Of a stretch of 64,000 nucleotides of DNA, positions 1-64,000 are shown piece after piece. Every line of letters starts with the position of its first letter. Within the stretch, counting starts at the first letter, position 1. Position numbers and translations under genes: made by a program. The stretch comes from Gordonia sp. ABSL11-1 (GTDB taxonomy: Bacteria; Actinomycetota; Actinomycetes; Mycobacteriales; Mycobacteriaceae), in the NCBI RefSeq assembly GCF_030315685.1, contig NZ_JASXSI010000002.1, forward strand, positions 186,001-250,000, in the 5' to 3' direction. The notes under the pieces were generated by a model, which made no database searches, was not told the origin of the DNA, and saw only the letters and a program-made list of their open reading frames with translations.

Positions 1-407
1 GCTCGGCCCTGCGTCGCGATCCCGAACACTTCGTGCTCATCGGGCGCCGCAATCTGCGATCGAACAACAGCTGGATGCACAACCTCCCGGCGCTCACGGG
101 CGGAACCAACCGGTGCACCCTGTACATCCATCCCGACGACGCCCTGCGACTCGGGCTCGACGACATCGCCATCGTCCGTGGACCCGGGGGAGAGGTGAAG
201 GTGCCGGTGGAGGTCACCCCGGACATCCGTCCCGGCGTGGCGTCGCTGCCGCACGGCTGGGGGCACGATCTCGCCGACACCCGGATGACGGTCGCCGCCG
301 AGGCGCCGGGCACGAACGTGAACCAGCTGAACGACGGCTCGCTGCTCGACCCGCTGTCGGGCACCGTCGTGCTCAACGGACTGCCGGTGGAGATTGCACC
401 CGGCTGA
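1..407 (+). CDS. Molybdopterin oxidoreductase, C-terminal fragment (5' end outside window)
   Basis: The frame is open from the window edge to the TGA at 405-407, so only the last ~134 residues are present. They match the molybdopterin-dinucleotide-binding domain that closes DMSO-reductase-family enzymes: a 'LIGRRNLRSNNSWMHN' strand-loop, then 'HPDDALRLGL', a beta segment, and 'LPHGWGH...NVNQLNDGSLLDPLSG', where Asn and Asp residues contact the cofactor. The catalytic and Fe-S regions lie upstream, so the substrate (formate, nitrate or other) cannot be named. In M. tuberculosis the gene next to the Rv2475c homologue is different, so this upstream neighbour is not syntenic. Confidence 0.8.
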   Translation, partial: SALRRDPEHFVLIGRRNLRSNNSWMHNLPALTGGTNRCTLYIHPDDALRLGLDDIAIVRGPGGEVKVPVEVTPDIRPGVASLPHGWGHDLADTRMTVAAEAPGTNVNQLNDGSLLDPLSGTVVLNGLPVEIAPG

Positions 408-488
408 GCCCACGGAAGTGCTTGCGTAGGGTTGTTGCCGCGCCCTCCACGCCGCGGAGGACGCTGACGACGTCACGGAAGGACACGC

Positions 489-950
489 GTGCTCTACGAG
501 GACGAGGGAACGAGGACCGCCGCCGGCTACGTGGTGAAGGTGCCCGTCCGGTGGTCGGACATGGATGTGTTCGCCCACGTGAACCACGCTCGGATGGTCA
601 CCCTGATCGAGGAGGCACGCATCCCGTGGCTCTTCTACGACGAGCGCCCGACCGCATCGCTGCGCGCGGGCTGCGTCGTCGCCGACCTCCACGTCAAGTA
701 CCGAGAACAGGTCCGGCACGACGAAGGGCCGATCGCGGTCACGATGTTCGTCGAACAGCTCCGGGCCGTCGACTTCACCGTCGGCTACGAGGTGCGTCCC
801 CGTGACGCCGACCCGGATGCCGGGCCTGCGGTCACCGCCACCACGCAGCTGGTGGCGTTCGACGTCGACGCCCAGCGCCTGCGTCGGCTGACCGCCGAGG
901 AGAAGGACTATCTCGCATCGTTCATCCGCTCGGACACGGTCGGCCGGTGA
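489..950 (+). CDS. Acyl-CoA thioesterase, 4HBT hotdog fold (Rv2475c-like)
   Basis: This 153-residue protein is a single hotdog domain. The segment 'VRWSDMDVFAHVNHARMVTLIEEAR' carries the Asp, the HVN turn and the Glu-containing helix typical of 4-hydroxybenzoyl-CoA thioesterase-like enzymes, which hydrolyse acyl-CoA. The GTG start follows GGAAGGA at about 478-484. Its stop overlaps the GTG start of the next gene by 4 bp (GTGA), so the two are probably translationally coupled. The pair corresponds to Rv2475c-Rv2474c of M. tuberculosis. The substrate is unknown. Confidence 0.82.
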   Translation: MLYEDEGTRTAAGYVVKVPVRWSDMDVFAHVNHARMVTLIEEARIPWLFYDERPTASLRAGCVVADLHVKYREQVRHDEGPIAVTMFVEQLRAVDFTVGYEVRPRDADPDAGPAVTATTQLVAFDVDAQRLRRLTAEEKDYLASFIRSDTVGR

Positions 951-1642
951 CCACGCCGGAGCGCCACATCACCCTCACCGGCCCGGGTGATCGGTCGGAT
1001 GCGGTCGCCTTCCTCGGGCGCGCGCTTCGTCTCGACGACACCGCCGTCGTCCGGATCGCCGCCCGACCCGACGGGCTCATCGGCTTCTGGACCACCACCG
1101 GGTTCGACGTGCTCGCCGGACGGTCGGTCTTCGGTGCGATGCGTCCCGACGACATCGTCGCCGACGCGGCCACCCTGCGGACTACTCTCGCCGCCGCCGA
1201 CCCCGGGACACCGGTGGATCCGGGGTTCGGCCTCGACAGCGCCTGGCGCGGCGCGTTGCCCGCGACCACCGGCTTCACCCAGCTGGACGATGTGCCTGCC
1301 CGCACCGTCGTCGAACTGTCGCGCGGCGGTGCGACTCTCGCGCGTACCGAGGGCAGCGCGCACGGACCCGCGACCGGACTGCTGGACCAAGATGTGCTCG
1401 AGGTGTCGTCGGAGAGCGGGGACGAGCGCGCATCGGTGTCGATGCGTGCCCTGTTCGCCCTCACCGCCATGGGATTCATCCGCGACGCCGATGGGCACGA
1501 GATCACCGAGACGTCACCGATCGAGAAGATCGCCGCCGACGAACCGGTCCGAATCCGGGTGTCCGGCGCGTGGATCCGTGTCGATGCCCGTTACGGTTCG
1601 GTGTTCCAGCGTCGCGAACGCATCGCGATGATGGCGCTGTGA
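947..1642 (+). CDS. Conserved hypothetical protein (Rv2474c-like)
   Basis: This 231-residue protein has no domain I can name. It is soluble, without a signal peptide or membrane helix. Its GTG start overlaps the thioesterase stop by 4 bp, and codon use matches its neighbours, so it is a real gene. Position beside the Rv2475c-like thioesterase and convergent with the alpha-glucosidase matches Rv2474c. The C-terminal half has alternating beta/alpha character ('PVRIRVSGAWIRVDARYG'). A partner role with the thioesterase is only inferred from coupling. Confidence 0.7.
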   Translation: MTTPERHITLTGPGDRSDAVAFLGRALRLDDTAVVRIAARPDGLIGFWTTTGFDVLAGRSVFGAMRPDDIVADAATLRTTLAAADPGTPVDPGFGLDSAWRGALPATTGFTQLDDVPARTVVELSRGGATLARTEGSAHGPATGLLDQDVLEVSSESGDERASVSMRALFALTAMGFIRDADGHEITETSPIEKIAADEPVRIRVSGAWIRVDARYGSVFQRRERIAMMAL

Positions 1643-1652
1643 CCGGACGAGA

Positions 1653-3875
1653 TCAGACGAGCCAGGCGGCCGAGTTCGGAGCCAGCTGACCGTCGATGAG
1701 TGGATAGCTGCTCAGCAGCACCTCGCCGGGTGGCAACTGAACCGGGACATCGCTGGTGTTCAATGCGCACACCAGGTGTCCGACCGAACGACGGAACGCG
1801 AGGCAGCCCTCGGGCGCGCCGTACCACTCCACCGTGTCGCCGTCGAATTCAGGTCTCTCGTAACGGATCTCGATGGCCTGACGGTAGAGCGACAGAGTCG
1901 AACCGATGTCTTCGAGTTGGGCCTCGACGGTGAACCTGCCCCACGACCCCGGGATCGGCAACCACGTGTCGGGCGTCGAGCTGAAGCCGAACGGCGGCTC
2001 GAATCCCTCCCACGGCAGTGGGACCCGGCAGGCGTCGCGCCCGCGTTCGGTGTGGCCGGACCGTTCCCACACCGGATCCTGGAGCACCTCATCGGGCAGG
2101 TCGGCGTTGGGCAGGCCGAGTTCGGCGCCGTTGTAGATGAAGACCGTTCCGGGCAGGGCGAGTTCCACGAGGGCCATCGCGCGGGCGCGCAGGATGCCGA
2201 GGTCGATGTCGACGGTCGCGCCGTCGGTCAGCCTGCCGTAGCGGGTCACCTCGCGATCGACATCGTGGTTGGACAACGTCCAGGTCGGGGTACCACCGAC
2301 CGAGAGCACCGAGTCAAGCGAGTTCTCGATCGCGCCGCGGATCGCATCAGGGTCGAAATCGGCCTTGGCCAGCCGGAAGTTGAAGCCGAGATGCAACTCG
2401 TCCGGGCGCAGGTACTCGGCGAATCGTTCGTTGTCGTCGACCCAGATCTCACCCACGTTGGCCGCGCCGGGGTAGTCGTCGATGACCTTGCGGATCTTGC
2501 GGTGGATGTCGTGGACCGCATAATTGTTGAATCTCGGGTCGTCGTCGCTGTTCTGCAGTAACCCGGCCGCCTCGACATCCATGTCGGGCAGGTCCGCCGG
2601 CTTCGCCATGCCGTGGGCGACGTCGATGCGGAAACCGTCGACACCGCGATCCAGCCAGAACCGCAACGTCTCCTCGAGATCGTCGAAGACCTCGGGATTC
2701 TCCCAATTCAGATCCGGCTGTTCGGCGGCGAAGATGTGCATGTACCACTGGCCGGGCGTGCCGTCGGGATCCGGTACCCGCGTCCAGGCCGGACCGCCGA
2801 AGATGCTCAGCCAGTTGTTGGGCGGCTCGTCACCGTTGTCGCCGCGGCCGTCGCGGAAGATGTAGCGTTCCCGTGCCGCGCTGCCGGGTCCGGAGGCGAG
2901 TGCCTCGACGAACCACTCGTGCTGATCGCTGGTGTGATTGGGCACCAGGTCCATCGTGACCCGCAGGTCGCGGTCGTGGGCCTCGGCGACGAGCGCGTCG
3001 AAGGTCGCGAGGTCGCCGAACAGCGGATCGATGTCGCGGGGATCGGAGACGTCGTATCCGTGATCGGCCATCGGGGAGCGCATGATCGGGCTCAGCCAGA
3101 TCGCGTCGACACCAAGGAGTTCCAGATACCCCAGCTTGTCGATGACACCGGCGAGATCCCCGACGCCGTCACCGTTCAGATCCGAGAAGGACCGGGGATA
3201 GATCTGATAGAAGATGGCCGACGTCCACCAGGTGTCGTCGGTCGGGTCCAATTGGGACGCGGCGACCGCCGGTATCGCGGGCATGGTTTCGGTGCTGTCA
3301 GCGGTGTCGTCAGCGATGTCCTCGGTGCCGCCGTTCTCGTCGGCATCATCCTCTGCCGTAACGCCTTCTGCTGCAACGCCTTCCGCTGGACCGGCTTCCG
3401 TTGCGTCCTCCGCGACGTCCGGCGCCGCGGCAGATCCGTCGGTCTCGGTCGCGTCGGTCGCGGAGTCGTCGACGACTGCGGGATCGGTGTCCTCGACGAC
3501 GATCTCGGAGTCCTCGTCGGCTGGATCGTGTGCGCCGTTCTCGGAAGTCCCTGCAGGGTCCTGGTTCTCGCCGTCGGTGTCTGCGTCATCCGTGTCGGTC
3601 GAATCACCGGCGGTCTCGTCGGTGGCCGAGCCATCGAGGGTCAGATCCCCGGTGCTCGAGTCGGCGTCGGCAGTGGTCGAGTCGCCGGTGGTCGAGTCGA
3701 CCGCTGCTGCATCGCCGGTCGCGTCATCGGCGGTCTCGCCGGAGTCGGCCTCTGTACCGGACTCCTGGCCGGCTGCGGTGTCCCCGTCGGCGAGCGGTTG
3801 TGCCGTGTCGTGCGCACCGTCGGGATCCGGCTCGGCGGGGAGAACGTCAGATGTCTCATCGCTCACCGTCGTCAT
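1653..3875 (-). CDS. aglA: GH13 alpha-glucosidase with a ~200-residue acidic N-terminal extension
   Basis: Residues ~212-740 form a glycoside hydrolase family 13 enzyme: 'WWTSAIFYQIYPRSF' opens the barrel, 'DLVPNHTS' is near residue 312, the nucleophile Asp lies in 'DGFRIDVAHG' (~417), the acid/base Glu in 'VGEIW' (~476) and the third Asp in 'SNHDVDR' (~537). It should hydrolyse alpha-1,4 or alpha-1,6 glucosides in the cytoplasm. Residues 1-197 are low-complexity Asp/Thr/Ala/Ser/Glu sequence absent from the ~546-residue M. tuberculosis Rv2471. I keep the long start because AGGTAGGG precedes the ATG at 3875. The alternative ATG at 3284 ('MPAIPAV') would give 543 residues but has no visible ribosome site. 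It lies 80 bp downstream of glbO. Confidence 0.88.
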   Translation of the reverse strand: MTTVSDETSDVLPAEPDPDGAHDTAQPLADGDTAAGQESGTEADSGETADDATGDAAAVDSTTGDSTTADADSSTGDLTLDGSATDETAGDSTDTDDADTDGENQDPAGTSENGAHDPADEDSEIVVEDTDPAVVDDSATDATETDGSAAAPDVAEDATEAGPAEGVAAEGVTAEDDADENGGTEDIADDTADSTETMPAIPAVAASQLDPTDDTWWTSAIFYQIYPRSFSDLNGDGVGDLAGVIDKLGYLELLGVDAIWLSPIMRSPMADHGYDVSDPRDIDPLFGDLATFDALVAEAHDRDLRVTMDLVPNHTSDQHEWFVEALASGPGSAARERYIFRDGRGDNGDEPPNNWLSIFGGPAWTRVPDPDGTPGQWYMHIFAAEQPDLNWENPEVFDDLEETLRFWLDRGVDGFRIDVAHGMAKPADLPDMDVEAAGLLQNSDDDPRFNNYAVHDIHRKIRKVIDDYPGAANVGEIWVDDNERFAEYLRPDELHLGFNFRLAKADFDPDAIRGAIENSLDSVLSVGGTPTWTLSNHDVDREVTRYGRLTDGATVDIDLGILRARAMALVELALPGTVFIYNGAELGLPNADLPDEVLQDPVWERSGHTERGRDACRVPLPWEGFEPPFGFSSTPDTWLPIPGSWGRFTVEAQLEDIGSTLSLYRQAIEIRYERPEFDGDTVEWYGAPEGCLAFRRSVGHLVCALNTSDVPVQLPPGEVLLSSYPLIDGQLAPNSAAWLV

Positions 3876-3955
3876 TATGCCCTACCTGTGTTTTCGGTGA
3901 GAACTACAGGTGAGGTCGGCGCGTCGTGACTCCACGCGCGGCGTGTCGGCCGAGG

Positions 3956-4396
3956 TCAGATCGGTGAGTTCATCATCGAGTTCGCCGCCATGTCCATGTA
4001 GTCGAGCAGGGCCCGCCGATGGGCATCGTCGAGGGTCTGCTCGTCGATGGAGGCGATCGCGGTGTGCATGCAGCGCAGCCAGGCATCCCGCTCGAGCGGG
4101 CCGATGCGGAACGGATTGTGACGCATGCGCAGGCGCGGATGGCCGCGCTCGTCCGAGTACGTCCGTGGGCCACCCCAATACTGCTCGAGGAACATCCGCA
4201 TCCGGCGCTCGGCCGGCCCGAGGTCCTCTTCCGGATACAGCGGCCGGACGATCTCGTCGACGGCCACCTCCTGGTAGAACCGGGCCGTGAGCTTGCGAAA
4301 CGTCTCGGCGCCGCCCACCTCCTCATAGAAGGTGCGCTCTGTCGGGGGCGTGCTCGGCTCGATTCCGCCGGGGACCTCGGGGCTCACTGTGCCCAT
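3956..4396 (-). CDS. glbO: Group II truncated haemoglobin GlbO
   Basis: This is a small haem protein of the trHbO type, thought to bind and transfer O2 or detoxify reactive species. Visible marks are '[14 protein letters not shown]', the B10 Tyr in 'ARFYQEV', '[26 protein letters not shown]' with the proximal His, and the group II G8 Trp in '[12 protein letters not shown]'. The most likely start is the ATG at 4396 ('MGTVSPE'); in-frame ATGs at 4408 and 4423 would add 4-9 residues. It is ~18 residues longer at the N-terminus than the M. tuberculosis protein. It is followed by the alpha-glucosidase on the same strand, as in Rv2470-Rv2471. Confidence 0.93.
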
Positions 4397-4573
4397 TGTC
4401 CTGACCATCCGTGCACCGCTCAACAGCCCAGGTCAGGCGCTCTGCCGGCAACCGATTGTTCACCCGGGCGACCTGCGGCGACATGCAGAATTGTCGTGCA
4501 ATCGTCGTCGTTCCGTGGTCCACTTGACCTCGTCGAATATTCAGACGGTCGAATGTTGCGGCGGGAGACGCGT

Positions 4574-5218
4574 ATGACGAGCAGGAACACACGGAAGACG
4601 GCAACCACCGACGACGGACTGCCGCGTGTTCCCGTCCTGACGACGGTGCCCGGAGGTCTCGCGCCGACGTCGACCGTACCGCCGACGCGGTCGGGTCTGC
4701 TGTGGGGGCGTCGCCGCGTCCTGCTGCTGAACGCCACCTACGAGCCGCTCACCGCCATCTCGTTGCGCCGCGCGATCGTTCTCGTGCTGCGGGAGCGCGC
4801 CGATGTCATCCACGCCGACGACAACGGTCTCGCCGTGCATTCCGCCGACAGGGCGGTCCCCGTGCCGTCGGTCATCCGCCTGCGCTCCTATGTGAAGGTC
4901 CCGTACCGCGCCGTGATCCCGATGACGAGGGCCGCGCTGATGCATCGCGACCGGTTCCGCTGCGGGTATTGCGCCGCCAAGGCGACGACGATCGACCATG
5001 TGATCCCACGCTCGCGCGGGGGTGGACACACCTGGGAGAACTGCGTCGCCTGCTGCGCGAGCTGCAATCATCGCAAGGCCGATCACCTGTTGTCCGAGCT
5101 CGGCTGGACCCTGCGGGTCATCCCGTCACCGCCCAAAGGACGGCATTGGCGACTCCTGGCCACCGTCAAGGAGATCGATCCGACGTGGGCCCAGTACATC
5201 GACGCGGGCGCCGCCTGA
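4574..5218 (+). CDS. HNH endonuclease (Rv2469c-like)
   Basis: This is a 214-residue protein with a C-terminal HNH nuclease domain: the zinc pair 'CGYC', the 'TIDHVIPRSRGG' His and the 'ENCVACCASCNHRK' segment. A conserved N-terminal region ('VLLLNATYEPLTAISLRRAIVLVL') is shared by a widespread actinobacterial family adjacent to glbO. The role is unknown; conservation outside mobile DNA argues against a selfish homing enzyme. I chose the ATG at 4574 because GGGAG precedes it; the in-frame ATG at 4553 is an alternative. It diverges from glbO. Confidence 0.85.
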   Translation: MTSRNTRKTATTDDGLPRVPVLTTVPGGLAPTSTVPPTRSGLLWGRRRVLLLNATYEPLTAISLRRAIVLVLRERADVIHADDNGLAVHSADRAVPVPSVIRLRSYVKVPYRAVIPMTRAALMHRDRFRCGYCAAKATTIDHVIPRSRGGGHTWENCVACCASCNHRKADHLLSELGWTLRVIPSPPKGRHWRLLATVKEIDPTWAQYIDAGAA

Positions 5219-5339
5219 GAGGTCTACGACGCGTCGTAGGGGTCGATGCCCGATGCCGTCTCCGGTGGGCTAGATTGATCACACGACCTGCGCCGCAGCC
5301 GGGTGCAGGCTTACCACAGCTATCGATCGAAAGGGTGAC

Positions 5340-5588
5340 ATGGACAACCTGATCGTCGTCATCGGCGTGCCTGTCACGATCCTCTGTGTTCTGTCCGTCG
5401 TGGTGTGCGTCGTCGCGATGGGGTTCTCCGGCGGGGTCAAGTACCCGAAGGTGGCGAACTACACCCTCGACCAGCAGTGGGATCATCAGCCATTGCTGTT
5501 CAGCGCCACCGACATCCAGCCGATGACGCTGGCGCATCATTCGGAATCGACCGACGTGGACGGAGGCTCGGCAAGTGGCAAGTGGTGA
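5340..5588 (+). CDS. ctaJ: Small membrane protein, probable cytochrome aa3 accessory subunit (CtaJ-like)
   Basis: This is an 82-residue protein with one N-terminal transmembrane helix (residues ~4-27) followed by a polar tail with 'KYPKVANYTLDQQWDHQPLLFSATDI'. A tail rich in aromatic residues and proline after a single helix, and its place between the HNH gene and the DUF5130 gene, match the small subunit found in the mycobacterial cytochrome bcc-aa3 supercomplex (the MSMEG_4692/4693 locus). That identification is from memory of gene order and general form, so it is tentative. GAAAGGGTGAC before the ATG is a good ribosome site. It overlaps the next gene by 14 bp. Confidence 0.55.
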   Translation: MDNLIVVIGVPVTILCVLSVVVCVVAMGFSGGVKYPKVANYTLDQQWDHQPLLFSATDIQPMTLAHHSESTDVDGGSASGKW

Positions 5589-6072
5589 GGTGGTCCAAGG
5601 ATCCCACGGCGGAATCCAGGTCTCGTCGGGTGCGTCGAGCGCACTGCCCGTCGGCACCGTCGTCACCAACGGCGGCCGGGTGTCGGCGGCCCGCTTCCCG
5701 GGGCAGGCGCCGTCGACACCGCCGTTCACGCGTGAGGAATTGATCGGCCTCGACGAGGCGCTCAAGGATGCCAGCGAGAAGGCGCACGTGCGGTTCTCGG
5801 TGTACATCGGCGAACTCGGCACCGATGCCGTGGCCGATGCACGCGCCGCATTGCTGCGCGCCCCCGAGCCCGCCGACGGCACGCTGATCGCGGTGTCGCC
5901 CAACACCCATGACGTCGTCGTCGTCTCGGGTGTGCACGTCGCCGACCGGGTCAACGATCGCGTCGCGCAGCTCGGCGTGACGGCGGCGGTCACCAGCTTC
6001 CGCCAGGGAGATCTGATCGACGGACTCATCGCCGCACTGCGTGTCATGTCGACCGCCGCCGCGGTCTCCTGA
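5575..6072 (+). CDS. DUF5130 family protein (Rv2468c-like)
   Basis: This 165-residue soluble protein begins at GTG 5575, preceded by GGAGG at 5562-5566 inside the previous gene. The core 'FSVYIGELGTDAVADARAALL...PNTHDVVVVSG' resembles the DUF5130/TPM-like fold seen in Rv2468c. No biochemical role is established that I know of. The 14-bp overlap with the small membrane gene implies coupled translation and perhaps a shared role at the membrane. A strong hairpin lies 60 bp downstream. Confidence 0.75.
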   Translation: MASGEVVQGSHGGIQVSSGASSALPVGTVVTNGGRVSAARFPGQAPSTPPFTREELIGLDEALKDASEKAHVRFSVYIGELGTDAVADARAALLRAPEPADGTLIAVSPNTHDVVVVSGVHVADRVNDRVAQLGVTAAVTSFRQGDLIDGLIAALRVMSTAAAVS

Positions 6073-6131
6073 TCTGCCGCGTCGCCACGGACAATTCACC
6101 GCGCACATCCGGTCGGTGACCGGAACGACAT

Positions 6132-6173
6132 ACGAGAACGGCCGCACACCATACGGTGCGCGGCCGTTCTCGT
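6132..6173. terminator. Bidirectional hairpin between convergent DUF5130 gene and dctA
   Basis: Arms ACGAGAACGGCCGC (6132-6145) and its exact complement (6160-6173) form a 14-bp stem, and CACC/GGTG inside the loop can extend it. There is no clear U-tract. It sits between two convergent genes, so it probably ends both transcripts. Confidence 0.75.
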
Positions 6174-6196
6174 CGTCGAGGGACCGGATACGGCCG

Positions 6197-7642
6197 CTAG
6201 TGTCCCGCCAGCACCTTGCCCGTGCGTGACTCCTCCCCGGGCACGTGGTCGACCGGATCGTCGTCGACCATGTCGGACTCGTTGAACGGATTGCGCCCGC
6301 TCAGCACGTCGTCGACACGCCCCTTGTCCACGGTCGACGTCCAGGCGCCGACCAGCAGCGTCGCCACCGCGTTGCCGGAGAAGTTGGTGACCGCGCGCGC
6401 CTCCGACATGAATCTGTCGATCCCCACGATCAGACCGACACCGTCGAGGAGCTCTGGCCGATGGGCCTGCAGTCCGCCGGCCAGGGTGGCCAGGCCTGCG
6501 CCACTCACGCCCGCCGCACCCTTCGAGGCGATGATCATGAACGCCAGCAGGCCGATCTGTTCGCCGATCGACAGCGGATCGCCCATCGCGTCGGCGATGA
6601 AGATCGAGGCCATCGTCAGATAGATCGCGGTGCCGTCGAGGTTGAACGAGTAGCCGGTCGGCACCACCACACCGACGGTGGTCTTCTCCACTCCGAGGTG
6701 CTCCATCTTGGCGATGAGCCGAGGCAACGCCGACTCCGATGACGACGTCGCGAAGATCAGCAGGTACTCGCGGGCCAGATACCGGACCAGGCGGAAGATG
6801 GAGACCCCGGCGACCGTCCGCAACAGCACCCCGAGGACGCCGAAGACGAAGAGGACGCAGGTGATGTAGAAGGCCAACATCAGGATCAGCAGCTGCTGCA
6901 CCGCGGCCCAGCCGGTCTGGCCGACAACGTTCGCGATGGCGCCGAACGCGCCGATCGGCGCGACCCACAAGATCATCGTCAACACCTTGAAGACCAGCTT
7001 CTGGATGTAGGAGACGGCCGTGAGGATCGGCTCGCCCGTGCGGCCCATCGCCTGGATCGCGAAACCGACGAGCAGGGCGACGAACAGCGCCTGCAACACG
7101 TTGCCCTCGGTCAGCGCGGACAGCAACGACGTCGGGATGATGCCCTCGAGGAAGTCGAGCGTGCCGCCCGATTCGCCGGCCTTCGCCGCCTGCTCGGCGC
7201 CGATTCCCGCGGTGGCGGTGACGTTGAGACCCTCTCCCGGCTTGATCAGATTGCCGACGACCAGACCGATGGCCAGGGCGATGGTCGACATGACCAGGAA
7301 GTAGACGAACGCGAGGCCGCCGACCTTGCCGACGGTCGCCGCCTTCCGGACGGACCCGATGCCGAGCACGATCGTGCAGAAGATGACCGGCGCGATCATC
7401 ATCTTGATCAGGTTGACGAACATGGTGCCCAGGAATGCCAGGTCCTTGCCCAGTTGCGGCGAGACGAGTCCGACGATGACACCGGCCACCACCGCGATGA
7501 TCACCGCGATGTACAGCCAGTGGGTGCGGTCGCGCTTCTTCGGTGTCTCGGGGATCTCCGCCGTGGACACCGGGCCGTCGGGCCCGCTCGCTCCGCCCCC
7601 GGCGCCGGGTTCATTCGGCCCGGGCTTTCGTCGCATGTTCAT
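6197..7642 (-). CDS. dctA: C4-dicarboxylate:cation symporter
   Basis: This 481-residue membrane protein belongs to the dicarboxylate/amino acid:cation symporter family and imports succinate, fumarate or malate. About eight hydrophobic segments are visible. The first ('LYIAVIIAVVAGVIVGLV') starts near residue 42, and the family signatures 'SSSESALPRLIAKME' and 'GYSFNLDGTAIYLTMAS' are intact. AGAGGA precedes the ATG at 7642. Divergent sensor kinase and regulator genes suggest dicarboxylate-induced expression. The cytoplasmic N-terminal tail (residues ~6-21) is encoded by a dispersed GC-rich repeat also found in the oxidoreductase gene near 27.0 kb and in valS. Confidence 0.92.
   Translation of the reverse strand: MNMRRKPGPNEPGAGGGASGPDGPVSTAEIPETPKKRDRTHWLYIAVIIAVVAGVIVGLVSPQLGKDLAFLGTMFVNLIKMMIAPVIFCTIVLGIGSVRKAATVGKVGGLAFVYFLVMSTIALAIGLVVGNLIKPGEGLNVTATAGIGAEQAAKAGESGGTLDFLEGIIPTSLLSALTEGNVLQALFVALLVGFAIQAMGRTGEPILTAVSYIQKLVFKVLTMILWVAPIGAFGAIANVVGQTGWAAVQQLLILMLAFYITCVLFVFGVLGVLLRTVAGVSIFRLVRYLAREYLLIFATSSSESALPRLIAKMEHLGVEKTTVGVVVPTGYSFNLDGTAIYLTMASIFIADAMGDPLSIGEQIGLLAFMIIASKGAAGVSGAGLATLAGGLQAHRPELLDGVGLIVGIDRFMSEARAVTNFSGNAVATLLVGAWTSTVDKGRVDDVLSGRNPFNESDMVDDDPVDHVPGEESRTGKVLAGH
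7581..7625. repeat. Dispersed GC-rich repeat, copy A (inside dctA)
   Basis: The block begins GGCCCGCTCGCTCCGCCCCC and ends ATTCGGCCCGGGC. Over 40 bp it matches copy B (from 26964) at 34 positions. It encodes part of the DctA N-terminal tail. The terminal ATTCGGCCCG looks like the start of a second truncated unit. Confidence 0.75.
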
Positions 7643-7715
7643 GACAGTCCTCTCGTGGTCGCCGCGTCACTTGGACCGCGGGTGGCAGGTCGGTGTATGG
7701 ATTGTGGAGCAGACC

Positions 7716-7731
7716 CGTGACGGGGGTCACG
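7716..7731. promoter_or_regulatory. Crp/GlxR-like palindrome between dctA and its sensor kinase
   Basis: CGTGACGGGGGTCACG fits the Crp/GlxR pattern TGTGA-N6-TCACA except at the two outermost bases. It lies 74 bp upstream of dctA and 53 bp upstream of the kinase start. It could instead bind the cognate response regulator. Confidence 0.4.
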
Positions 7732-7783
7732 TTTGTGTTCGTTTCGTTCATCGGGGCGGGGCTGGTCGACAAGGAGTGGGGTC

Positions 7784-9436
7784 GTGAGGATGCCGTGGGC
7801 GAGGCCGCGAACACTCGCGGGGGAGGCCGTCGCATGGCTGCTCGCGATGGTCGTGATGATCGTCGTGTGCGGCAGCGTTCTGGCGGTGCTCGATGCGCGC
7901 TACGACGCCGAGCGCACGGCGAGGCAGCAGGTGACCGCCGTGGCCGTCAGCCTCGCCGACGCCCCTTCGACGGCTGCCGCGCTCGTCTCGGCCGATCCGG
8001 CCGCTGTCCTGCAGCCGGTCACCGAGCAGGTCCGTGCGGCGACCGGCGTCGCATTCATCACCATCATGGCCGTCGACCGCACCCGGTACACGCACACGAA
8101 CCCGACGCTGATCGGACTGAGCTACATCGGATCGGTCGATCAGGCGCTGGCCGGCCGGGTGTTCACCGAGACCTACACGGGATCGCTGGGACCGTCGATC
8201 CGCACCATCGCGCCGGTCCGGGCACCCGGCGGACGCATCGTGGGTCTCGTCGCCGCCGGGATCACCCTCGACACCCTCACCGACAACTGGCTCGAACAGT
8301 TGCCGCTGATCATCGGGATCGCCGCCGCCGCGCTGGCCACCGCGGGATCCGGACTGTGGCTCATCCGGCGGCGTCTGTTGCGGCAGACGGGCGGGCTGGC
8401 GCCCAGCGAGCTGCGCCTGATGTACGAACACCACGACGCCGTGCTCCATGCCGTGCGGGAAGGTCTCGTGGTCACCGAGAACGGACGACCGGTGCTCGTC
8501 AACGACGAGGCGCGGCGCCTGCTCGTCGACGACGACGGTGAAAGGACCTCGCGGGAACCGGTCCGGTTGCCGGAGTTCCTCGCACAGGGCGACGAGACGC
8601 TCGTCGACGTGGCCTATGCGCAGAGCGGCCGCATCCTGCTGGTGAACCGATCGCCGGTGCCGTCGGACCGTGATGCCGCTGTCGTCACCATCCGCGATCG
8701 CACCGAGTTGTCCGAGGCGGTCGGAGAGCTCGACTCGACCCGACGATTCGTGGAGGCGCTGAGGTCACAGGCGCACGAGTCGGCCAACCGTCTGCACACC
8801 ATCGTCGCGATGATCGAGATGGGGCGTACCGCTGACGCTGCGCGGCTCGCGACGACCGAACTCCAACTGTCCCAACGTCTCATCGACCGGATGACGGAGG
8901 CCGTCGGAGAGCCCGCATTGTCCGCCCTGCTGCTGGGCAAGAGCGCACAGGCGGCCGAACGTGGCATCGCGCTCACCCTGACCGAGGATTCCGAACTGTC
9001 CGGCGACGACTCGGATCACCTGCTGCCGACCGGCGAGATGATCACCGTGGTCGGCAATCTCATCGACAATGCCCTCGACGCCTGCGACCCCGACGACCCA
9101 TGGGTGGAGGTGACGGTGATCGGGGATTCCTCGGTCCTGCATGTCGTCGTCGCCGACAGCGGACCCGGGATGGAACCGGATGAGTTCACCCGGGCACAGG
9201 AACGTGGCTACACCACCAAGCCGGGTGGAGACGCCGCGGGACGTGGACTCGGACTCGCCCTTGTGGCCCAGGTCGTCGCGCGCCACGAGGGCACACTGAC
9301 CGCCGAGAACACCTATGGTTCAGTCGTCTCGGTGACGATCGGCGGCACCCGGGATGTGCCCGGCGACGCGGAGCTCGACGTCGGCGGGGCCGCCGGGGTG
9401 TCCGATGACGAGGTGGAGAGGGGGACACCACGGTGA
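7784..9436 (+). CDS. Sensor histidine kinase, CitA/DcuS (DpiB) family
   Basis: This is a 550-residue membrane sensor. The order is TM1 (~12-34), an extracytoplasmic Cache-type domain, TM2 (~172-194), a PAS region ('VLHAVREGLVVTENGRPVLVNDEARRLL'), the phosphoacceptor helix 'RSQAHESANRLHTI' with His near 331, then an ATPase domain with the N box 'NLIDNALDAC' (~425) and G boxes 'DSGPG' and 'GRGLGLALV'. This architecture senses citrate or C4-dicarboxylates. I chose GTG 7784 because AAGGAG (7771-7776) precedes it; the frame is open further upstream. It overlaps the regulator gene by 4 bp and diverges from dctA. Confidence 0.88.
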   Translation: MRMPWARPRTLAGEAVAWLLAMVVMIVVCGSVLAVLDARYDAERTARQQVTAVAVSLADAPSTAAALVSADPAAVLQPVTEQVRAATGVAFITIMAVDRTRYTHTNPTLIGLSYIGSVDQALAGRVFTETYTGSLGPSIRTIAPVRAPGGRIVGLVAAGITLDTLTDNWLEQLPLIIGIAAAALATAGSGLWLIRRRLLRQTGGLAPSELRLMYEHHDAVLHAVREGLVVTENGRPVLVNDEARRLLVDDDGERTSREPVRLPEFLAQGDETLVDVAYAQSGRILLVNRSPVPSDRDAAVVTIRDRTELSEAVGELDSTRRFVEALRSQAHESANRLHTIVAMIEMGRTADAARLATTELQLSQRLIDRMTEAVGEPALSALLLGKSAQAAERGIALTLTEDSELSGDDSDHLLPTGEMITVVGNLIDNALDACDPDDPWVEVTVIGDSSVLHVVVADSGPGMEPDEFTRAQERGYTTKPGGDAAGRGLGLALVAQVVARHEGTLTAENTYGSVVSVTIGGTRDVPGDAELDVGGAAGVSDDEVERGTPR

Positions 9437-10128
9437 TCCGTGTGCTCATCGTCGAGGACGATCCGCTGATCATCGAGGCACACCGCGAATTCCTCGGCCG
9501 CATCGGCGGATTCGACATCGTGGCGTCGGTGTCCACGGCCCAGGAGGCGTTGCGCGCCGCGACGGCGGCGTCCGGATCGGGAGCGGCCGTCGATCTGGTG
9601 CTGCTCGATCTCGGGTTGCCCGACGCCGACGGGGTCGACCTCGCGTCGGCGCTCTCGGGCATCCGCCCCGTCCCCGACATCATCGCGATCACCGCGCGCC
9701 GCGACCTCGCGACGGTCCGCAGCGCGATGTCGCACGGGGTGCTGCTGTATCTGTTGAAGCCGTTCACCTTTGCCGCGTTCGCCGAGAAGATCCGGCAGTA
9801 TCTCGGCTATCGTGAGGCGCTCACCGCAGGTGAGGACGCCGTGAGCCAGCGAGATGTCGATCGGGCCCTGGCCGAACTGCGGACCACCGACACTCGTCGC
9901 ACCGCGAAGAAGGGCGCCGCGCCTGAGACCGAGGACGCCGTCGGCCGCGCGGTCCGCGACAGCGACGGCGGGCTCACGGCCTCCGAGGTGGCCGGGGTGC
10001 TCGGCAGCTCGCGGGTCACGGCCTGGCGTTACCTCGAGCGACTCGCCGATGACGGAACCGTCGAGCGGGTCACCGAATACGGCAACACCGGACGGCCCCA
10101 GGTCCGCTACCGCTGGCGCAGTCGCTGA
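9433..10128 (+). CDS. Response regulator, CitB/DpiA family
   Basis: This 231-residue protein has a receiver domain (acidic pocket 'VEDD', phosphoacceptor Asp ~59 in 'LLDLGLPDADG', and the 'LLKPF' Lys), a charged linker and a C-terminal winged helix-turn-helix ('LTASEVAGVLGSSRVTAWRYLERLADDGTVER'). It is the partner of the kinase directly upstream, overlapping it by GTGA. The likely target is the divergent dctA promoter; it may bind the palindrome at 7716-7731. It runs convergent to pepN. Confidence 0.88.
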   Translation: MIRVLIVEDDPLIIEAHREFLGRIGGFDIVASVSTAQEALRAATAASGSGAAVDLVLLDLGLPDADGVDLASALSGIRPVPDIIAITARRDLATVRSAMSHGVLLYLLKPFTFAAFAEKIRQYLGYREALTAGEDAVSQRDVDRALAELRTTDTRRTAKKGAAPETEDAVGRAVRDSDGGLTASEVAGVLGSSRVTAWRYLERLADDGTVERVTEYGNTGRPQVRYRWRSR

Positions 10129-10173
10129 CCCGGGCCGCCCGGTGAGATGTGTCCGGCGTCGGTGGTGCGTCCG

Positions 10174-12774
10174 TCAGCGGCGTGCGTCGAACTCCCGTGC
10201 ACGCAGCGAGCGGGCCACGGTGTCGCGGCCCTCGGCGATGAGACGTTGGAGGGCCGGCGGATGGTCACCGGCGAGGAACGCGTCCGCCGCGGCCAGACCG
10301 TCCTCGTCGATGGCCCAGTGCGGATAGAGGCCGACGACGACGGTCTGGGCGACCTCGCTGGACCGTCGCGCCCAGATGTCGGGGACCGCGTCGAAGTACT
10401 TCGCGACGTACGACGAGAGCAGATCCGCTTGGCCGGGCCGGGCGAAGCCCTCGATCATCGTGCGGGTGAACACATTCGACAGTGAGTCGTCCTCGGTCGC
10501 CTGCGTCCAGGCATCGGCCTTGGCCTCCGCCAACGGCCGTGACGCGCGCGCCGCGGCGGCCTGACGGGCGCCCGTGGCCGTCTTGTCCCGGGTCGCCTCG
10601 GCATCGATCACCGGGGTCGTCGCGGCGTCGGTGTCGATCGCGCCCGCCGAGGCCAGCGCGCGCACCAGCTTCCAGCGCATGTCGGTGTCGACGACCAGAC
10701 CGGCCAACCCGAGCCCCGACGGATCCTCGCCGTCGAGCAGCCCACGGATCACGGGCACCTGGTCATCGGTGACCCGACCGGCCAGCAGCGTGTTGACGAA
10801 GGCGAGTTGATGATCAGACCCGGCCTCGGCGGATCGTGCGAGCTCGAGGAGGCGCGCGCTGAACGCCGGCCATCCGGTGTCGGCTGCCCATGCCGGATCG
10901 GCGTAGGCCTCCAGCGTGCTCGTCGCCTGCAGCAGGACACGTTGGACGACACCGATCTCGGACTCGGTGGCGATGCCGCGCTGGACCAGCTCGACGAAGT
11001 CCCGGGCGGCCATCTCGGCCTGCCGGGTCATCTCCCACGCCGCCGACCACACGAGCGTGCGCGGCATCGGGTCGGCGATGTCGCCGACGCGGGAGGTCGC
11101 GGTGGACAGCGAGTCGGGATCGAGCCGCACCGAGGCGTAGGTGAGGTCGTCGTCGTTCAGCAGGATCAGTGCGCCGCGCGCAACGCCGACCAGCTCGGTG
11201 ACATCGGTGCGTTCGCCCTCGACGTCGAGTTCGACGCTGCGCGTGCGTTCCAGTGTGCCCGAACCGTTGTCGTCGTACACACCGACACGGAGCCGGTGCA
11301 CGCGGGTCTCCCCGGCGCCCGGCGCAGCACCGTCCTGCACGATGGTGAAGCGTGTGAAGGCGCCGTCGGCGTCGAGTTCGAAGTCCGGTCGGATGACATT
11401 GATACCGGTGGTCTTGAGCCACTGGGATCCCCAGTCCGACAGATCGCGGCCCGACGACTTCTCCAGTGCGGCGAGGAGATCGGTGAACCCGGCGTTGTCG
11501 AACTTGTGCGCGTCGAAGTAGTCGCGCAGGCCCGCGAGGAAGTCCTCCAGACCCACGTAGGCGACCAGCTGCTTGAGGACCGATGCGCCCTTGGCGTAGG
11601 TGATCCCGTCGAAGTTCACCTCGACCGCGGCGATGTCGGGGATGTCGGCGGCGACGGGGTGGGTGGAGGGCAGCTGATCCTGCCGGTATGCCCAGGACTT
11701 CTCGACGTTGGCGAAGGTGGTCCAGGCGTTGGTGTACTCCGTGGCCTCGGACTGGCACAGCACCGACGCGAAGGTGGCGAAGGACTCGTTGAGCCAGAGG
11801 TCATCCCACCAACCCATGGTGACCAGATCGCCGAACCACATGTGCGCCATCTCGTGCAGGACGGTCTCGGCGCGCCGCTCGTAGAGGTACTTCGTCACCC
11901 GCGACCGGAACACGTAGTCCTCGAGGAAGGTGACCGCGCCGGCGTTCTCCATCGCGCCGGCGTTGAACTCGGGAACGAACAGCTGGTCGTACTTGCCGAA
12001 GGCGTAGGGGATACCGAAGTTCTTGTGGTAGAAGCCGAATCCCTGCTTGGTCTCGGTGAAGAGACGATCGGCGTCCATGTGTTCGGCCAACGATGCGCGG
12101 CAGTAGATGCCCAGTGGGATGGTGCCGTGGTCATCGGAGTAGGTGTCGGTCCACTCGGCGTACGGGCCGGCGATCAGGGCGACGAGATAGGTACTCATCA
12201 GCGGTGTCTCGCGGAAGCGGTGCACCGTGCCCCCGTTCGGCCCGGACTCGGCCTTGAGCGCGTTCACCACAGCTGCGTTCGAGATCACCTTCCAGTCCTC
12301 GGGTGCCGTGACGGTGATCGTGTAGGTCGCCTTGAGATCGGGCTGATCGAAACACGCGAACATGCGCTTGGCGTCGGCGGTCTCGAACTGGGAGTACAGA
12401 TACACCGAGTCGTCGGTGGGATCGACGAAGCGGTGCAGGCCCTCACCGGTGTTGGAGTACGCGCAGTCGGCGACCACGGTGAGCGTGTTGTCGGCGGTCA
12501 GCGACGGCAGGGTGATGCCGACCGACTCGTCGAAGTCGGATACGTCGAGATCGGTGCCGTTGAGCGTGGCCGAGATCAGGCCGGGCGCCACGAGGTCGAT
12601 GAACGTTTCCGATCCGGGGGTGGCCGTGAACGTCACCGTGGTCACCGACCGGAACGTCTCGGTCCCGGGCGCGCCCTGGCCGTCGGTGAGGTCCAGGTCG
12701 ATCTCGTACGCGCCGACGTCGACGGTCGCGGCGCGCTCACGTGCTTGGTCTCGGGTCAGGTTGGGAGCAGTCAC
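10174..12774 (-). CDS. pepN: Aminopeptidase N, M1 family
   Basis: This 866-residue zinc aminopeptidase removes N-terminal residues from peptides in the cytoplasm. The substrate-binding 'GAMEN' lies near residue 272 and the zinc motif 'HEMAHMWFGD' near 307, with the third ligand Glu in 'LNESFATF'. The C-terminal ERAP1-like helical region is complete. Length fits the family. It starts at GTG 12774. It is the homologue of Rv2467, divergent from the Rv2466c homologue as in M. tuberculosis. Confidence 0.95.
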   Translation of the reverse strand: MTAPNLTRDQARERAATVDVGAYEIDLDLTDGQGAPGTETFRSVTTVTFTATPGSETFIDLVAPGLISATLNGTDLDVSDFDESVGITLPSLTADNTLTVVADCAYSNTGEGLHRFVDPTDDSVYLYSQFETADAKRMFACFDQPDLKATYTITVTAPEDWKVISNAAVVNALKAESGPNGGTVHRFRETPLMSTYLVALIAGPYAEWTDTYSDDHGTIPLGIYCRASLAEHMDADRLFTETKQGFGFYHKNFGIPYAFGKYDQLFVPEFNAGAMENAGAVTFLEDYVFRSRVTKYLYERRAETVLHEMAHMWFGDLVTMGWWDDLWLNESFATFASVLCQSEATEYTNAWTTFANVEKSWAYRQDQLPSTHPVAADIPDIAAVEVNFDGITYAKGASVLKQLVAYVGLEDFLAGLRDYFDAHKFDNAGFTDLLAALEKSSGRDLSDWGSQWLKTTGINVIRPDFELDADGAFTRFTIVQDGAAPGAGETRVHRLRVGVYDDNGSGTLERTRSVELDVEGERTDVTELVGVARGALILLNDDDLTYASVRLDPDSLSTATSRVGDIADPMPRTLVWSAAWEMTRQAEMAARDFVELVQRGIATESEIGVVQRVLLQATSTLEAYADPAWAADTGWPAFSARLLELARSAEAGSDHQLAFVNTLLAGRVTDDQVPVIRGLLDGEDPSGLGLAGLVVDTDMRWKLVRALASAGAIDTDAATTPVIDAEATRDKTATGARQAAAARASRPLAEAKADAWTQATEDDSLSNVFTRTMIEGFARPGQADLLSSYVAKYFDAVPDIWARRSSEVAQTVVVGLYPHWAIDEDGLAAADAFLAGDHPPALQRLIAEGRDTVARSLRAREFDARR

Positions 12775-12890
12775 AGTCGGGTTCTTCCACCTCTCGAATC
12801 GCGGTCGCTGGCCAGCTTAACGGGAATGACCGCGAGGGAATCTGGTTGTAGTTTCGGGAGTGACTCGTAACAACACGGGAAGGGTCAGCG

Positions 12891-13523
12891 ATGGCAGCAG
12901 AGGCGCAGTCAGATCAGCAGAAGCGGGACCGGGTGGACTTCTGGTTCGACCCGCTGTGTCCCTGGTGTTGGATCACCTCCCGTTGGATTCTCGAAGCCGA
13001 ACAGGTGCGGCCGATCGACGTGAATTTCCACGTGATGAGCCTTGCCGTGCTCAACGAGGGCAAGGACATCCCGGAGGAGTACCGCGAGGGGCTCAAGCAC
13101 GCGTGGCGCCCGGTCCGGGTGATCGCCGCGGCCCGGGCGAGCAAGGGCGACGAGATCCTGGCGCCTCTGTACACCGCCATGGGCACACTCATCCACAACA
13201 AGGGCGTCAAGGACTTCGATCAGGTGATCGCCGAGTCGCTCGCGGAGGTCGATCTCGATCCGGGTCTGGCGGCCGCCGCCGACTCCGACGAGTACGACGA
13301 ATGGATCCGGACCAGTCATCACGAGGGCATGGACAAGGTCGGCGACGACGTCGGCACACCCACGATCCACGTCAACGGCGTGGCGTTCTTCGGTCCCGTG
13401 TTGTCGCGGATCCCGCGCGGCGAGACCGCGGGAACGGTGTGGGACGGCGCGGTCGCGCTGTCGTCGTACCCGCATTTCTTCGAACTCAAGCGCAGCCGCG
13501 ACGAGGACCCGCAGTTCGACTGA
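12891..13523 (+). CDS. DsbA-like mycothiol-dependent reductase (Rv2466c-like)
   Basis: This 210-residue thioredoxin-fold protein has the active-site motif 'CPWC' in '[16 protein letters not shown]', and the cis-Pro loop 'GTPTIHVNG'. Rv2466c is a mycothiol-dependent oxidoreductase important in oxidative stress and in activating nitro-aromatic drugs. GGAAGGG precedes the ATG. It diverges from pepN. Presence of this enzyme fits a mycothiol-producing actinobacterium. Confidence 0.88.
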
Positions 13524-13583
13524 GCTCCATCCCCACCGGATCGATCCCGACGGTGCCCGGTCGCGGGGCATCGTCGGGAGACG

Positions 13584-14594
13584 TCAGATCTTGGGTGGCA
13601 TCTCCAGCCCGTTGGGCAGGGTGCCCGGAGCGATCGCGGCGGGATGCGGCGGCGGCGGAATCGGTACGGCGTTCCCGCTGCCGGCACCGCGGACGATCGT
13701 CTTCGGGCGGAAGAGCATGGCACCCGCCCGGGTCCGGTCCCGCAAGGCAGCGGCCCGCCAGGTGAGGACGGGGTGGGACGCGAGGGCGTTGACCGCCCAC
13801 GTGAAGACCCCCCGCTCGTGTGTGGCGCGGTCGGCGAACTGATCGAAGTCGACGGCCGACAGCATGTACTTGCCCGCCGACAGCACGCCGATCGCCCCGG
13901 GCGCGCCCGACGGTTGCGTGTAGTAGCCGTAGTTGTCGGCGGTGTACTCCTGGGCGCGGGACAGCGCCGCGCCCAGGAACGGGATGTTCATGCCGACGCC
14001 GGTGCCCAGCTGGCGCCAGTACGACGTGTGACCGGCGGCGATGTGTCCCACCTCGTGGCCGATGATGAACTCGAGGGCCTGCGGATCGCGGGCGCGTCCG
14101 CCGACCTCGAAGAGATCGGAGTACACGACCACGAACCGACGAAAGCCGTGTCCGGAGGCGAAGGCGTTGATCATGCCGTTGCCGAGCACCACGTAGGCGT
14201 CGGGTACGTACTCCAGGCCGTAGCGAGCGGCCGCCTCGACGACCATCCGATAGCCGTCGGGGAACTGGCTCGGCGTCATCTGGACCCCGTTGACCCGGGG
14301 TTGGGCATAGGTCAGACCTCGGACCAGCAGCAAGAGCAGGGGAGCGGCCAACAGGGCGAGGAAGTACTCGCTGAACTGTCCGGACACCACCAGCGCTACG
14401 ATCGCGGCATATCCGATGACGGTGATCGCGACGATCAGCACCAGCATCGGGATCTCCCACGGATGCAGCCGTGGGCGCTGGGCGTACGGTGCCGGTGGCA
14501 GCCAGTACGCATCCGGAGGCGGCGCGGGCCGGTCGGCCGCCGAGGGGGAGCCGGCGACCCCGGGGACGTTGGGTATCGGCGAATGAGCGTCCAC
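13584..14594 (-). CDS. Membrane-bound M48 family zinc metalloprotease
   Basis: This 336-residue protein has a Pro-rich cytoplasmic N-terminus, two hydrophobic segments (~48-110) and the zinc motif 'HEVGH' near residue 179. The third ligand Glu is probably in 'AQEYTADNYGYY'. Such HtpX/Ste24-like proteases degrade membrane or misfolded proteins. The start is GTG 14594, only 22 bp from the divergent rpiB ATG. A TAGATT box lies 6 nt before the GTG on this strand, which suggests a leaderless mRNA. No homologue sits here in M. tuberculosis. Confidence 0.85.
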   Translation of the reverse strand: MDAHSPIPNVPGVAGSPSAADRPAPPPDAYWLPPAPYAQRPRLHPWEIPMLVLIVAITVIGYAAIVALVVSGQFSEYFLALLAAPLLLLLVRGLTYAQPRVNGVQMTPSQFPDGYRMVVEAAARYGLEYVPDAYVVLGNGMINAFASGHGFRRFVVVYSDLFEVGGRARDPQALEFIIGHEVGHIAAGHTSYWRQLGTGVGMNIPFLGAALSRAQEYTADNYGYYTQPSGAPGAIGVLSAGKYMLSAVDFDQFADRATHERGVFTWAVNALASHPVLTWRAAALRDRTRAGAMLFRPKTIVRGAGSGNAVPIPPPPHPAAIAPGTLPNGLEMPPKI

Positions 14595-14600
14595 GCGACC

Positions 14601-14610
14601 AATCTATAGT
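14601..14610. promoter_or_regulatory. Overlapping divergent -10 boxes for the M48 protease and rpiB
   Basis: On the plus strand TATAGT (14605-14610) is followed by 6 nt and the rpiB ATG. On the minus strand TAGATT (plus AATCTA, 14601-14606) is followed by 6 nt and the protease GTG. Both would give leaderless messages. The two boxes share two bases, so polymerase could use only one at a time. Confidence 0.65.
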
Positions 14611-14616
14611 GACGGC

Positions 14617-15093
14617 ATGCGTGTCTACCTCGGTGCCGACCATGCCGGATTCGAACTGAAGAACCAGATCGCCGACCACTTGCGGTCGGCGGGCCACGAC
14701 GTCGTCGACTGCGGCGCGCACACCTACGACGCGCGGGACGACTATCCGGCCTTCTGCATCGACGCCGCGCGGCGCACGGTCGCCGACCCGGGCAGCCTCG
14801 GAATCGTGCTGGGCGGCAGCGGTAACGGCGAGCAGATCGCCGCGAACAAGGTGCCCGGCGCGCGGTGTGCCCTCGCATGGAGTGTCGAGACGGCCCAACT
14901 CGCACGTCAGCACAACAATGCCCAGCTCATCGGCATCGGCGGGCGCATGCACAGCACGGAGGAGGCATTGGCCATCGTCGACGCCTTCATCGCGACCCCC
15001 TGGTCGGACGAGGCACGACACCAACGACGGATCGACATCCTGGCCGAGTACGAGCGCACCGGTGAGGCACCGGCCGTTCCCGGCCAGAACTGA
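14617..15093 (+). CDS. rpiB: Ribose-5-phosphate isomerase B
   Basis: This 158-residue enzyme interconverts ribulose-5-phosphate and ribose-5-phosphate in the pentose phosphate pathway. Signatures are 'GADHAGFELKNQIADHL', 'DYPAFC', 'GIVLGGSGNGEQIAANKVPG' and 'RQHNNAQLIGIGGR'. It starts at ATG 14617 directly downstream of a -10 box, with no ribosome site, so it is probably translated leaderless. nei follows 20 bp later, as in Rv2465c-Rv2464c. Confidence 0.95.
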   Translation: MRVYLGADHAGFELKNQIADHLRSAGHDVVDCGAHTYDARDDYPAFCIDAARRTVADPGSLGIVLGGSGNGEQIAANKVPGARCALAWSVETAQLARQHNNAQLIGIGGRMHSTEEALAIVDAFIATPWSDEARHQRRIDILAEYERTGEAPAVPGQN

Positions 15094-15113
15094 CCGACCG
15101 GCGCCGATAGGAG

Positions 15114-15932
15114 ATGCCCGAAGGCCACACCCTGCACCGGCTGGCGCGCCGCCAGCGACGGGTGTTCCGGGGCCACCAGGTCCGGGTGAGCAGCCCGCAG
15201 GGGAGGTTCACCGAGGGCGCTGCCGTCGTCGACGGCATGGTCTTCGCCACCGCCGAGGCCTGGGGCAAACATCTCGTCCAGCACTACCGGCCGGCGGATG
15301 ACCGTCGCCGCGGTGCGCGCCGGATGATCCACGTGCACCTCGGCCTGTACGGCGCCTTCGCCGAGTCTCCTGCCCCCATGGACCCGCCGACCGGTCAGGT
15401 GCGGCTGCGTATCGAGGGCGACGACGTGGGTACCGATCTGCGTGGTCCGACCGCATGCGAATTGTTCACGCCCGCGGATCTCGACGAGCTCGTGTCCCGA
15501 CTCGGGCCCGATCCGTTGCGTGCCGACGCCGACCCGCAGCGTGCCTTCGCGGCGATCCACCGATCGCGGCGTCCGATCGGCGCCCTGCTGATGGACCAGC
15601 GCGTCATCGCCGGCGTGGGCAACGTGTACCGGGCCGAGATCCTCTTCCGCGCACGCATCGACCCCTACCGCGAGGGTCGGTCGATCGGCGAGGACGAGGT
15701 CGAGGTGTTGTGGCTCGATCTCGTGTCATTGATGCGAATCGGTGTGCGGCGCGGGCGGATTCACGTGATCCGACCGGAGGACGACCACGGACCGGGTTCC
15801 TATGCACCGGACCGGCCGAGAACCTATGTCTACCGCCGCGCCGGCGAGCCGTGCCGGATCTGTGGCACCGATGTCCGTATCGCCCAACTCGACGGCCGAA
15901 ATCTGTTCTGGTGTCCTGTGTGTCAGGTCTGA
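15114..15932 (+). CDS. nei: DNA glycosylase, Fpg/Nei family (Nei1-like)
   Basis: This 272-residue bifunctional DNA glycosylase/AP lyase removes oxidised pyrimidines. The N-terminal 'PEGHTLHR' carries the catalytic Pro-Glu, 'MDQRVIAGVGNVYRAEILF' is the helix-two-turn-helix, and the C-terminal 'CRICG...CPVC' is the zinc finger. 'GH' after PE, rather than 'LPEVE', marks a Nei rather than an Fpg. It is cotranscribed with rpiB. A separate Fpg is encoded at 52.3 kb. Confidence 0.92.
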   Translation: MPEGHTLHRLARRQRRVFRGHQVRVSSPQGRFTEGAAVVDGMVFATAEAWGKHLVQHYRPADDRRRGARRMIHVHLGLYGAFAESPAPMDPPTGQVRLRIEGDDVGTDLRGPTACELFTPADLDELVSRLGPDPLRADADPQRAFAAIHRSRRPIGALLMDQRVIAGVGNVYRAEILFRARIDPYREGRSIGEDEVEVLWLDLVSLMRIGVRRGRIHVIRPEDDHGPGSYAPDRPRTYVYRRAGEPCRICGTDVRIAQLDGRNLFWCPVCQV

Positions 15933-15960
15933 CGACTGATCGAGATGCGCCGCGTCGCGC

Positions 15961-16095
15961 TCAGCGTCGATCGGCGCGCTGCGCCATGACGAGCAACTCG
16001 TCGCGCTGACTGCGACTGGCGACGCCGTGGATCTGCTCGTAGAGCTTGCGTTGGCTGACGGGGAGGAAACGGGCACGTAGGCGTGCGAGGGACAT
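15961..16095 (-). CDS. Candidate small protein, 44 residues
   Basis: ATG at 16095 opens a 44-codon frame ending in TGA at 15961-15963. The product starts 'MSLARLRARFLPVSQRKLYE' and ends 'LLVMAQRADRR'. It is basic and predicted helical, with about 79% G/C at third codon positions, like a real gene here. There is no strong Shine-Dalgarno sequence. It is convergent with nei and divergent from the esterase gene, sharing a repeat-containing intergenic region. I do not know its function. A random ORF of this length is possible in GC-rich DNA. Confidence 0.5.
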   Translation of the reverse strand: MSLARLRARFLPVSQRKLYEQIHGVASRSQRDELLVMAQRADRR

Positions 16096-16118
16096 GACGG
16101 TTACGGCTTTCTGAACAG

Positions 16119-16198
16119 TGATGATGCTTACGCTTGTCCATTGTCCGTGTTACATCCAGGTTAATCAATCCGACCTGGGGTGATGCTGCTTACGTTGG
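16119..16198. promoter_or_regulatory. Direct repeats and an inverted repeat in a divergent intergenic region
   Basis: A near-repeat of TGATG(A/C)TGCTTACG occurs from 16119 and again from 16181. Between them CCAGGT (16156-16161) and ACCTGG (16173-16178) form an inverted repeat with an 11-nt spacer. The region is A/T-richer than its surroundings. It lies between the 44-residue ORF (minus) and the esterase gene (plus), so it may be an operator. Confidence 0.45.
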
Positions 16199-16268
16199 AA
16201 CACGCAATCACAGCAAACCCTCAGGTGCGCCCTCGATTTCTCCTACCGGACGCCCGCACCATGGAGTC

Positions 16269-17216
16269 ATGGACACCTCCGACGACCACAGACGCGATCG
16301 GCCACAGGTCACCGTGCTCGCCGTCGGCGGAACAGGGGAGTCCTACGCCGGCGACCGGAGGACCGCGGTGACCGGACTGCTGTGCGAGGTCGCCGCCGGC
16401 CTCGACGACCGATTCGTCAGCCGGTGGGTAGGCTATCCCGCGAGCTACGGCCCGGCTCCGCATCTGGACGGGATGAGCTACCGCAGGAGTGTCGACATCG
16501 GTGCCCGTACGCTGACCGACGCCCTCCGAGACACCCCCGGCCCGATCGTCCTCATCGGCTATTCGCAAGGGGCCGTGGTCATCCGGACGGCCCTGAACCA
16601 CCTTGCGCTCAACGGGCTCAACGGGCCCGAGTCCGATGAGGGGATCGTCGAACGTCTCCTTGCCATTGGTTTCGTCGCCGACCCGCATCAACCACCCGGT
16701 GCCGTCGCAGGATGTCACGGATGGGGCGTCGCCGGACCCGGGCCTGATCTGCCGGACGGGGTGGCGACCTATTGGGTCGGTGCAGCCGAGGACATGATCT
16801 GCAATGCGGCCGCCGACTCGTTCATTCGCGACATCGCCGACCTCACCACTGCGCTGGCCGTCGGCCGCGTTCGGGACTGGGTGGGCGACATGTGGACGAC
16901 GCTTCGCCGCAACACCTTTCAGAACGCACGACGAACCTCACCCGGGCCGGCGCAGGTGCGTCGCGACGTCGGGAGACTGTCGTCGGCCGCGCGCGAGGTG
17001 ATCGGCTATCTGCCCGGGACTCTCGTGTGGCGCGGTGTACGTGTCCGCAACCGTCATGGTGGTCGGCACACGTCGTATGCGAGCGAGCCGTACCGTCGCG
17101 GATCGGTGACCGATCCGGACACCACCGGCTGTCAGGCACTCGCGGCCTGGCTGCAGGTGTGCGCGACGTTCTCGCCGGTCGGCGGCGCGGTGTCGTCCGT
17201 CGAGCTCGCGGCTTGA
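16269..17216 (+). CDS. Cutinase/phage LysB-like serine esterase
   Basis: This 315-residue alpha/beta hydrolase has the nucleophile elbow 'GYSQGA' near residue 96 after 'GPIVLI', and a later acid-containing loop 'GAAEDMICN' resembling the cutinase Asp-x-x-Cys region. The N-terminus ('VTVLAVGGTGES') has no signal peptide. The combination resembles cutinases, PE-PPE hydrolases and mycobacteriophage LysB mycolyl-arabinogalactan esterases. The His is not assigned. No holin, endolysin or other phage gene is nearby, so a chromosomal enzyme is more likely than a prophage remnant. I chose ATG 16269; an overlapping ATG at 16261 is out of frame. Confidence 0.65.
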   Translation: MDTSDDHRRDRPQVTVLAVGGTGESYAGDRRTAVTGLLCEVAAGLDDRFVSRWVGYPASYGPAPHLDGMSYRRSVDIGARTLTDALRDTPGPIVLIGYSQGAVVIRTALNHLALNGLNGPESDEGIVERLLAIGFVADPHQPPGAVAGCHGWGVAGPGPDLPDGVATYWVGAAEDMICNAAADSFIRDIADLTTALAVGRVRDWVGDMWTTLRRNTFQNARRTSPGPAQVRRDVGRLSSAAREVIGYLPGTLVWRGVRVRNRHGGRHTSYASEPYRRGSVTDPDTTGCQALAAWLQVCATFSPVGGAVSSVELAA

Positions 17217-17494
17217 CACCACGATCTCGTCCCGATGCCTCTGCGTCGACCGTGTCCAGAATTTCGTCGAGTGTGCCCACGGGAGGGCACGATCGGCAGA
17301 ATTCAGGGCACGCTCGGTGAGAACTCGAGGGCGGCCGTGGGCCTGGCACGTGGGCGATGATGCGCCCGTGTTAAATCCTGTCGAACAGTGCGCTTCCGGG
17401 GCGTACTGCCACTCATGGGTGGATGACACTGAGCGGTGGACATCTGCAGTGTCGGCGCGACTGTCGCGCCGACGACGATCGAGTGGAGAGCACC

Positions 17495-18949
17495 GTGGAT
17501 CATTTCGACGTGGTGGTCATCGGGTCCGGCCCGGCCGGACAGAAGGCGGCGATCGCCGCGGCCAAACTGGGGAAGCGGGCGGCGATCGTGGAACGTCGCG
17601 ACATGATGGGCGGGGTGTGCATCAACACCGGCACCATCCCGTCGAAGACGTTGCGGGAGGCGGTTCTCTATCTGACCGGGCTGAATCAGCGTGAGCTGTA
17701 TGGGCAGTCGTACCGGCTCAAAACCGATATCACGGTGACCGATCTGTCGGCGCGGACCATGCACGTCGTCGGCAAGGAGATCGACGTCATCCAGAATCAG
17801 CTGGCGCGCAACGGCGTCACGATGCTGATCGGGAGCGCCTACTTCATCGATCCGCACGAGATAGCCATCGAGGACGCCACCGGCGACCTCAAGCACGTCA
17901 CCGCCGACCATTTCGTGGTGGCGGTCGGCACCCGACCGGCCCGGCCGTCGACGGTCGACTTCGACGGGATCACCGTCGTCGACTCCGATCAGATCCTCGA
18001 CCTCGATCGAGTCCCCGGGTCGATGGTCGTCGTCGGCGCCGGGGTCATCGGAATCGAGTACGCATCGATGTTCGCCGCGCTCGGGACCAAGGTGACCGTC
18101 ATCGAGCAGCGGCCGACGATGCTGGACTTCTGTGACCGGGAGATCGTCGAGGCGCTGCAGTACCAGCTCCGGGAGCGCGGGGTCACCTTCCGCTTCGGCG
18201 AGACCGTGCAGACCGTGGAGACCCATCCGTCGGGAACGCTGACGATCCTCGCCTCGGGCAAGAAGATCCCCGCCGACACCGTGCTGTATTCGGCTGGGCG
18301 ACAAGGTGTGTCCGACGAGCTCCGGGTGGAGTCGGCCGGGCTGACAGCGGACGCTCGTGGCCGGCTCAAGGTCGACGAACACTTCCGCACCGCCGTGGAC
18401 CACATCTATGCCGTCGGCGACATCATCGGGTTCCCGGCACTGGCTGCGACCTCGATGGAGCAGGGTCGGCGGGCGGCCTACCACGCCTTCGGCGAGCCCG
18501 TCGGAGCGACCGACGAGGATCTCCAGCCCATCGGCATCTACGCCATCCCGGAGATCAGCTTCGTCGGGCGGACCGAGGATCAGTTGACCACCTCCACCAT
18601 CCCGTTCGAGGTGGGCGTGGCCCGGTACCGGGAGCTGGCCCGCGGCGCGATCATGGGTGACTCCTACGGACTGCTCAAACTCCTCGTCCATGCGGAGGAC
18701 CGCACCCTGCTGGGAGTGCATGCCTTCGGTAGCAACGCGGCCGAACTCGTGCACATCGGTCAGACCGTGATGGGACTCGGCGGCACCGTCGACTACCTCG
18801 TCGACGCGGTCTTCAACTACCCGACCCTCGCCGAGGGCTACAAGGTCGCTGCGCTGGACGCCGTGAACAAGATGCGCGCGATCGCCCGCGTCCGGGCCGA
18901 GGGCCATCGCCTGGACCTCGATGTCGGGGCCACCACTGTCGTCGGCTGA
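17495..18949 (+). CDS. sthA: Soluble pyridine nucleotide transhydrogenase
   Basis: This 484-residue flavoprotein transfers hydride between NADPH and NAD+. '[20 protein letters not shown]' is the FAD-binding site, '[20 protein letters not shown]' the NAD(P) site, and '[10 protein letters not shown]' contacts FAD. The active-site region reads '[15 protein letters not shown]' with only one Cys, as in SthA and unlike dihydrolipoamide or mercuric reductases. I chose GTG 17495 because GGAG at 17485-17488 precedes it. It is a single gene followed by a strong terminator; in M. tuberculosis the homologue (Rv2713) lies elsewhere. Confidence 0.9.
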
Positions 18950-18980
18950 AGGACGATCGCGGGTCCTGCCCCCGACGACG

Positions 18981-19015
18981 ACGAAGGGCCCGGTCCATCG
19001 GACCGGGCCCTTCGT
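18981..19015. terminator. Strong bidirectional hairpin between sthA and the L,D-transpeptidase gene
   Basis: Arms ACGAAGGGCCCGGTCC (18981-18996) and its complement (19000-19015) form a perfect 16-bp stem with a 3-nt loop. It separates two convergent genes. Confidence 0.85.
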
Positions 19016-19040
19016 GACTCACGACGAGGTCTGGAGGTGA

Positions 19041-19748
19041 TCAGTCGCCGGTGTACTTCGGTCCGATGGTGCCTCGGACGACGATCGGTGTGTCGCGCGG
19101 GATGGTGTTGAAGACCCACTTGCCGTTCTCGGTGCTGATGTTGATGCATCCGTGGCTGGCATTGCTGCGGCCCTGCTGGGCGACCGACCACGGAGCGGCG
19201 TGGATGAAGATGCCGTCCCACGACATGCGGGTCGCGTACTCGACGTAGGTGCGATACCCCTCGGCGGAATCGACCGGGACACCGTACGTGGACGAGTCCA
19301 TGTACATGTCGCGGTACTTCTCCTTGGTGTGGTAGACGCCGTTCGGGGTCGGATGGTCGTTCGACCCCATCGAGATCGGCATGGTCTTCACCTGCTTGCC
19401 GTTGCGCCACCACGTGATCTGGTGGGTCGCGTCGTCGGCGAGGGCGACCCAGCCGGTCGACGTCTTGACGTTCGGGATCGCCGGGCCCTTGGGGGCCTCG
19501 GGGGTCGTCGTCGTCGACGGCGGCGGAGGAGGAGTGGTCGTCTTCGGGGTCGACGGGACACCCGGGATCTGCGGAACACCGGGCACCTCGGGCACCTCGA
19601 CCGGGGGGAGCCCCGGGATCACGGTGACGGGTGCGGCGCTCGCGGCCATGGGCAGCGCGAGCGACACCGCGACGACACCGACGAGAACGGTGACGGCGCG
19701 ACGAGTCATGCCGCGACGTGCGCGACGTGAAGGCTTCGAAGTCAACAC
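19041..19748 (-). CDS. Secreted L,D-transpeptidase (YkuD domain)
   Basis: This enzyme makes 3-3 peptidoglycan crosslinks outside the membrane. From GTG 19748, which has AAAGGT upstream, the protein has 235 residues: a basic stretch, a signal peptide ('AVTVLVGVVAVSLALPMAASA'), a Pro/Val and Pro/Thr linker, then a YkuD domain. The catalytic Cys is in 'SHGCINIS' (~200), with 'DGIFIHAAPWS' supplying the His. The frame is open to 19931, but the extra residues carry no recognisable signal. A palindrome at 19924-19939 lies ~176 bp upstream. Confidence 0.9.
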   Translation of the reverse strand: MLTSKPSRRARRGMTRRAVTVLVGVVAVSLALPMAASAAPVTVIPGLPPVEVPEVPGVPQIPGVPSTPKTTTPPPPPSTTTTPEAPKGPAIPNVKTSTGWVALADDATHQITWWRNGKQVKTMPISMGSNDHPTPNGVYHTKEKYRDMYMDSSTYGVPVDSAEGYRTYVEYATRMSWDGIFIHAAPWSVAQQGRSNASHGCINISTENGKWVFNTIPRDTPIVVRGTIGPKYTGD

Positions 19749-19923
19749 GGAGAGACCTTTGCAGTTTGAGTTACGCCGAGCGCATCCCCCGGAGCGCCCG
19801 ACCATCGTTACACAAACGTTGCCTTCGGGCCAAAGCTCAGATGTCGAATACTGGACGAACGGCAGCCGTCGGTGTCGAGGCCGGGTCGAAGCCCGTGGTG
19901 GGCGGGTCGCCGAGCTCGCTAAT

Positions 19924-19939
19924 TGTGACAACCGTCACA
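19924..19939. promoter_or_regulatory. Perfect Crp/GlxR-type palindrome upstream of the L,D-transpeptidase gene
   Basis: TGTGACAACCGTCACA is an exact TGTGA-N6-TCACA, the site bound by cAMP-responsive Crp/GlxR regulators in Corynebacteriales. It lies ~176 bp upstream of the transpeptidase start and downstream of the lipase gene, so it could act only on the former. An 18-bp palindrome (AGGTCGGCGCGCCGACCT, 19945-19962) follows and may be the lipase-side hairpin. Confidence 0.6.
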
Positions 19940-19995
19940 ATGCCAGGTCGGCGCGCCGACCTGCCCGGACCCGGCGATCGAGTGGGTGGCGCCGA

Positions 19996-21234
19996 TCAGC
20001 AGGTGCTCGGCGCGGGATGACCGTCGAAGCGGTCGGTCAGATATCGGAACGCCGGCAGCAGGCCGATGATCGCTGCGGAGAGGTGGTCGGGCGACGGCGT
20101 GGCCAACTGCTGGACCCGGACGCCGGCGCGACAGTATCGACGGATCGTGACGTCGATCGACGACACCGGGATCAGGACATCCGACGGGCTGTGCCACTCG
20201 AAGATCGGTGTCGCCGGGATGCCGGGGTACATCGAGAGGCTGTTCTCCTCGACCACCCGACGAGCCTTCGGGTCGTCGAAGATCGCACGACCGCCGACGG
20301 TCACCTGCTGGGCGTCGTGGCCGGCGCCCAGTCGGAGGATGTCGTTCGTGCAGGCGTCCCGCATGCCCGCGTACATCTGGCGGCCCAACGGTGACAGATA
20401 CCTCTGGATCGGGATCTCGTCCGGATACTCGCGTGCGACACCGATCGCCGCCGCGAACGCCAGTCCGAACGCCGGATGGGGGGTGTCGTAGCCGAGGCCC
20501 TCGGCCATCCGCAGGAGATTCATGGGCACGCCGCCGTATGCGGCCCCGACGATGTCGAGGTCGGGGGCGTACGCGGGCGCGAGCGCCACGGCCCAGGCGG
20601 TCGCCATCCCGCCGCCCGAGTAGCCGGCGAGTCCGACCCGGCTCTTCGGCACCTTCGCGGGCGCGAAGTGCTGCACGGCCCGGATGCCGTCGAGCGTGAT
20701 CTGGCCCCCCAGCTTCGCCGCACCGTAGGAACTCCGCGGCCCCAGGTGGTCGGGGATCGCGATCGTCCACCCCCGCTGCAGCGCGACGTTGAGACCCGGG
20801 GCCTCGCGTATCGTCAGATTCGGGTCCTGGGCCCACAGCGCTTGCGACGGAGCGCATTTGAGGCCCGTCGCGTTGATGATGTGCTGGAACGACAGCAGTG
20901 GCCCATCGGTCTGCTTGCGGGTCGGGACGAGGAGGGTCGTGATCGCGGCGATCGGCGTGCCGCGGCTGTCGCTCGACCGGAATTTGATCTGATAGGTCCG
21001 GACGTCGAAGAACGCGGGAGGATTCGGGCGGGCGCGCACGGAGATGATGTCGCCCGGTCGGCGGGCATCCAGGTTCGTCGGCGACGCGTAGAAGGAGTCG
21101 GCCAGGGGAGTCGGCAGGGCCACGTCGTCCGCGACGGAATCTCCGGCGCCGGCGACGACACCACCGAGGGCCAGCGCCAGCGTGACGACGGCAACCACCA
21201 CGAGGTGGTGACGCGGTCGCCTCGGCCGTTGCAC
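19996..21234 (-). CDS. Secreted lipase, LIP family
   Basis: This 412-residue protein begins at GTG 21234 with a signal peptide ('LVVVAVVTLALALGGVVAGAGDS') and carries the LIP-family (PF03583-like) fold. Visible are 'GPLLSFQHIINATGLKCAPS', the nucleophile elbow 'GYSGGGMATAWA' near residue 201, a late Asp in 'WHSPSDVLIPV' and a His in 'SPDHLSAA'. It probably hydrolyses extracellular esters or triglycerides. Two Cys pairs could form disulfides. It is in the place of, but not orthologous to, lipP next to tig in M. tuberculosis. Confidence 0.88.
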   Translation of the reverse strand: MQRPRRPRHHLVVVAVVTLALALGGVVAGAGDSVADDVALPTPLADSFYASPTNLDARRPGDIISVRARPNPPAFFDVRTYQIKFRSSDSRGTPIAAITTLLVPTRKQTDGPLLSFQHIINATGLKCAPSQALWAQDPNLTIREAPGLNVALQRGWTIAIPDHLGPRSSYGAAKLGGQITLDGIRAVQHFAPAKVPKSRVGLAGYSGGGMATAWAVALAPAYAPDLDIVGAAYGGVPMNLLRMAEGLGYDTPHPAFGLAFAAAIGVAREYPDEIPIQRYLSPLGRQMYAGMRDACTNDILRLGAGHDAQQVTVGGRAIFDDPKARRVVEENSLSMYPGIPATPIFEWHSPSDVLIPVSSIDVTIRRYCRAGVRVQQLATPSPDHLSAAIIGLLPAFRYLTDRFDGHPAPSTC

Positions 21235-21318
21235 CAGTCCATCATGGTCCGGTTTCGGAGAAAATCAACACCTGTTGTGGAAGCGGTGCTCGACAAGCCG
21301 GGGTGCTCCCGGGGATCG

Positions 21319-21504
21319 CTAGGCGGGTTGGGTGTGCTCGGTGCGGAGATGGCGCGACGGTTCGGAGCACGACTCGTCCCGGCAGACGAGCATCACATCC
21401 ACCCGGTCCGTACCCGATTCGGATCGGGTGACATCCTTGCGGACGTAGAGGTTGGCCCCGCAGCTCGGGCACTTGCGCTGACTCTTGCTGTGGCTGGATG
21501 ACAT
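21319..21504 (-). CDS. Small zinc ribbon protein
   Basis: This 61-residue protein carries 'CPSCGANLYVRKDV' and a second 'CRDESC', which would form a four-Cys zinc ribbon resembling a short Lys/Arg-rich nucleic acid-binding module. It is soluble and basic. It sits upstream of the lipase gene on the same strand, with 84 bp between them. Function is unknown. Confidence 0.65.
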   Translation of the reverse strand: MSSSHSKSQRKCPSCGANLYVRKDVTRSESGTDRVDVMLVCRDESCSEPSRHLRTEHTQPA

Positions 21505-21582
21505 GCCCTCAGCGTACGCCGCCTATGACCTGGATCACAGTTGCCAGGAGGCCCCTGTGCGCCTGGCCCGGGGGTGGACGAC

Positions 21583-21613
21583 AGATGCCCCGGCCGTCGT
21601 GGCCGGGGCATCT
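21583..21613 (-). terminator. Terminator hairpin downstream of tRNA-Gly
   Basis: AGATGCCCCGGCC (21583-21595) pairs with its exact complement (21601-21613) around a 5-nt loop. It lies 10 nt past the 3' end of the tRNA in the direction of transcription. Confidence 0.75.
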
Positions 21614-21623
21614 CGTCAGAACG

Positions 21624-21694
21624 AGCGGGTGACGGGAATCGAACCCGCGTAGCTAGTTTGGAAGACTAGGGCTCTACCATTGAGCTACACCCGC
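21624..21694 (-). tRNA. tRNA-Gly (anticodon TCC)
   Basis: The reverse complement folds into a cloverleaf: acceptor GCGGGTG/CACCCGC with discriminator U, D-arm around TAGCTCAATGGTAGAG, anticodon stem CTAGT/ACTAG with loop CTTCCAA, and T-arm GCGGGTTCGATTCCCGT. U73 and the UCC anticodon fit glycine. CCA is not encoded. Confidence 0.95.
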
Positions 21695-21905
21695 GTGCCG
21701 CGTCACCGGTGGGATCGCCACCGGCGTCGCGTGCGGACAAGACTGTACCCGGTGGTGCGAGTGAACCCGAAATCGCCTCGCCGACCGGTTCGTGGGGCGA
21801 CCGGGAGCGCACCCGGTTGGGTCGGCGGCGCGCCGACCCGTACTATCTGCTGTTGGCCCTTCTCCGCGTTCTCGCCGGTCTCCGGCGTGCCCTCGGAGGG
21901 GTCGC

Positions 21906-21979
21906 CGGGATGTGGCGCAGCTTGGTAGCGCATCCGCTTTGGGAGCGGAGGGTCGCAGGTTCAAATCCTGTCATCCCGA
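21906..21979 (+). tRNA. tRNA-Pro (anticodon TGG)
   Basis: Acceptor CGGGATG pairs with CATCCCG plus discriminator A. The D-arm is GGCGCAGCTTGGTAGCG, the anticodon stem TCCGC/GCGGA carries loop TTTGGGA (anticodon TGG), and the T-arm contains GGTTCAAATCC. It lies 77 bp upstream of tig and is divergent from tRNA-Gly. M. tuberculosis also has a Gly/Pro tRNA pair next to tig. Confidence 0.95.
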
Positions 21980-22056
21980 CTCGGGTGGCGGTCGCTGATC
22001 GCCGCCGAACGACTTGTCATCGACCCGACGCAGAGATGCAGATGTGAGGAGCAGGC

Positions 22057-23430
22057 GTGAAGAGCACCGTCGAGCAACTGAGCCCGACCCGAGTGAAGCT
22101 CAATGTCGAAGTGCCGTTCGAGGAGTTGTCCGGTGAGTTCGACCGGGCCTACAAGTCGTTGGCACAGCAGATCCGGATCCCGGGCTTCCGTCCGGGCAAG
22201 GCCCCGGCCAAGCTGATCGAGGCCCGTGTCGGACGTGACTCGATCCTGGCCCAGGTCGTCAACGACGCGCTTCCGTCGAAGTATTCGCAGGCGGTCGCCG
22301 AGACCGAGACGAAAGCCATCGGCCAGCCGGAGATCGACCTCGCAGAACTCGTGTACGGCGAGACCGTCGCCTTCACCGCCGAGGTCGACGTGCGCCCCGA
22401 GATCGAGCTTCCGGACTACTCGAGCCTGGCCGTCGAGGTCGATGCCATCGAGATCGACGACGCGGCCGTGGACGAGCAGCTCGACGGTCTGCGTGCCCGC
22501 TTCGGCACCCTGCAGGGGGTCGACCGCGGCGCCCAGAACGGCGACTTCGTCTCCATCGACCTGTCGGCCACCGTCGACGGCGAGCCCGTCGACGAGGCCT
22601 CCACCGAGGGGCTGTCGCACGAGGTCGGTTCCGGTCAGCTGATCGACGGCCTCGACGAGGCGCTGATCGGCCTGGCCGCCGGCGACTCCAAGGAGTTCAC
22701 CACCACGCTCGTCGCCGGCGACCACGCCGGCGAAGATGCCCAGGTCAACGTGACGGTCAACTCGGTCAAGGAGCGCGAGCTGCCTGATCTCGACGACGAG
22801 TTCGCTCAGATGGCCAGTGAGTTCGACACCGTCGACGAGCTGCGGGTGAGTCTCGCCGAGCGCGTCGAACAGTCCAAGAAACTCGAGCAGGCCAACGCCA
22901 TCCGCGACAAGGTCCTCGAGGAGCTGCTGGAGAAGGTCGAGATCCCACTGCCGGAGAAGGTTGTCGCGGAGGAGATCGAGGGCCAGCAGCATCAGATCGT
23001 GCATGCACTGGGCCACGACGACGAGCAGGTCGCCAGGTTCCTCGAGGCGCAGGGCAAGACCCGCGAGGAGTGGGACGCCGAGGCGCGCGAGGAAGCCGAG
23101 AAGTCGGTCAAGACCCAGCTGCTCCTGGACGCCATCGCCGACCAGCAGGAGACCGAGGTCGATCAGGACGAGCTGACCCAGCAGATCCTGTTCCAGGCCC
23201 AGCGCTACGGCATGCAGCCGCAGGAGTTCATCCAGCAGCTCCAGAACGCCGGCCAGGTCGGTGCGGTCTACGCCGACGTCCGTCGCGGAAAGGCCTTGGC
23301 GGGCATCGTATCCGAGGTCAGTGTGACCGACAGCAAGGGCACCGCGGTGGACACCGGCGAATTCTTCGGCTCCGGTGACGACGACTCGGCCGGCACCGAC
23401 GCCTCCGACGACGAGAACGCCGAGAGCTGA
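22057..23430 (+). CDS. tig: Trigger factor, ribosome-associated chaperone
   Basis: This 457-residue chaperone binds nascent chains at the ribosome exit tunnel. The N-terminal ribosome-binding domain contains the signature loop '[21 protein letters not shown]' near residues 37-57. An FKBP-type prolyl isomerase domain follows (~150-240), then a long helical C-terminal domain and an acidic tail. GAGGAG precedes the GTG start. It heads the tig-clpP1-clpP2-clpX order conserved in bacteria. Confidence 0.96.
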
Positions 23431-23728
23431 GCCGACGACCTGCATCGCCGAGCAGCCGGAGCCGGGCCCTGCGCCCGACGCCGGCTGTTCTGCTCTCAGC
23501 GAAGACCGGTGCCATCGGGACTGTCCGTCCGACGCCATTGGTTAGTGTCGGTGAGGACATCGCGATGAACCCGGGGCAGACAGAGTGAACCCGGACGAGA
23601 CGCGGGGAATCCACGAGACGACCGGCGCCGCGGGCGGAGCGCGCGGGCGGGTCAATAAGCTAGACCCCCGAAACACCGTTGACGCGGCCACGGCCGCAAC
23701 GGCACCACGACAGGCAAAGGTAGGAACA

Positions 23729-24343
23729 GTGAGCGAGCCGACCATCCACACGCCAACGCTGAGTTCGGGAGTGGCCGGGCTGAACCTGACCGACTCGGTC
23801 TTCGAGCGGCTTCTGCGGGAGCGCATCATCTTCCTCGGCACCCAGGTCGACGACGACATCGCCAACCGACTGTGTGCGCAGATTCTGCTGCTCGCCGCCG
23901 AGGACCCGACGCGCGACATCAACCTCTACATCAACTCGCCCGGCGGCTCGGTGACCGCGGGCATGGCGATCTTCGACACCATGCAACTTGCCGAGTGTGA
24001 TGTGGCGACCTACGCCATGGGCATGGCCGCCTCGATGGGGCAGTTCCTGCTCGCCGCCGGGGCCAAGGGCAAGCGGCACGCTCTGCCGCACGCGCGGATC
24101 ATGATGCATCAGCCGTCGGCCGGCATCGGGGGCACCGCCGCCGATATCGCCATCCAGGCCGAGCAGTTCGCCGCCACGAAGAAGGAGATGAACCGGCTCA
24201 ACGCCGAGTTCAGTGGTCAGCCGCTGGAGAAGATCGAGGCCGACGCGGACCGCGACAAGTGGTTCACCGCCCAGGAGGCCAAGGACTACGGACTGGTCGA
24301 CCACGTGGTCAGCCGCGCGACCACGGTCACGCCCGCGTCCTGA
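23729..24343 (+). CDS. clpP1: ATP-dependent Clp protease proteolytic subunit 1
   Basis: This 204-residue serine protease forms one ring of the actinobacterial ClpP1P2 complex. The catalytic Ser is in '[13 protein letters not shown]', His in '[11 protein letters not shown]', and the downstream Asp in the 'DADRDKW' region. '[19 protein letters not shown]' is the oxyanion region. I chose GTG 23729 because AGGTAGGA precedes it; the frame is open to 23585 but upstream residues are not ClpP-like. A TAAGCT -10-like box at 23656-23661 could start transcription. ClpP2 follows after 43 bp. Confidence 0.95.
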
Positions 24344-24386
24344 TCTCGTGTCCATCCCTCGCCACCACAACACCACGGAGCAGACG

Positions 24387-25091
24387 ATGACCAACTCCCT
24401 CTCGCTCGACACGCTGCCCGCCGACGTCGCGGCCGGAATCCCCGCGTCGGCGCTGGCGCTCAAGAGCATCGAGGCGCGCTACATCCTCCCGCAGTTCATC
24501 GAGCACACCCCCAACGGGCAGCGACAGTACGACCCGTACGCGAAGCTGTTCGAGGAGCGCATCGTGTTCGTGGGTACGCCGATCGATCAGACCGTCGCGA
24601 ACGACGTGATGGCCCAGCTGCTGGTCCTCGAGTCGCAGGACCCCGACCGCGACATCACGATGTACATCAACTCGCCCGGCGGCAGCGTTCCCGACATGCT
24701 CGCGATCTACGACACGATGCAGTATGTCCACTGCGACATCGTCACCGTGTGTCTCGGTGAGGCGGCGTCGGCGGCGGCGATCCTGCTCGCCGGCGGCACT
24801 CCGGGCAAGCGCGCCGCGCTGCCGAACGCGACGATCCTGATCCACCAGCCGCGCACCGGCGGCGCCTATCAGGGACAGGTGTCCGACCTGGAGATCCAGG
24901 CCGCGGAGATCGAGCGCATCCGCAACCGGCTCGACGAGATCCTGTCGCATCACACGGGTCAGGACACGGACAAGATCCGCCGGGACACCGACCGCGACAA
25001 CATCCTCACCGCAGAGGCGGCCAAGGAGTACGGGATCATCGACGAGGTGTTCGAGTACCGCAAGAAGTCGATGAAGAAGGCCTCCTCCTAG
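24387..25091 (+). CDS. clpP2: ATP-dependent Clp protease proteolytic subunit 2
   Basis: This 234-residue protein is the second ring of ClpP1P2; in mycobacteria both are essential and only the hetero-complex is active. The catalytic Ser is in '[16 protein letters not shown]', the His in '[11 protein letters not shown]', and the Asp near 'RDTDRDN'. The ATG at 24387 is preceded by GGAG (24377-24380). The 30-residue N-terminal propeptide region is longer than in E. coli ClpP, as in other actinobacteria. It is in an operon with clpP1. Confidence 0.95.
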
Positions 25092-25414
25092 GAGGCGCAG
25101 ATCGCGCATCGGCCCGACACGCCGGGTCGATGTGCGTGCCCCGAAGTGTGGCCGGCGTCATCCTTGACGTCTGTGTCCATGGTCGGGCGCGGGCGGCAGG
25201 CAAGGCGGCCACGACAATCCACAGACCGTTCGGCCACACGGCCGGACGGCCCGAAACTACCCGCACGACATTTGGCCTTATCGGTCGAAGTTCGGGCGGC
25301 ACGCGGGTACCGTCGAGTTACTGGGCGATCCGATTGCCGAACGGTGACCCATGCCCGGGCGCGCGGAGATGGTCCGTCGGTACGACCGGAGCAACAAGGA
25401 AGGTGCAGCACGAG
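25092..25414 (+). other. Intergenic region upstream of clpX
   Basis: No convincing gene is present in these 323 bp. The clpX frame is open upstream to 25130, but those residues are not ClpX-like. The region should hold the clpX promoter and leader. I could not identify a consensus promoter or a ClgR-type palindrome. Confidence 0.5.
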
Positions 25415-26695
25415 ATGGCGCGAATCGGAGACGGTGGCGATCTGTTGAAGTGCTCTTTCTGCGGAAAGAGTCAGAAGCAGGTCAAGAAGCTGATCGCCGG
25501 TCCCGGCGTGTACATCTGCGACGAGTGCATCGACCTGTGCAACGAGATCATCGAAGAGGAGCTCGCCGAGAACGGCGACGTGAAACTCGACGAGCTGCCC
25601 AAGCCGATGGAGATCCGCGACTTCCTCGAGAACTACGTCATCGGGCAGGACACCGCCAAGCGCACACTCGCTGTGGCCGTCTACAACCACTACAAGCGCA
25701 TCCAGGCAGGGGAGAAGAAGGACTCGCGCAGCGGCGAGACCGTCGAACTCGCCAAGTCGAACATCCTGATGCTCGGACCCACCGGCTGCGGCAAGACCTA
25801 CCTCGCACAGACGCTGGCCAAGATGCTCAACGTGCCCTTCGCCATTGCCGACGCCACGGCACTGACCGAAGCCGGCTACGTCGGTGAGGACGTCGAGAAC
25901 ATCCTCCTCAAGCTGATCCAGGCGGCCGACTACGACGTCAAGCGTGCGGAGACCGGCATCATCTACATCGACGAGGTCGACAAGATCGCGCGCAAGAGCG
26001 AGAACCCGTCGATCACCCGCGACGTCTCCGGAGAAGGAGTTCAGCAGGCTCTGCTGAAGATCCTCGAGGGCACGCAGGCGTCGGTGCCGCCGCAGGGTGG
26101 TCGTAAGCACCCGCATCAGGAGTTCATCCAGATCGACACCACCAACGTGCTGTTCATCGTCGCGGGTGCGTTCGCCGGGCTGGAGAAGATCGTCTCCGAA
26201 CGGATCGGCAAGCGCGGCATCGGCTTCGGCAACGAGGTCACCAGCCGCGACGAGGTCGACACCACCGACCACTTTGCCGAGGTCATGCCCGAGGACCTCA
26301 TCAAGTTCGGCCTGATCCCCGAGTTCATCGGCCGCCTGCCGGTCGTCGCATCGGTGACCAACCTGGACAAGGAATCGCTCGTCAGCATCCTGTCGGAGCC
26401 GAAGAACGCCTTGGTGAAGCAATACACCAAGCTGTTCGAGATGGACAACGTCGAACTCGAGTTCGCCCATGACGCCCTCGAGGCCATCGCCGATCAGGCC
26501 ATCCACCGCGGTACAGGAGCGCGAGGACTGCGGGCCATCATGGAAGAGGTCCTGTTGCCGGTGATGTACGACATCCCGAGCCGCGACGACGTCGAGAAGG
26601 TCGTCGTCACCGGAGAGACGGTGCGCGACAACGTCCTTCCGACCATCGTGCCTCGCAAGGACAGCCGCGACGAACGGCGCGACAAGACCGCCTGA
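25415..26695 (+). CDS. clpX: Clp protease ATP-binding subunit ClpX
   Basis: This 426-residue AAA+ unfoldase, the same length as the M. tuberculosis protein, feeds substrates to ClpP1P2. It has the N-terminal C4 zinc-binding domain ('[15 protein letters not shown]' to 'CDECIDLC'), Walker A '[15 protein letters not shown]', Walker B '[10 protein letters not shown]', and 'RGIGFGNEV' near the ClpP loop. AAGGAAGG lies ~10 nt upstream of the ATG. It ends just before a hairpin convergent with the oxidoreductase gene. Confidence 0.97.
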
Positions 26696-26716
26696 CCCGG
26701 GCATCGTAGACACGCC

Positions 26717-26751
26717 AATCCCGGCCATACTCACGCGGTGTGGCCGGGATT
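26717..26751. terminator. Hairpin between clpX and the convergent oxidoreductase gene
   Basis: AATCCCGGCCA (26717-26727) pairs with TGGCCGGGATT (26741-26751). The 11-bp stem lies 21 bp after the clpX stop and 28 bp from the stop of the convergent gene. Confidence 0.75.
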
Positions 26752-26779
26752 CTCGTCTGATCGGCCCAGGTGGGTGCGC

Positions 26780-29152
26780 CTACGTGGTGGCCGGTTCGAG
26801 CCGGATCACCACCGCCTTCGACACCGGGGTGTTGGAGTCCTTCGCCACCGACCCCAGCGGCACCAGCGGGTTCGTCTCCGGGTAATACGCGGCGGCGTTT
26901 CCGCGAGGCGTCGAATACTCGACGATCTCGAAACCGGTCACCCGCCGTTCCTCGATACGATCTGGCCCGCTCGCTTCGCTCCCGGCGCCGGCGCGATTCG
27001 GCCCGCTCGCTTCGCTCCCGGCGCCGGCGAACTCCGAGATGATGTCGACCTGCTGGCCCGCCCGCAATCCGAAGGCGGTGATGTCGGCAGGGTTCATCAT
27101 GATGACCCGACGATTGCCCTTGATGCCCCGGTAACGATCGTCGTGGCCGTAGATCGTCGTGTTGTACTGATCATGGCTTCGAAGCGTCTGCAGGATCAGC
27201 CGCCCCTCCGGCACCTCCACCCACTCCAGTGGGTTGACCGCGAAGTTCGCGCGTCGATTCGGTGTCGTGAACTCGCGGAGATCCCGCGGAGGGTGCGGTA
27301 AAACGAACCCGTCGGACATCCGTACCCGGATGTTGAAATTCTCGAAACCGGGGATCACGCGAGAGATGTGATCGCGGATCGCGTCGTAGTCGCCCCGTAG
27401 CCGCTGCCAGGGCACGGCGTGGTCGGCCCCGAGCACAGCGGTGGCGAGGTCGCAGACGATCGCGACCTCACTGCGCAACTCCGACGACGCCGGCGGCAAC
27501 GACCCGCGCGACAGGTGGACCACCGACATCGAGTCCTCGACCGAGACCTGCTGGGCCACACCGCCGATCACGTCCTTGTCGGTCCGTCCCAAGGTGGGCA
27601 GGATCAACGCCGCACGGCCTGTCGCGACATGCGACTCGTTCAGTTTGGTGCTGATCTGCACGGTCAGGGCGCACCGTGCCAAGGCCGTCCGCGTGGCCTC
27701 CGTATCCGGTGTCGCGGCGACGAAGTTCCCGCCCATCGCGACGAACAACCGGACCTCGCCCCTGGCCATCGCGCCGATCGACGCGACCGTGTCGAAGCCG
27801 TGCTCGCGTGGGCTGACGATGCCGAACTCGGCGTCCTGAGCGGCGAGGAACGACTCGGGCATCTTCTCGAAGATGCCCATGGTGCGGTCGCCCTGGACAT
27901 TGGAATGTCCGCGCACCGGACACAATCCGGCGCCCGGCTTGCCGATCATGCCGCGCAACAGCAGCACGTTGGTGCCCTCACCGATCGTGGCCACCGCGTG
28001 CCGATGCTGCGTCAGCCCCATCGCCCAGCACAGCACGATCCGCTCCGACCGCGCGACCGCATCGGCGAGGTCGGCGATCGCCTCGTAGGTGAGTCCCGTG
28101 GCGGCGAGGATGTCGGCGAAGTCGACGTCCTCGAGGAGCCGGAGGTAGTCGTCGACGCCGGCGCAGCGCTCGTCGAGGAAGTCCCGGTCGAACACGGTTC
28201 CGGGCGCGGCGCGCTCGGCGTCGAGTAACAGGCGGGCGACACCGCGGAACAGCGCCATGTCGCCGCCGAGACGGATTTGGAGGAACTCGTCGGTGAGTTT
28301 GACGCCGTGCCCGACGACGCCGCCGACCTTCTGCGGGTCCTTGAACCGCATCAGTCCCGCCTCGGGCAGCGGGTTGATGGCGACGATCCGGGCGCCGTTG
28401 TGCTTGGCCTTCTCCAGGGTGGAGAGCATCCGCGGGTGGTTGGTCCCCGGATTCTGACCCGCGATGATGATCAGGTCGGCGGCCTCGAGATCGGGCACGG
28501 TGACCGATCCCTTGCCGATGCCGATCGAGGCGCCCAGGGCCGCTCCCGACGACTCGTGACACATGTTGGAGCAGTCCGGGAGATTGTTGGTGCCGACGCT
28601 GCGCGCGAACAACTGATACACGAACGCGGCCTCGTTGCTCGTTCGGCCCGAGGTGTAGAAGACCGCCTCGTCCGGTGACGACATCGCGGCGAACTCGTCG
28701 GCGATGATCCTGTCCGCCTGGGCCCAGGTCACGGGACGATAGTGGGTGTCCCCGGGGGCCAGATAGACCGGATGAGTGAGCCGGCCCTGCTGCGACAGCC
28801 AGTAGCCGGACCTCTCCCGCAGGTCGTCGACCGAGTGCGTGGCGAAGAACTCGGGTGTCACCCGCCGCTTGGTCGCCTCCTCGGCGACGGCCTTGGCGCC
28901 GTTCTCGCAGAACTCGGCATGCTTGCGGTGACCCGGGGTCTCGGGCCAGGCGCATCCGGGGCAGTCGAAACCGTCGCGCTGATTGAGCTTACTCAGCGTG
29001 CGGGCCGTGCGCAGCGGCCCCATCTGTTCCATCCCGCGCGCGAGTGCGACCGCGACCGCCGGGACACCCGCCGCGTATTCCTTCACATGGCCGACGTGGA
29101 CGTCGTCCGGTTCGGTGATGGGTGTTTCGTCGCGGGGCGGCACAGAACTCAT
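26780..29152 (-). CDS. Molybdopterin oxidoreductase alpha subunit, YdeP/FdhF-like
   Basis: This 790-residue DMSO-reductase-family protein has the YdeP layout: 'DCPGCAWPE' near residue 62 instead of a full four-Cys Fe-S motif, 'YTSGRTSNEAAF', 'DCSNMCHESSG' near 195, 'AGQNPGTNHPRM', and a C-terminal cofactor-binding domain. It may act as a formate dehydrogenase-like enzyme; no beta subunit is nearby. I chose ATG 29152 ('MSSVPPRDE'); the frame extends to 29203. Residues ~705-729 are an in-frame tandem duplication made by a dispersed repeat inserted in the cofactor domain. It diverges from mobA, whose product completes the cofactor. Confidence 0.88.
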   Translation of the reverse strand: MSSVPPRDETPITEPDDVHVGHVKEYAAGVPAVAVALARGMEQMGPLRTARTLSKLNQRDGFDCPGCAWPETPGHRKHAEFCENGAKAVAEEATKRRVTPEFFATHSVDDLRERSGYWLSQQGRLTHPVYLAPGDTHYRPVTWAQADRIIADEFAAMSSPDEAVFYTSGRTSNEAAFVYQLFARSVGTNNLPDCSNMCHESSGAALGASIGIGKGSVTVPDLEAADLIIIAGQNPGTNHPRMLSTLEKAKHNGARIVAINPLPEAGLMRFKDPQKVGGVVGHGVKLTDEFLQIRLGGDMALFRGVARLLLDAERAAPGTVFDRDFLDERCAGVDDYLRLLEDVDFADILAATGLTYEAIADLADAVARSERIVLCWAMGLTQHRHAVATIGEGTNVLLLRGMIGKPGAGLCPVRGHSNVQGDRTMGIFEKMPESFLAAQDAEFGIVSPREHGFDTVASIGAMARGEVRLFVAMGGNFVAATPDTEATRTALARCALTVQISTKLNESHVATGRAALILPTLGRTDKDVIGGVAQQVSVEDSMSVVHLSRGSLPPASSELRSEVAIVCDLATAVLGADHAVPWQRLRGDYDAIRDHISRVIPGFENFNIRVRMSDGFVLPHPPRDLREFTTPNRRANFAVNPLEWVEVPEGRLILQTLRSHDQYNTTIYGHDDRYRGIKGNRRVIMMNPADITAFGLRAGQQVDIISEFAGAGSEASGPNRAGAGSEASGPDRIEERRVTGFEIVEYSTPRGNAAAYYPETNPLVPLGSVAKDSNTPVSKAVVIRLEPATT
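26964..27029. repeat. Dispersed GC-rich repeat, copy B: two tandem units inside the oxidoreductase gene
   Basis: Unit 1 starts at 26964 and unit 2 at 27000, a period of 36 bp (12 codons). The first 30 bp of the two units are identical and begin GGCCCGCTCGCTTCGCTCCC. On the coding strand they give 'GAGSEASGPNRA' then 'GAGSEASGPDR'. Related sequence is at 7581 and, inverted, at 31699. Confidence 0.8.
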
Positions 29153-29201
29153 ATCCCCATCTTGCCCCCAGACGCCACGGCCTTCACAGAGACTGGTTCC
29201 C

Positions 29202-29810
29202 ATGGCGCAACAGCATGCAGGTCAGCAGGTGGCGGGAATCGTGCTCGCGGGCGGTCGTTCCCGTCGGATGGGGCAGGACAAGGCGGCGTTGGACTGGGAG
29301 GGCGAACCCATGCTCGCCCGGGTCGTGCGGGTCGTCGGGGAACGGTGCCAACCCGTGTTCGTCGTCGCGCCCGAGGAGTCGGCGGCCTATCGCACACTGT
29401 TCGGCAGCGGCGGCCCGGAGGCCCGCTGGGTCACCGACGAGGCGCCGGGAACCGGACCCCTCGGCGGCCTCGCCGTCGGGTTGTCGCGCGCGTCCGCGGC
29501 CGGGGCGCAGTGGGCGTTCGTGTGCGCCACGGACATGCCGCTGATCACGGCGGAACTGATCGACGAGTTGCTGCGTGGGGTCACGGAGTCGACGCAGGCG
29601 GTCATCGCGACAGATGCCCACCGTGACCATCCGATGGCCGGGGTGTACCGAACCGATGCGGCCACCGTCGTCGGGGAGCTGACCGCCTCGGGAGAGCGGA
29701 GGATGCTCGCCGCGCTCGACGCACTGATGACCCACCGGGTGGCCGTCAGCGACGTCAACTGGCTCACGAACGTCAACGCGCCGGAGGACGTCCACCGCCT
29801 GCGCGTCTGA
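29202..29810 (+). CDS. mobA: Molybdenum cofactor guanylyltransferase
   Basis: This 202-residue enzyme attaches GMP to molybdopterin. The N-terminal nucleotide-binding signature 'GIVLAGGRSRRMGQDKAAL' is intact, followed by 'GPLGGLAVGL', 'CATDMPLI' and 'HPMAGVY', as in MobA. Length matches M. tuberculosis Rv2453c (201). The ATG at 29202 lies 49 bp from the divergent oxidoreductase start, which is a likely client of this cofactor. Confidence 0.93.
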   Translation: MAQQHAGQQVAGIVLAGGRSRRMGQDKAALDWEGEPMLARVVRVVGERCQPVFVVAPEESAAYRTLFGSGGPEARWVTDEAPGTGPLGGLAVGLSRASAAGAQWAFVCATDMPLITAELIDELLRGVTESTQAVIATDAHRDHPMAGVYRTDAATVVGELTASGERRMLAALDALMTHRVAVSDVNWLTNVNAPEDVHRLRV

Positions 29811-29871
29811 GCTCGCCCGGGACGTGCGTCGGCAAAGCCGTCCGGGCTGCAGTCGGGCGCGGCCCGTTCCC

Positions 29872-29877
29872 TAAGAT
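29872..29877 (+). promoter_or_regulatory. -10 box of a probable leaderless valS message
   Basis: TAAGAT is followed by 6 nt and then the GTG at 29884. No Shine-Dalgarno sequence lies between. Transcription would start at or next to the GTG. Confidence 0.55.
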
Positions 29878-29883
29878 TGTGGG

Positions 29884-32800
29884 GTGATGACACCCGACCC
29901 CACCCGCGAGCTGCCGAAGTCCTGGGATCCCGCCGAGCACGAGTCCCGGCTCTATCAGGGCTGGGTGGACGCCGGATACTTCACGGCCGACGCATCGAGT
30001 GACAAGCCCGCGTTCTCGATCGTGATCCCGCCGCCCAACGTGAACGGTTCACTGCACATGGGCCACGCCTATGAGCACGTCCTGATGGACGCGCTGTCGC
30101 GCCGGCGGCGCATGCAGGGCTACGAGGTGCTCTGGCTGCCGGGTATGGATCATGCGGCGATCGCGATGCAGACGATGGTCGAGCGCAAGCTGGCCGCCGA
30201 GGGACTCACCCGCGACGACCTCGGCCGCGAGGCGTTCATCGAACGCGTCTGGGTGGAGAAGGCGGAGATCGGCGACAACATCGGCACGCAGATGCGTCGG
30301 CTCGGCGACGGCGTCGACTGGTCGCGTGAGCGATTCACCATGGACGACGGACTGTCCCGCGCGGTGCAGACCGTCTTCAAACAGATGTACGACGACGGTC
30401 TGATCTATCGGGCCGAACGGTTGGTCAACTGGTCGCCGGTCCTCAAGACCGCGATCAGCGACATCGAGGTCAGCTACGCCGACGTCGAAGGCGAGCTGGT
30501 CAGCTTCCGGTACGGCAGTCTCGACGATGCCGAACCGCATATCGTCGTCGCCACGACACGCCTCGAGACGATGCTCGGGGACACCGCCATCGCGGTCCAC
30601 CCCGACGACGAGCGCTACGCCCATCTGATCGGGACCGAGCTCGCGCATCCGTTCGTCGACCGTCTGATCCCCGTCATCGCCGACGACTACGTCGACCCCG
30701 AATTCGGTAGTGGCGCAGTCAAGATCACCCCGGCGCACGATCCGAACGACTTCGCGATCGGGCAGCGCCACGACCTGCCCATGCCGACGATCATGGACGA
30801 CGAGGCCCGCATCGCCGACACCGGTACGCAGTTCGACGGGATGGACCGCTTCGAGGCGCGCGCCAAGGTCCGCGAGGCGCTCGCAGAACAGGGCCGCATC
30901 ATCAAGGAGGTGCGTCCGTACCTGCACAGTGTCGGCCACTCCGAGCGCACCGGCGAGCCGATCGAACCCCGGCTGTCGATGCAGTGGTGGGTGAAGGTCG
31001 AATCTCTTGCCAAGGCCGCGGGCGACGCGGTTCGCAACGGCGACACCGTGATCCACCCCGCGTCGATGGAGCCGCGCTGGTTCGGCTGGGTCGACAACAT
31101 GTACGACTGGTGCATCTCACGTCAGCTGTGGTGGGGCCACCGGATCCCGATCTGGTACGGCCCCGACGGTGAGATCGTCTGTGCCGGGCCCGATGACGAC
31201 ATCCCCGAGGGCTACGTGCAGGAGACCGACGTCCTCGACACCTGGTTCTCGTCCGGACTGTGGCCCTTCTCCACCCTCGGATGGCCCGACAAGACCGATG
31301 ACCTGGCGAAGTTCTATCCGACCTCGGTGCTCGTGACCGGCTACGACATCCTGTTCTTCTGGGTGGCCCGGATGATGATGTTCGGCACCTACGTCGCGCC
31401 CCAGTTCGGTGAGGACGGGTCCGGCGACGACAAGAAGGTCCCGTTCCACAACCTGTTCCTGCACGGCCTGGTCCGCGACGAGCACGGGCGCAAGATGTCG
31501 AAGTCGAAGGGTAACGGGATCGATCCGTTGGACTGGGTCGAGCGGTTCGGTGCCGACGCCCTACGGTTCACCCTGGCGCGCGGCGCCAACCCGGGCAGCG
31601 ACATCTCGGTCGGCGAGGACCATGCCCAGTCGTCACGCAACTTCGCCACCAAGCTCTTCAACGCGACCAAGTTCGCGATGATGAATGGTGCTGTGGTGCC
31701 GGGAGCGGAGCGAGCGGGCCACGTGGGTGCTGTGGTGGCGGGAGGGGAGCGAGCCGGGGAGTTGCCGGATCGGGCGTCGCTCACCGAGGCGGATCGCTGG
31801 ATCCTGGATCGCCTGGACGAGGTCCTGGCCGACGCCGACGCCGGATACGAGGCGTACGAGTTCTCCAAGGCCTGCGAGGCGCTGTATCACTTCGCCTGGG
31901 ACGAGGTCTGTGACTGGTATCTCGAACTCGCGAAGGTTCAGTACGCCGAGAACGACGAGGCCCGTTCACGATCCACCTCGCTGGTACTCGGGACCGTCCT
32001 CGACGCCCTGCTGCGACTGCTGCATCCGGTGATGCCGTTCGTCACCGAGGTTCTGTGGACCGCGCTGACCGGAAAGGAGTCGGTGGTGGTGGCCGACTGG
32101 CCACAGCGCGGCGACGCGACCGCCGATCCGGCGGCCGCCCGGCACATCGACGATCTGCAGCGTCTGATCACCGAGGTCCGCCGGTTCCGAAGCGACCAGG
32201 GACTCAAGCCGGGACAGCGCGTCGAGGCCGAGATCGATGGACTCGACGTCGCGGGTCTGGCCCCGTCGCGCGCCTATCTCGACTCCTTGGCACGGCTCGA
32301 ACCGGCCGGTGAGTCGTTCGCGGCCACGGCGACCATCGACGTGCGGCTGTCGTCGGCGACGGTGACCGTCCGCATCGACACCTCCGGCACGGTCGATGTC
32401 GAGGCCGAGCGCAAACGACTGGCCAAGGACCTCGCGGCCGCGGAGAAGGAATTGGCCGGCACCACGGCCAAACTCGGCAACGAGCAGTTCCTGTCGAAAG
32501 CGCCCGACCACGTCGTCGCGAAAATCCGCGACCGCCGGCAGGTGGCCACCGAGGAGGTCGAACGGCTCGGCGCCGCCCTCAACCGCACTGAGCGGCTCGT
32601 GAGCCGGCGCGACACCGGGCACGGCAGTGCCGACGATGAGGAGGTCGACGCGCTCGACCGCGACCACCTCGGCGATGATCCCGGAGATCGCGACGAGTTC
32701 GACGTCGATCCGCTCGGCGCCGCGCCGCTGCCCACCGACCTCGGGTCGCTGCTGGCAGGTCGTGGCGGTGCCCCCGATGACCTCTACGCCGACGATGCCG

Positions 32801-34287
32801 CCGACGAGGAGGGCTACGGCGACCCCTACGACGACGCTGACGGAGACGGGTCGTCCGTCGGCGACCCGTCGTCGGCGGCGGTGGCGGCCCCACGCGATGA
32901 CGCCGCCACCCTCGCCGAACTCGCCGAGCTCGAGGCCGAGCTCGACACGCGCTGGCCTGAGACGCGGATCGAACCGTCCCTGACGCGCATCGCGGCACTC
33001 ATGGACCTGCTCGGGTCGCCGCAGCACGGGTACCCGGCGATCCACATCGCCGGGACCAACGGCAAGACGTCGGTCTCGCGGATGATCGACGCGCTGCTCA
33101 CCTCCCTGCACCGTCGGACCGGCCGGATCACCAGCCCGCATCTGCAGCGGGTCACCGAGCGGATCTCGGTGGACGACCGGCCGATCAGTGCCCGCACCTA
33201 TATCGACACCTACCGCGAGCTCGAACCCTTCATCACGATGGTGGACGACTCGTCGACCGCATCCGGTGGCCCGCGCATGAGCAAGTTCGAGGTGCTCATC
33301 GCGATGTCGTATGCGGTGTTCGCCGAGGCGCCGGTGGATGTCGCGGTGGTGGAGACGGGGATGGGTGGTCGCTGGGACGCCACCAACGTCGTCGACGCCA
33401 CCGTCGCCGTGATCACGCCGATCGCGATGGACCACGCCGACTACCTCGGTGACACGCTCGGTGCGATCGCGGCGGAGAAGGCCGGGATCATCAAGAAGGC
33501 GAACGCCGACGACCTCGTCGTGACCGACCCGGTCACCATCATCGCGGTGCAGGAGCCCGAGGTGATGGACGTGTTGCTGAGGCAGACGGTCGAGTCGGAC
33601 ACCGTTGTCGCGCGCCAGGATTCGGAGTTCGCCGTTCTCGAGTCGGTGACCGCCGTCGGTGGGCAGATGCTCCGGCTGCAGGGACTCGGCGGTGTGTATG
33701 ACGAGATCTACCTCCCGCTACACGGAGCGCACCAGGCATCCAACGCCGTGCTCGCGCTCGCGGCGGTGGAGGCGTTCTTCGGTGCCGGAGCCGATCGCCA
33801 GCTCGACGTCGAGGCGGTCCGGGCGGGTTTCGCGTCGGTGTCGAGTCCGGGCCGGCTGGAACGGGTGCGCAGCGCACCCACCGTCTTCATCGATGCCGCC
33901 CACAACCCGCATGGCGGTGCGGCTCTGGCGCAGGCGCTCACCGAGGAATTCGACTTCCGTCGGCTCGTCGGCGTGATCGGCATGCTGGGCGACAAGGACG
34001 CCGAAGGTTTCCTGGAGGCCGTCGAGCCGGTGTTCGACGAGATCGTGCTGACCAACAACGGTTCACCGCGTGCACTCGACACCGAGGCGCTCGCGGAGAT
34101 CGCGCGACCGGTCTTCGGCGAGGATCGGGTGACCGTCACACCGTTTCTGCCGGACGCGGTGGAGACCGCGATCGGGGCCGCCGAACAGTCCGACGGCGAA
34201 CCCGTCTCGGGGGCCGGGGTGGTGATCACCGGATCGGTGGTCACCGCCGGCGCCGCCCGCACCCTGTTCGGCAAGGAGCCCACATGA
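29884..34287 (+). CDS. valS-folC: Valyl-tRNA synthetase continuous in frame with folylpolyglutamate/dihydrofolate synthase
   Basis: One 1467-codon frame encodes two normally separate proteins. Residues ~1-900 are a class I valyl-tRNA synthetase: 'HMGHA' (HIGH) near 55, an editing domain, 'KMSKS' near 536, and a C-terminal coiled coil ending '[13 protein letters not shown]'. No stop follows. About 110 acidic residues lead into FolC from ~1010 ('[20 protein letters not shown]'), with the ATP loop '[13 protein letters not shown]' near 1056. In M. tuberculosis Rv2448c and Rv2447c are separate. It may be a true fusion, an indel, a sequence error, or two proteins with an internal GTG start at 32599. 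A dispersed repeat inserts ~26 residues at ~600-626. Start GTG 29884 (ATG 29887 is in frame). Confidence 0.72.
31687..31764. repeat. Dispersed GC-rich repeat, copy C: two tandem units inside valS
   Basis: Two units with a 39-bp (13-codon) period begin at 31687 and 31726 with GGTGCTGTGG. They encode '[13 protein letters not shown]' and '[13 protein letters not shown]'. The core at 31699-31720 is the reverse complement of the first 22 bp of copies A and B with one mismatch to each, but it is read in a different frame. The insert falls between the catalytic core and the anticodon-binding domain. Confidence 0.78.
32599..34287 (+). CDS. folC: FolC as a possible separate product from an internal start
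   Basis: If translated alone, FolC could begin at GTG 32599 ('[17 protein letters not shown]'), giving 562 residues; typical FolC is ~480-490. It adds glutamate to dihydropteroate and to folates. The catalytic part is complete: 'IAGTNGKTS', '[12 protein letters not shown]', '[11 protein letters not shown]' and 'DAAHNPHG'. The upstream sequence has only a weak GAGCGG. The first ~110 residues are acidic and low in complexity. A TGA at 32600-32602 in another frame overlaps this GTG, the GTGA pattern common between actinobacterial operon genes. That hints that valS once ended here. The downstream gene overlaps by ATGA. Confidence 0.55.
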
Positions 34288-34703
34288 GTGAACCGGTTCG
34301 CTACAGCCCGCCGGCCACCGATCCGTGGAAAGGCCTGCGGGGCGTCATGGCCGGGACGCTGATCCTCGAGGTCATCGTCCTCGGCCTGGCCTTCCCGATC
34401 GTCGCCAACATCGGGTCGGGACTGACGTGGCTGTCGGGTGGGTACCTGGGCCTGGTCGTGCTCGCGCACATCGTGGCCGCCGGCCTGCAGGGCCGTCCCT
34501 ACGCCCTGCGTCTCGACATCGGACTGCAGATCCTGGTCATCGCCGGTGGACTCCTGCACTGGTCCGTCGCGGTGATCGGTGTCATCTTCCTGTGCGTGTG
34601 GGTGTACATCGCCTACATCAAGCACGACGTCGAGGTCCGGATCTCCAAGGGCATGCTTCCCGGCCAGGAGCCGATCACCGACCGCGACTCGGCAGAGGAC
34701 TGA
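34284..34703 (+). CDS. DUF4233 membrane protein (Rv2446c-like)
   Basis: This 139-residue protein has about four transmembrane segments: '[19 protein letters not shown]', '[15 protein letters not shown]', '[15 protein letters not shown]' and '[18 protein letters not shown]'. Its ATG overlaps the folC stop by 4 bp, so it is coupled to folate synthesis genes, as in Rv2447c-Rv2446c. It could be a transporter-like or anchoring protein; function is unknown. Confidence 0.85.
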
Positions 34704-34867
34704 CCTGGCGGTTTCGGCAACGGCCACCCACGGTTCGTGTCCTGCAACAGCTGATGCCGGACTGTGACCCCCGAGCCCTCGCTTTCGGCTCCGCCTGACT
34801 GTGAGAATGTCGCTGCCGGGCTCGCTCGTATGGGTGATGCCTGCGCTGTGGAGTACATCCCCGTGAC

Positions 34868-35296
34868 GTGAGGAACCGCTTGTCTGTCATCCCGTGCCTT
34901 CGCCGCCCCTGGGCCACCGCCGCTCTCGCGCTGACCGTGATCGGTTCGTCGCTGGCCGCGGGTGTCGCGACCGCCGAACCTGCGGTCGAACCGTCGCAGC
35001 TTCCCGTGGCCGGTGCTCCGGTGCCGACAAGCGATGGTGAGTACAGCTACATCGCCACCCACGCGGTGACCCAGCGCGCCGCGACGATGAAGGCTCCCGA
35101 GGCGATCGCGTCGCTCCCGGTGCCGCAGCAGTACCGGCCGGCGAACCTCGCGCTCGCCGCGCAGTTCGACATCGCGCTGCAGAGCGCTCTGGCCGCGCCC
35201 GGCGGTTGCGTGCAGATCGTCGTCGACCCTCGGTCACGGTCGGGCAACCTGTTCAACTACGGCTTCTTCCCGGTCGTCGGCAAATACTGCCCGTGA
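34868..35296 (+). CDS. Secreted hypothetical protein
   Basis: This 142-residue protein has a signal peptide ('ATAALALTVIGSSLAAGVATAEP') and a mature part of ~105 residues with two Cys ('GGCVQIVVDP' and 'GKYCP') that could form a disulfide. I do not recognise the family. It sits between the DUF4233 gene and ndk with its own 164-bp upstream gap, where the M. tuberculosis order has no gene. No strong ribosome site precedes GTG 34868, so the start is uncertain. Confidence 0.65.
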   Translation: MRNRLSVIPCLRRPWATAALALTVIGSSLAAGVATAEPAVEPSQLPVAGAPVPTSDGEYSYIATHAVTQRAATMKAPEAIASLPVPQQYRPANLALAAQFDIALQSALAAPGGCVQIVVDPRSRSGNLFNYGFFPVVGKYCP

Positions 35297-35333
35297 GCGC
35301 CTGCTCCGCGATCGTGACCGCCCGTGGACTCGC

Positions 35334-35339
35334 TAAGGT
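35334..35339 (+). promoter_or_regulatory. -10 box of a probable leaderless ndk message
   Basis: TAAGGT is followed by 6 nt and the ndk GTG at 35346. No ribosome-binding site is present. Confidence 0.55.
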
Positions 35340-35345
35340 GTGCTC

Positions 35346-35762
35346 GTGACTGAACGCACTCTCGTACTCATCAAGCCCGACGGAGTCGCCCGCGCCCTGG
35401 TCGGCGACATCCTCGCCCGGATCGAACGCAAGGGTCTGGCGCTGGTGGCGCTGGAGCTGACGACCGTCAGCGACGAGGTCGCCCGCGGACATTACGCCGA
35501 GCACGAGGGCAAACCCTTCTACCCGTCGCTGCTGGAGTTCATCACCTCGGGTCCGCTCGTGGCGGCCGTGCTCGAGGGCCCGAGGGCCGTCGCGGCCTTC
35601 CGCCAGATCGCCGGTGGTACCGATCCAGTGGAGAAGGCGGTGCCGGGCACCATCCGCGGTGACTTCGCGCTGAGCACCCAGAACAACCTCGTGCACGGAT
35701 CGGACTCGCCGGAGTCCGCCGAACGCGAGATCGCGCTGTGGTTCCCTGAGCTGGGCGTCTGA
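35346..35762 (+). CDS. ndk: Nucleoside diphosphate kinase
   Basis: This 138-residue enzyme transfers phosphate from ATP to other nucleoside diphosphates. '[22 protein letters not shown]' opens the protein and the phosphohistidine is in '[16 protein letters not shown]'. GTG 35346 gives the standard N-terminus; the in-frame GTG at 35340 would add two residues. It follows the same order as Rv2445c upstream of rne. Confidence 0.96.
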
Positions 35763-36179
35763 ACCTGGAGAACCCCGTCTGACACTGTTCCCCGTACGGT
35801 CTCGCACGTCTCAAACGTGCGTACTGTGCGGGGAACGCGTCGTCGTGTGGGATACTTGCACAGTTGTCGGCGGCACACTTTGCCTCCGGCAGCCGGATGA
35901 CGCCTCCGGAATCGGTCACCCCGATCACCGTGTCCTCCCCAACGCGGTCCGACCTGCCCCGGCAGCCCGGACAGTGGGCATGACGTCCATGCGATGGTGT
36001 GGAAGACGCCGACCGGATGAGGTCATCGACAACGCAAGGCGCCCCTCGCGATCAGAGTTCGTCGAGTCGCAGAGACGGCGCGAAGACCACACAACACCGG
36101 TCCGCCGTGACCGGGACACAGAGTGAAGCCCTCGCGTGGCCGCGTCAGCCCGACGCGCCCGGGGGCTCGAGGAGATTGA
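35763..36179 (+). other. 417-bp ndk-rne intergenic region with a hairpin; probable rne leader
   Basis: A structured element lies at 35787-35836: outer arms GTTCCCCG/CGGGGAAC enclose GCACGT/ACGTGC (35804-35809 with 35815-35820). It may terminate ndk, although no U-run follows. GGATACT near 35849-35855 resembles a -10 box, which would give rne a 5' leader of about 315 nt. RNase E messages in other bacteria carry long regulatory leaders. No credible ORF is present. Confidence 0.5.
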
Positions 36180-39100
36180 GTGACCGACAACGGGTCGCCG
36201 ACTGACGCGAACGTAGCATCAGAACCGGCGGAAGAATTTCCCAGCAGGCTTCGTGTGCACGCTCTGGCCAGGACATTGGGCCTGACCAGCCGGCAAGTGC
36301 TAGCGCATCTGACCGAGCTGGGCATCGAGACACGCAGCCCCCAGTCGAGCATCGACCGGGAGACCGCACAGGCGGTTGCCGACCGTGTCCGCGCGCACGT
36401 CGAGGTGGACGAGGCGGCCGTCGAGGCCACCGACGACGCCGCGGACCGCGCCGGGACGCAGGAGACCAAGGCCGCCGAGGAGCCGACGACGGCACCTGCG
36501 CCGCAGCCGACGACGGCCGAGGAAGCGACGCCAGCCGAAGAACCGGCAACCGCGGACACTGCCACAGCGGAGTCCGCCACCGACGCGCCCGCCGAGCCCG
36601 CGGAACGACCCGCGGCCCACGAGCCGCCCACCTTGTTCTCGGCGGCCGACGAGCATCAGCACTATCCGATCGCGTCCGCCGCGGAACCGGTGGCCGCGCA
36701 GCCGCTGTTCCTGTCACCGCAATCGGTGGAGGCGCCCAAGCGTCCTGCCCGGTCGAAATCGGACACGGAGTCGGGCGACGCGGGGTCGACCGGGTCGCGG
36801 TCCACCGGTTCCGGCCCCACACGTGCGGACTCCCCCCGCGCCGAGGGCGGACCGACCGATGCCGACACCGAGTCGTCCGGTGCCGAGTCGTCCGACGAGG
36901 ACTCGAACGGCGACGACTCGAACGGCGACGGTGACCGGACATCGCGCCGCCGGCGGCGGGGACGCCGCGGGCGCGGTCGGGGTCGCGGGGACCAGGCGGA
37001 GAACGGCGACGAGTCGTCGACCGGTTCCGACGACGCCGACGAGACCGCATCGGACGACGAGACGTCGACCCGGCCGTCCGGGAAGAAGACCAAGAAGTCC
37101 AAGGGCAAGGACCGCGACAAGGACGACGACCGCGACACGACCGAGGATGCGGACGCCAGGGAGGACACGGGCGACGCAGAATCCTCGGACGATTCCGACG
37201 ATCAGTCGGGCCACGACGGCGATCAGTCGTCGTCGAAGCGCCGTCGTCGCCGTCGTCGTCGCAAGGGCGGCTCCGACGCCGACGACAGCTCGCCCGACGA
37301 TCCGCCGAACACTGTCGTGCACGAACGCGAACCGCGGAGCAAGCGGGCGCGCGACGAGGTCCAGGGGATCTCGGGATCGACACGGCTCGAGGCGAAGCGT
37401 CAGCGCCGCCGCGACGGCCGCGACGCAGGACGCCGCAGGCCACCCATCCTGAGCGAGTCGGAGTTCCTCGCACGCCGCGAGGCCGTCGACCGGGTGATGG
37501 TGGTGCGCGAACGCAGCGCGAACAGTGCCATCACGGTGGACTCGCACGGGTCGAACGGGCACGAGCACGCGGTGCCTGTCGAGGACTACACGCAGGTGGC
37601 GGTCCTCGAGGACGGTGTTCTCGTCGAACATTTCGTCACCACCGAGACGTCGTCGTCGATGGTCGGCAACATCTACCTCGGCCGGGTGCAGAACGTGCTG
37701 CCCGGTATGGAGGCGGCCTTCGTCGACATCGGACGCGGCCGCAATGGTGTGCTCTACGCCGGTGAGGTCAACTGGGATGCAGCCGGACTCGACGGTGGCT
37801 CGCGCAAGATCGAGCAGGCCCTCAAACCCGGCGACAACGTGCTGGTGCAGGTCAGCAAGGATCCTGTCGGCCACAAGGGTGCGCGTCTGACGACCCAGAT
37901 CTCGCTGGCCGGCCGGTATCTGGTCTACGTACCCGGCGGGTCGTCGACGGGGATCAGCCGCAAGCTTCCCGACGTCGAACGCAAGCGTCTCAAGAGCATT
38001 CTCGGCAAACTCGTCCCCGACGACGCGGGTGTCATCATCCGGACCGCCTCCGAGGGTGTCAGTGCCGAGGATCTCGGTGCCGACATCGCACGCCTCGAAG
38101 GACAGTGGAAGGAGATCGACGCCGCGGTCGGCAAGGCGAAGAAGGGCTCGGGTTCGACCGGACCGCAGGCCCTCTACGAGGAGCCCGACCTGTTGGTGCG
38201 CGTCGTGCGTGACCTGTTCAACGAGGACTTCAAGAAGCTCGTCGTCGAGGGTCAGAAGGCGTGGGATCTCGTCGAGCGCTATGTCGGGGCCGTGGCGCCG
38301 GACCTGATGGAGCGGGTCGAGCGGTTCGAGAAGGCGAATGCCGACGCACCGGACTCGTTCGTCGTCCACCGCATCGACGAGCAACTCGCCAAGGCGCTCG
38401 ACCGCAAGGTCTGGCTGCCGTCGGGCGGCACGCTCATCATCGAGCACACCGAGGCGATGACCGTCGTCGACGTCAACACGGGCAAGTTCACCGGCTCGGG
38501 TGGCAACCTCGAGGAGACGGTCACCCGCAACAACCTCGAGGCGGCCGAGGAGATCGTGCGGCAGATGCGTCTGCGCGACATCGGCGGCATGATCATCGTC
38601 GACTTCATCGACATGGTGCTCGAATCCAACCGTGATCTGGTGCTGCGCCGTCTCACCGAGGCGCTGGCCCGGGACCGCACCCGCCATCAGGTGTCCGAGG
38701 TGACGTCGCTGGGTCTGGTGCAGATGACCCGGAAACGGCTGGGAACCGGTCTGCTGGAAGCGTTCTCGACCACCTGTACCCACTGCGGTGGCCGCGGGAT
38801 CATCGTGCACGCGAACCCGGTGGAGGTGCGCGGAGACGACTCCGGTCAGAGTGACGGCGGCTCGAAGCGTTCGCGACGCAACCGCAAGAAGAACGACGCG
38901 CCCACCGAGCAGCAGAAGCCGGCCCACAAACCGGCCGAGCACCCCATGTTCCGGGCCATGGCAGCCCACTCCCACGATGATGATCCGAACCACGGTGACG
39001 CTCATGGACAGGTACAGGCGCACGGTGAACAGCCGGGAGCGGCAGGCGCCGACGCGGCGGCACCGGATGTGACCGCCCAGGAGTCGACGGCCCAGGATGC

Positions 39101-39731
39101 GACGGCCGGGGACGTGACACCCTCCGACGAGGGCGCCGTGCAGACCTCGGGTGCTGTGTCGAGTGACGAGTCCACGTCCGATTCGGCGAACCGCGGCGGG
39201 AATCGTCGGGAGACGAGACGCCGTGCGTCCCGGCAGTCCCGGGCGGCGCGTGCCGAGCAGGAGTCCACGGCGGCCTCGGACGAGACCTCGAGGGAATCGG
39301 TGCCGGAGTCGTCGACCGCCGAGATCGCTCCACAGGCCTCGGATGGCGAGGCTGATCATCCGGCGCCGACCGCGCAGGACACGGCATCGGGGGACACCGA
39401 CACCACGGCAACCGACACCACGGCAACCGACACCACGGCAACCGACACCACGGCAACCGACACCACGGCAACCGACACGGAGGCACCGGCCGGCGCCGAG
39501 CCGACCGCGGCACGACGTCGTCGGCGGGTGGTGCGCCAGGCGGCGGCACCGCCGGCCGCCGCGGAGCCGGTCGTGATCACGGCTGCCGCTGACCCCACGC
39601 GGTCCGAACCGCTCACCACGTTCGGTCCGGCGGGTGATGACGGGTCGTCGGAGGCGACGGTCGCGGTGCGCCGGCGGCCACGCCGCCGCACCGCCGGTCG
39701 CCCGGCCGGACCGCCGCCGGCCGAACAGTGA
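36180..39731 (+). CDS. rne: Ribonuclease E/G with IF2N-like domain and long disordered arms
   Basis: This 1183-residue endoribonuclease starts at GTG 36180 behind GAGGAG. Residues ~24-62 ('LRVHALARTLGLTSRQVLAHL') resemble the IF2 N-terminal domain. Residues ~65-440 are acidic/Ser-rich with Arg clusters ('RRRRRGRRGRGRGRG', 'KRRRRRRRRKGG') that probably bind RNA. An S1 domain begins near 495. The catalytic Asp residues are in 'VVDVNTGKF' (~761) and 'IIVDFIDM' (~807), and the zinc link 'CTHCGGRG' is near 864. The C-terminal ~300 residues are disordered and include a TTATD tandem repeat. It processes rRNA and degrades mRNA. It is followed by rplU-rpmA-obg. Confidence 0.94.
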   Translation: MTDNGSPTDANVASEPAEEFPSRLRVHALARTLGLTSRQVLAHLTELGIETRSPQSSIDRETAQAVADRVRAHVEVDEAAVEATDDAADRAGTQETKAAEEPTTAPAPQPTTAEEATPAEEPATADTATAESATDAPAEPAERPAAHEPPTLFSAADEHQHYPIASAAEPVAAQPLFLSPQSVEAPKRPARSKSDTESGDAGSTGSRSTGSGPTRADSPRAEGGPTDADTESSGAESSDEDSNGDDSNGDGDRTSRRRRRGRRGRGRGRGDQAENGDESSTGSDDADETASDDETSTRPSGKKTKKSKGKDRDKDDDRDTTEDADAREDTGDAESSDDSDDQSGHDGDQSSSKRRRRRRRRKGGSDADDSSPDDPPNTVVHEREPRSKRARDEVQGISGSTRLEAKRQRRRDGRDAGRRRPPILSESEFLARREAVDRVMVVRERSANSAITVDSHGSNGHEHAVPVEDYTQVAVLEDGVLVEHFVTTETSSSMVGNIYLGRVQNVLPGMEAAFVDIGRGRNGVLYAGEVNWDAAGLDGGSRKIEQALKPGDNVLVQVSKDPVGHKGARLTTQISLAGRYLVYVPGGSSTGISRKLPDVERKRLKSILGKLVPDDAGVIIRTASEGVSAEDLGADIARLEGQWKEIDAAVGKAKKGSGSTGPQALYEEPDLLVRVVRDLFNEDFKKLVVEGQKAWDLVERYVGAVAPDLMERVERFEKANADAPDSFVVHRIDEQLAKALDRKVWLPSGGTLIIEHTEAMTVVDVNTGKFTGSGGNLEETVTRNNLEAAEEIVRQMRLRDIGGMIIVDFIDMVLESNRDLVLRRLTEALARDRTRHQVSEVTSLGLVQMTRKRLGTGLLEAFSTTCTHCGGRGIIVHANPVEVRGDDSGQSDGGSKRSRRNRKKNDAPTEQQKPAHKPAEHPMFRAMAAHSHDDDPNHGDAHGQVQAHGEQPGAAGADAAAPDVTAQESTAQDATAGDVTPSDEGAVQTSGAVSSDESTSDSANRGGNRRETRRRASRQSRAARAEQESTAASDETSRESVPESSTAEIAPQASDGEADHPAPTAQDTASGDTDTTATDTTATDTTATDTTATDTTATDTEAPAGAEPTAARRRRRVVRQAAAPPAAAEPVVITAAADPTRSEPLTTFGPAGDDGSSEATVAVRRRPRRRTAGRPAGPPPAEQ
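39396..39479 (+). repeat. Tandem 15-bp repeat in the rne C-terminal arm
   Basis: ACCGACACCACGGCA occurs five times without change (39396-39470) and then partly again. It encodes 'TDTTA' repeats. The perfect identity implies recent slippage and probable copy-number variation between strains. Confidence 0.9.
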
Positions 39732-39787
39732 GAGCGGCATCGACGGCAATCGGGCCAACGAGCAGGTGGGGCAGGGTACGGGTGAGT

Positions 39788-39817
39788 TTGACCCGACCGC
39801 CGACGGTCCCGTAATCT
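39788..39817 (+). promoter_or_regulatory. Promoter of the rplU-rpmA operon
   Basis: TTGACC (39788-39793), an 18-bp spacer and TAATCT (39812-39817) form a near-consensus housekeeping promoter. The start would be near 39824, giving a leader of about 230 nt before rplU. The leader holds no gene. Confidence 0.75.
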
Positions 39818-40052
39818 TGGTTGGTCGCCTTCCGCGGAGGGTCAGCGCTGTGCCCGGAATGCCCCGAGATGCTCGGGGACCCGATCCAACACGCGAAACC
39901 CGTCGGCAGGCATCTGGTGTGATCCGTAGTGAGTCCCCGGCGAACGTGTCGAGGAACGAGTGCGGCCCGTACCAGGCACGCACCACCCACACACCCACGG
40001 TGCGCCAACCGGCATCGCGGGTCCGACAGACGAGTTAAAGAGGACAGCTTCG

Positions 40053-40364
40053 ATGGCAACGTACGCGATCGTCAAGACCGGCGGTAAGCAGTACAAGGTC
40101 GCTGAGGGCGACATTGTGAAGGTCGAGAAGATCGACAGCGAGCCGGGCAGCACCGTGAGCCTGCCGGTGGCGCTGGTCGTCGACGGCTCCGACCTCACCA
40201 CGGACGCGGACAAGCTGGCGAAGATCTCGGTGACCGGTGAGGTCGTCGAGCACGTCAAGGGTCCGAAGATCCGTATCCACAAGTTCAAGAACAAGACCGG
40301 CTACCACAAGCGTCAGGGCCACCGTCAGAAGCTGACGGTCCTCAAGGTCACCGGTATCAAGTAA
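40053..40364 (+). CDS. rplU: 50S ribosomal protein L21
   Basis: The 103-residue protein starts '[16 protein letters not shown]', the L21 signature, and ends '[21 protein letters not shown]', also diagnostic. It binds 23S rRNA in the large subunit. The ATG at 40053 has AAAGAGGA upstream. The frame is open further upstream but those residues are not L21. It precedes rpmA by 36 bp. Confidence 0.97.
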
Positions 40365-40400
40365 CTCGATTTCCGCACATACCTCAGGAGGACTGCAGAG

Positions 40401-40664
40401 ATGGCACACAAGAAGGGCGCGTCCAGCTCGCGCAACGGTCGTGATTCCAACGCACAACGCCTCGGCGTGAAGCGGTTCGGTGGGCAGCAGGTCAGCGCCG
40501 GTGAGATCCTGGTCCGTCAGCGCGGCACCAAGTTCCACCCGGGCGTCAACGTCGGACGCGGTGGCGACGACACGCTGTTCGCACTGGCCGCCGGCGCGGT
40601 GGAGTTCGGCAGCAAGCGTGGCCGCAAGACGGTCAACATCGTCCCGGAGACCGCAGCGGTCTGA
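40401..40664 (+). CDS. rpmA: 50S ribosomal protein L27
   Basis: The 87-residue protein begins '[22 protein letters not shown]' and continues '[26 protein letters not shown]', both typical of L27, whose N-terminus reaches the peptidyl transferase centre. CAGGAGGA precedes the ATG. It is cotranscribed with rplU and followed by an intrinsic terminator. Confidence 0.97.
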
Positions 40665-40688
40665 CCGGACGCACGTTCACAGCTCTAC

Positions 40689-40737
40689 TCAGGGCGGGCA
40701 AGGGTCATGGCGTACCCGGCCCGCCCTGATTGTTTTT
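40689..40737 (+). terminator. Intrinsic terminator between rpmA and obg
   Basis: TCAGGGCGGGC (40689-40699) pairs with GCCCGCCCTGA (40719-40729) and is followed by TTGTTTTT (40730-40737). This is the most classical terminator in the window. It ends 19 bp before the obg ATG, so it either insulates obg or acts as a leaky attenuator. Confidence 0.85.
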
Positions 40738-40756
40738 CGTACGAGAGGAAGTACCG

Positions 40757-42229
40757 ATGTCCCGGTTCGTCGACCGCGTGACCATTCACGTCGCGGCGGG
40801 CAACGGCGGGCACGGTTGCTCGTCTGTGCATCGAGAGAAGTTCAAGCCGCTCGGTGGACCCGACGGCGGCAACGGCGGCAACGGTGGATCGGTCCGACTG
40901 GTCGTCGACCCCCAGGTGCACACGCTGCTCGACTTCCACTTCCGTCCGCACGCGAAGGCGTCGAACGGCAGGCCCGGGGCCGGCGACAACCGCGACGGCG
41001 CCACCGGTGACGATCTGATCCTGCAGGTCCCGGAAGGCACCGTCGTGCTCGACGAGAGCGGACGGATCCTGGCCGACCTGGTCGGTGACGGCACGGCGTT
41101 CGAGGCGGCACAGGGTGGCCGCGGGGGACTGGGCAACGCCGCTCTCGCCTCCAAGGCGCGCAAGGCTCCCGGATTCGCGCTGCTCGGGGAGGAAGGTCAG
41201 CACCGGGACCTCGTCCTGGAGTTGAAGTCCGTCGCCGACGTCGGTCTCGTCGGATTCCCGTCGGCGGGCAAGTCATCGCTGGTGTCGGTGTTGTCGGCGG
41301 CCAAGCCGAAGATCGCCGACTACCCGTTCACCACTCTCGCGCCCAACCTCGGCGTGGTGCAGACCGCCGGCGACGTGTTCACCATCGCCGACGTGCCCGG
41401 ACTGATCCCCGGCGCATCGACCGGTCGGGGGCTGGGCCTGGAGTTCCTGCGGCATCTGGAGCGGTGCGCCGTGCTGGCCCATGTCGTCGACTGTGCGACC
41501 CTGGAACCCGGTCGCGATCCCGTCTCCGACATCGACGCCCTCGAAGCCGAACTGGCTGCTTATCGACCGGCCCTCGACGCCGACCACGGACTCGGCGACC
41601 TGGCGTCGCGACCGCGCGTCGTCATCCTCAACAAGATCGACGTCCCGGACGCCGCAGAGCTGGCTGATCTCGTCGAACCAGAACTCGCGCAACGTGGTTG
41701 GCCGATCTTCCGCATCTCGGCGGTGTCGCACGAGGGGCTGCGCGAACTGCGATTCGCTCTCGCCCGGATGGTGTCGGAGTACCGCGAGAGCCACCCGAAA
41801 CCTCAACCGCGCCGTCAGATCATCCGCCCCAAGGCGATCGACGAGGCGGAGTTCAGCGTCGTGCCCGATCCCGAGGTGCCCGGCGGTTTCATCGTGCGCG
41901 GCACCCGTCCGGAACGCTGGATCGCCCAGACGCAGTTCGACAACGACGAGGCCGTCGGCTACCTGGCCGATCGACTGAACCGTCTCGGGGTGGAGGACGA
42001 ACTCGTCCGCCTCGGCGCCGAACCCGGTGCGCCGGTGACGATCGGTGCGGTCAGCTTCGACTGGGAGCCGATGACCCCGATGGGCGACGACGTCCCGGTG
42101 ACCGGTCGCGGCACCGACATCCGGCTCGATCGCAACGACCGCGTCGGGGCGGCCGAGCGCAAGCAGGCCCGCCGGTTGCGCCGCGGCATGCCGGAGACCG
42201 GCGAGGACGGCGAGCAGGATCTCCGGTGA
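40757..42229 (+). CDS. obg: Obg/CgtA ribosome-assembly GTPase
   Basis: This 490-residue GTPase acts in 50S assembly and stress control. It has the Gly-rich Obg domain ('[16 protein letters not shown]'), G1 '[19 protein letters not shown]', switch II '[10 protein letters not shown]', G4 'NKID', and a C-terminal OCT domain with an acidic/basic tail. I chose ATG 40757 because AGAGGAAG precedes it. It overlaps proB by 4 bp. It lies directly behind a terminator, so its expression route is uncertain. Confidence 0.96.
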
Positions 42230-43341
42230 GCGACGTCCGGGAACGGATCGCCCGCGCTCGCAGCGTGGTCGTCAAGATCGGATCGTCGGCCCTCACGGAT
42301 CTGCACGAAGGCCTCGACCGGAACCGACTCGACCGGCTCGCCGATGCCCTCGAGGCACGGATGCGGGCGGGATCGGATGTCATCGTGGTGTCGTCGGGGG
42401 CCATCGGTGCGGGTATAGCGCCGCTCGGGTTGCGCCGACGACCCACCGACCTGGCGACCAAGCAAGCGGCGGCGAGCGTCGGTCAGCTCGCGCTGGCACA
42501 TGCGTGGGGGACGTCGTTCCACCGGTACGGACGGACCGTCGGTCAGGTCCTGCTCACCGCCGACGACATCTCGAACCGCTCACATCACGCGAATGCCCAA
42601 CGGACACTTGACCGTCTGCGATCTCTCGGGGCCGTGGCGGTGGTGAACGAGAACGACACGGTCGCGACCACCGAGATCCGTTTCGGTGACAACGACCGTC
42701 TGGCCGCGCTGGTGGCCCATCTGGCCGGCGCCGACGCCCTCGTGCTGCTGTCCGACGTGGACGGGCTGTACGACGGTGATCCGCGCAGGGTCGGCGCCGA
42801 CGGGCAGCGGGCACGTCTCATCTCCGAGGTCCACGGACCGGAAGATCTCGACGGGGTGATCGCCGGCTCCGGGGGTGCGCTCGGCACCGGCGGTATGGCG
42901 TCCAAACTGGCCGCCGCACGCCTCTCCGCGGATGCGGGCGTCCCGGTGCTGCTGGCGGCTGCCGACCAGGCTGCCCAGGCGCTCGCCGATGCATCCGTGG
43001 GCACGGTGTTCGCCGCCCGTGACGAACGACTGTCCGCTCGACGGTTCTGGGTCCGTCACGCCGCCGACGCACGGGGACAACTCGTCCTCGACGACGGCGC
43101 GGTGACCGCGGTGGCCCGGAGACGCCGCTCCCTCCTCGCAGCCGGGATCGTGGGCGTGAACGGCCGCTTCTACAGTGGGGACGTCGTCGAGCTGGTGGAT
43201 CCCACCGGTGCCGTTCGTGCCCGCGGGGTCGTCGCCTACGACTCCGACGACATCGCCCTGGCCGTGGGACGCTCGACCGCCGACCTGCCCCCGGAGCTAC
43301 GGCGACCTGTCATCCACGCGGACGACCTCGTCGCCGTGTGA
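42226..43341 (+). CDS. proB: Glutamate 5-kinase
   Basis: This 371-residue kinase makes glutamyl-5-phosphate, the first step of proline synthesis. The amino acid kinase domain shows '[11 protein letters not shown]', 'VSSGAIGAG', '[10 protein letters not shown]' and '[14 protein letters not shown]', and the C-terminal PUA domain (~285-365) gives '[17 protein letters not shown]'. The GTG start overlaps the obg stop (GTGA). The same obg-proB order occurs in Rv2440c-Rv2439c. Confidence 0.95.
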
Positions 43342-43366
43342 TCTGGGTGCCAGCGCTAACTGAGGG

Positions 43367-43372
43367 TACCCT
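43367..43372 (+). promoter_or_regulatory. -10 box of a probable leaderless methyltransferase message
   Basis: TACCCT is followed by 6 nt and the ATG at 43379, with no ribosome site between. Confidence 0.5.
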
Positions 43373-43378
43373 TATCTC

Positions 43379-43951
43379 ATGGCGATGAATCTGCTCCATC
43401 GGGTCTGCTGCAGCTCGCGGCCCTGGGCCGCCTACACATCACGCGCGTTGGTCCCCTGGACGCTGGGCGACGTCACGCTCGGCGTCCGGACAGTCGAGAT
43501 AGGGCCCGGCTACGGCGCGAACATGGCGTCTCTGCTCGAGCGCACCGGCCACCTCACCGCCATCGAGATCGATAGGTCCAGCGCCGCACGCCTGACCGAC
43601 CGATTCGGCGACCGGGCACGGATCATCGCCGCGGACGGGACCGACGCGGGTCTGCCGGACGGTTCGTACTCCTCCGTCGTGTGTTTCACGATGCTGCACC
43701 ACGTGCCGACGGTCGCGCTGCAGGACAGATTGTTCGCCGAGGCCGCTCGCATGCTCGAACCCGGCGGTGTATTCGCCGGGAGCGACGGCCGACACTCCCG
43801 CGCGTTTCGCGCCATGCACATCGGCGACACGTACAATCCGGTATTCCCCGAGGATCTCGCGGACCGGTTGCGCACCGCGGGTTTCGATGATGTCGAGGTC
43901 GCCACCGGTCCCGTCCATCAACGCTGGCGTGCCGTCACGCGCGGACGGTGA
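43379..43951 (+). CDS. Class I SAM-dependent methyltransferase
   Basis: This 190-residue protein has the SAM-binding motif I 'VEIGPGYGANMASLLE', the acidic end of strand 2 'AIEID', and motif IV 'SYSSVVCFTMLHHV'. It resembles small-molecule methyltransferases; the substrate is unknown. Its 3' end overlaps the convergent sirtuin gene by 17 bp. The ATG at 43379 directly follows a -10 box. Confidence 0.85.
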   Translation: MAMNLLHRVCCSSRPWAAYTSRALVPWTLGDVTLGVRTVEIGPGYGANMASLLERTGHLTAIEIDRSSAARLTDRFGDRARIIAADGTDAGLPDGSYSSVVCFTMLHHVPTVALQDRLFAEAARMLEPGGVFAGSDGRHSRAFRAMHIGDTYNPVFPEDLADRLRTAGFDDVEVATGPVHQRWRAVTRGR

Positions 43952-44831
43952 TGTCGGCGCCGGTCAGTGCCGGGAGCACCACCGACGCCAGGTGATCGAT
44001 CGTGAGATCGGCGATGTCGTCGGCGCGGGTGGCGCCGCGGTTGACGATCACCAGCGTCTTGCCGGTGCGATGCGCATGCCGAGCGAACCGCAGGCCGCTC
44101 ATCACCGTCAGAGACGACCCGACCACGAGTAGGGCATCGGCATCATCGACCATCGAAAAGGCTTGCTGCACAGTTTGTTTGGGTACGCTCTCGCCGAAGT
44201 AGACGATGTCGGGCTTGATGATCCCCGCGCATTGCGGACAGTCGATCATGGTGAAGTCGCTCGTGTCCTGCACTGCGGCGTCGGCGTCAGGAGCCACCTC
44301 GATCGCACCGCGCCCACCAACACGGGCGGCGAAGTCGGCGTTCAACGCCTCGAGTTCGTGGGCGAGGCGGTGGCGGGAGATCCGCCAGTCGCAGTGGAGG
44401 CATCGGACGCGCCCGTAACATCCGTGCAGCTCGAGGACGCGTCGGGTGGCGGCCTTGGTGTGCAGCATGTCGACGTTCTGGGTGATCACCCCACTGAGAC
44501 GTCCCTGCCGTTGTAGATCGGTGAGAGCCCGATGGGCGACGTTCGGTTGGGCCGCGTCCATGTGGCGCCACCCCACGTGATTGCGTGCCCAGTAATGCCG
44601 TCGGAACTCGGGCGAGGAGAGGAACATCTCGAGGGTCATCGGGGTCCGTGCCGGCGCACCGGGCGAGCGGTAATCGGGGATACCGGACTCGGTGGAGATC
44701 CCCGCGCCGGTCAGTGCGACGACACGTTTGCCGTCCAGCAGTTCGTGGGCCCGCTCGATCCGCTCGGCGATGTCGCCGTCGACCGGGGTGGGTTCAGCCG
44801 GGGTCCAGCCGATCTGCAGTCGGGTACGCAC
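43935..44831 (-). CDS. NAD-dependent protein deacylase, Sir2 family
   Basis: This 298-residue sirtuin removes acyl groups from lysine using NAD. Seen are 'GAGISTESGIPDYRSPG' near residue 39, 'TQNVDMLH', the catalytic His in 'ELHGCYGRV', the zinc Cys pairs 'CLHC' (~144) and 'CPQC' (~196), and 'KPDIVYFGE'. I chose GTG 44831, which lies 7 nt behind a TACCCT -10 box; the frame is open to 44891. It sits downstream of the ectoine operon and overlaps the methyltransferase gene at its 3' end. Confidence 0.92.
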   Translation of the reverse strand: MRTRLQIGWTPAEPTPVDGDIAERIERAHELLDGKRVVALTGAGISTESGIPDYRSPGAPARTPMTLEMFLSSPEFRRHYWARNHVGWRHMDAAQPNVAHRALTDLQRQGRLSGVITQNVDMLHTKAATRRVLELHGCYGRVRCLHCDWRISRHRLAHELEALNADFAARVGGRGAIEVAPDADAAVQDTSDFTMIDCPQCAGIIKPDIVYFGESVPKQTVQQAFSMVDDADALLVVGSSLTVMSGLRFARHAHRTGKTLVIVNRGATRADDIADLTIDHLASVVLPALTGADITVRA

Positions 44832-44838
44832 CCCACCC

Positions 44839-44844
44839 AGGGTA
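44839..44844 (-). promoter_or_regulatory. -10 box of a probable leaderless sirtuin message
   Basis: On the minus strand TACCCT is followed by 7 nt and the GTG at 44831. Confidence 0.5.
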
Positions 44845-44893
44845 CCGAGGCCGCGGGACGCGCACAGCTGCGCACAGACGTGTACAGACATGG

Positions 44894-44928
44894 AACGGCC
44901 CGGCAGAAACAGGTTCTGCCGGGCCGTT
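44894..44928 (-). terminator. Terminator of the ectoine operon
   Basis: AACGGCCCGGCAGAA (44894-44908) pairs with its exact complement (44914-44928) around a 5-nt loop, a 15-bp stem. It lies 21 bp after the ectC stop and separates ectABC from the sirtuin gene. Confidence 0.82.
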
Positions 44929-44949
44929 TCCCATCCGACCTTTCGCAGG

Positions 44950-45387
44950 TCAGTCTGCGGTGACCGCCTCCGGCGTGTGCCGGCCGGTCAGTTCGGGAAC
45001 CGTGACCAGCGGGTAGACGCCGTTCTCGTCGTGGACCTCGGTACCGACGACGGGCGGGTTGAAGACGCACAGCATGCGCATCTGCGTGTCTGCGGTGACC
45101 GTGTGCCGCTCGTGGCCGTTCAGCAGATACATCGTGCCCGGGGCGAGAGGATAGGTCTCGCCGGTCTCCCGGTCGAGGAGCGTGCCCTCACCCTCGACGA
45201 GCCAGACGGCCTCGACGTGGTTGGCGTAGTGGAACTCGTTGACCGAGCCCGCGTTGATCGTGGTCTCGTGGAACGAGAATCCGACCCGGTCCCCGCCGAG
45301 GACGATGCGCTTGGAGACCCAGTTGCCCTTCGGGTCGGCGACATCGCGGTCGGTCCCGGTGATCTCGGCTGTGGTGCGGACGATCAT
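44950..45387 (-). CDS. ectC: L-ectoine synthase
   Basis: This 145-residue cupin cyclises N-gamma-acetyl-diaminobutyrate to ectoine, a compatible solute. Signatures are '[33 protein letters not shown]' and '[17 protein letters not shown]', holding metal-binding residues. It overlaps ectB by 4 bp (ATGA). No ectD hydroxylase follows, so this cluster makes ectoine and not hydroxyectoine unless ectD is elsewhere. Confidence 0.96.
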
Positions 45388-46655
45388 CCGATCACCTCCT
45401 TGACGGAATCGCTGAGGATCGCCAGTCCGCGATCCAGATCTTCAGTGGCGATGGTCAGCGGCGGCAGCAGCTTGACCACCTCGTCGGACGGGCCCGACGT
45501 CTCGGCGAGTAGACCCTCACCGAAGGCACGCGCGCACACCTTCCCGGCGGCGGTCGCCTCGTCGAACACGAGGCCCTGGACCATGCCGCGACCGCGCGTG
45601 GAGATGCCCGAGTAGGTGTCGCAGAGCTCGCTGAACACCGTGTGGATGCGGTCGCCCTTGGCGTGCACATCCTTGGTCAGCGAGCCATCGCTCCAGTAGT
45701 GGTCGATGGTCGTGGTGCCGGTGACGAACGCCGGGTTGTTGCCGCGGAAGGTGCCGTTGTGCTCGCCCGGGGCCCAGACGTCGAGGTCCGAACGGAACAG
45801 GGTCAGCGCGAGTGGCAGGCCGTATCCGCTGATCGACTTGGACAGCGTCACGATGTCGGGCTTGATGCCGGCCTCCTCGAAGGAGAAGAACTCGCCGGTG
45901 CGGCCGCAACCCATCTGCACGTCATCGACGATCAGCAGGATGTCACGACGCTGGCACAGATCCGACAGTGCGCGAAGCCATTCCGCGCGAGCGACGTTGA
46001 CGCCACCCTCGCCCTGGACGGTCTCGACGATCACAGCCGCGGGACGGTTCAGTCCGCTACCCGAGTCGTCGAGCACACGCTCGAACCATGCGAAGTCCTC
46101 CATGACGCCGCCGAAGTAGTTGTCGAACGGCATCGGGGTCGCGTGCACCAGGGGGATGCCGGCGCCGGCGCGCTTCATCGAGTTGCCGGTCACCGACAAC
46201 GAACCGAGGGTCATACCGTGGAATGCGTTGGTGAAGCTGATGATCGACTCGCGGCCGGTCACCTTGCGTGCCAACTTCAGCGCAGCCTCAACCGCGTTGG
46301 TCCCGGTCGGTCCGGGGAACTGGATCTTGTAGTCCAAGCCGCGCGGCTCGAGGATCTTCTGGGTGAAGGCCTCGATGAACTTGCCCTTGGCGACCGTAGC
46401 CATGTCCAGGCCGTGAGTGATGCCGTCGTCCGAGATGTAATCCAGCAGAGCGGATTTCATGATCGGATTGTTGTGGCCGTAGTTCAGCGAGCCCGCGCCG
46501 GCGAAGAAGTCTAGGTATTCGCGGCCCGACGTGTCGGTGAGGTACGACCCGCTCGCACGGGTGAACACGGTGGGCCAGCTGCGGCAGTAGCTGCGGACCT
46601 CGGACTCGTGTTGGGTGAAGATGGAATCGTCGACTGACTGATCAAGAAGTTGCAT
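45384..46655 (-). CDS. ectB: Diaminobutyrate-2-oxoglutarate transaminase
   Basis: This 423-residue PLP enzyme converts aspartate semialdehyde to L-2,4-diaminobutyrate. The PLP lysine is in '[16 protein letters not shown]' (~270), with '[20 protein letters not shown]' upstream. '[19 protein letters not shown]' and '[16 protein letters not shown]' are typical EctB signatures. AGGGGGC precedes the ATG. A 137-bp gap separates it from ectA, wider than the ectB-ectC overlap; no promoter is evident there. Confidence 0.96.
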
Positions 46656-46792
46656 CGTTACGCCCCCTATTCTGGTGTGACGATCATGGAGAATCGACGG
46701 CGTGGTCGGCCCACGATGACGTGGATGGCCTGGGAAACGGATGGGAATGCCGTCGAAAGGCTGTGAGTGGTGCGCGGCGTGAGCCGTGCGGT

Positions 46793-47320
46793 CTACGGTT
46801 CGATCAGGTCGGGCTCGAGGATGTAGAGGTCCTCGGGCTCGTGGGAATCGGGGAACTGTCCCTCGCCGAACAGATCTCGGCGCTCGAAGCGCAGTCCGCG
46901 ACGCTGCGCGACGGACGCGAACAGACGCTGCGAGGCAGTGTTGTCCGGGCTGATGGTGGTGTGCATCGCCACCACACCGGAGCGCTGACCGCGGTCGAAG
47001 AGGCGGTGCAGCATGGTCCCGGCGATACCGTGACCACGGTAATCATCGTCGACGGCGACCTGCCAGACCATCAGGGTCGACGGATCGGTCTGACGACGGT
47101 AACCGGTGACGAAGCCGACGGGGCGACCATCGACCTCGGCGACGATGGAGGTGGTGGCGAAATCATGGCACCAGAGGACATAGGAGTAACTCGAGTTGAC
47201 ATCGAGAACCTTTGAGTCCGCGGCGATTTCCCACAATCTCGCGCCATCGTCCGCGGTGGGCTGCCGATAATCGACAGCGAGGACAGTTGTTGGGGCCGTG
47301 CTTGTTTGGGACGGGCTCAT
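46793..47320 (-). CDS. ectA: L-2,4-diaminobutyrate acetyltransferase
   Basis: This 175-residue GNAT protein acetylates diaminobutyrate. Visible are '[15 protein letters not shown]', '[16 protein letters not shown]' (an EctA hallmark), and the acetyl-CoA loop '[15 protein letters not shown]'. I chose ATG 47320 ('MSPSQTS') because AAAAGG lies just before it; the frame runs to 47359. It is the first gene of ectABC. A perfect Crp/GlxR-type palindrome lies 96 bp upstream. Confidence 0.94.
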
Positions 47321-47415
47321 GACCTTTTCGACGTTAACAACGCGTATCGCCGAAGTCATGCAGCTGCCGAAACTGGTGGTCGAAACCCCCGCTTATCCCC
47401 AGTTCAGCTACTGTT

Positions 47416-47431
47416 TGTGAAGTGAATCACA
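47416..47431. promoter_or_regulatory. Perfect Crp/GlxR-type palindrome in the ectA-rsmD divergent region
   Basis: TGTGAAGTGAATCACA is an exact TGTGA-N6-TCACA. It lies 96 bp upstream of the ectA ATG and 79 bp upstream of rsmD. Control of the ectoine operon by a cAMP-type regulator is inferred. Confidence 0.6.
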
Positions 47432-47509
47432 AAGTGTTGCGCGTTCCCGACTCAACTGGGAAAAGGGGCCCGCGCGTCACGTCCGGATCGTGACGCAGAA
47501 TGGGTGGCG

Positions 47510-48067
47510 ATGACCAGGATCATTGCGGGCCGTCTGCGAGGACGCAGACTGAAGGTGCCCGACGAAGGGACCCGTCCGACGTCTGATCGTGTCCGTGAGG
47601 CCGTGTTCAACATGGTCGAGGCACGGGCGGACCTGGCCGGCGCGCACGTCCTCGACCTCTATGCCGGGTCGGGGGCGCTCGGACTCGAGGCCCTCTCCCG
47701 AGGCGCCCGCGGCGCGGTTCTCGTCGACTCCGCGCGTCGGGCCGTGAACGCGATCGCGGCCAACATCGGCACATGTGACGTCGCGGACCGGGCGTCGGTG
47801 GTGTCACGACCGGTCGCGATCTATCTCGCCGGGGCGCCGTCGTCGACGTTCGACGTCGTCTTCCTCGATCCGCCGTACGACATCGACAACGCGGCCGTGA
47901 CGTCGGCGCTGGCGAGTCTGACCGACGGCGCCTGGTTGGCGCCGGAGAGCATCGTGATCGTCGAGCGCGGGACCCGATCCCCGGACACCGTGTGGCCCGA
48001 CGGTCTCGCAGTGCAGGTCGAGAAGAGATACGGAGACACGAGAGTGGAGGTGGCCGCGCGTGGTTGA
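47510..48067 (+). CDS. rsmD: 16S rRNA (guanine-966-N2) methyltransferase
   Basis: This 185-residue methyltransferase modifies G966 of 16S rRNA. It shows 'RIIAGRLRGRRLKVP', 'TRPTSDRVREAVFNMV' (the RsmD signature), the SAM site 'LDLYAGSGALGLEALSRGA' and the catalytic 'VFLDPPY'. I chose ATG 47510; GTG 47504 is in frame. It overlaps the next gene by 8 bp. In M. tuberculosis rsmD and coaD are adjacent; here one gene is inserted between them. Confidence 0.93.
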   Translation: MTRIIAGRLRGRRLKVPDEGTRPTSDRVREAVFNMVEARADLAGAHVLDLYAGSGALGLEALSRGARGAVLVDSARRAVNAIAANIGTCDVADRASVVSRPVAIYLAGAPSSTFDVVFLDPPYDIDNAAVTSALASLTDGAWLAPESIVIVERGTRSPDTVWPDGLAVQVEKRYGDTRVEVAARG

Positions 48068-49178
48068 TGGAGACGTCACCGACCCGACTCGACCCGACAC
48101 CGGAATCCCGCCGCTGCGGATCGGTGATCTGACTGTTCCGCTCCCCATCGTCTGTGCCCCGATGGCCGGCGGGCCGACGACACCCGCGTTGGTCGCCGAG
48201 GTCGGGGCGGCGGGCGGACTCGGGATGCTCGCGGCCGGGTATCTCGGCGCCTCGGCAGTCGCCGGACTGCTCGATGACGTCGAAGGACGTACCCACCGGC
48301 CCTACGGCGTGAACCTCTTCCTGTCCGGGCCGGATCCGCTCGCCGACGACCCGACCGGACTCCGCGCCCGCGCACTCGCCGACTATCGGTCCGAACTCGC
48401 CGCCGACGCACGCCACGGCGCAGTGCCCGGAGAACCGCGGTGGTCCGACGAGGAGGTCGCGGACAAGATCGCGGTCCTGGCGGCACACCGGCCCGCTCTG
48501 GTGAGCGTCACGTTCGGCGATCCGGGTGGTGCGCTCGTCGCGCGCATCCACGGTGACGTGGGTGTACCGGTCGCGGTCACCGTGACATCCCTCGTCGAGG
48601 CGGGAGCGGCGATCGGCTCGGGGGCCGACGCGCTGATCGTGCAAGGAATCGAGGCGGGCGGTCATCGCGGGCTGTGGACCGACGATCCGGCACAGGTCGC
48701 CGGCGGCCCGCGGGTGCCCACCGCCGACCTCGTGCGCATCATCGGTGCGGCCGTCGACGTCCCCGTCATCGCCGCGGGTGGTGTCACCGATGGCGCAGCG
48801 ATTCGGTCGATGATGTCGCTCGGCGCCGCCGCCGCTCAGCTGGGCACCGCATTCCTCTGCTGCGACGAGGCGGGGACGTCGGCACCCCACCGGCATGCCC
48901 TGCTGGACCGCACATTCTCCGACACGGTGATCACCCGTGCGTTCTCCGGCCGGTCGGCGCGGTCGCTGCGCAACGACTTCGCCACCCGGCACACTGCCGC
49001 ACCGGCCCTGTATCCGCACGTCCATCACCTGACCAAGCCGCTGCGGGCGGCGGCCACCGCGGCCGATGACCCCGACGGCATCAACCTCTGGGCCGGCACC
49101 GGCTGGCGCGCGGTGACCGAGGGGCCCGCCGCTGATCTGATGGCCAGACTGACCGCGGAGTTGATCGACGGGCCGTGA
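48060..49178 (+). CDS. Nitronate monooxygenase-family flavoprotein
   Basis: This 372-residue TIM-barrel FMN enzyme resembles 2-nitropropane dioxygenase. Marks are 'PIVCAPMAGGPTTPALVAEVGAAGGLGML', 'QGIEAGGHRG', 'VPVIAAGGVTDG' and 'LGAAAAQLGTAFL', the last two binding FMN phosphate. It oxidises nitronates, which may detoxify nitro compounds such as 3-nitropropionate. GTG 48060 lies inside the rsmD end. Confidence 0.88.
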   Translation: MVDGDVTDPTRPDTGIPPLRIGDLTVPLPIVCAPMAGGPTTPALVAEVGAAGGLGMLAAGYLGASAVAGLLDDVEGRTHRPYGVNLFLSGPDPLADDPTGLRARALADYRSELAADARHGAVPGEPRWSDEEVADKIAVLAAHRPALVSVTFGDPGGALVARIHGDVGVPVAVTVTSLVEAGAAIGSGADALIVQGIEAGGHRGLWTDDPAQVAGGPRVPTADLVRIIGAAVDVPVIAAGGVTDGAAIRSMMSLGAAAAQLGTAFLCCDEAGTSAPHRHALLDRTFSDTVITRAFSGRSARSLRNDFATRHTAAPALYPHVHHLTKPLRAAATAADDPDGINLWAGTGWRAVTEGPAADLMARLTAELIDGP

Positions 49179-49202
49179 GGTCGGCGGTCGCGTCCGCTCG
49201 CG

Positions 49203-49208
49203 TAGATT
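49203..49208 (+). promoter_or_regulatory. -10 box of a probable leaderless coaD message
   Basis: TAGATT is followed by 6 nt and the ATG at 49215, with no ribosome site. Confidence 0.55.
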
Positions 49209-49214
49209 TCGGCT

Positions 49215-49703
49215 ATGACCTCAGCCGTCTTCCCCGGATCCTTCGACCCGTTCACCGTCGGTCACCGCTACATCGTCGAGCGTGCGGCCGCCCGATTCGA
49301 CTCCCTGGTGGTGACCGTCGTCGTCAACCCGAACAAGCACGGACTGTTCGGGGTCGACGAGCGTATCGACCTCATCCGTGAGGACTGCGCCGATCTGCCC
49401 AACGTGCGGGTCGACCGCTGGACCGGACTGCTCGTCGACTACCTCCGCGCCGAGGGGATCGACACGATCGTCAAGGGTCTGCGTTCGGGGACCGACTTCG
49501 ACTACGAGGTGCCGATGGCGCAGATGAACCGCGACCTCACCGACGCCGAGACGATGTTCCTGCTGACCGATCCTCGCTACGCGCACGTCTCGAGCTCGCT
49601 GGTCAAGGAGGTGGCCAAGCTCGGCGGGGATGTCGAACCGTTCCTGTCGGCGGCCATCCACGAACGAGTCCGCGCACGGCTGGCAGGCGAGCGACAGATC
49701 TGA
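49215..49703 (+). CDS. coaD: Phosphopantetheine adenylyltransferase
   Basis: This 162-residue enzyme makes dephospho-CoA. 'PGSFDPFTVGHRYIVERA' contains the T/H-x-G-H nucleotidyl-transfer motif; 'VKGLRSGTDFDYE', 'MNRDLTDAETMFL' and 'SSSLVKEVAKLGGDV' are also diagnostic. It lies directly before sepIVA; in M. tuberculosis the PDIM/PGL lipid locus separates these two. Confidence 0.96.
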   Translation: MTSAVFPGSFDPFTVGHRYIVERAAARFDSLVVTVVVNPNKHGLFGVDERIDLIREDCADLPNVRVDRWTGLLVDYLRAEGIDTIVKGLRSGTDFDYEVPMAQMNRDLTDAETMFLLTDPRYAHVSSSLVKEVAKLGGDVEPFLSAAIHERVRARLAGERQI

Positions 49704-49870
49704 TCGCCCGAGAGATCGTGCCGCGTCCGCCTCATCTCGCCCGACGTCGGCGACACCTACCGAGGCGCGACACACCCCTGTCGCCTCACGAGTCACAAGC
49801 ACACCATTCGGCACAATAGTCACAGTTGTTTCAGTGGCAGACCGAAGGCAAGCGCCGGATTGGGGTAGCT

Positions 49871-50695
49871 GTGTACCGGGTTTTTGAAGCGCTCGACGAA
49901 CTCGCCGCGATCGTCGAGGAAGCGCGAAGCGTCCCGATGACCGCGGGCTGCGTCGTTCCGCGCGGGGATGTCCTCGAACTCCTCGACGACATCAAGGATT
50001 CGATCCCGGGTGAGCTCGACGACGCCCAGGACGTCCTCGATCAGCGCGATTCGCTGGTCGGCGACGCGCGCGAGCACGCCGAGAACGTGATCACCAAGGC
50101 CGACTCGGAGTCGGAGGCGGTCATCGCCCACGCCCGTGCCGAGGCCGACCGCATCCTGTCGGATGCCAAGGCGCAGGCCGATCGGATGGTCGATGAGGCC
50201 GGCACCCACGGTCGCCAACTGGTCGACGACGCGACCACCGAGGCGCATCGACTCTCGACCAGCGCCGCGCGGGAATTCGAGGCGGTGACAGGACGCGCCC
50301 GTGCCGAGGCGCAGCGCACCATCGACTCCGCCAACAACTCCTACGACAAGTCGGTGGCAGACGGCATCGCCGAGCAGCAACGGCTCGTGTCGGAGGCGGA
50401 GGTCGTCGCGGCCGCGAAGTCGGAGGCCGAGCGGATCATCGATGCGGCCCACGCCGAAGCGGACCGCCTGCGGGGAGACTGCGACGTCTACGTCGACGAG
50501 AAGCTCGCCCAGTTCGAGGAGATCCTCACCGGCACACTGCGTTCGGTGAATCGCGGGCGTCACCAGCTGCGCACGGGGGCCGGCATGCACGACTATGTCG
50601 AGTACCCGCGTAGCGTCGACGAGCAGCCCGCCCCCCGCGGCGCGGGCCACGGACGCGAGCGTGCCGACAACCAGGGTCCACCGCTGGCGGTCTGA
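49871..50695 (+). CDS. sepIVA: DivIVA-like septum/cell-pole protein SepIVA
   Basis: This 274-residue protein starts 'YRVFEALDELAAIVEEARSVPMTAGCVVPRGDVLELLDDIKDSIPGELDDAQDVLD', which closely matches the start of mycobacterial SepIVA (Rv2927c). A long Ala/Glu/Arg-rich coiled coil follows (~70-235), with repeated 'EADR' heptads, then 'LRSVNRGRHQLRTGAG'. SepIVA is a DivIVA-domain protein required for septation and polar growth. I chose GTG 49871. The Pro/Arg-rich last ~30 residues are extra. Confidence 0.9.
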   Translation: MYRVFEALDELAAIVEEARSVPMTAGCVVPRGDVLELLDDIKDSIPGELDDAQDVLDQRDSLVGDAREHAENVITKADSESEAVIAHARAEADRILSDAKAQADRMVDEAGTHGRQLVDDATTEAHRLSTSAAREFEAVTGRARAEAQRTIDSANNSYDKSVADGIAEQQRLVSEAEVVAAAKSEAERIIDAAHAEADRLRGDCDVYVDEKLAQFEEILTGTLRSVNRGRHQLRTGAGMHDYVEYPRSVDEQPAPRGAGHGRERADNQGPPLAV

Positions 50696-50758
50696 TCCGG
50701 CACACACGACTTCGCGGTCGCCGAGCGGATCTCGTTCGAAGACGCCGCAGGTCGGGCG

Positions 50759-50764
50759 TATCGT
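50759..50764 (+). promoter_or_regulatory. -10 box of a probable leaderless DUF177 gene message
   Basis: TATCGT is followed by 6 nt and the GTG at 50771. Confidence 0.5.
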
Positions 50765-50770
50765 GCAACT

Positions 50771-51433
50771 GTGGCTGATCAAGCAATGAGCCGGAGTGCC
50801 GCGGCGGGCGACAGGGGAACCCCCGGTCAGCCCGCCCGTTCGACCTCCGACAAGACCGGCGCCGTCCGTGATCCGTTCGTCCTCGACGTCCGGTCCCTGG
50901 GCAGGCGTCCCGGGACGATGTCGGAGGTCCATCGCACCGTCGTCGCGCCCGACCGCATCGGTGTCGACATGATCGGCATCCCCGCCGATTCCGAGGTCGA
51001 CCTCGACTTGCGGCTGGAGTCCGTGAGCGAGGGAGTCCTCGTGACGGGCACCGTGAGTGGCGAGACCGAGGGCCAGTGCTCACGGTGTCTCGAGCCGATC
51101 GACGGCACCGTCACCGTGTTCCTCACGGAACTCTTCGCCTACCCCGACAGCGCCACCGAGCAGACGACCGATGCCGAGGACGTCCACCGGGTCGTCGACG
51201 ACCACCTCGATCTCGAACAGCCCATCATCGACGCGGTGGCACTCGAGTTGCCCATGTCGCCGCTGTGCTCGGAGGATTGCGAAGGGCTCTGTCCCGAGTG
51301 CGGTGTCCGCCTCGCGGTCGCCGAGCCCGGTCACGCGCACGAGATCATCGATCCCCGGTGGGCTGCATTGCGGGACAAGTTCGGCGCGACCCCGGAGGAC
51401 GGGGCCGGCGCGTCGGACAAGGGTGGTGACTGA
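50771..51433 (+). CDS. DUF177 (YceD-like) protein
   Basis: This 220-residue protein corresponds to Rv2926c. The core 'FVLDVRSLGRRPG', 'VSGETEGQCSRCLEPIDGTV', 'DLEQPIIDAVALELPMSPLCSEDCEGLCPECG' carries paired Cys residues that could bind zinc. In many bacteria YceD is encoded beside rpmF and acts in 23S rRNA accumulation. Here rpmF is not found next to it; RNase III follows, with 24 bp between. Confidence 0.88.
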   Translation: MADQAMSRSAAAGDRGTPGQPARSTSDKTGAVRDPFVLDVRSLGRRPGTMSEVHRTVVAPDRIGVDMIGIPADSEVDLDLRLESVSEGVLVTGTVSGETEGQCSRCLEPIDGTVTVFLTELFAYPDSATEQTTDAEDVHRVVDDHLDLEQPIIDAVALELPMSPLCSEDCEGLCPECGVRLAVAEPGHAHEIIDPRWAALRDKFGATPEDGAGASDKGGD

Positions 51434-51457
51434 ACCGACGTGGAGGAGCGATCTGGC

Positions 51458-52282
51458 GTGACGGAACCCGCGACCGTGACGGAGCCTGCGGCCGTCGACG
51501 GGTCGGCTGTCGAGGACGCGACGGTCGCGCATGATCGGGACGCTCCCGGTCGGTCGGCGACACTCGCCGCGCAGACGGGTGACGACCGGTTCCGAGATCT
51601 TCTCGACGCGCTGGCGGCCGAGTTGTCCGGTGAACTGCTCACCCTGGCGCTGACCCACCGGTCCTACGCCTACGAGAACGGTGGCCTGCCCACCAATGAG
51701 CGCCTGGAGTTCCTCGGGGACTCGGTTCTCGGCGTGATCATCACCGAACGTCTGTATCTGCGCTACCCGGACAAGTCCGAGGGTGAACTCGCCAAGATCC
51801 GGGCGAGCGTCGTCAACATGCACGCGTTGGCCGCGGTCGCACGCGATCTCGGGCCCGGCGGCCTCGGCAGGCACCTCTACCTCGGACGCGGTGAGGAGCT
51901 GACCGGAGGTCGCGACAAGGACTCGATCCTCGCCGATGGGCTGGAATCCGTATTCGGCGCACTGTATCTCGCCCACGGCCTGGATGAGTGCAAGCGGATC
52001 ATCCTCGGGCTGTTCGACGAGATCATCGGTCACGCAGGACATCTCGGCGCCGGTCTGGACTGGAAGACCTCGCTGCAGGAACTGTCGGCCGAACGTGGGT
52101 TCGGGCCGCCGCATTATCAGATCACCTCGACCGGGCCCGACCACAACAAGGAGTTCACCGCGATCGCCGTGGTCGCCGGAGAGCATCTCGGCGAGGGCAC
52201 CGGACGCACCAAGAAGGAAGCCGAGCAGAAAGCGGCGGCGCTGGCCTGGCAGGCACTCACCGACCGCGCCGCCTCGAACTGA
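51458..52282 (+). CDS. rnc: Ribonuclease III
   Basis: This 274-residue enzyme cleaves double-stranded RNA, including rRNA precursors. The RNase III domain has '[35 protein letters not shown]' and '[16 protein letters not shown]' with catalytic acids; the dsRNA-binding domain is C-terminal ('[15 protein letters not shown]' to '[14 protein letters not shown]'). The first ~45 residues are low-complexity. I chose GTG 51458 because GGAGGAG lies ~9 nt upstream; GTG 51440 is in frame. Confidence 0.95.
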
Positions 52283-52295
52283 CGGCGAGACCGAC

Positions 52296-53258
52296 GTGCC
52301 CGAACTGCCCGAGGTGGAGACCGTGCGCCGCGGCCTCGCCGACCACATCGCCGATCGACGTATCGTGGCGGTCGAGGTGCTGCATCCCCGCTCCACACGA
52401 CGGCACCTCGGCGGCGGTGTCGACATGGCCGGACGCCTGATCGGGGTGCGCATCACCGATGTCCACCGCCGCGGCAAGTACCTCTGGATCGACCTCGACG
52501 ACGGCACCGCGCCGTTCCCGCTCGTCGTGCACCTCGGGATGAGCGGGCAGATGCTCATATCGCGCTCGGGGGCGCCGGATCACATCCACCTGCGCATTCG
52601 TGTGACGCTCGACGACGGCAACGAACTCCGGTTCGTCGACCAGCGGACGTTCGGCGGCTGGCACGTGGACGAGTACACCGCACAGGTGGGGCCGACGTCG
52701 GCGCGACTGCCCGAATCGATCGCGCACATCGCCCCGGATCCGTTCGATCCCGAGTTCGACGCCGCGCGGGTCGTCTCCGTGATCCGATCCCGGCACACCG
52801 AGATCAAGCGAGCCCTCCTCGATCAGACCGTCATCTCCGGTGTCGGCAACATCTATGCCGATGAAGCTCTGTGGCGCAGCAGGATTCACGGCTGCCGCCT
52901 GACCGACGGACTGAGTCGCGCAAAGCTCACCGAGCTGATCGCGGCCGTCACCGCGGTGATGGGCGAGGCGCTGTCGGTCGGCGGCACGTCCTTCGACTCG
53001 CTGTACGTGAACGTCAACGGGCAATCCGGCTACTTCGAGCGCTCGCTCAACGCGTACGGGCGGGAGGGGCAGCCGTGTCGCCGGTGTGGCGCGATCATGC
53101 GTCGTGAGCAGTTCATGAACCGTAGCTCGTACTATTGCCCGCGGTGCCAGCGGCGTGAGCCCGCCAGGCCCCGGAAGCAATCCGGGCCCCGGCGCGTTGT
53201 GGCTGCTGCACCCATCGATGGCGGAACCCCACGAGAAGGATCGACTCAGCGCCCATGA
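52296..53258 (+). CDS. mutM: Formamidopyrimidine-DNA glycosylase
   Basis: This 320-residue enzyme removes 8-oxoguanine. It starts '[13 protein letters not shown]', with the catalytic Pro after processing, and has '[20 protein letters not shown]' and the zinc finger '[24 protein letters not shown]'. A Pro/Arg-rich tail of ~35 residues follows. It lies 13 bp after rnc and overlaps the next gene by 4 bp, as in Rv2925c-Rv2924c. Confidence 0.95.
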
Positions 53259-53728
53259 CGACCGAGCAGCAGACCGTCGACCAGCAGACCGTCGACCAGC
53301 AGACCGTCGACTCCCGGCCGCACACCGAGCTCTGGGTGGAACGCACCGGCGTGCGGCGCTACACCGGACGCAGCTCCCGGGGCGCCGAGGTGCTGGTGGG
53401 ATCCGAGGACGTCGACGGCGTCTTCACCCCTGGCGAACTCCTGAAGATCGCGCTGGCGGCATGCACGGGCATGTCGTCGGATCGCCCGCTGGCACGCAGG
53501 CTGGGCGACGACTACGACGCCACCGTGCGCGTCAGCGGCACCGCCGACCGCGAGAACGAGGTGTACCCCGTCCTCGAGGAGATCCTCGAGGTGGATTTCT
53601 CCGAACTCGACGAGGACGCGGCGGCGCGACTGCTCGTCGTCGTCGAGCGCGCGATCGACGCGGTCTGCACCGTCGGCCGCACCATCAAGGCCGGCGCCCG
53701 GGTCGATTTGTCGATCGAGACCGACTGA
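53255..53728 (+). CDS. OsmC-family protein (Rv2923c-like)
   Basis: This 157-residue protein has the OsmC core '[17 protein letters not shown]' with the first reactive Cys, and the second in '[13 protein letters not shown]'. Such proteins reduce organic hydroperoxides with a thiol cofactor. The N-terminus holds a tandem 'QQTVD' repeat. It overlaps mutM by ATGA and is followed by acyP after 2 bp. Confidence 0.88.
53267..53311 (+). repeat. Three 15-bp tandem repeats at the OsmC gene start
   Basis: CAGCAGACCGTCGAC occurs three times in perfect tandem (53267, 53282, 53297) and encodes 'QQTVD'. It lengthens a disordered N-terminus without changing the frame. Confidence 0.9.
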
Positions 53729-53730
53729 CC

Positions 53731-54012
53731 ATGTCCGGCGACTCGGTCCGACTCACCGCGCACGTCCACGGCCGTGTCCAGGGGGTGGGGTTCCGGTGGT
53801 GGACGCGAGCCCGCGCGCTGGAGCTCGGGCTCGTCGGGCACGCCGCGAATCTGTCCGATGGGCGGGTGCTGGTCGTCGCCGAGGGCCCCCGCGACAAGGT
53901 GCAGGCCCTGCTCGGCGCCCTGCGCTCCGGCGAGACGCCCGGATCGGTCGATCTCGTCGTCGAACAGTTCGACGAACCACGCGGAGACCTCACCGGATTC
54001 GTCGAGCGCTAG
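53731..54012 (+). CDS. acyP: Acylphosphatase
   Basis: This 93-residue enzyme hydrolyses acyl phosphates. '[36 protein letters not shown]' holds the catalytic Arg and Asn in their usual places. A long frame extends upstream, but the ATG at 53731, 2 bp after the OsmC stop, gives the family's normal length. It precedes smc, as in Rv2922A-Rv2922c. Confidence 0.95.
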
Positions 54013-54071
54013 ACCGGCCGAGCACACCACCGGTGTCCGCGTGGGGCCCACGACCGGCCCGCGATGGTGAG

Positions 54072-54077
54072 TATTCT
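54072..54077 (+). promoter_or_regulatory. -10 box of a possible leaderless smc message
   Basis: TATTCT is followed by 8 nt and the GTG at 54086. The spacing is slightly longer than in the other leaderless candidates here. Confidence 0.42.
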
Positions 54078-54085
54078 GTACCGTC

Positions 54086-57000
54086 GTGCACCTCAAGAGC
54101 CTCACCCTGAAGGGCTTCAAGTCGTTTGCGTCGTCGACGACGCTGCGATTCGAGCCCGGCATCACCTGTGTGGTGGGGCCCAACGGGTCGGGCAAGTCGA
54201 ACGTCGTCGACGCCCTGACCTGGGTGATGGGGGAGCAGGGGGCCAAGGCGCTGCGCGGCGGGAAGATGGAGGATGTCATCTTCGCGGGCACATCCGGACG
54301 GCCTCCGCTGGGCCGCGCGGAGGTCACACTGACGATCGACAACTCCGATGGCGCCCTCCCGATCGAGTACTCCGAGGTGTCGATCACCCGGCGGATGTTC
54401 CGCGACGGCGCCGGCGAGTACGAGATCAACGGCAACTCGTGCCGCCTGATGGACGTCCAGGAACTGCTCAGCGACTCCGGCATCGGCCGCGAGATGCACG
54501 TCATCGTCGGGCAGGGCCGGCTCTCGGCGATCCTCGAGTCGCGACCGGAGGACCGGCGGGCATTCATCGAAGAGGCCGCCGGAGTCCTCAAACACCGCAA
54601 ACGCAAAGAGAAGGCGGTTCGCAAACTCGACTCGATGCAGGCCAACCTCGCACGACTGGGCGACCTGACCGCCGAGCTCCGTCGCCAACTCAAGCCGCTC
54701 GGACGGCAGGCCGAGGTGGCACGTCGCGCCCAGACCGTGCAGGCCGACCTGCGGGACGCGCGGCTGCGGCTGGCGGCCGACGACCTGGTCACCCGGCGCG
54801 CCGAGATGGCCGAGCACACGGCGGTCGAGGACGAGGTCCGCCGTCGTCAGGACGAGGTGACCGCCACCCTCGACGTCGTCACCGCCGAACTGGCCGAGCA
54901 CGAGCAGCGCCTCGCCGAGGTCGCGCCCGCCGCTGCCACGGCGGGCCAGACCTGGTTCCGCCTGTCGGCGCTCGCCGAACGAGTCGACGCCACCGCGCGC
55001 GTGGCCTCCGAACGCAGCCGCTACCTCCGCGAACCCACGTCCGCCCCGGCTGGACCCGATCCTGATGATCTGGAACGTCAGGCCGAGGAAGCCGCTCTCA
55101 CCGAGGCCGAACTCGAAGGTGCGGTCGACGCGGCAGCCGAGTACCTGGACGCCGCCAAGGGCGAGTTGGCGCGCTGTGAAGGCGCCGCCGCCGACGCCGA
55201 GCAGGCCCACATGGCTGCCGTCCGGGCCGTCGCCGACCGGCGCGAGGGACTGGCCCGCCTCGAGGGGCAGGTCGACAACCTCCGGACCAAGAGCGAATCC
55301 GTCGATGCCGAGACCGGCCGGCTGACCTCGGCCATCGCCGCGGCCAACACGCGGGCCGAGGAGGCCCAGACCCGTCAGGACGCGATGGCCACGACCCTCG
55401 GCGAGCTCGAGGCCGCCGAACAGGGCCTCGATGAGCACCACGAACGGTCGGTCACCGCACTCAACCAGGCGAACGAGCGCGTCGCCGCACTGCAGTCCGG
55501 GCAGCGCGAGACCGAGCGGCGCGTCGCGTCCCTGTCCGCGCGTATCGAGGCGCTCGAGGTCGGGCTCGAGCGCAACGACGGCGGTGCCTGGCTGCAGGAG
55601 AACGCGCCCGACGGTCTGCTCGCCCCGATGTCGGATCTGATCACCGTCGACGACGGCTTCGAGACGGCGATCGCGGGCGCCCTCGGGCCCGCCGTCGACG
55701 CGATCGCCACCGTCGACGCCCTCACTGCCGTCCGTGCGCTCGACGCTCTCAAGTCCGGCGACGGCGGCCGCGCCGCGCTGATTCTCGGTGGATTGCCCGA
55801 TGCGCCGCGGCAGGACACGGGCGAACTGCCCCCGGGCGCGCGCTGGGCGGCGTCGGTGGTGACCTGTCCGTCGTCGGTGCGCGGGGCCGTGGACCTGATG
55901 CTGGCCGACACCGTGCTGGTCGACGACGCCGATCAGGGACTCGAGATCGCCCAGCGACTACGGGTCCGGACCGTCACCCGCGACGGTGACCGCATCGGTC
56001 CGGCCTCCATCGAAGGTGGATCGTCCCGGCGCCCGTCGTCCTTGGAGGTGCAATCCGCGATCGACACCGCCACTGCGGATCTGGCGGCCGCACGCCGTCG
56101 CGCCGAGGAGATCGAGGCCGCGCTCGACGGTGCCGTCGCCGAGCAACAGGCGCGTCGCGAGGCGGCGGAGGAGGCGCTGGCCGCCCTCCACGAGTCCGAC
56201 GCGACTGTCGGGGGCACCTACGAGCAGATGGCCCGGCTCGGGCAGGAGATCCGGGCGGCTCGCAACGAGAGCGATCGACTCACGCGACAACGTGATTTCG
56301 TCGAGGGCGGGCGCGCGGAGTCCCTGGCCAGGCTGGCCGAACTCGAAGAACGGCTGCGGTATGCCCGCGACGAGTCCGAGGCGGCGCCCGAGGAGGAGGT
56401 CGGCGACGAGACGTCGCGCGCCGCCACCGCCGCGGCGGTCGCCGCGGCGCGTGCCACCGAGGTGGAGGCACGCCTGGCGCTGCGCACCGCCGAGGAACGA
56501 CTCGCGTCGGTGCGCGGAAAGGCCGAGTCATTGCGCCGGGCCGCGCAGCGTGAACGCGAGGCGCGGATCCGTGCGGAGAAGCAGGATCTCGCGCGTCGTC
56601 GGGCAGCCGCGGTGGCGACAGCCGTGGCCGAGGCCGCCGCTGAGGTGTCCGAGCGTCTCGCGCTGTCGGTGCGCTCCGCCCAGGCGGGACGCGACGAACT
56701 CGAACAGATCCGGGTCGAGCGGACATCGGCGGTCGACGAGCTCAAGAGCCGGTCCGCGGACCTCACCGCGACGCTGAACTCGTTGCGCGACACCGTGCAC
56801 CGGGATGAGGTCGCGCGCGCTCAGGCCGCGCTGCGCATCGAGCAGCTCGAGGAGCAGATCCTCGAATCGTTCGCGGTGGCCCCCGACGACCTCGTCGCCG
56901 AGTACGGACCGGACGTGCCGATGCCGCCGTCGGCGCTGGAGATGGCCGAGTACGAGCAGGCCAAGGAGCGGGGCGAACAGGTCGTCGCACCCGCACCGGT

Positions 57001-57736
57001 GCCCTTCGACCGTGCCGCTCAGGAGGCCCGCGCGAAGAAGGCGCAGAAAGATCTCAACACCCTCGGCAAGGTCAACCCACTCGCGCTGGAGGAGTTCGCG
57101 GCGCTCGAGGAGCGCTACAACTTCCTGTCCGCCCAGCTCGAGGACGTGAAGGCGGCCCGACGCGACCTGTTGTCGGTCGTCGAGGAGGTCGACGCACGCA
57201 TCCTGCAGGTGTTCACCGAGGCCTACACCGACGTCGAGCGGGAGTTCGAGCAGGTGTTCCGGACGCTGTTCCCCGGTGGTGAGGGGCGGCTCGTCCTGAC
57301 CGACCCGGCCGACATGCTGACGACCGGCATCGAGGTCGAGGCGCGGCCTCCGGGGAAGAAGGTCAAACGGCTCTCGCTGCTGTCGGGCGGAGAGAAGTCG
57401 CTGACCGCTGTCGCCATGCTGGTGGCGATCTTCCGGGCGCGCCCGTCGCCCTTCTACGTCATGGACGAAGTCGAGGCCGCGCTCGACGACACGAATCTGC
57501 GCCGACTGATCGCGCTCTTCGAGCAGTTGCGCGAGCGGTCGCAGCTGATCGTGATCACCCATCAGAAGCCGACCATGCAGGTGGCCGATGCGCTGTACGG
57601 CGTGAGCATGCGCGGCGACGGCATCACCACGGTGATCTCGCAGCGTCTGCGGGGCGTGGACATCCCGGTCGCCAAGGCCGGTGTCGTCGCGCCCGACGCC
57701 GGGAGCCCGGACACCGGCACCGCAGAGGCCACCTGA
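54086..57736 (+). CDS. smc: Chromosome segregation ATPase SMC
   Basis: This 1216-residue condensin-type ATPase organises chromosomes. Its parts are: N-terminal head with Walker A '[20 protein letters not shown]' (~30-38), long Ala/Glu/Arg-rich coiled coils, a hinge near residues 500-630 ('[18 protein letters not shown]'), and a C-terminal head with '[17 protein letters not shown]' (~1098) and Walker B '[13 protein letters not shown]' (~1122). Length fits the family. It starts at GTG 54086. ftsY follows 94 bp later. Confidence 0.96.
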
Positions 57737-57830
57737 CCGGGACATGTGATGTCCGGGCAGAAATGAACACGGCGCGATCGTCGGCTCCGGCCGCCGCCAT
57801 CGTGCCCGACAACCGACAGGGGCAACCTGA

Positions 57831-59381
57831 GTGAACACCCAACTGGTCATCGGCATCGTCGTCGCGGTGGTGGTGCTGATCGCACTGATCGTCGTCGGGA
57901 TCGTGCTGTCGCGTCGTCGGCGGATCTCCCTGACCGACTCGACCGCACAGAAGCCGGTGGACGGCACGACGCCGCAGGTGGACAAGTCCGGCGGGTACAA
58001 GGCGGGCTCCGGGTTCAGCTTCAGTCAGGGTGGGGCCGGGGGAGTCGGCCTCGCCGAACCGCCCGAGCCGGTCGTCCGGCCCGGCACCGCCCATCCGGCG
58101 CCCGAACGCACCGAGGTCGACGGGCAACCGGGAGTCGGCGACGACGCCTCCGTCCCGCGTGACTCCGCGCAGCGGGGCATCAAGGACGTCGCACTACCCG
58201 ACACCGAACCGGACACCGACACCGACACCGACACTCCCGCGGTCACCGACACGTCCGCACCGGAGGCGCCGACCGCCGAACCGACGACCGAACCAGCCCC
58301 GACCGAACCAGCCCCGACCGGACCGGCCACGGCCGAACCCGTCGAGGCGCCGGAGATCCCCGACACAGCGGCAGAACTCGTCGACGCGGGGCGCGACACC
58401 GTCACCCAGCCGGAACCGGCGGCCACCGAGTCCGCACCGAACGCGGCCCCGCGCGAGGAGATCGCGCCCACCGCCGGCCGTCTCAACCGGCTGCGGGGGC
58501 GTCTGTCGCGCTCGCAGGGTGCGATCGGCAAGAGCGTCCTCGGATTGCTGGGTGCCGGCGACCTCGACGAGGAGAGCTGGGAGGAGATCGAGGACACGCT
58601 GCTGATGGCGGACCTCGGTACCGCGTCGACGATGGCCGTCGTCGAGCGCCTGCGGTCGGAACTGGCCACGTCGAACGTGCGGACCGCCGACGAGGCCCGC
58701 GCACTGCTGCGTTCGGTCCTGATCGCCCAGGTCCGCCCGGAACTCGACCGGTCGGTGCGCGCCCTCCCGCATGCCGGCGGACCGTCGGTGATCCTCGTCG
58801 TCGGCGTGAACGGCACCGGTAAGACCACGACGACCGGCAAGCTGGCCCGCGTCCTGGCGGCCGACGGCCGTCGCGTCCTCCTCGGTGCCGCCGACACGTT
58901 CCGCGCCGCCGCCGCCGATCAGCTCCAGACCTGGGGTGAGCGGGTCGGGGCGGATATCGTGCGGGGCAAGGAGCAGGCGGATCCGGCGTCGGTGGCATTC
59001 GATGCGGTGTCGAAGGGCATCGACACCGGCGTCGACGTGGTCATGATCGACACCGCGGGCCGGCTGCACACCAAGACCGGCCTGATGGACGAGCTGGGCA
59101 AGGTCAAGCGCGTCGTCGAGAAGAAGGCCGCCGTCGACGAGGTGCTGCTCGTCCTCGACGCCACGGTCGGCCAGAACGGGCTCACCCAAGCGAGGGTGTT
59201 CGCCGAGGTCGTCGACATCACCGGCGTGGTGCTGACGAAGCTCGACGGGACGGCCAAGGGCGGCATCGTGTTCCACGTCCAGGAGGAACTGGGCGTGCCG
59301 GTCAAGCTGGTCGGCCTGGGCGAGGGCGCCGACGACCTGGCACCGTTCGAGCCGGAGGCGTTCGTCGACGCCCTGCTGTAG
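57831..59381 (+). CDS. ftsY: Signal recognition particle receptor FtsY
   Basis: This 516-residue GTPase targets ribosomes to the membrane. It starts with a transmembrane helix ('LVIGIVVAVVVLIALIVVGIVL'), unlike E. coli FtsY. A ~170-residue acidic, Pro/Thr/Ala-rich domain follows, containing 'TDTDTDT' and 'TEPAPTEPAPT' repeats. The NG domain has the P-loop 'GVNGTGKTTTTGKLA' (~324), 'DTAGRLHTK' and 'TKLDGTAKGG'. The start is GTG 57831. Partner Ffh is not in the window. Confidence 0.95.
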   Translation: MNTQLVIGIVVAVVVLIALIVVGIVLSRRRRISLTDSTAQKPVDGTTPQVDKSGGYKAGSGFSFSQGGAGGVGLAEPPEPVVRPGTAHPAPERTEVDGQPGVGDDASVPRDSAQRGIKDVALPDTEPDTDTDTDTPAVTDTSAPEAPTAEPTTEPAPTEPAPTGPATAEPVEAPEIPDTAAELVDAGRDTVTQPEPAATESAPNAAPREEIAPTAGRLNRLRGRLSRSQGAIGKSVLGLLGAGDLDEESWEEIEDTLLMADLGTASTMAVVERLRSELATSNVRTADEARALLRSVLIAQVRPELDRSVRALPHAGGPSVILVVGVNGTGKTTTTGKLARVLAADGRRVLLGAADTFRAAAADQLQTWGERVGADIVRGKEQADPASVAFDAVSKGIDTGVDVVMIDTAGRLHTKTGLMDELGKVKRVVEKKAAVDEVLLVLDATVGQNGLTQARVFAEVVDITGVVLTKLDGTAKGGIVFHVQEELGVPVKLVGLGEGADDLAPFEPEAFVDALL

Positions 59382-59413
59382 AGCTGAGAACCTCCTGAGG
59401 CGCGACCTGGGTC

Positions 59414-59429
59414 GTTACGCGGACGAAAT
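59414..59429 (+). promoter_or_regulatory. Candidate GlnR site upstream of amtB
   Basis: GTTAC-N6-GAAAT matches the gTnAC-N6-GaAAc/t half of the GlnR consensus of actinobacteria. An overlapping TATAAA at 59429-59434 resembles a -10 box. GlnR controls amtB-glnK-glnD in mycobacteria. A second half-site is not clear, and the overlap with a possible -10 box is unusual for an activator. Confidence 0.45.
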
Positions 59430-59545
59430 ATAAAACCGCCACGGGTTCACATGTCCGAAACGTCCGAGCACCACGGATGAAACCGAGTCCCGCCAGAGTC
59501 TTTGCAGGCGCCGAGAGGTCGGCGCACTCTAGGGAGGTTTCTACA

Positions 59546-60889
59546 GTGGTTTTGGCACTGCCAGACGATGCTTTCGCAGTACCAGATGCCGGTAACACCG
59601 CATGGATGCTCGCCAGCGCGTCGATGGTCCTGTTGATGACGCCGGCACTCGCCTTCTTCTACGGGGGGTTGGCACGGGGTAAATCGGTTCTGAACATGAT
59701 GATGATGTCCTTCGGCTCGATCGCGACCGTCAGCGTCGTGTACGTGCTGTGGGGCTTCTCGATGGCCTTCGGCAACGGCATCACCGGTGATGACGACATC
59801 TGGGGCGTCTTCTCGAACCCGTTCGCGCTCTTCGGTTCCAACCAATTGGTGGAGACGAAGGAGATCACGCAGAACGGAGAGGCCGTCGAACAGGTCGTGA
59901 CCGGCGGGCTGACGATCCCGTCCACGGTCTTCCTGGCCTTCCAGCTGACCTTCGCGGTCATCACGGTGGCCCTGATCTCCGGTGCCCTGGCCGAGCGCGT
60001 GAAGTTCTCCACCTGGCTGGTGTTCTCGGTCATCTGGGCGACCGTCGTGTACTTCCCGCTCTCGCACATGGTCTGGGGAGGCGGCATCATGTCCGGGGCC
60101 GAGGAGGGCTTCGCCGCATGGATGTTCGGCACCACCGACGGCGCGGCCACGGTGGCACCGATCGACTTCGCCGGTGGCACGGTCGTCCACATCAACGCGG
60201 GTATGGCAGCGCTCGTCCTCGCCCTGGTCGTCGGCACCCGTGCCGGATTCGGCAAGACGGCCTACCGTCCGCACAACATCCCGTTCGTCATGCTGGGTGC
60301 CGCACTGCTGTGGTTCGGCTGGTTCGGCTTCAACGCCGGTTCCGAGCTCGCCGCCGACATGGTGGCCGGCAAGGTGTGGATCAACACCACCGCCGCCACC
60401 GCTGCCGCGATGATCGGCTGGCTCGCCGTGGAATGGGTGCGCGACCGTCATCCGACCAGCGTCGGTGCCGCATCGGGCATCGTCGCGGGTCTCGTCGCGA
60501 TCACCCCGGCGTGTGGCGCACTCACCCCGGTCGGTTCGCTCATCCTTGGTGTCGTCGCCGGTGTCCTGTCGGCCCTCGCGATCAGCCTGAAGAACAAGTT
60601 CGGCTACGACGACTCGCTCGACGTCGTCGGTGTCCACCTGGTCTCCGGGCTCTGGGGCACGGTGGCGATCGGCCTCCTCGCCGAGGAGACCGGACTGTTC
60701 TACGGCCACGATTACAAGCAGCTCGTGGTGCAGATCGTGATCGCCCTGTTCGCCCTCGTGTTCACCGGTGTCCTCACGTTGGTCATCGCCTTGATCCTCA
60801 AGCCTCTCGGCTGGAAGGTCAGTCAGGAAGACGAGCACAACGGTATCGATGAGGCAGAGCATGCCGAGACCGCGTACGAACTGGCATGA
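59546..60889 (+). CDS. amtB: Ammonium transporter
   Basis: This 447-residue channel of the Amt/MEP/Rh family has eleven predicted transmembrane segments. The pore histidines lie in 'LSHMVWGGGIM' and 'VGVHLVSGLWG'; 'DFAGGTVVHINAGMAALVLALVVG' is the Amt signature. I chose GTG 59546 because GGGAGG lies 8 nt upstream; the frame opens at 59477. It is the first gene of amtB-glnK-glnD, in which GlnK blocks the channel when nitrogen is ample. Confidence 0.94.
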   Translation: MVLALPDDAFAVPDAGNTAWMLASASMVLLMTPALAFFYGGLARGKSVLNMMMMSFGSIATVSVVYVLWGFSMAFGNGITGDDDIWGVFSNPFALFGSNQLVETKEITQNGEAVEQVVTGGLTIPSTVFLAFQLTFAVITVALISGALAERVKFSTWLVFSVIWATVVYFPLSHMVWGGGIMSGAEEGFAAWMFGTTDGAATVAPIDFAGGTVVHINAGMAALVLALVVGTRAGFGKTAYRPHNIPFVMLGAALLWFGWFGFNAGSELAADMVAGKVWINTTAATAAAMIGWLAVEWVRDRHPTSVGAASGIVAGLVAITPACGALTPVGSLILGVVAGVLSALAISLKNKFGYDDSLDVVGVHLVSGLWGTVAIGLLAEETGLFYGHDYKQLVVQIVIALFALVFTGVLTLVIALILKPLGWKVSQEDEHNGIDEAEHAETAYELA

Positions 60890-60935
60890 AACCCTGCACT
60901 TTCGCTACTACGCTGATTCCTGTGGAGAGGGATAA

Positions 60936-61277
<342 letters not shown>

Positions 61278-61305
61278 CCCGGCGCGCACCTTTCGAATCC
61301 ATCTC

Positions 61306-61341
61306 ACGGCCCCGCGTCTGACGATTCAGGCGCGGGGCCGT
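61306..61341 (+). terminator. Hairpin between glnK and glnD
   Basis: ACGGCCCCGCG (61306-61316) pairs with CGCGGGGCCGT (61331-61341), and CTGA/TCAG inside extends the stem. No U-tract follows. It may terminate or attenuate transcription before glnD, lowering glnD relative to glnK. Confidence 0.6.
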
Positions 61342-61370
61342 GTCCATCGCATAGGGAGTACGAAACCCTC

Positions 61371-63944
61371 GTGGCAGCAACAGATCTCGCGGCGACGCGC
61401 CGACAGCTCCTGGAGTCGGGGAAGAGCGGCAAACTCGACGCGGCCGGCCTCCGGCAGGTGCTCGTCGATCTCCACGAGTTCTGGCTCACGAGCAAGGCGG
61501 CCGAGCTCGGAATCCGTTCCGACAGTGGATTCGCCATCGTCGCGGTGGGCGGGCTCGGGCGTGGCGAGTTGCTCCCGTTCTCGGATCTGGACCTGATCCT
61601 GTTGCACGACGACATCGCACCGGATCGTGTGTCGGAGGTGGCCGACGGGCTCTGGTATCCGTTGTGGGACGCCAACATCCCGTTGGATCACAGTGTCCGG
61701 ACGGTCCCGCAGGCGCTGCAGGTGGCGTCCGAGGACGTCAGCGCCGCACTGGGCCTGCTCGAGGCCCGCCACATCGCGGGCGACGAGGATCTGTCGACCT
61801 TGCTGATCGGGGGAGTCCGTCAGCAGTGGCGCACCGAGATCCGAGATCGCTTCCCCGACGTCGTGGCCCACGCGCAGGACCGGTGGCGCCGAGCCGGTGA
61901 CATCGCCCATCGTGCCGAACCGGATCTGAAGAACGGCCGCGGCGGGCTGCGCGACGTCCAGCTCCTCGGCGCTCTCGCGATGGCGCAACTGACCGACGGC
62001 ATGGCGAGCCTGCGTCCGGACTCACCGGGTGCCGGAGCGCAGGTGGCCTATGGCCGTCTCCTCGACATCCGCACCGAACTGCACCGCATTGCCGGGCGGC
62101 CACGCGAGCAGGTCCGCGCTCAGGACGCCGACGAGATCGGCGCCGCCCTGCGCATCGGCGACCGTTTCGACCTCGCCCGGGTGATCAGTGATTCGGCCCG
62201 TACCGTCAGCTATTCCATCGACGTCGGCCTGCGGACCGCGGGCAATGCGCTGCCGCGGCGCGGCCTGGCGAAGCTGCGTCGATCGCCCATCCGTCGTCCG
62301 CTCGACGAGGGCGTGGTCGAACACAACGGGGAGATCGTGCTGGCGCGCAACGCTATTCCGAGCAAAGACCCCGGCCTGATCCTGCGCGTGGCGTCGGCGT
62401 CGGCGCGGACCGGACTGCCGATCAGCGCGTCGACCCTGAGCCGTCTTGCCGACTACGCGCCCGAACTCCGCGAACCATGGCCGTCCGAGGCGCTCAGCGA
62501 TCTGCTGGTCCTGCTCGGTTCCGGACATCACATGGTGGATCCGGTCGAGGCGCTCGACCGCACCGGGCTATGGGGCCGGCTGCTGCCCGAATGGGGTGCC
62601 GTGCGAGACCTGCCGCCGCGCGACGCGATCCACACCTGGACCGTCGACCGCCACCTCGTCGAGACCGCCGCGCATGCCGGTTCGATGACCACCCGGGTGT
62701 CGCGCCCCGATCTCCTGGTGCTCGGGGCGCTGATCCACGACCTGGGTAAAGGCCGAGGCGCCGACCACAGCATCGTCGGGGCCGAACTGGCCATCCAGAT
62801 CGGCAACCGGTTCGGCCTGTGGCCGCAGGACGTCACGGTGTTGTCGGAGATGGTGCGTCATCATCTGCTGTTGCCGACCGTGGCGACCCGACGCGACCTC
62901 GACGACCCGGCGACCGCCGAGATGGTCGCGGAGACGTTGGGCCACAACCGCGTTCTGCTCGAGTTGCTGGCCACCCTGGCCGAGGCCGATTCGCTGGCCA
63001 CCGGTCCGGGGGTCTGGGGTGAGTGGAAGGCCTCGCTGATCAGCGAGCTCGTCCGACGCGCGCTGCGGCTGATCGACGGCGGTGAGTTGGCGCGCCCGGA
63101 GCCGTTGGACCCCGAGCAGATCCGTCTCGCCGAGGCCGGTGGTTTCTCCGTCGAGATCGTGCCTGCGGACGGCCCGCACACCTACCGCGTCACGATGGTC
63201 GCGCCCGATCAGCCCGGTCTGCTGTCGAAGATGGCCGGCGTGCTCGGGCTCAACGGCCTGCGGTCACATTCGGCGACCGTCCAATGTCATGCGGCGAGTG
63301 CGGTGAACACGTTCATCGTCGTGCCGATGTTCGGCAGTCCGCCAGAAGCCGGCCTGATGCGCCAGCAGCTGATGGCTGCCGTCGAGGGCAAGGTCGACGT
63401 GCTCGCACGACTCGACGCCCGCGAGGCCGACTCCCCGATCCCGACAATCGGCTCCATCATGGTGCCGCCGGGCGCGGCTGCCGGGACGGGTGCGTCGGCG
63501 GGCAGCACCGACCCCGCCGTCGACGGCGCGGGTCATCCGAAGACCGCGGTGCCGGCGCTGTTCGCGGTCGCGCCCCCGCGGATCATCTGGGTGGACCCGG
63601 TCACCGGAACCGACGCCGATTCGGCAACGGCCGATTCGGATGAGCCGTCCGCGGAGGTGCTGATGGAACTGCGCACCGACGATCGCATCGGGCTGCTCAG
63701 CCGCGTCAGCGCGGTCATCGAGCGCCACCGCGCGCAGGTTCGGTGGGCGAAGGTGGCGACCCTCGGCAGTACCGTCGTCGACACGTTCTGCCTGCTCCTG
63801 CCCGACGACACGGCGGCCGCGCGACAGGCACTCGCCGACGACGTCCTCACGGTGTGCCCGCCGCCCCAGCCGCGGGCGGAGTCCGACGGCGACGGCCCGC
63901 AGGCAGCCGGGGGAACGGCACGGTCCGGGGTGCCGATCAGCTGA
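61371..63944 (+). CDS. glnD: PII uridylyltransferase/adenylyltransferase GlnD
   Basis: This 857-residue enzyme modifies PII according to glutamine. The nucleotidyltransferase domain shows 'GGLGRGELLPFSDLDL' (~59), the HD hydrolase domain 'LIHDLGKGRGADHS' (~455), and two C-terminal ACT domains ('RVTMVAPDQPGLLSKMAGVL' and 'LRTDDRIGLLSRVSAVI'). An Ala/Gly-rich linker separates the ACT domains. It starts at GTG 61371, with AGGGAG upstream. It overlaps the end of a convergent gene. Confidence 0.94.
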   Translation: MAATDLAATRRQLLESGKSGKLDAAGLRQVLVDLHEFWLTSKAAELGIRSDSGFAIVAVGGLGRGELLPFSDLDLILLHDDIAPDRVSEVADGLWYPLWDANIPLDHSVRTVPQALQVASEDVSAALGLLEARHIAGDEDLSTLLIGGVRQQWRTEIRDRFPDVVAHAQDRWRRAGDIAHRAEPDLKNGRGGLRDVQLLGALAMAQLTDGMASLRPDSPGAGAQVAYGRLLDIRTELHRIAGRPREQVRAQDADEIGAALRIGDRFDLARVISDSARTVSYSIDVGLRTAGNALPRRGLAKLRRSPIRRPLDEGVVEHNGEIVLARNAIPSKDPGLILRVASASARTGLPISASTLSRLADYAPELREPWPSEALSDLLVLLGSGHHMVDPVEALDRTGLWGRLLPEWGAVRDLPPRDAIHTWTVDRHLVETAAHAGSMTTRVSRPDLLVLGALIHDLGKGRGADHSIVGAELAIQIGNRFGLWPQDVTVLSEMVRHHLLLPTVATRRDLDDPATAEMVAETLGHNRVLLELLATLAEADSLATGPGVWGEWKASLISELVRRALRLIDGGELARPEPLDPEQIRLAEAGGFSVEIVPADGPHTYRVTMVAPDQPGLLSKMAGVLGLNGLRSHSATVQCHAASAVNTFIVVPMFGSPPEAGLMRQQLMAAVEGKVDVLARLDAREADSPIPTIGSIMVPPGAAAGTGASAGSTDPAVDGAGHPKTAVPALFAVAPPRIIWVDPVTGTDADSATADSDEPSAEVLMELRTDDRIGLLSRVSAVIERHRAQVRWAKVATLGSTVVDTFCLLLPDDTAAARQALADDVLTVCPPPQPRAESDGDGPQAAGGTARSGVPIS

Positions 63945-64000
63945 GCGCCGCGCGGCGCCATCGGCGGGCGATTCTCGCGAGGGCGCGGTGGGTACCGGCC
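63937..64000 (-). CDS. C-terminal tail of a convergent gene (Rv2917-like, partial)
   Basis: On the minus strand, a frame open from the window edge ends in TGA at 63937-63939 and gives '...THRALARIARRWRRAALS'. It overlaps the glnD end by 8 bp. In M. tuberculosis the convergent neighbour of glnD is the large hypothetical Rv2917, so this may be its tail. Only ~20 residues are visible, so support is mostly positional. Confidence 0.4.
   Translation of the reverse strand, partial: AGTHRALARIARRWRRAALS

Follow-up and report, generated by a model that had tools for sequence, protein, structure and literature searches.

Small palindromic repeats that sit in frame within coding DNA are known from Wolbachia as coding palindromes, which are comparable to the palindromic elements of Rickettsia. 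REP/REPIN elements are short imperfect hairpins present in tens to hundreds of copies. In actinobacteria, MIRU are dispersed, variable-number tandem units that may keep the reading frame, and that are longer than the repeat described here and mostly intergenic. Prokaryotic MITEs (Correia, ERIC, RUP and QMITE) are non-autonomous elements that can fuse in frame with genes; typically they are rich in AT, carry terminal repeats and are flanked by target duplications. Published accounts present the Rickettsia palindromic elements (RPEs) as small palindromic repeats lying in frame in unrelated protein genes (PMC2229807, PMC10969869), and as long stem-loops of 105–146 bp.

A repeat in Gordonia sp. 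ABSL11-1 resembles RPEs in lying in frame in valS, an oxidoreductase gene and dctA; at seven further sites it adds 36 or 108 bp. It differs from them in its 26-bp core, 36-bp unit, GNA loop, GC-rich composition, actinobacterial host and tandem arrangement with site-specific linkers. With REP/REPIN elements it shares a short imperfect hairpin, predicted from four covarying stem pairs and with folding energies no better than those of shuffles, but it lacks a Y1 transposase, is not mainly extragenic and has its own period and linker structure. In-frame fusion with genes recalls the non-autonomous MITEs; unlike them, the repeat is GC-rich, shorter than 40 bp and not consistently flanked by a duplication. 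Like MIRU, compared here by description, it is actinobacterial, dispersed and tandem. We favour, at a probability of about 60%, the reading that this is a mobile, non-coding repeat family with a predicted GNA-capped hairpin and no transposase of its own, likely spread by host replication or repair. We read it as a putative selfish mini-hairpin, like the RPEs but several times smaller.

The repeat unit consists of a constant 26-base core and a site-specific linker of ~10 bases, and occurs singly or as tandem copies, which as a rule lie 36 bases apart. Within the window (the whole 64-kb stretch of DNA analysed), one core lies at 7580–7605 (+), near the N-terminus of dctA (6197–7642, minus strand), followed at 7606–7622 (+) by the 10-bp linker CGGGTTCATT and a truncated second-unit start (CGGCCCG). 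The FdhF/YdeP-family oxidoreductase gene (26780–29203, minus strand) holds a first core at 26963–26988 (+), the 10-bp linker CGGCGCGATT at 26989–26998 (+) and a second core at 26999–27024 (+), which gives a period of 36 bp. In valS (open frame 29884–34287, plus strand), the orientation is opposite to that of the other window copies: a core at 31696–31721 (−) and a diverged second core at 31735–31760 (−) are separated by a 13-bp linker at 31722–31734 (−), a period of 39 bp.

These copies had been reported in a first-pass annotation, and all of its positions were recovered, with GGCCCGCTCGCT at 7581 (+), 26964 (+), 27000 (+) and 31709–31720 (−). Both tandem periods agreed with it, as did the single-base difference of the valS 22-mer from the dctA copy and likewise from the oxidoreductase copies, and the translations GAGGGASGP or GAGSEASGP in dctA and the oxidoreductase and PGAERAG in valS. 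Its gene names held for valine–tRNA ligase and the FdhF/YdeP-family oxidoreductase, whose models scored above their cut-offs, and less firmly for dctA, where the profile match to the Pfam dicarboxylate symporter family was above its cut-off and the DctA models were best but below theirs. An additional exact 12-mer lies at 10205–10216 (−), without the remainder of the core after it.

The 12-mer, with at most one mismatch, occurs seven times in the window against 1.57 expected, and none of 100 shuffles reached seven. In the whole genome, a 22-base pattern with Y at position 14 and three mismatches allowed, the first used, gave 60 matches against one for the reversed pattern, so that the core does not occur at the chance rate. 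Dispersal, as proposed from the window, was thus borne out, while a reach of three genes proved too small, since the genome holds 33 arrays. Across the genus, 56 of 59 genomes carry the repeat, with 1,410 cores in total (at most one mismatch) against five reversed-control matches, and copies per species range from 0 to 113; genomes G002 and G036 gave none in each of four core searches. Among plasmids, one from Tsukamurella tyrosinosolvens matched over the full length, at 89.7%, and 13 other records matched in part. Carriage by phage was rejected for the collections searched: no viral contig had the exact 22-base pattern, and the phage records gave four weak matches, none from Gordonia. A known Rfam RNA was likewise rejected, the four array loci searched giving a single sub-threshold match at E 0.94. 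Searches of titles and abstracts in the openly licensed literature, by peptide, core oligomers or repeat type, found no description of the repeat. No replication-strand bias was evident by eye from copy positions, with the origin assumed and gene direction confounding.

Comparison of orthologous sites shows insertion, because empty sites in relatives differ by 36 or 108 bp. Seven sites were compared with relatives in which both anchors could be placed. The filled stretch was longer than that of the nearest empty relative by exactly 36 bp at six of six single-core sites and by 108 bp at the three-core site. The closest relative, G041 (flank identity 89–93%), was placed at six of the seven and was empty at all six. 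Site by site the picture varies: at L023 the 36-bp difference appears with the empty site in G041 only, the other four relatives having gaps of 30, 42, 30 and 129 against 48, and at L034 the difference is 39 in four relatives and 36 in G041. The core at L008 is also carried by relative G013, and of the two relatives placed at L024, one is empty and the other has three cores. The G041 match at L024 is longer than the query stretch.

In the window genes, relatives were sampled as those of the 58 other genus genomes that aligned (29 for valS and 23 for the oxidoreductase). The core is missing from valS in 26 of these 29, and the insert from the oxidoreductase in 21 of the 23. Relative to the commonest empty length, valS is longer by 36 in G018 and likewise in G045, there in the opposite orientation. 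The dctA copy is absent from all seven relatives in which the gene was found, and the dctA match is absent from the stretch of G041. Most compared sites are lineage-specific, and conservation of the same residues in distant orthologues was not seen, most orthologues examined being without copies.

The predicted fold of the 26-base core, as single-stranded DNA, is a hairpin with a GNA loop at its tip, a stem of ~7 pairs and a bulged base. One of the two strands has GCGNAGC at the end of the stem, the sequence of a published ultra-stable GNA mini-hairpin. To our knowledge, the folding model used gives no bonus to GNA loops, and energies were no better than those of shuffles: 131 and, for the GNA strand, 133 of 200 DNA shuffles equalled them, and 46 and 49 of 200 RNA shuffles folded as well. 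Folding energies by themselves thus give the hairpin no support. The core has the features given for the mini-hairpin in the accessible part of its description, a GNA loop whose N may be any base and a stem with two or more G–C pairs (PMC4686876); in that part, d(GCGNAGC) is known as a chemical structure in aptamers and not as the core of a mobile repeat. The N corresponds to the free base N14, which is C in 97, T in 58, G in 42 and A in 12 of 209 cores.

Support for the predicted stem comes from covariation. Among 209 flank-independent cores, Watson–Crick pairing was found at 1:28 in 165 (shuffled mean 100.7), at 2:27 in 185 (162.3), at 3:26 in 183 (120.3) and at 11:17 in 206 (196.4); none of 5000 shuffles reached the observed value at any of these, and six slid control pairs were near chance. 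Across the 59 genomes, 11:17 has 76 double mutants, of which 71 are Watson–Crick, and fewer single intermediates (28 in one search, 12 in another). The weight of this pair rests on doubles outnumbering singles, because A–T doubles are also expected from two common transitions. Pairs 5:23, 6:22, 7:21 and 12:16 are nearly invariant and hence uninformative on covariation, and 4:25 is non-Watson–Crick in 20 of the 209 cores, without compensation. Conservation within core positions 4–23 is partly built in, because most pattern searches were anchored there; the outer arms and N14 lie outside this bias. The array sets used for covariation, periods and frames include a few stray loci from other organisms.

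The flanks of the copies bear on how they arrive. One rival is a MITE of very small size, mobilised in trans by the DDE transposase that a resident insertion sequence encodes and duplicating ~10 bp of target. It would fit site L033, where 7–10 of 12 host bases agree on each side as in a 10-bp duplication, and L135 and L184, whose flanks resemble such duplications. Left/right identity of single copies also exceeds the shuffled value at an offset of 36 bases (0.395 versus 0.314 ± 0.014), less so at 33 (0.292 versus 0.257), and not clearly at other tested offsets. However, flanking repeats of at least six bases occur in only 7 of 86 single copies against 4.1 expected, the stem has only about seven pairs, and unit length varies in the seven non-coding cases (35, 35, 36, 36, 37, 38 and 39), so that we consider this origin unlikely. 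Compared with the empty host site, the 12 bases on the left agree at 5.5 of 12 positions against 4.3 in shuffles, a value reached by the best of 741; as this match is weak, no clean target-site duplication is claimed.

Reverse transcription of a hairpin RNA with target-primed insertion would yield variable duplications and 5′-truncated units, and partial cores (at least four bases, at exactly 10-base spacing) are indeed seen more often to the left of an array (35 of 262) than to its right (11 of 262). The enzyme search covered two gene families, Y1_Tnp and RVT_1. RVT_1 is present in 29 of the 59 genomes, including G022 and G055, the highest in copy number, and the very high-copy G015 and G048, but five of the twelve highest-copy genomes gave no match: G018 (80 copies), G031 (63), G012 (56), G013 (55) and G042 (48). 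Copy number does not track RVT_1 (Spearman 0.18, p 0.16). An obligatory reverse transcriptase is rejected on those five genomes, and the route as a whole appears quite improbable. Linkers carried whole from a donor array were also rejected as a rule: tandem arrays mostly have their own linker, and when 10-base linkers of different arrays are paired, at least nine bases are identical in 13 of 699 pairs from the same genome and in 13 of 1,487 pairs from different genomes. In a size-matched comparison, G018 had more matches inside (0.34) than outside (0.17, 0.22), and G055 and G000 did not.

A functional DNA site, such as a binding or replication/repair signal, spread and kept for host benefit, would agree with a strongly conserved core and stem and with genus-wide occurrence. 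It sits poorly with compared sites that are mostly not common to close relatives and with the range in copy number between species, and we give it little credence. A further candidate, in line with the RAYT/REP link suggested by the first-pass annotation, is a repeat of REP/REPIN type whose hairpin is recognised and moved by a RAYT or another Y1 (HUH) transposase. The short, bulged hairpin and its many dispersed copies recall such repeats, but the Y1_Tnp family (PF01797; REP/RAYT-type) was found in none of the 59 genomes by a search that was positive in 5 of 14 control genomes. Moreover, non-coding arrays (14 of 262) are about as frequent as random spots in non-coding DNA (99 of 2,000), making this origin very improbable.

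The remaining arrays lie in the same coding frame on both sides (103), at an edge (89), between shifted frames (46) or between opposite strands (10). The 46 frame shifts on one strand, out of 159 arrays with coding on both sides, compare with 99 of 1,245 random spots, an excess perhaps partly due to gene ends. Tandem periods are a multiple of three in 37 of 38 same-frame coding cases against three of seven non-coding ones, only seven being available. Five of the six frames are used, by 71, 11, 8, 8 and 5 of the 103 arrays. In the main frame, which reads GAGS(E/A/G/V)ASGP, the free base N14 falls at the second codon position and silent positions are fixed; constraint therefore acts on the DNA. 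A protein-level linker motif GAGSEASGP, repeatedly evolved or shuffled among proteins, would suit the predominance of one frame, but the 32 arrays in four other frames on both strands, the silent-site pattern, a reversed valS copy and the arrays classed non-coding refute it, leaving it next to no probability. The DNA-level, mobile-element reading in the first-pass annotation is supported by absence from most orthologues, the five frames and the free second codon base.

Host copying or repair machinery is proposed for the favoured mobile hairpin family, since no transposase of the expected REP type turned up. The strand bearing the GNA loop would extrude, or survive nucleases, as a hairpin during replication or repair, and may then be taken up, by copying or capture, where there is a gap or a fork has stalled, to give a linker and core. 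Local slippage could amplify the unit into tandem arrays, some with a partial end unit. In coding DNA, selection would retain mostly insertions whose length is a multiple of three and whose translation is the flexible Gly/Ala/Ser linker. We suggest more tentatively, as a possibility on the doubtful side, that the transmitted unit is itself a ~26–36-base, nuclease-resistant, GNA-capped single-stranded DNA hairpin, written by the host into gaps or stalled forks without any transposase.

The repeat would link the well-known chemistry of the ultra-stable GNA mini-hairpin to natural genome invasion, by a 36-base element that spreads without a Y1 transposase. If the hairpin itself is the transmitted unit, few selfish DNA elements known would be as small, and it would supply proteins with ready-made, flexible linkers of 12 residues. 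Its copies provide a natural experiment on protein loops that tolerate 12-residue inserts, even in valine–tRNA ligase, and the rapidly evolving tandem arrays offer markers by which Gordonia, Williamsia and Tsukamurella can be typed.

Copies of the repeat in dctA, a YdeP-type oxidoreductase gene and valS were confirmed at the positions, and with the base differences, reported in the first-pass annotation. Its names for all three genes are also consistent with the present results, with the qualification that DctA models score under their cut-offs. A search of the source genome (5.70 Mb, 121 contigs) that allowed up to three mismatches found the 22-base core 60 times, versus once for the reversed pattern. 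Window positions 10205–10216, at the 3′ end of an open frame (10174–12774), carry the exact first 12 bases of the core with the remainder diverged, perhaps a decayed copy or a chance match. A perfect 15-bp tandem repeat of 5.5 copies occupies 39396–39478.

The 26-base core, CGGCCCGCTCGCTNCGCTCCCGGCGC, was derived from 176 distinct arrays with 337 cores, partial units counted; 89 arrays are single and 87 contain 2 to 6 units. In tandem arrays, the core is followed by a linker that is mostly constant inside one array and differs from array to array, and the unit-to-unit distance is 36 bp in 111 of 161 cases. Linkers of 66 complete arrays resembled the flanks beside them on both sides, with a mean prefix match of 3.5 bases on the right (shuffled 1.3) and a mean suffix match of 2.6 bases on the left (shuffled 0.6). 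This likeness to both flanks fits an origin of the arrays by local tandem duplication. Partial cores of at least 4 bases at exactly 10-base spacing flank 35 of 262 arrays on the left side and 11 on the right; the other spacings tested gave 0 to 4 and 0 to 7, respectively.

Among all pairs of positions tested, mutual information was highest at 3:26, 1:28 and 2:27. Watson–Crick counts at these pairs and at 11:17 exceeded all 5000 shuffles in 209 flank-independent cores, in which six slid pairs were near chance. The remaining pairs of the proposed stem are nearly invariant except 4:25, which is non-Watson–Crick without compensation in 20 of the 209 cores (two of them T-G). At 11:17, double mutants across 59 genomes (76 cores: 66 A-T, 5 C-G, 4 T-T and 1 C-T) outnumber the single intermediates (28 and 12 cores); counted by arrays, 33 doubles are paired versus 4 unpaired, with 16 and 10 singles. 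The more frequent intermediate retains a G-T wobble on the strand whose tip reads GCGNAGC (the GNA strand), which weakly favours this strand as the one that would fold. GCGNAGC-type hairpins are described as exceptionally stable and as resistant to nucleases, whichever base stands at N (PMC4686876). For the consensus, an energy model predicted the same hairpin shape, no better than for shuffles, and it left the inner pairs open in two variants.

The two flanks share one coding frame in 103 arrays: the main frame, read as GAGSxASGP, accounts for 71, the same strand's two remaining frames for 11 and 8, and two opposite-strand frames for 8 and 5. Within the main frame, silent positions are fixed and the free base occupies the second place of a codon. 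These features place the constraint on the repeat at the DNA level. The full set of 262 arrays and 2,000 random spots in those loci divide, respectively, into coding in a single frame (103; 1,098), shifted (46; 99), opposite (10; 48), edge (89; 656) and non-coding (14; 99). The repeat thus does not avoid genes; it is somewhat depleted at plain coding positions and enriched where the flanks are frame-shifted. The core contains no stop codon in any frame, except in one frame if N is A. At two Williamsia loci, the repeat lies at a gene end in this stop-bearing frame and the listed proteins terminate within it; at loci L142, L080, L054 and L071, a repeat with N = A overlies the stop codon at a gene end. 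The gene ending in the repeat at these loci is presumably PhoH-like. Unit lengths are multiples of 3 in 37 of 38 cases in coding DNA and in 3 of the 7 available in non-coding DNA, where they spread over 35–39, so surviving inserts have probably been shaped by frame selection.

In valS, the core is absent from 26 of 29 aligned relatives, whose gaps are 10, 13 or 19 bases. Genome G041 retains half a core, and G018 and G045 each carry one, in opposite orientation in G045, at +36 bp versus the gap length seen most often; in the window, the insert amounts to +57. When the protein is aligned with the solved valyl-tRNA synthetase 1gax, that insert (approximately residues 605–626) falls at a gap, shortly before the Pfam anticodon-binding domain (residues 637–783). 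In the source genome, valS and folC form a single stop-free open frame (window 29884–34287), possibly a gene fusion; among 28 relatives, three (G041, G018 and G009) are likewise stop-free in one frame, 19 have a stop in the valS frame and six use different frames.

Of 23 relatives aligned at the oxidoreductase gene, 21 have no insert; three cores occur in G041, and two with a further partial one in G018. The net gains of +57 (window), +84 and +75 are multiples of 3, not of 36. All seven placed relatives lack the dctA insert, which lies in a variable N-terminal tail where the gain is no clean 36. In a seven-site comparison with five relatives, single-core sites gained exactly +36 bp over the nearest empty relative (6/6), and a three-core site gained +108 bp. 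G041, itself a carrier of 57 copies, was empty at all six sites where it could be placed, which indicates fast turnover. Partial, different-length or three-copy inserts occur at one position of locus L023 in G013, G018, G042 and G050, and valS holds the core in both orientations, each in different species; these two sites point to recurrent insertion at permissive spots. The right side of the insert runs into host sequence, matching the empty site at 7.3 of 12 bases (shuffled 4.4); on the left, similarity to that site over 12 bases is weak (5.5; shuffled 4.3).

The repeat is present in 56 of 59 genomes of the genus, copy number ranging from 0 to 113 across the 59, and in 71 of 301 genomes sampled from the family: 29/30 in the window's genus, 16/16, 8/8, 5/9 and 1/1 in genera g30, g18, g10 and g12, and 12 others with one or two matches, about as rare as reversed-control matches. 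Among the matches listed, the named multi-locus carriers are Gordonia, Tsukamurella and Williamsia, and at least about a dozen other organisms have a single record each. One array (L092) lies on a contig labelled Kitasatospora arboriphila with flanks 95–98% identical to Williamsia muralis, likely a contaminant or recent transfer.

No Y1 (REP/RAYT-type) transposase was found in any of the 59 genus genomes. Reverse transcriptases of the RVT_1 family are present in 29 of the 59, including the top two by copy number, and missing from five of the twelve highest-copy genomes; copy number does not track them (Spearman 0.18, p 0.16). Linker similarity is barely higher inside a genome than from one genome to another, with G018 driving the difference; transfer of the unit together with its linker is therefore not the rule. 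The best reading is that the host's replication or repair machinery would spread the repeat by acting on its protected hairpin.
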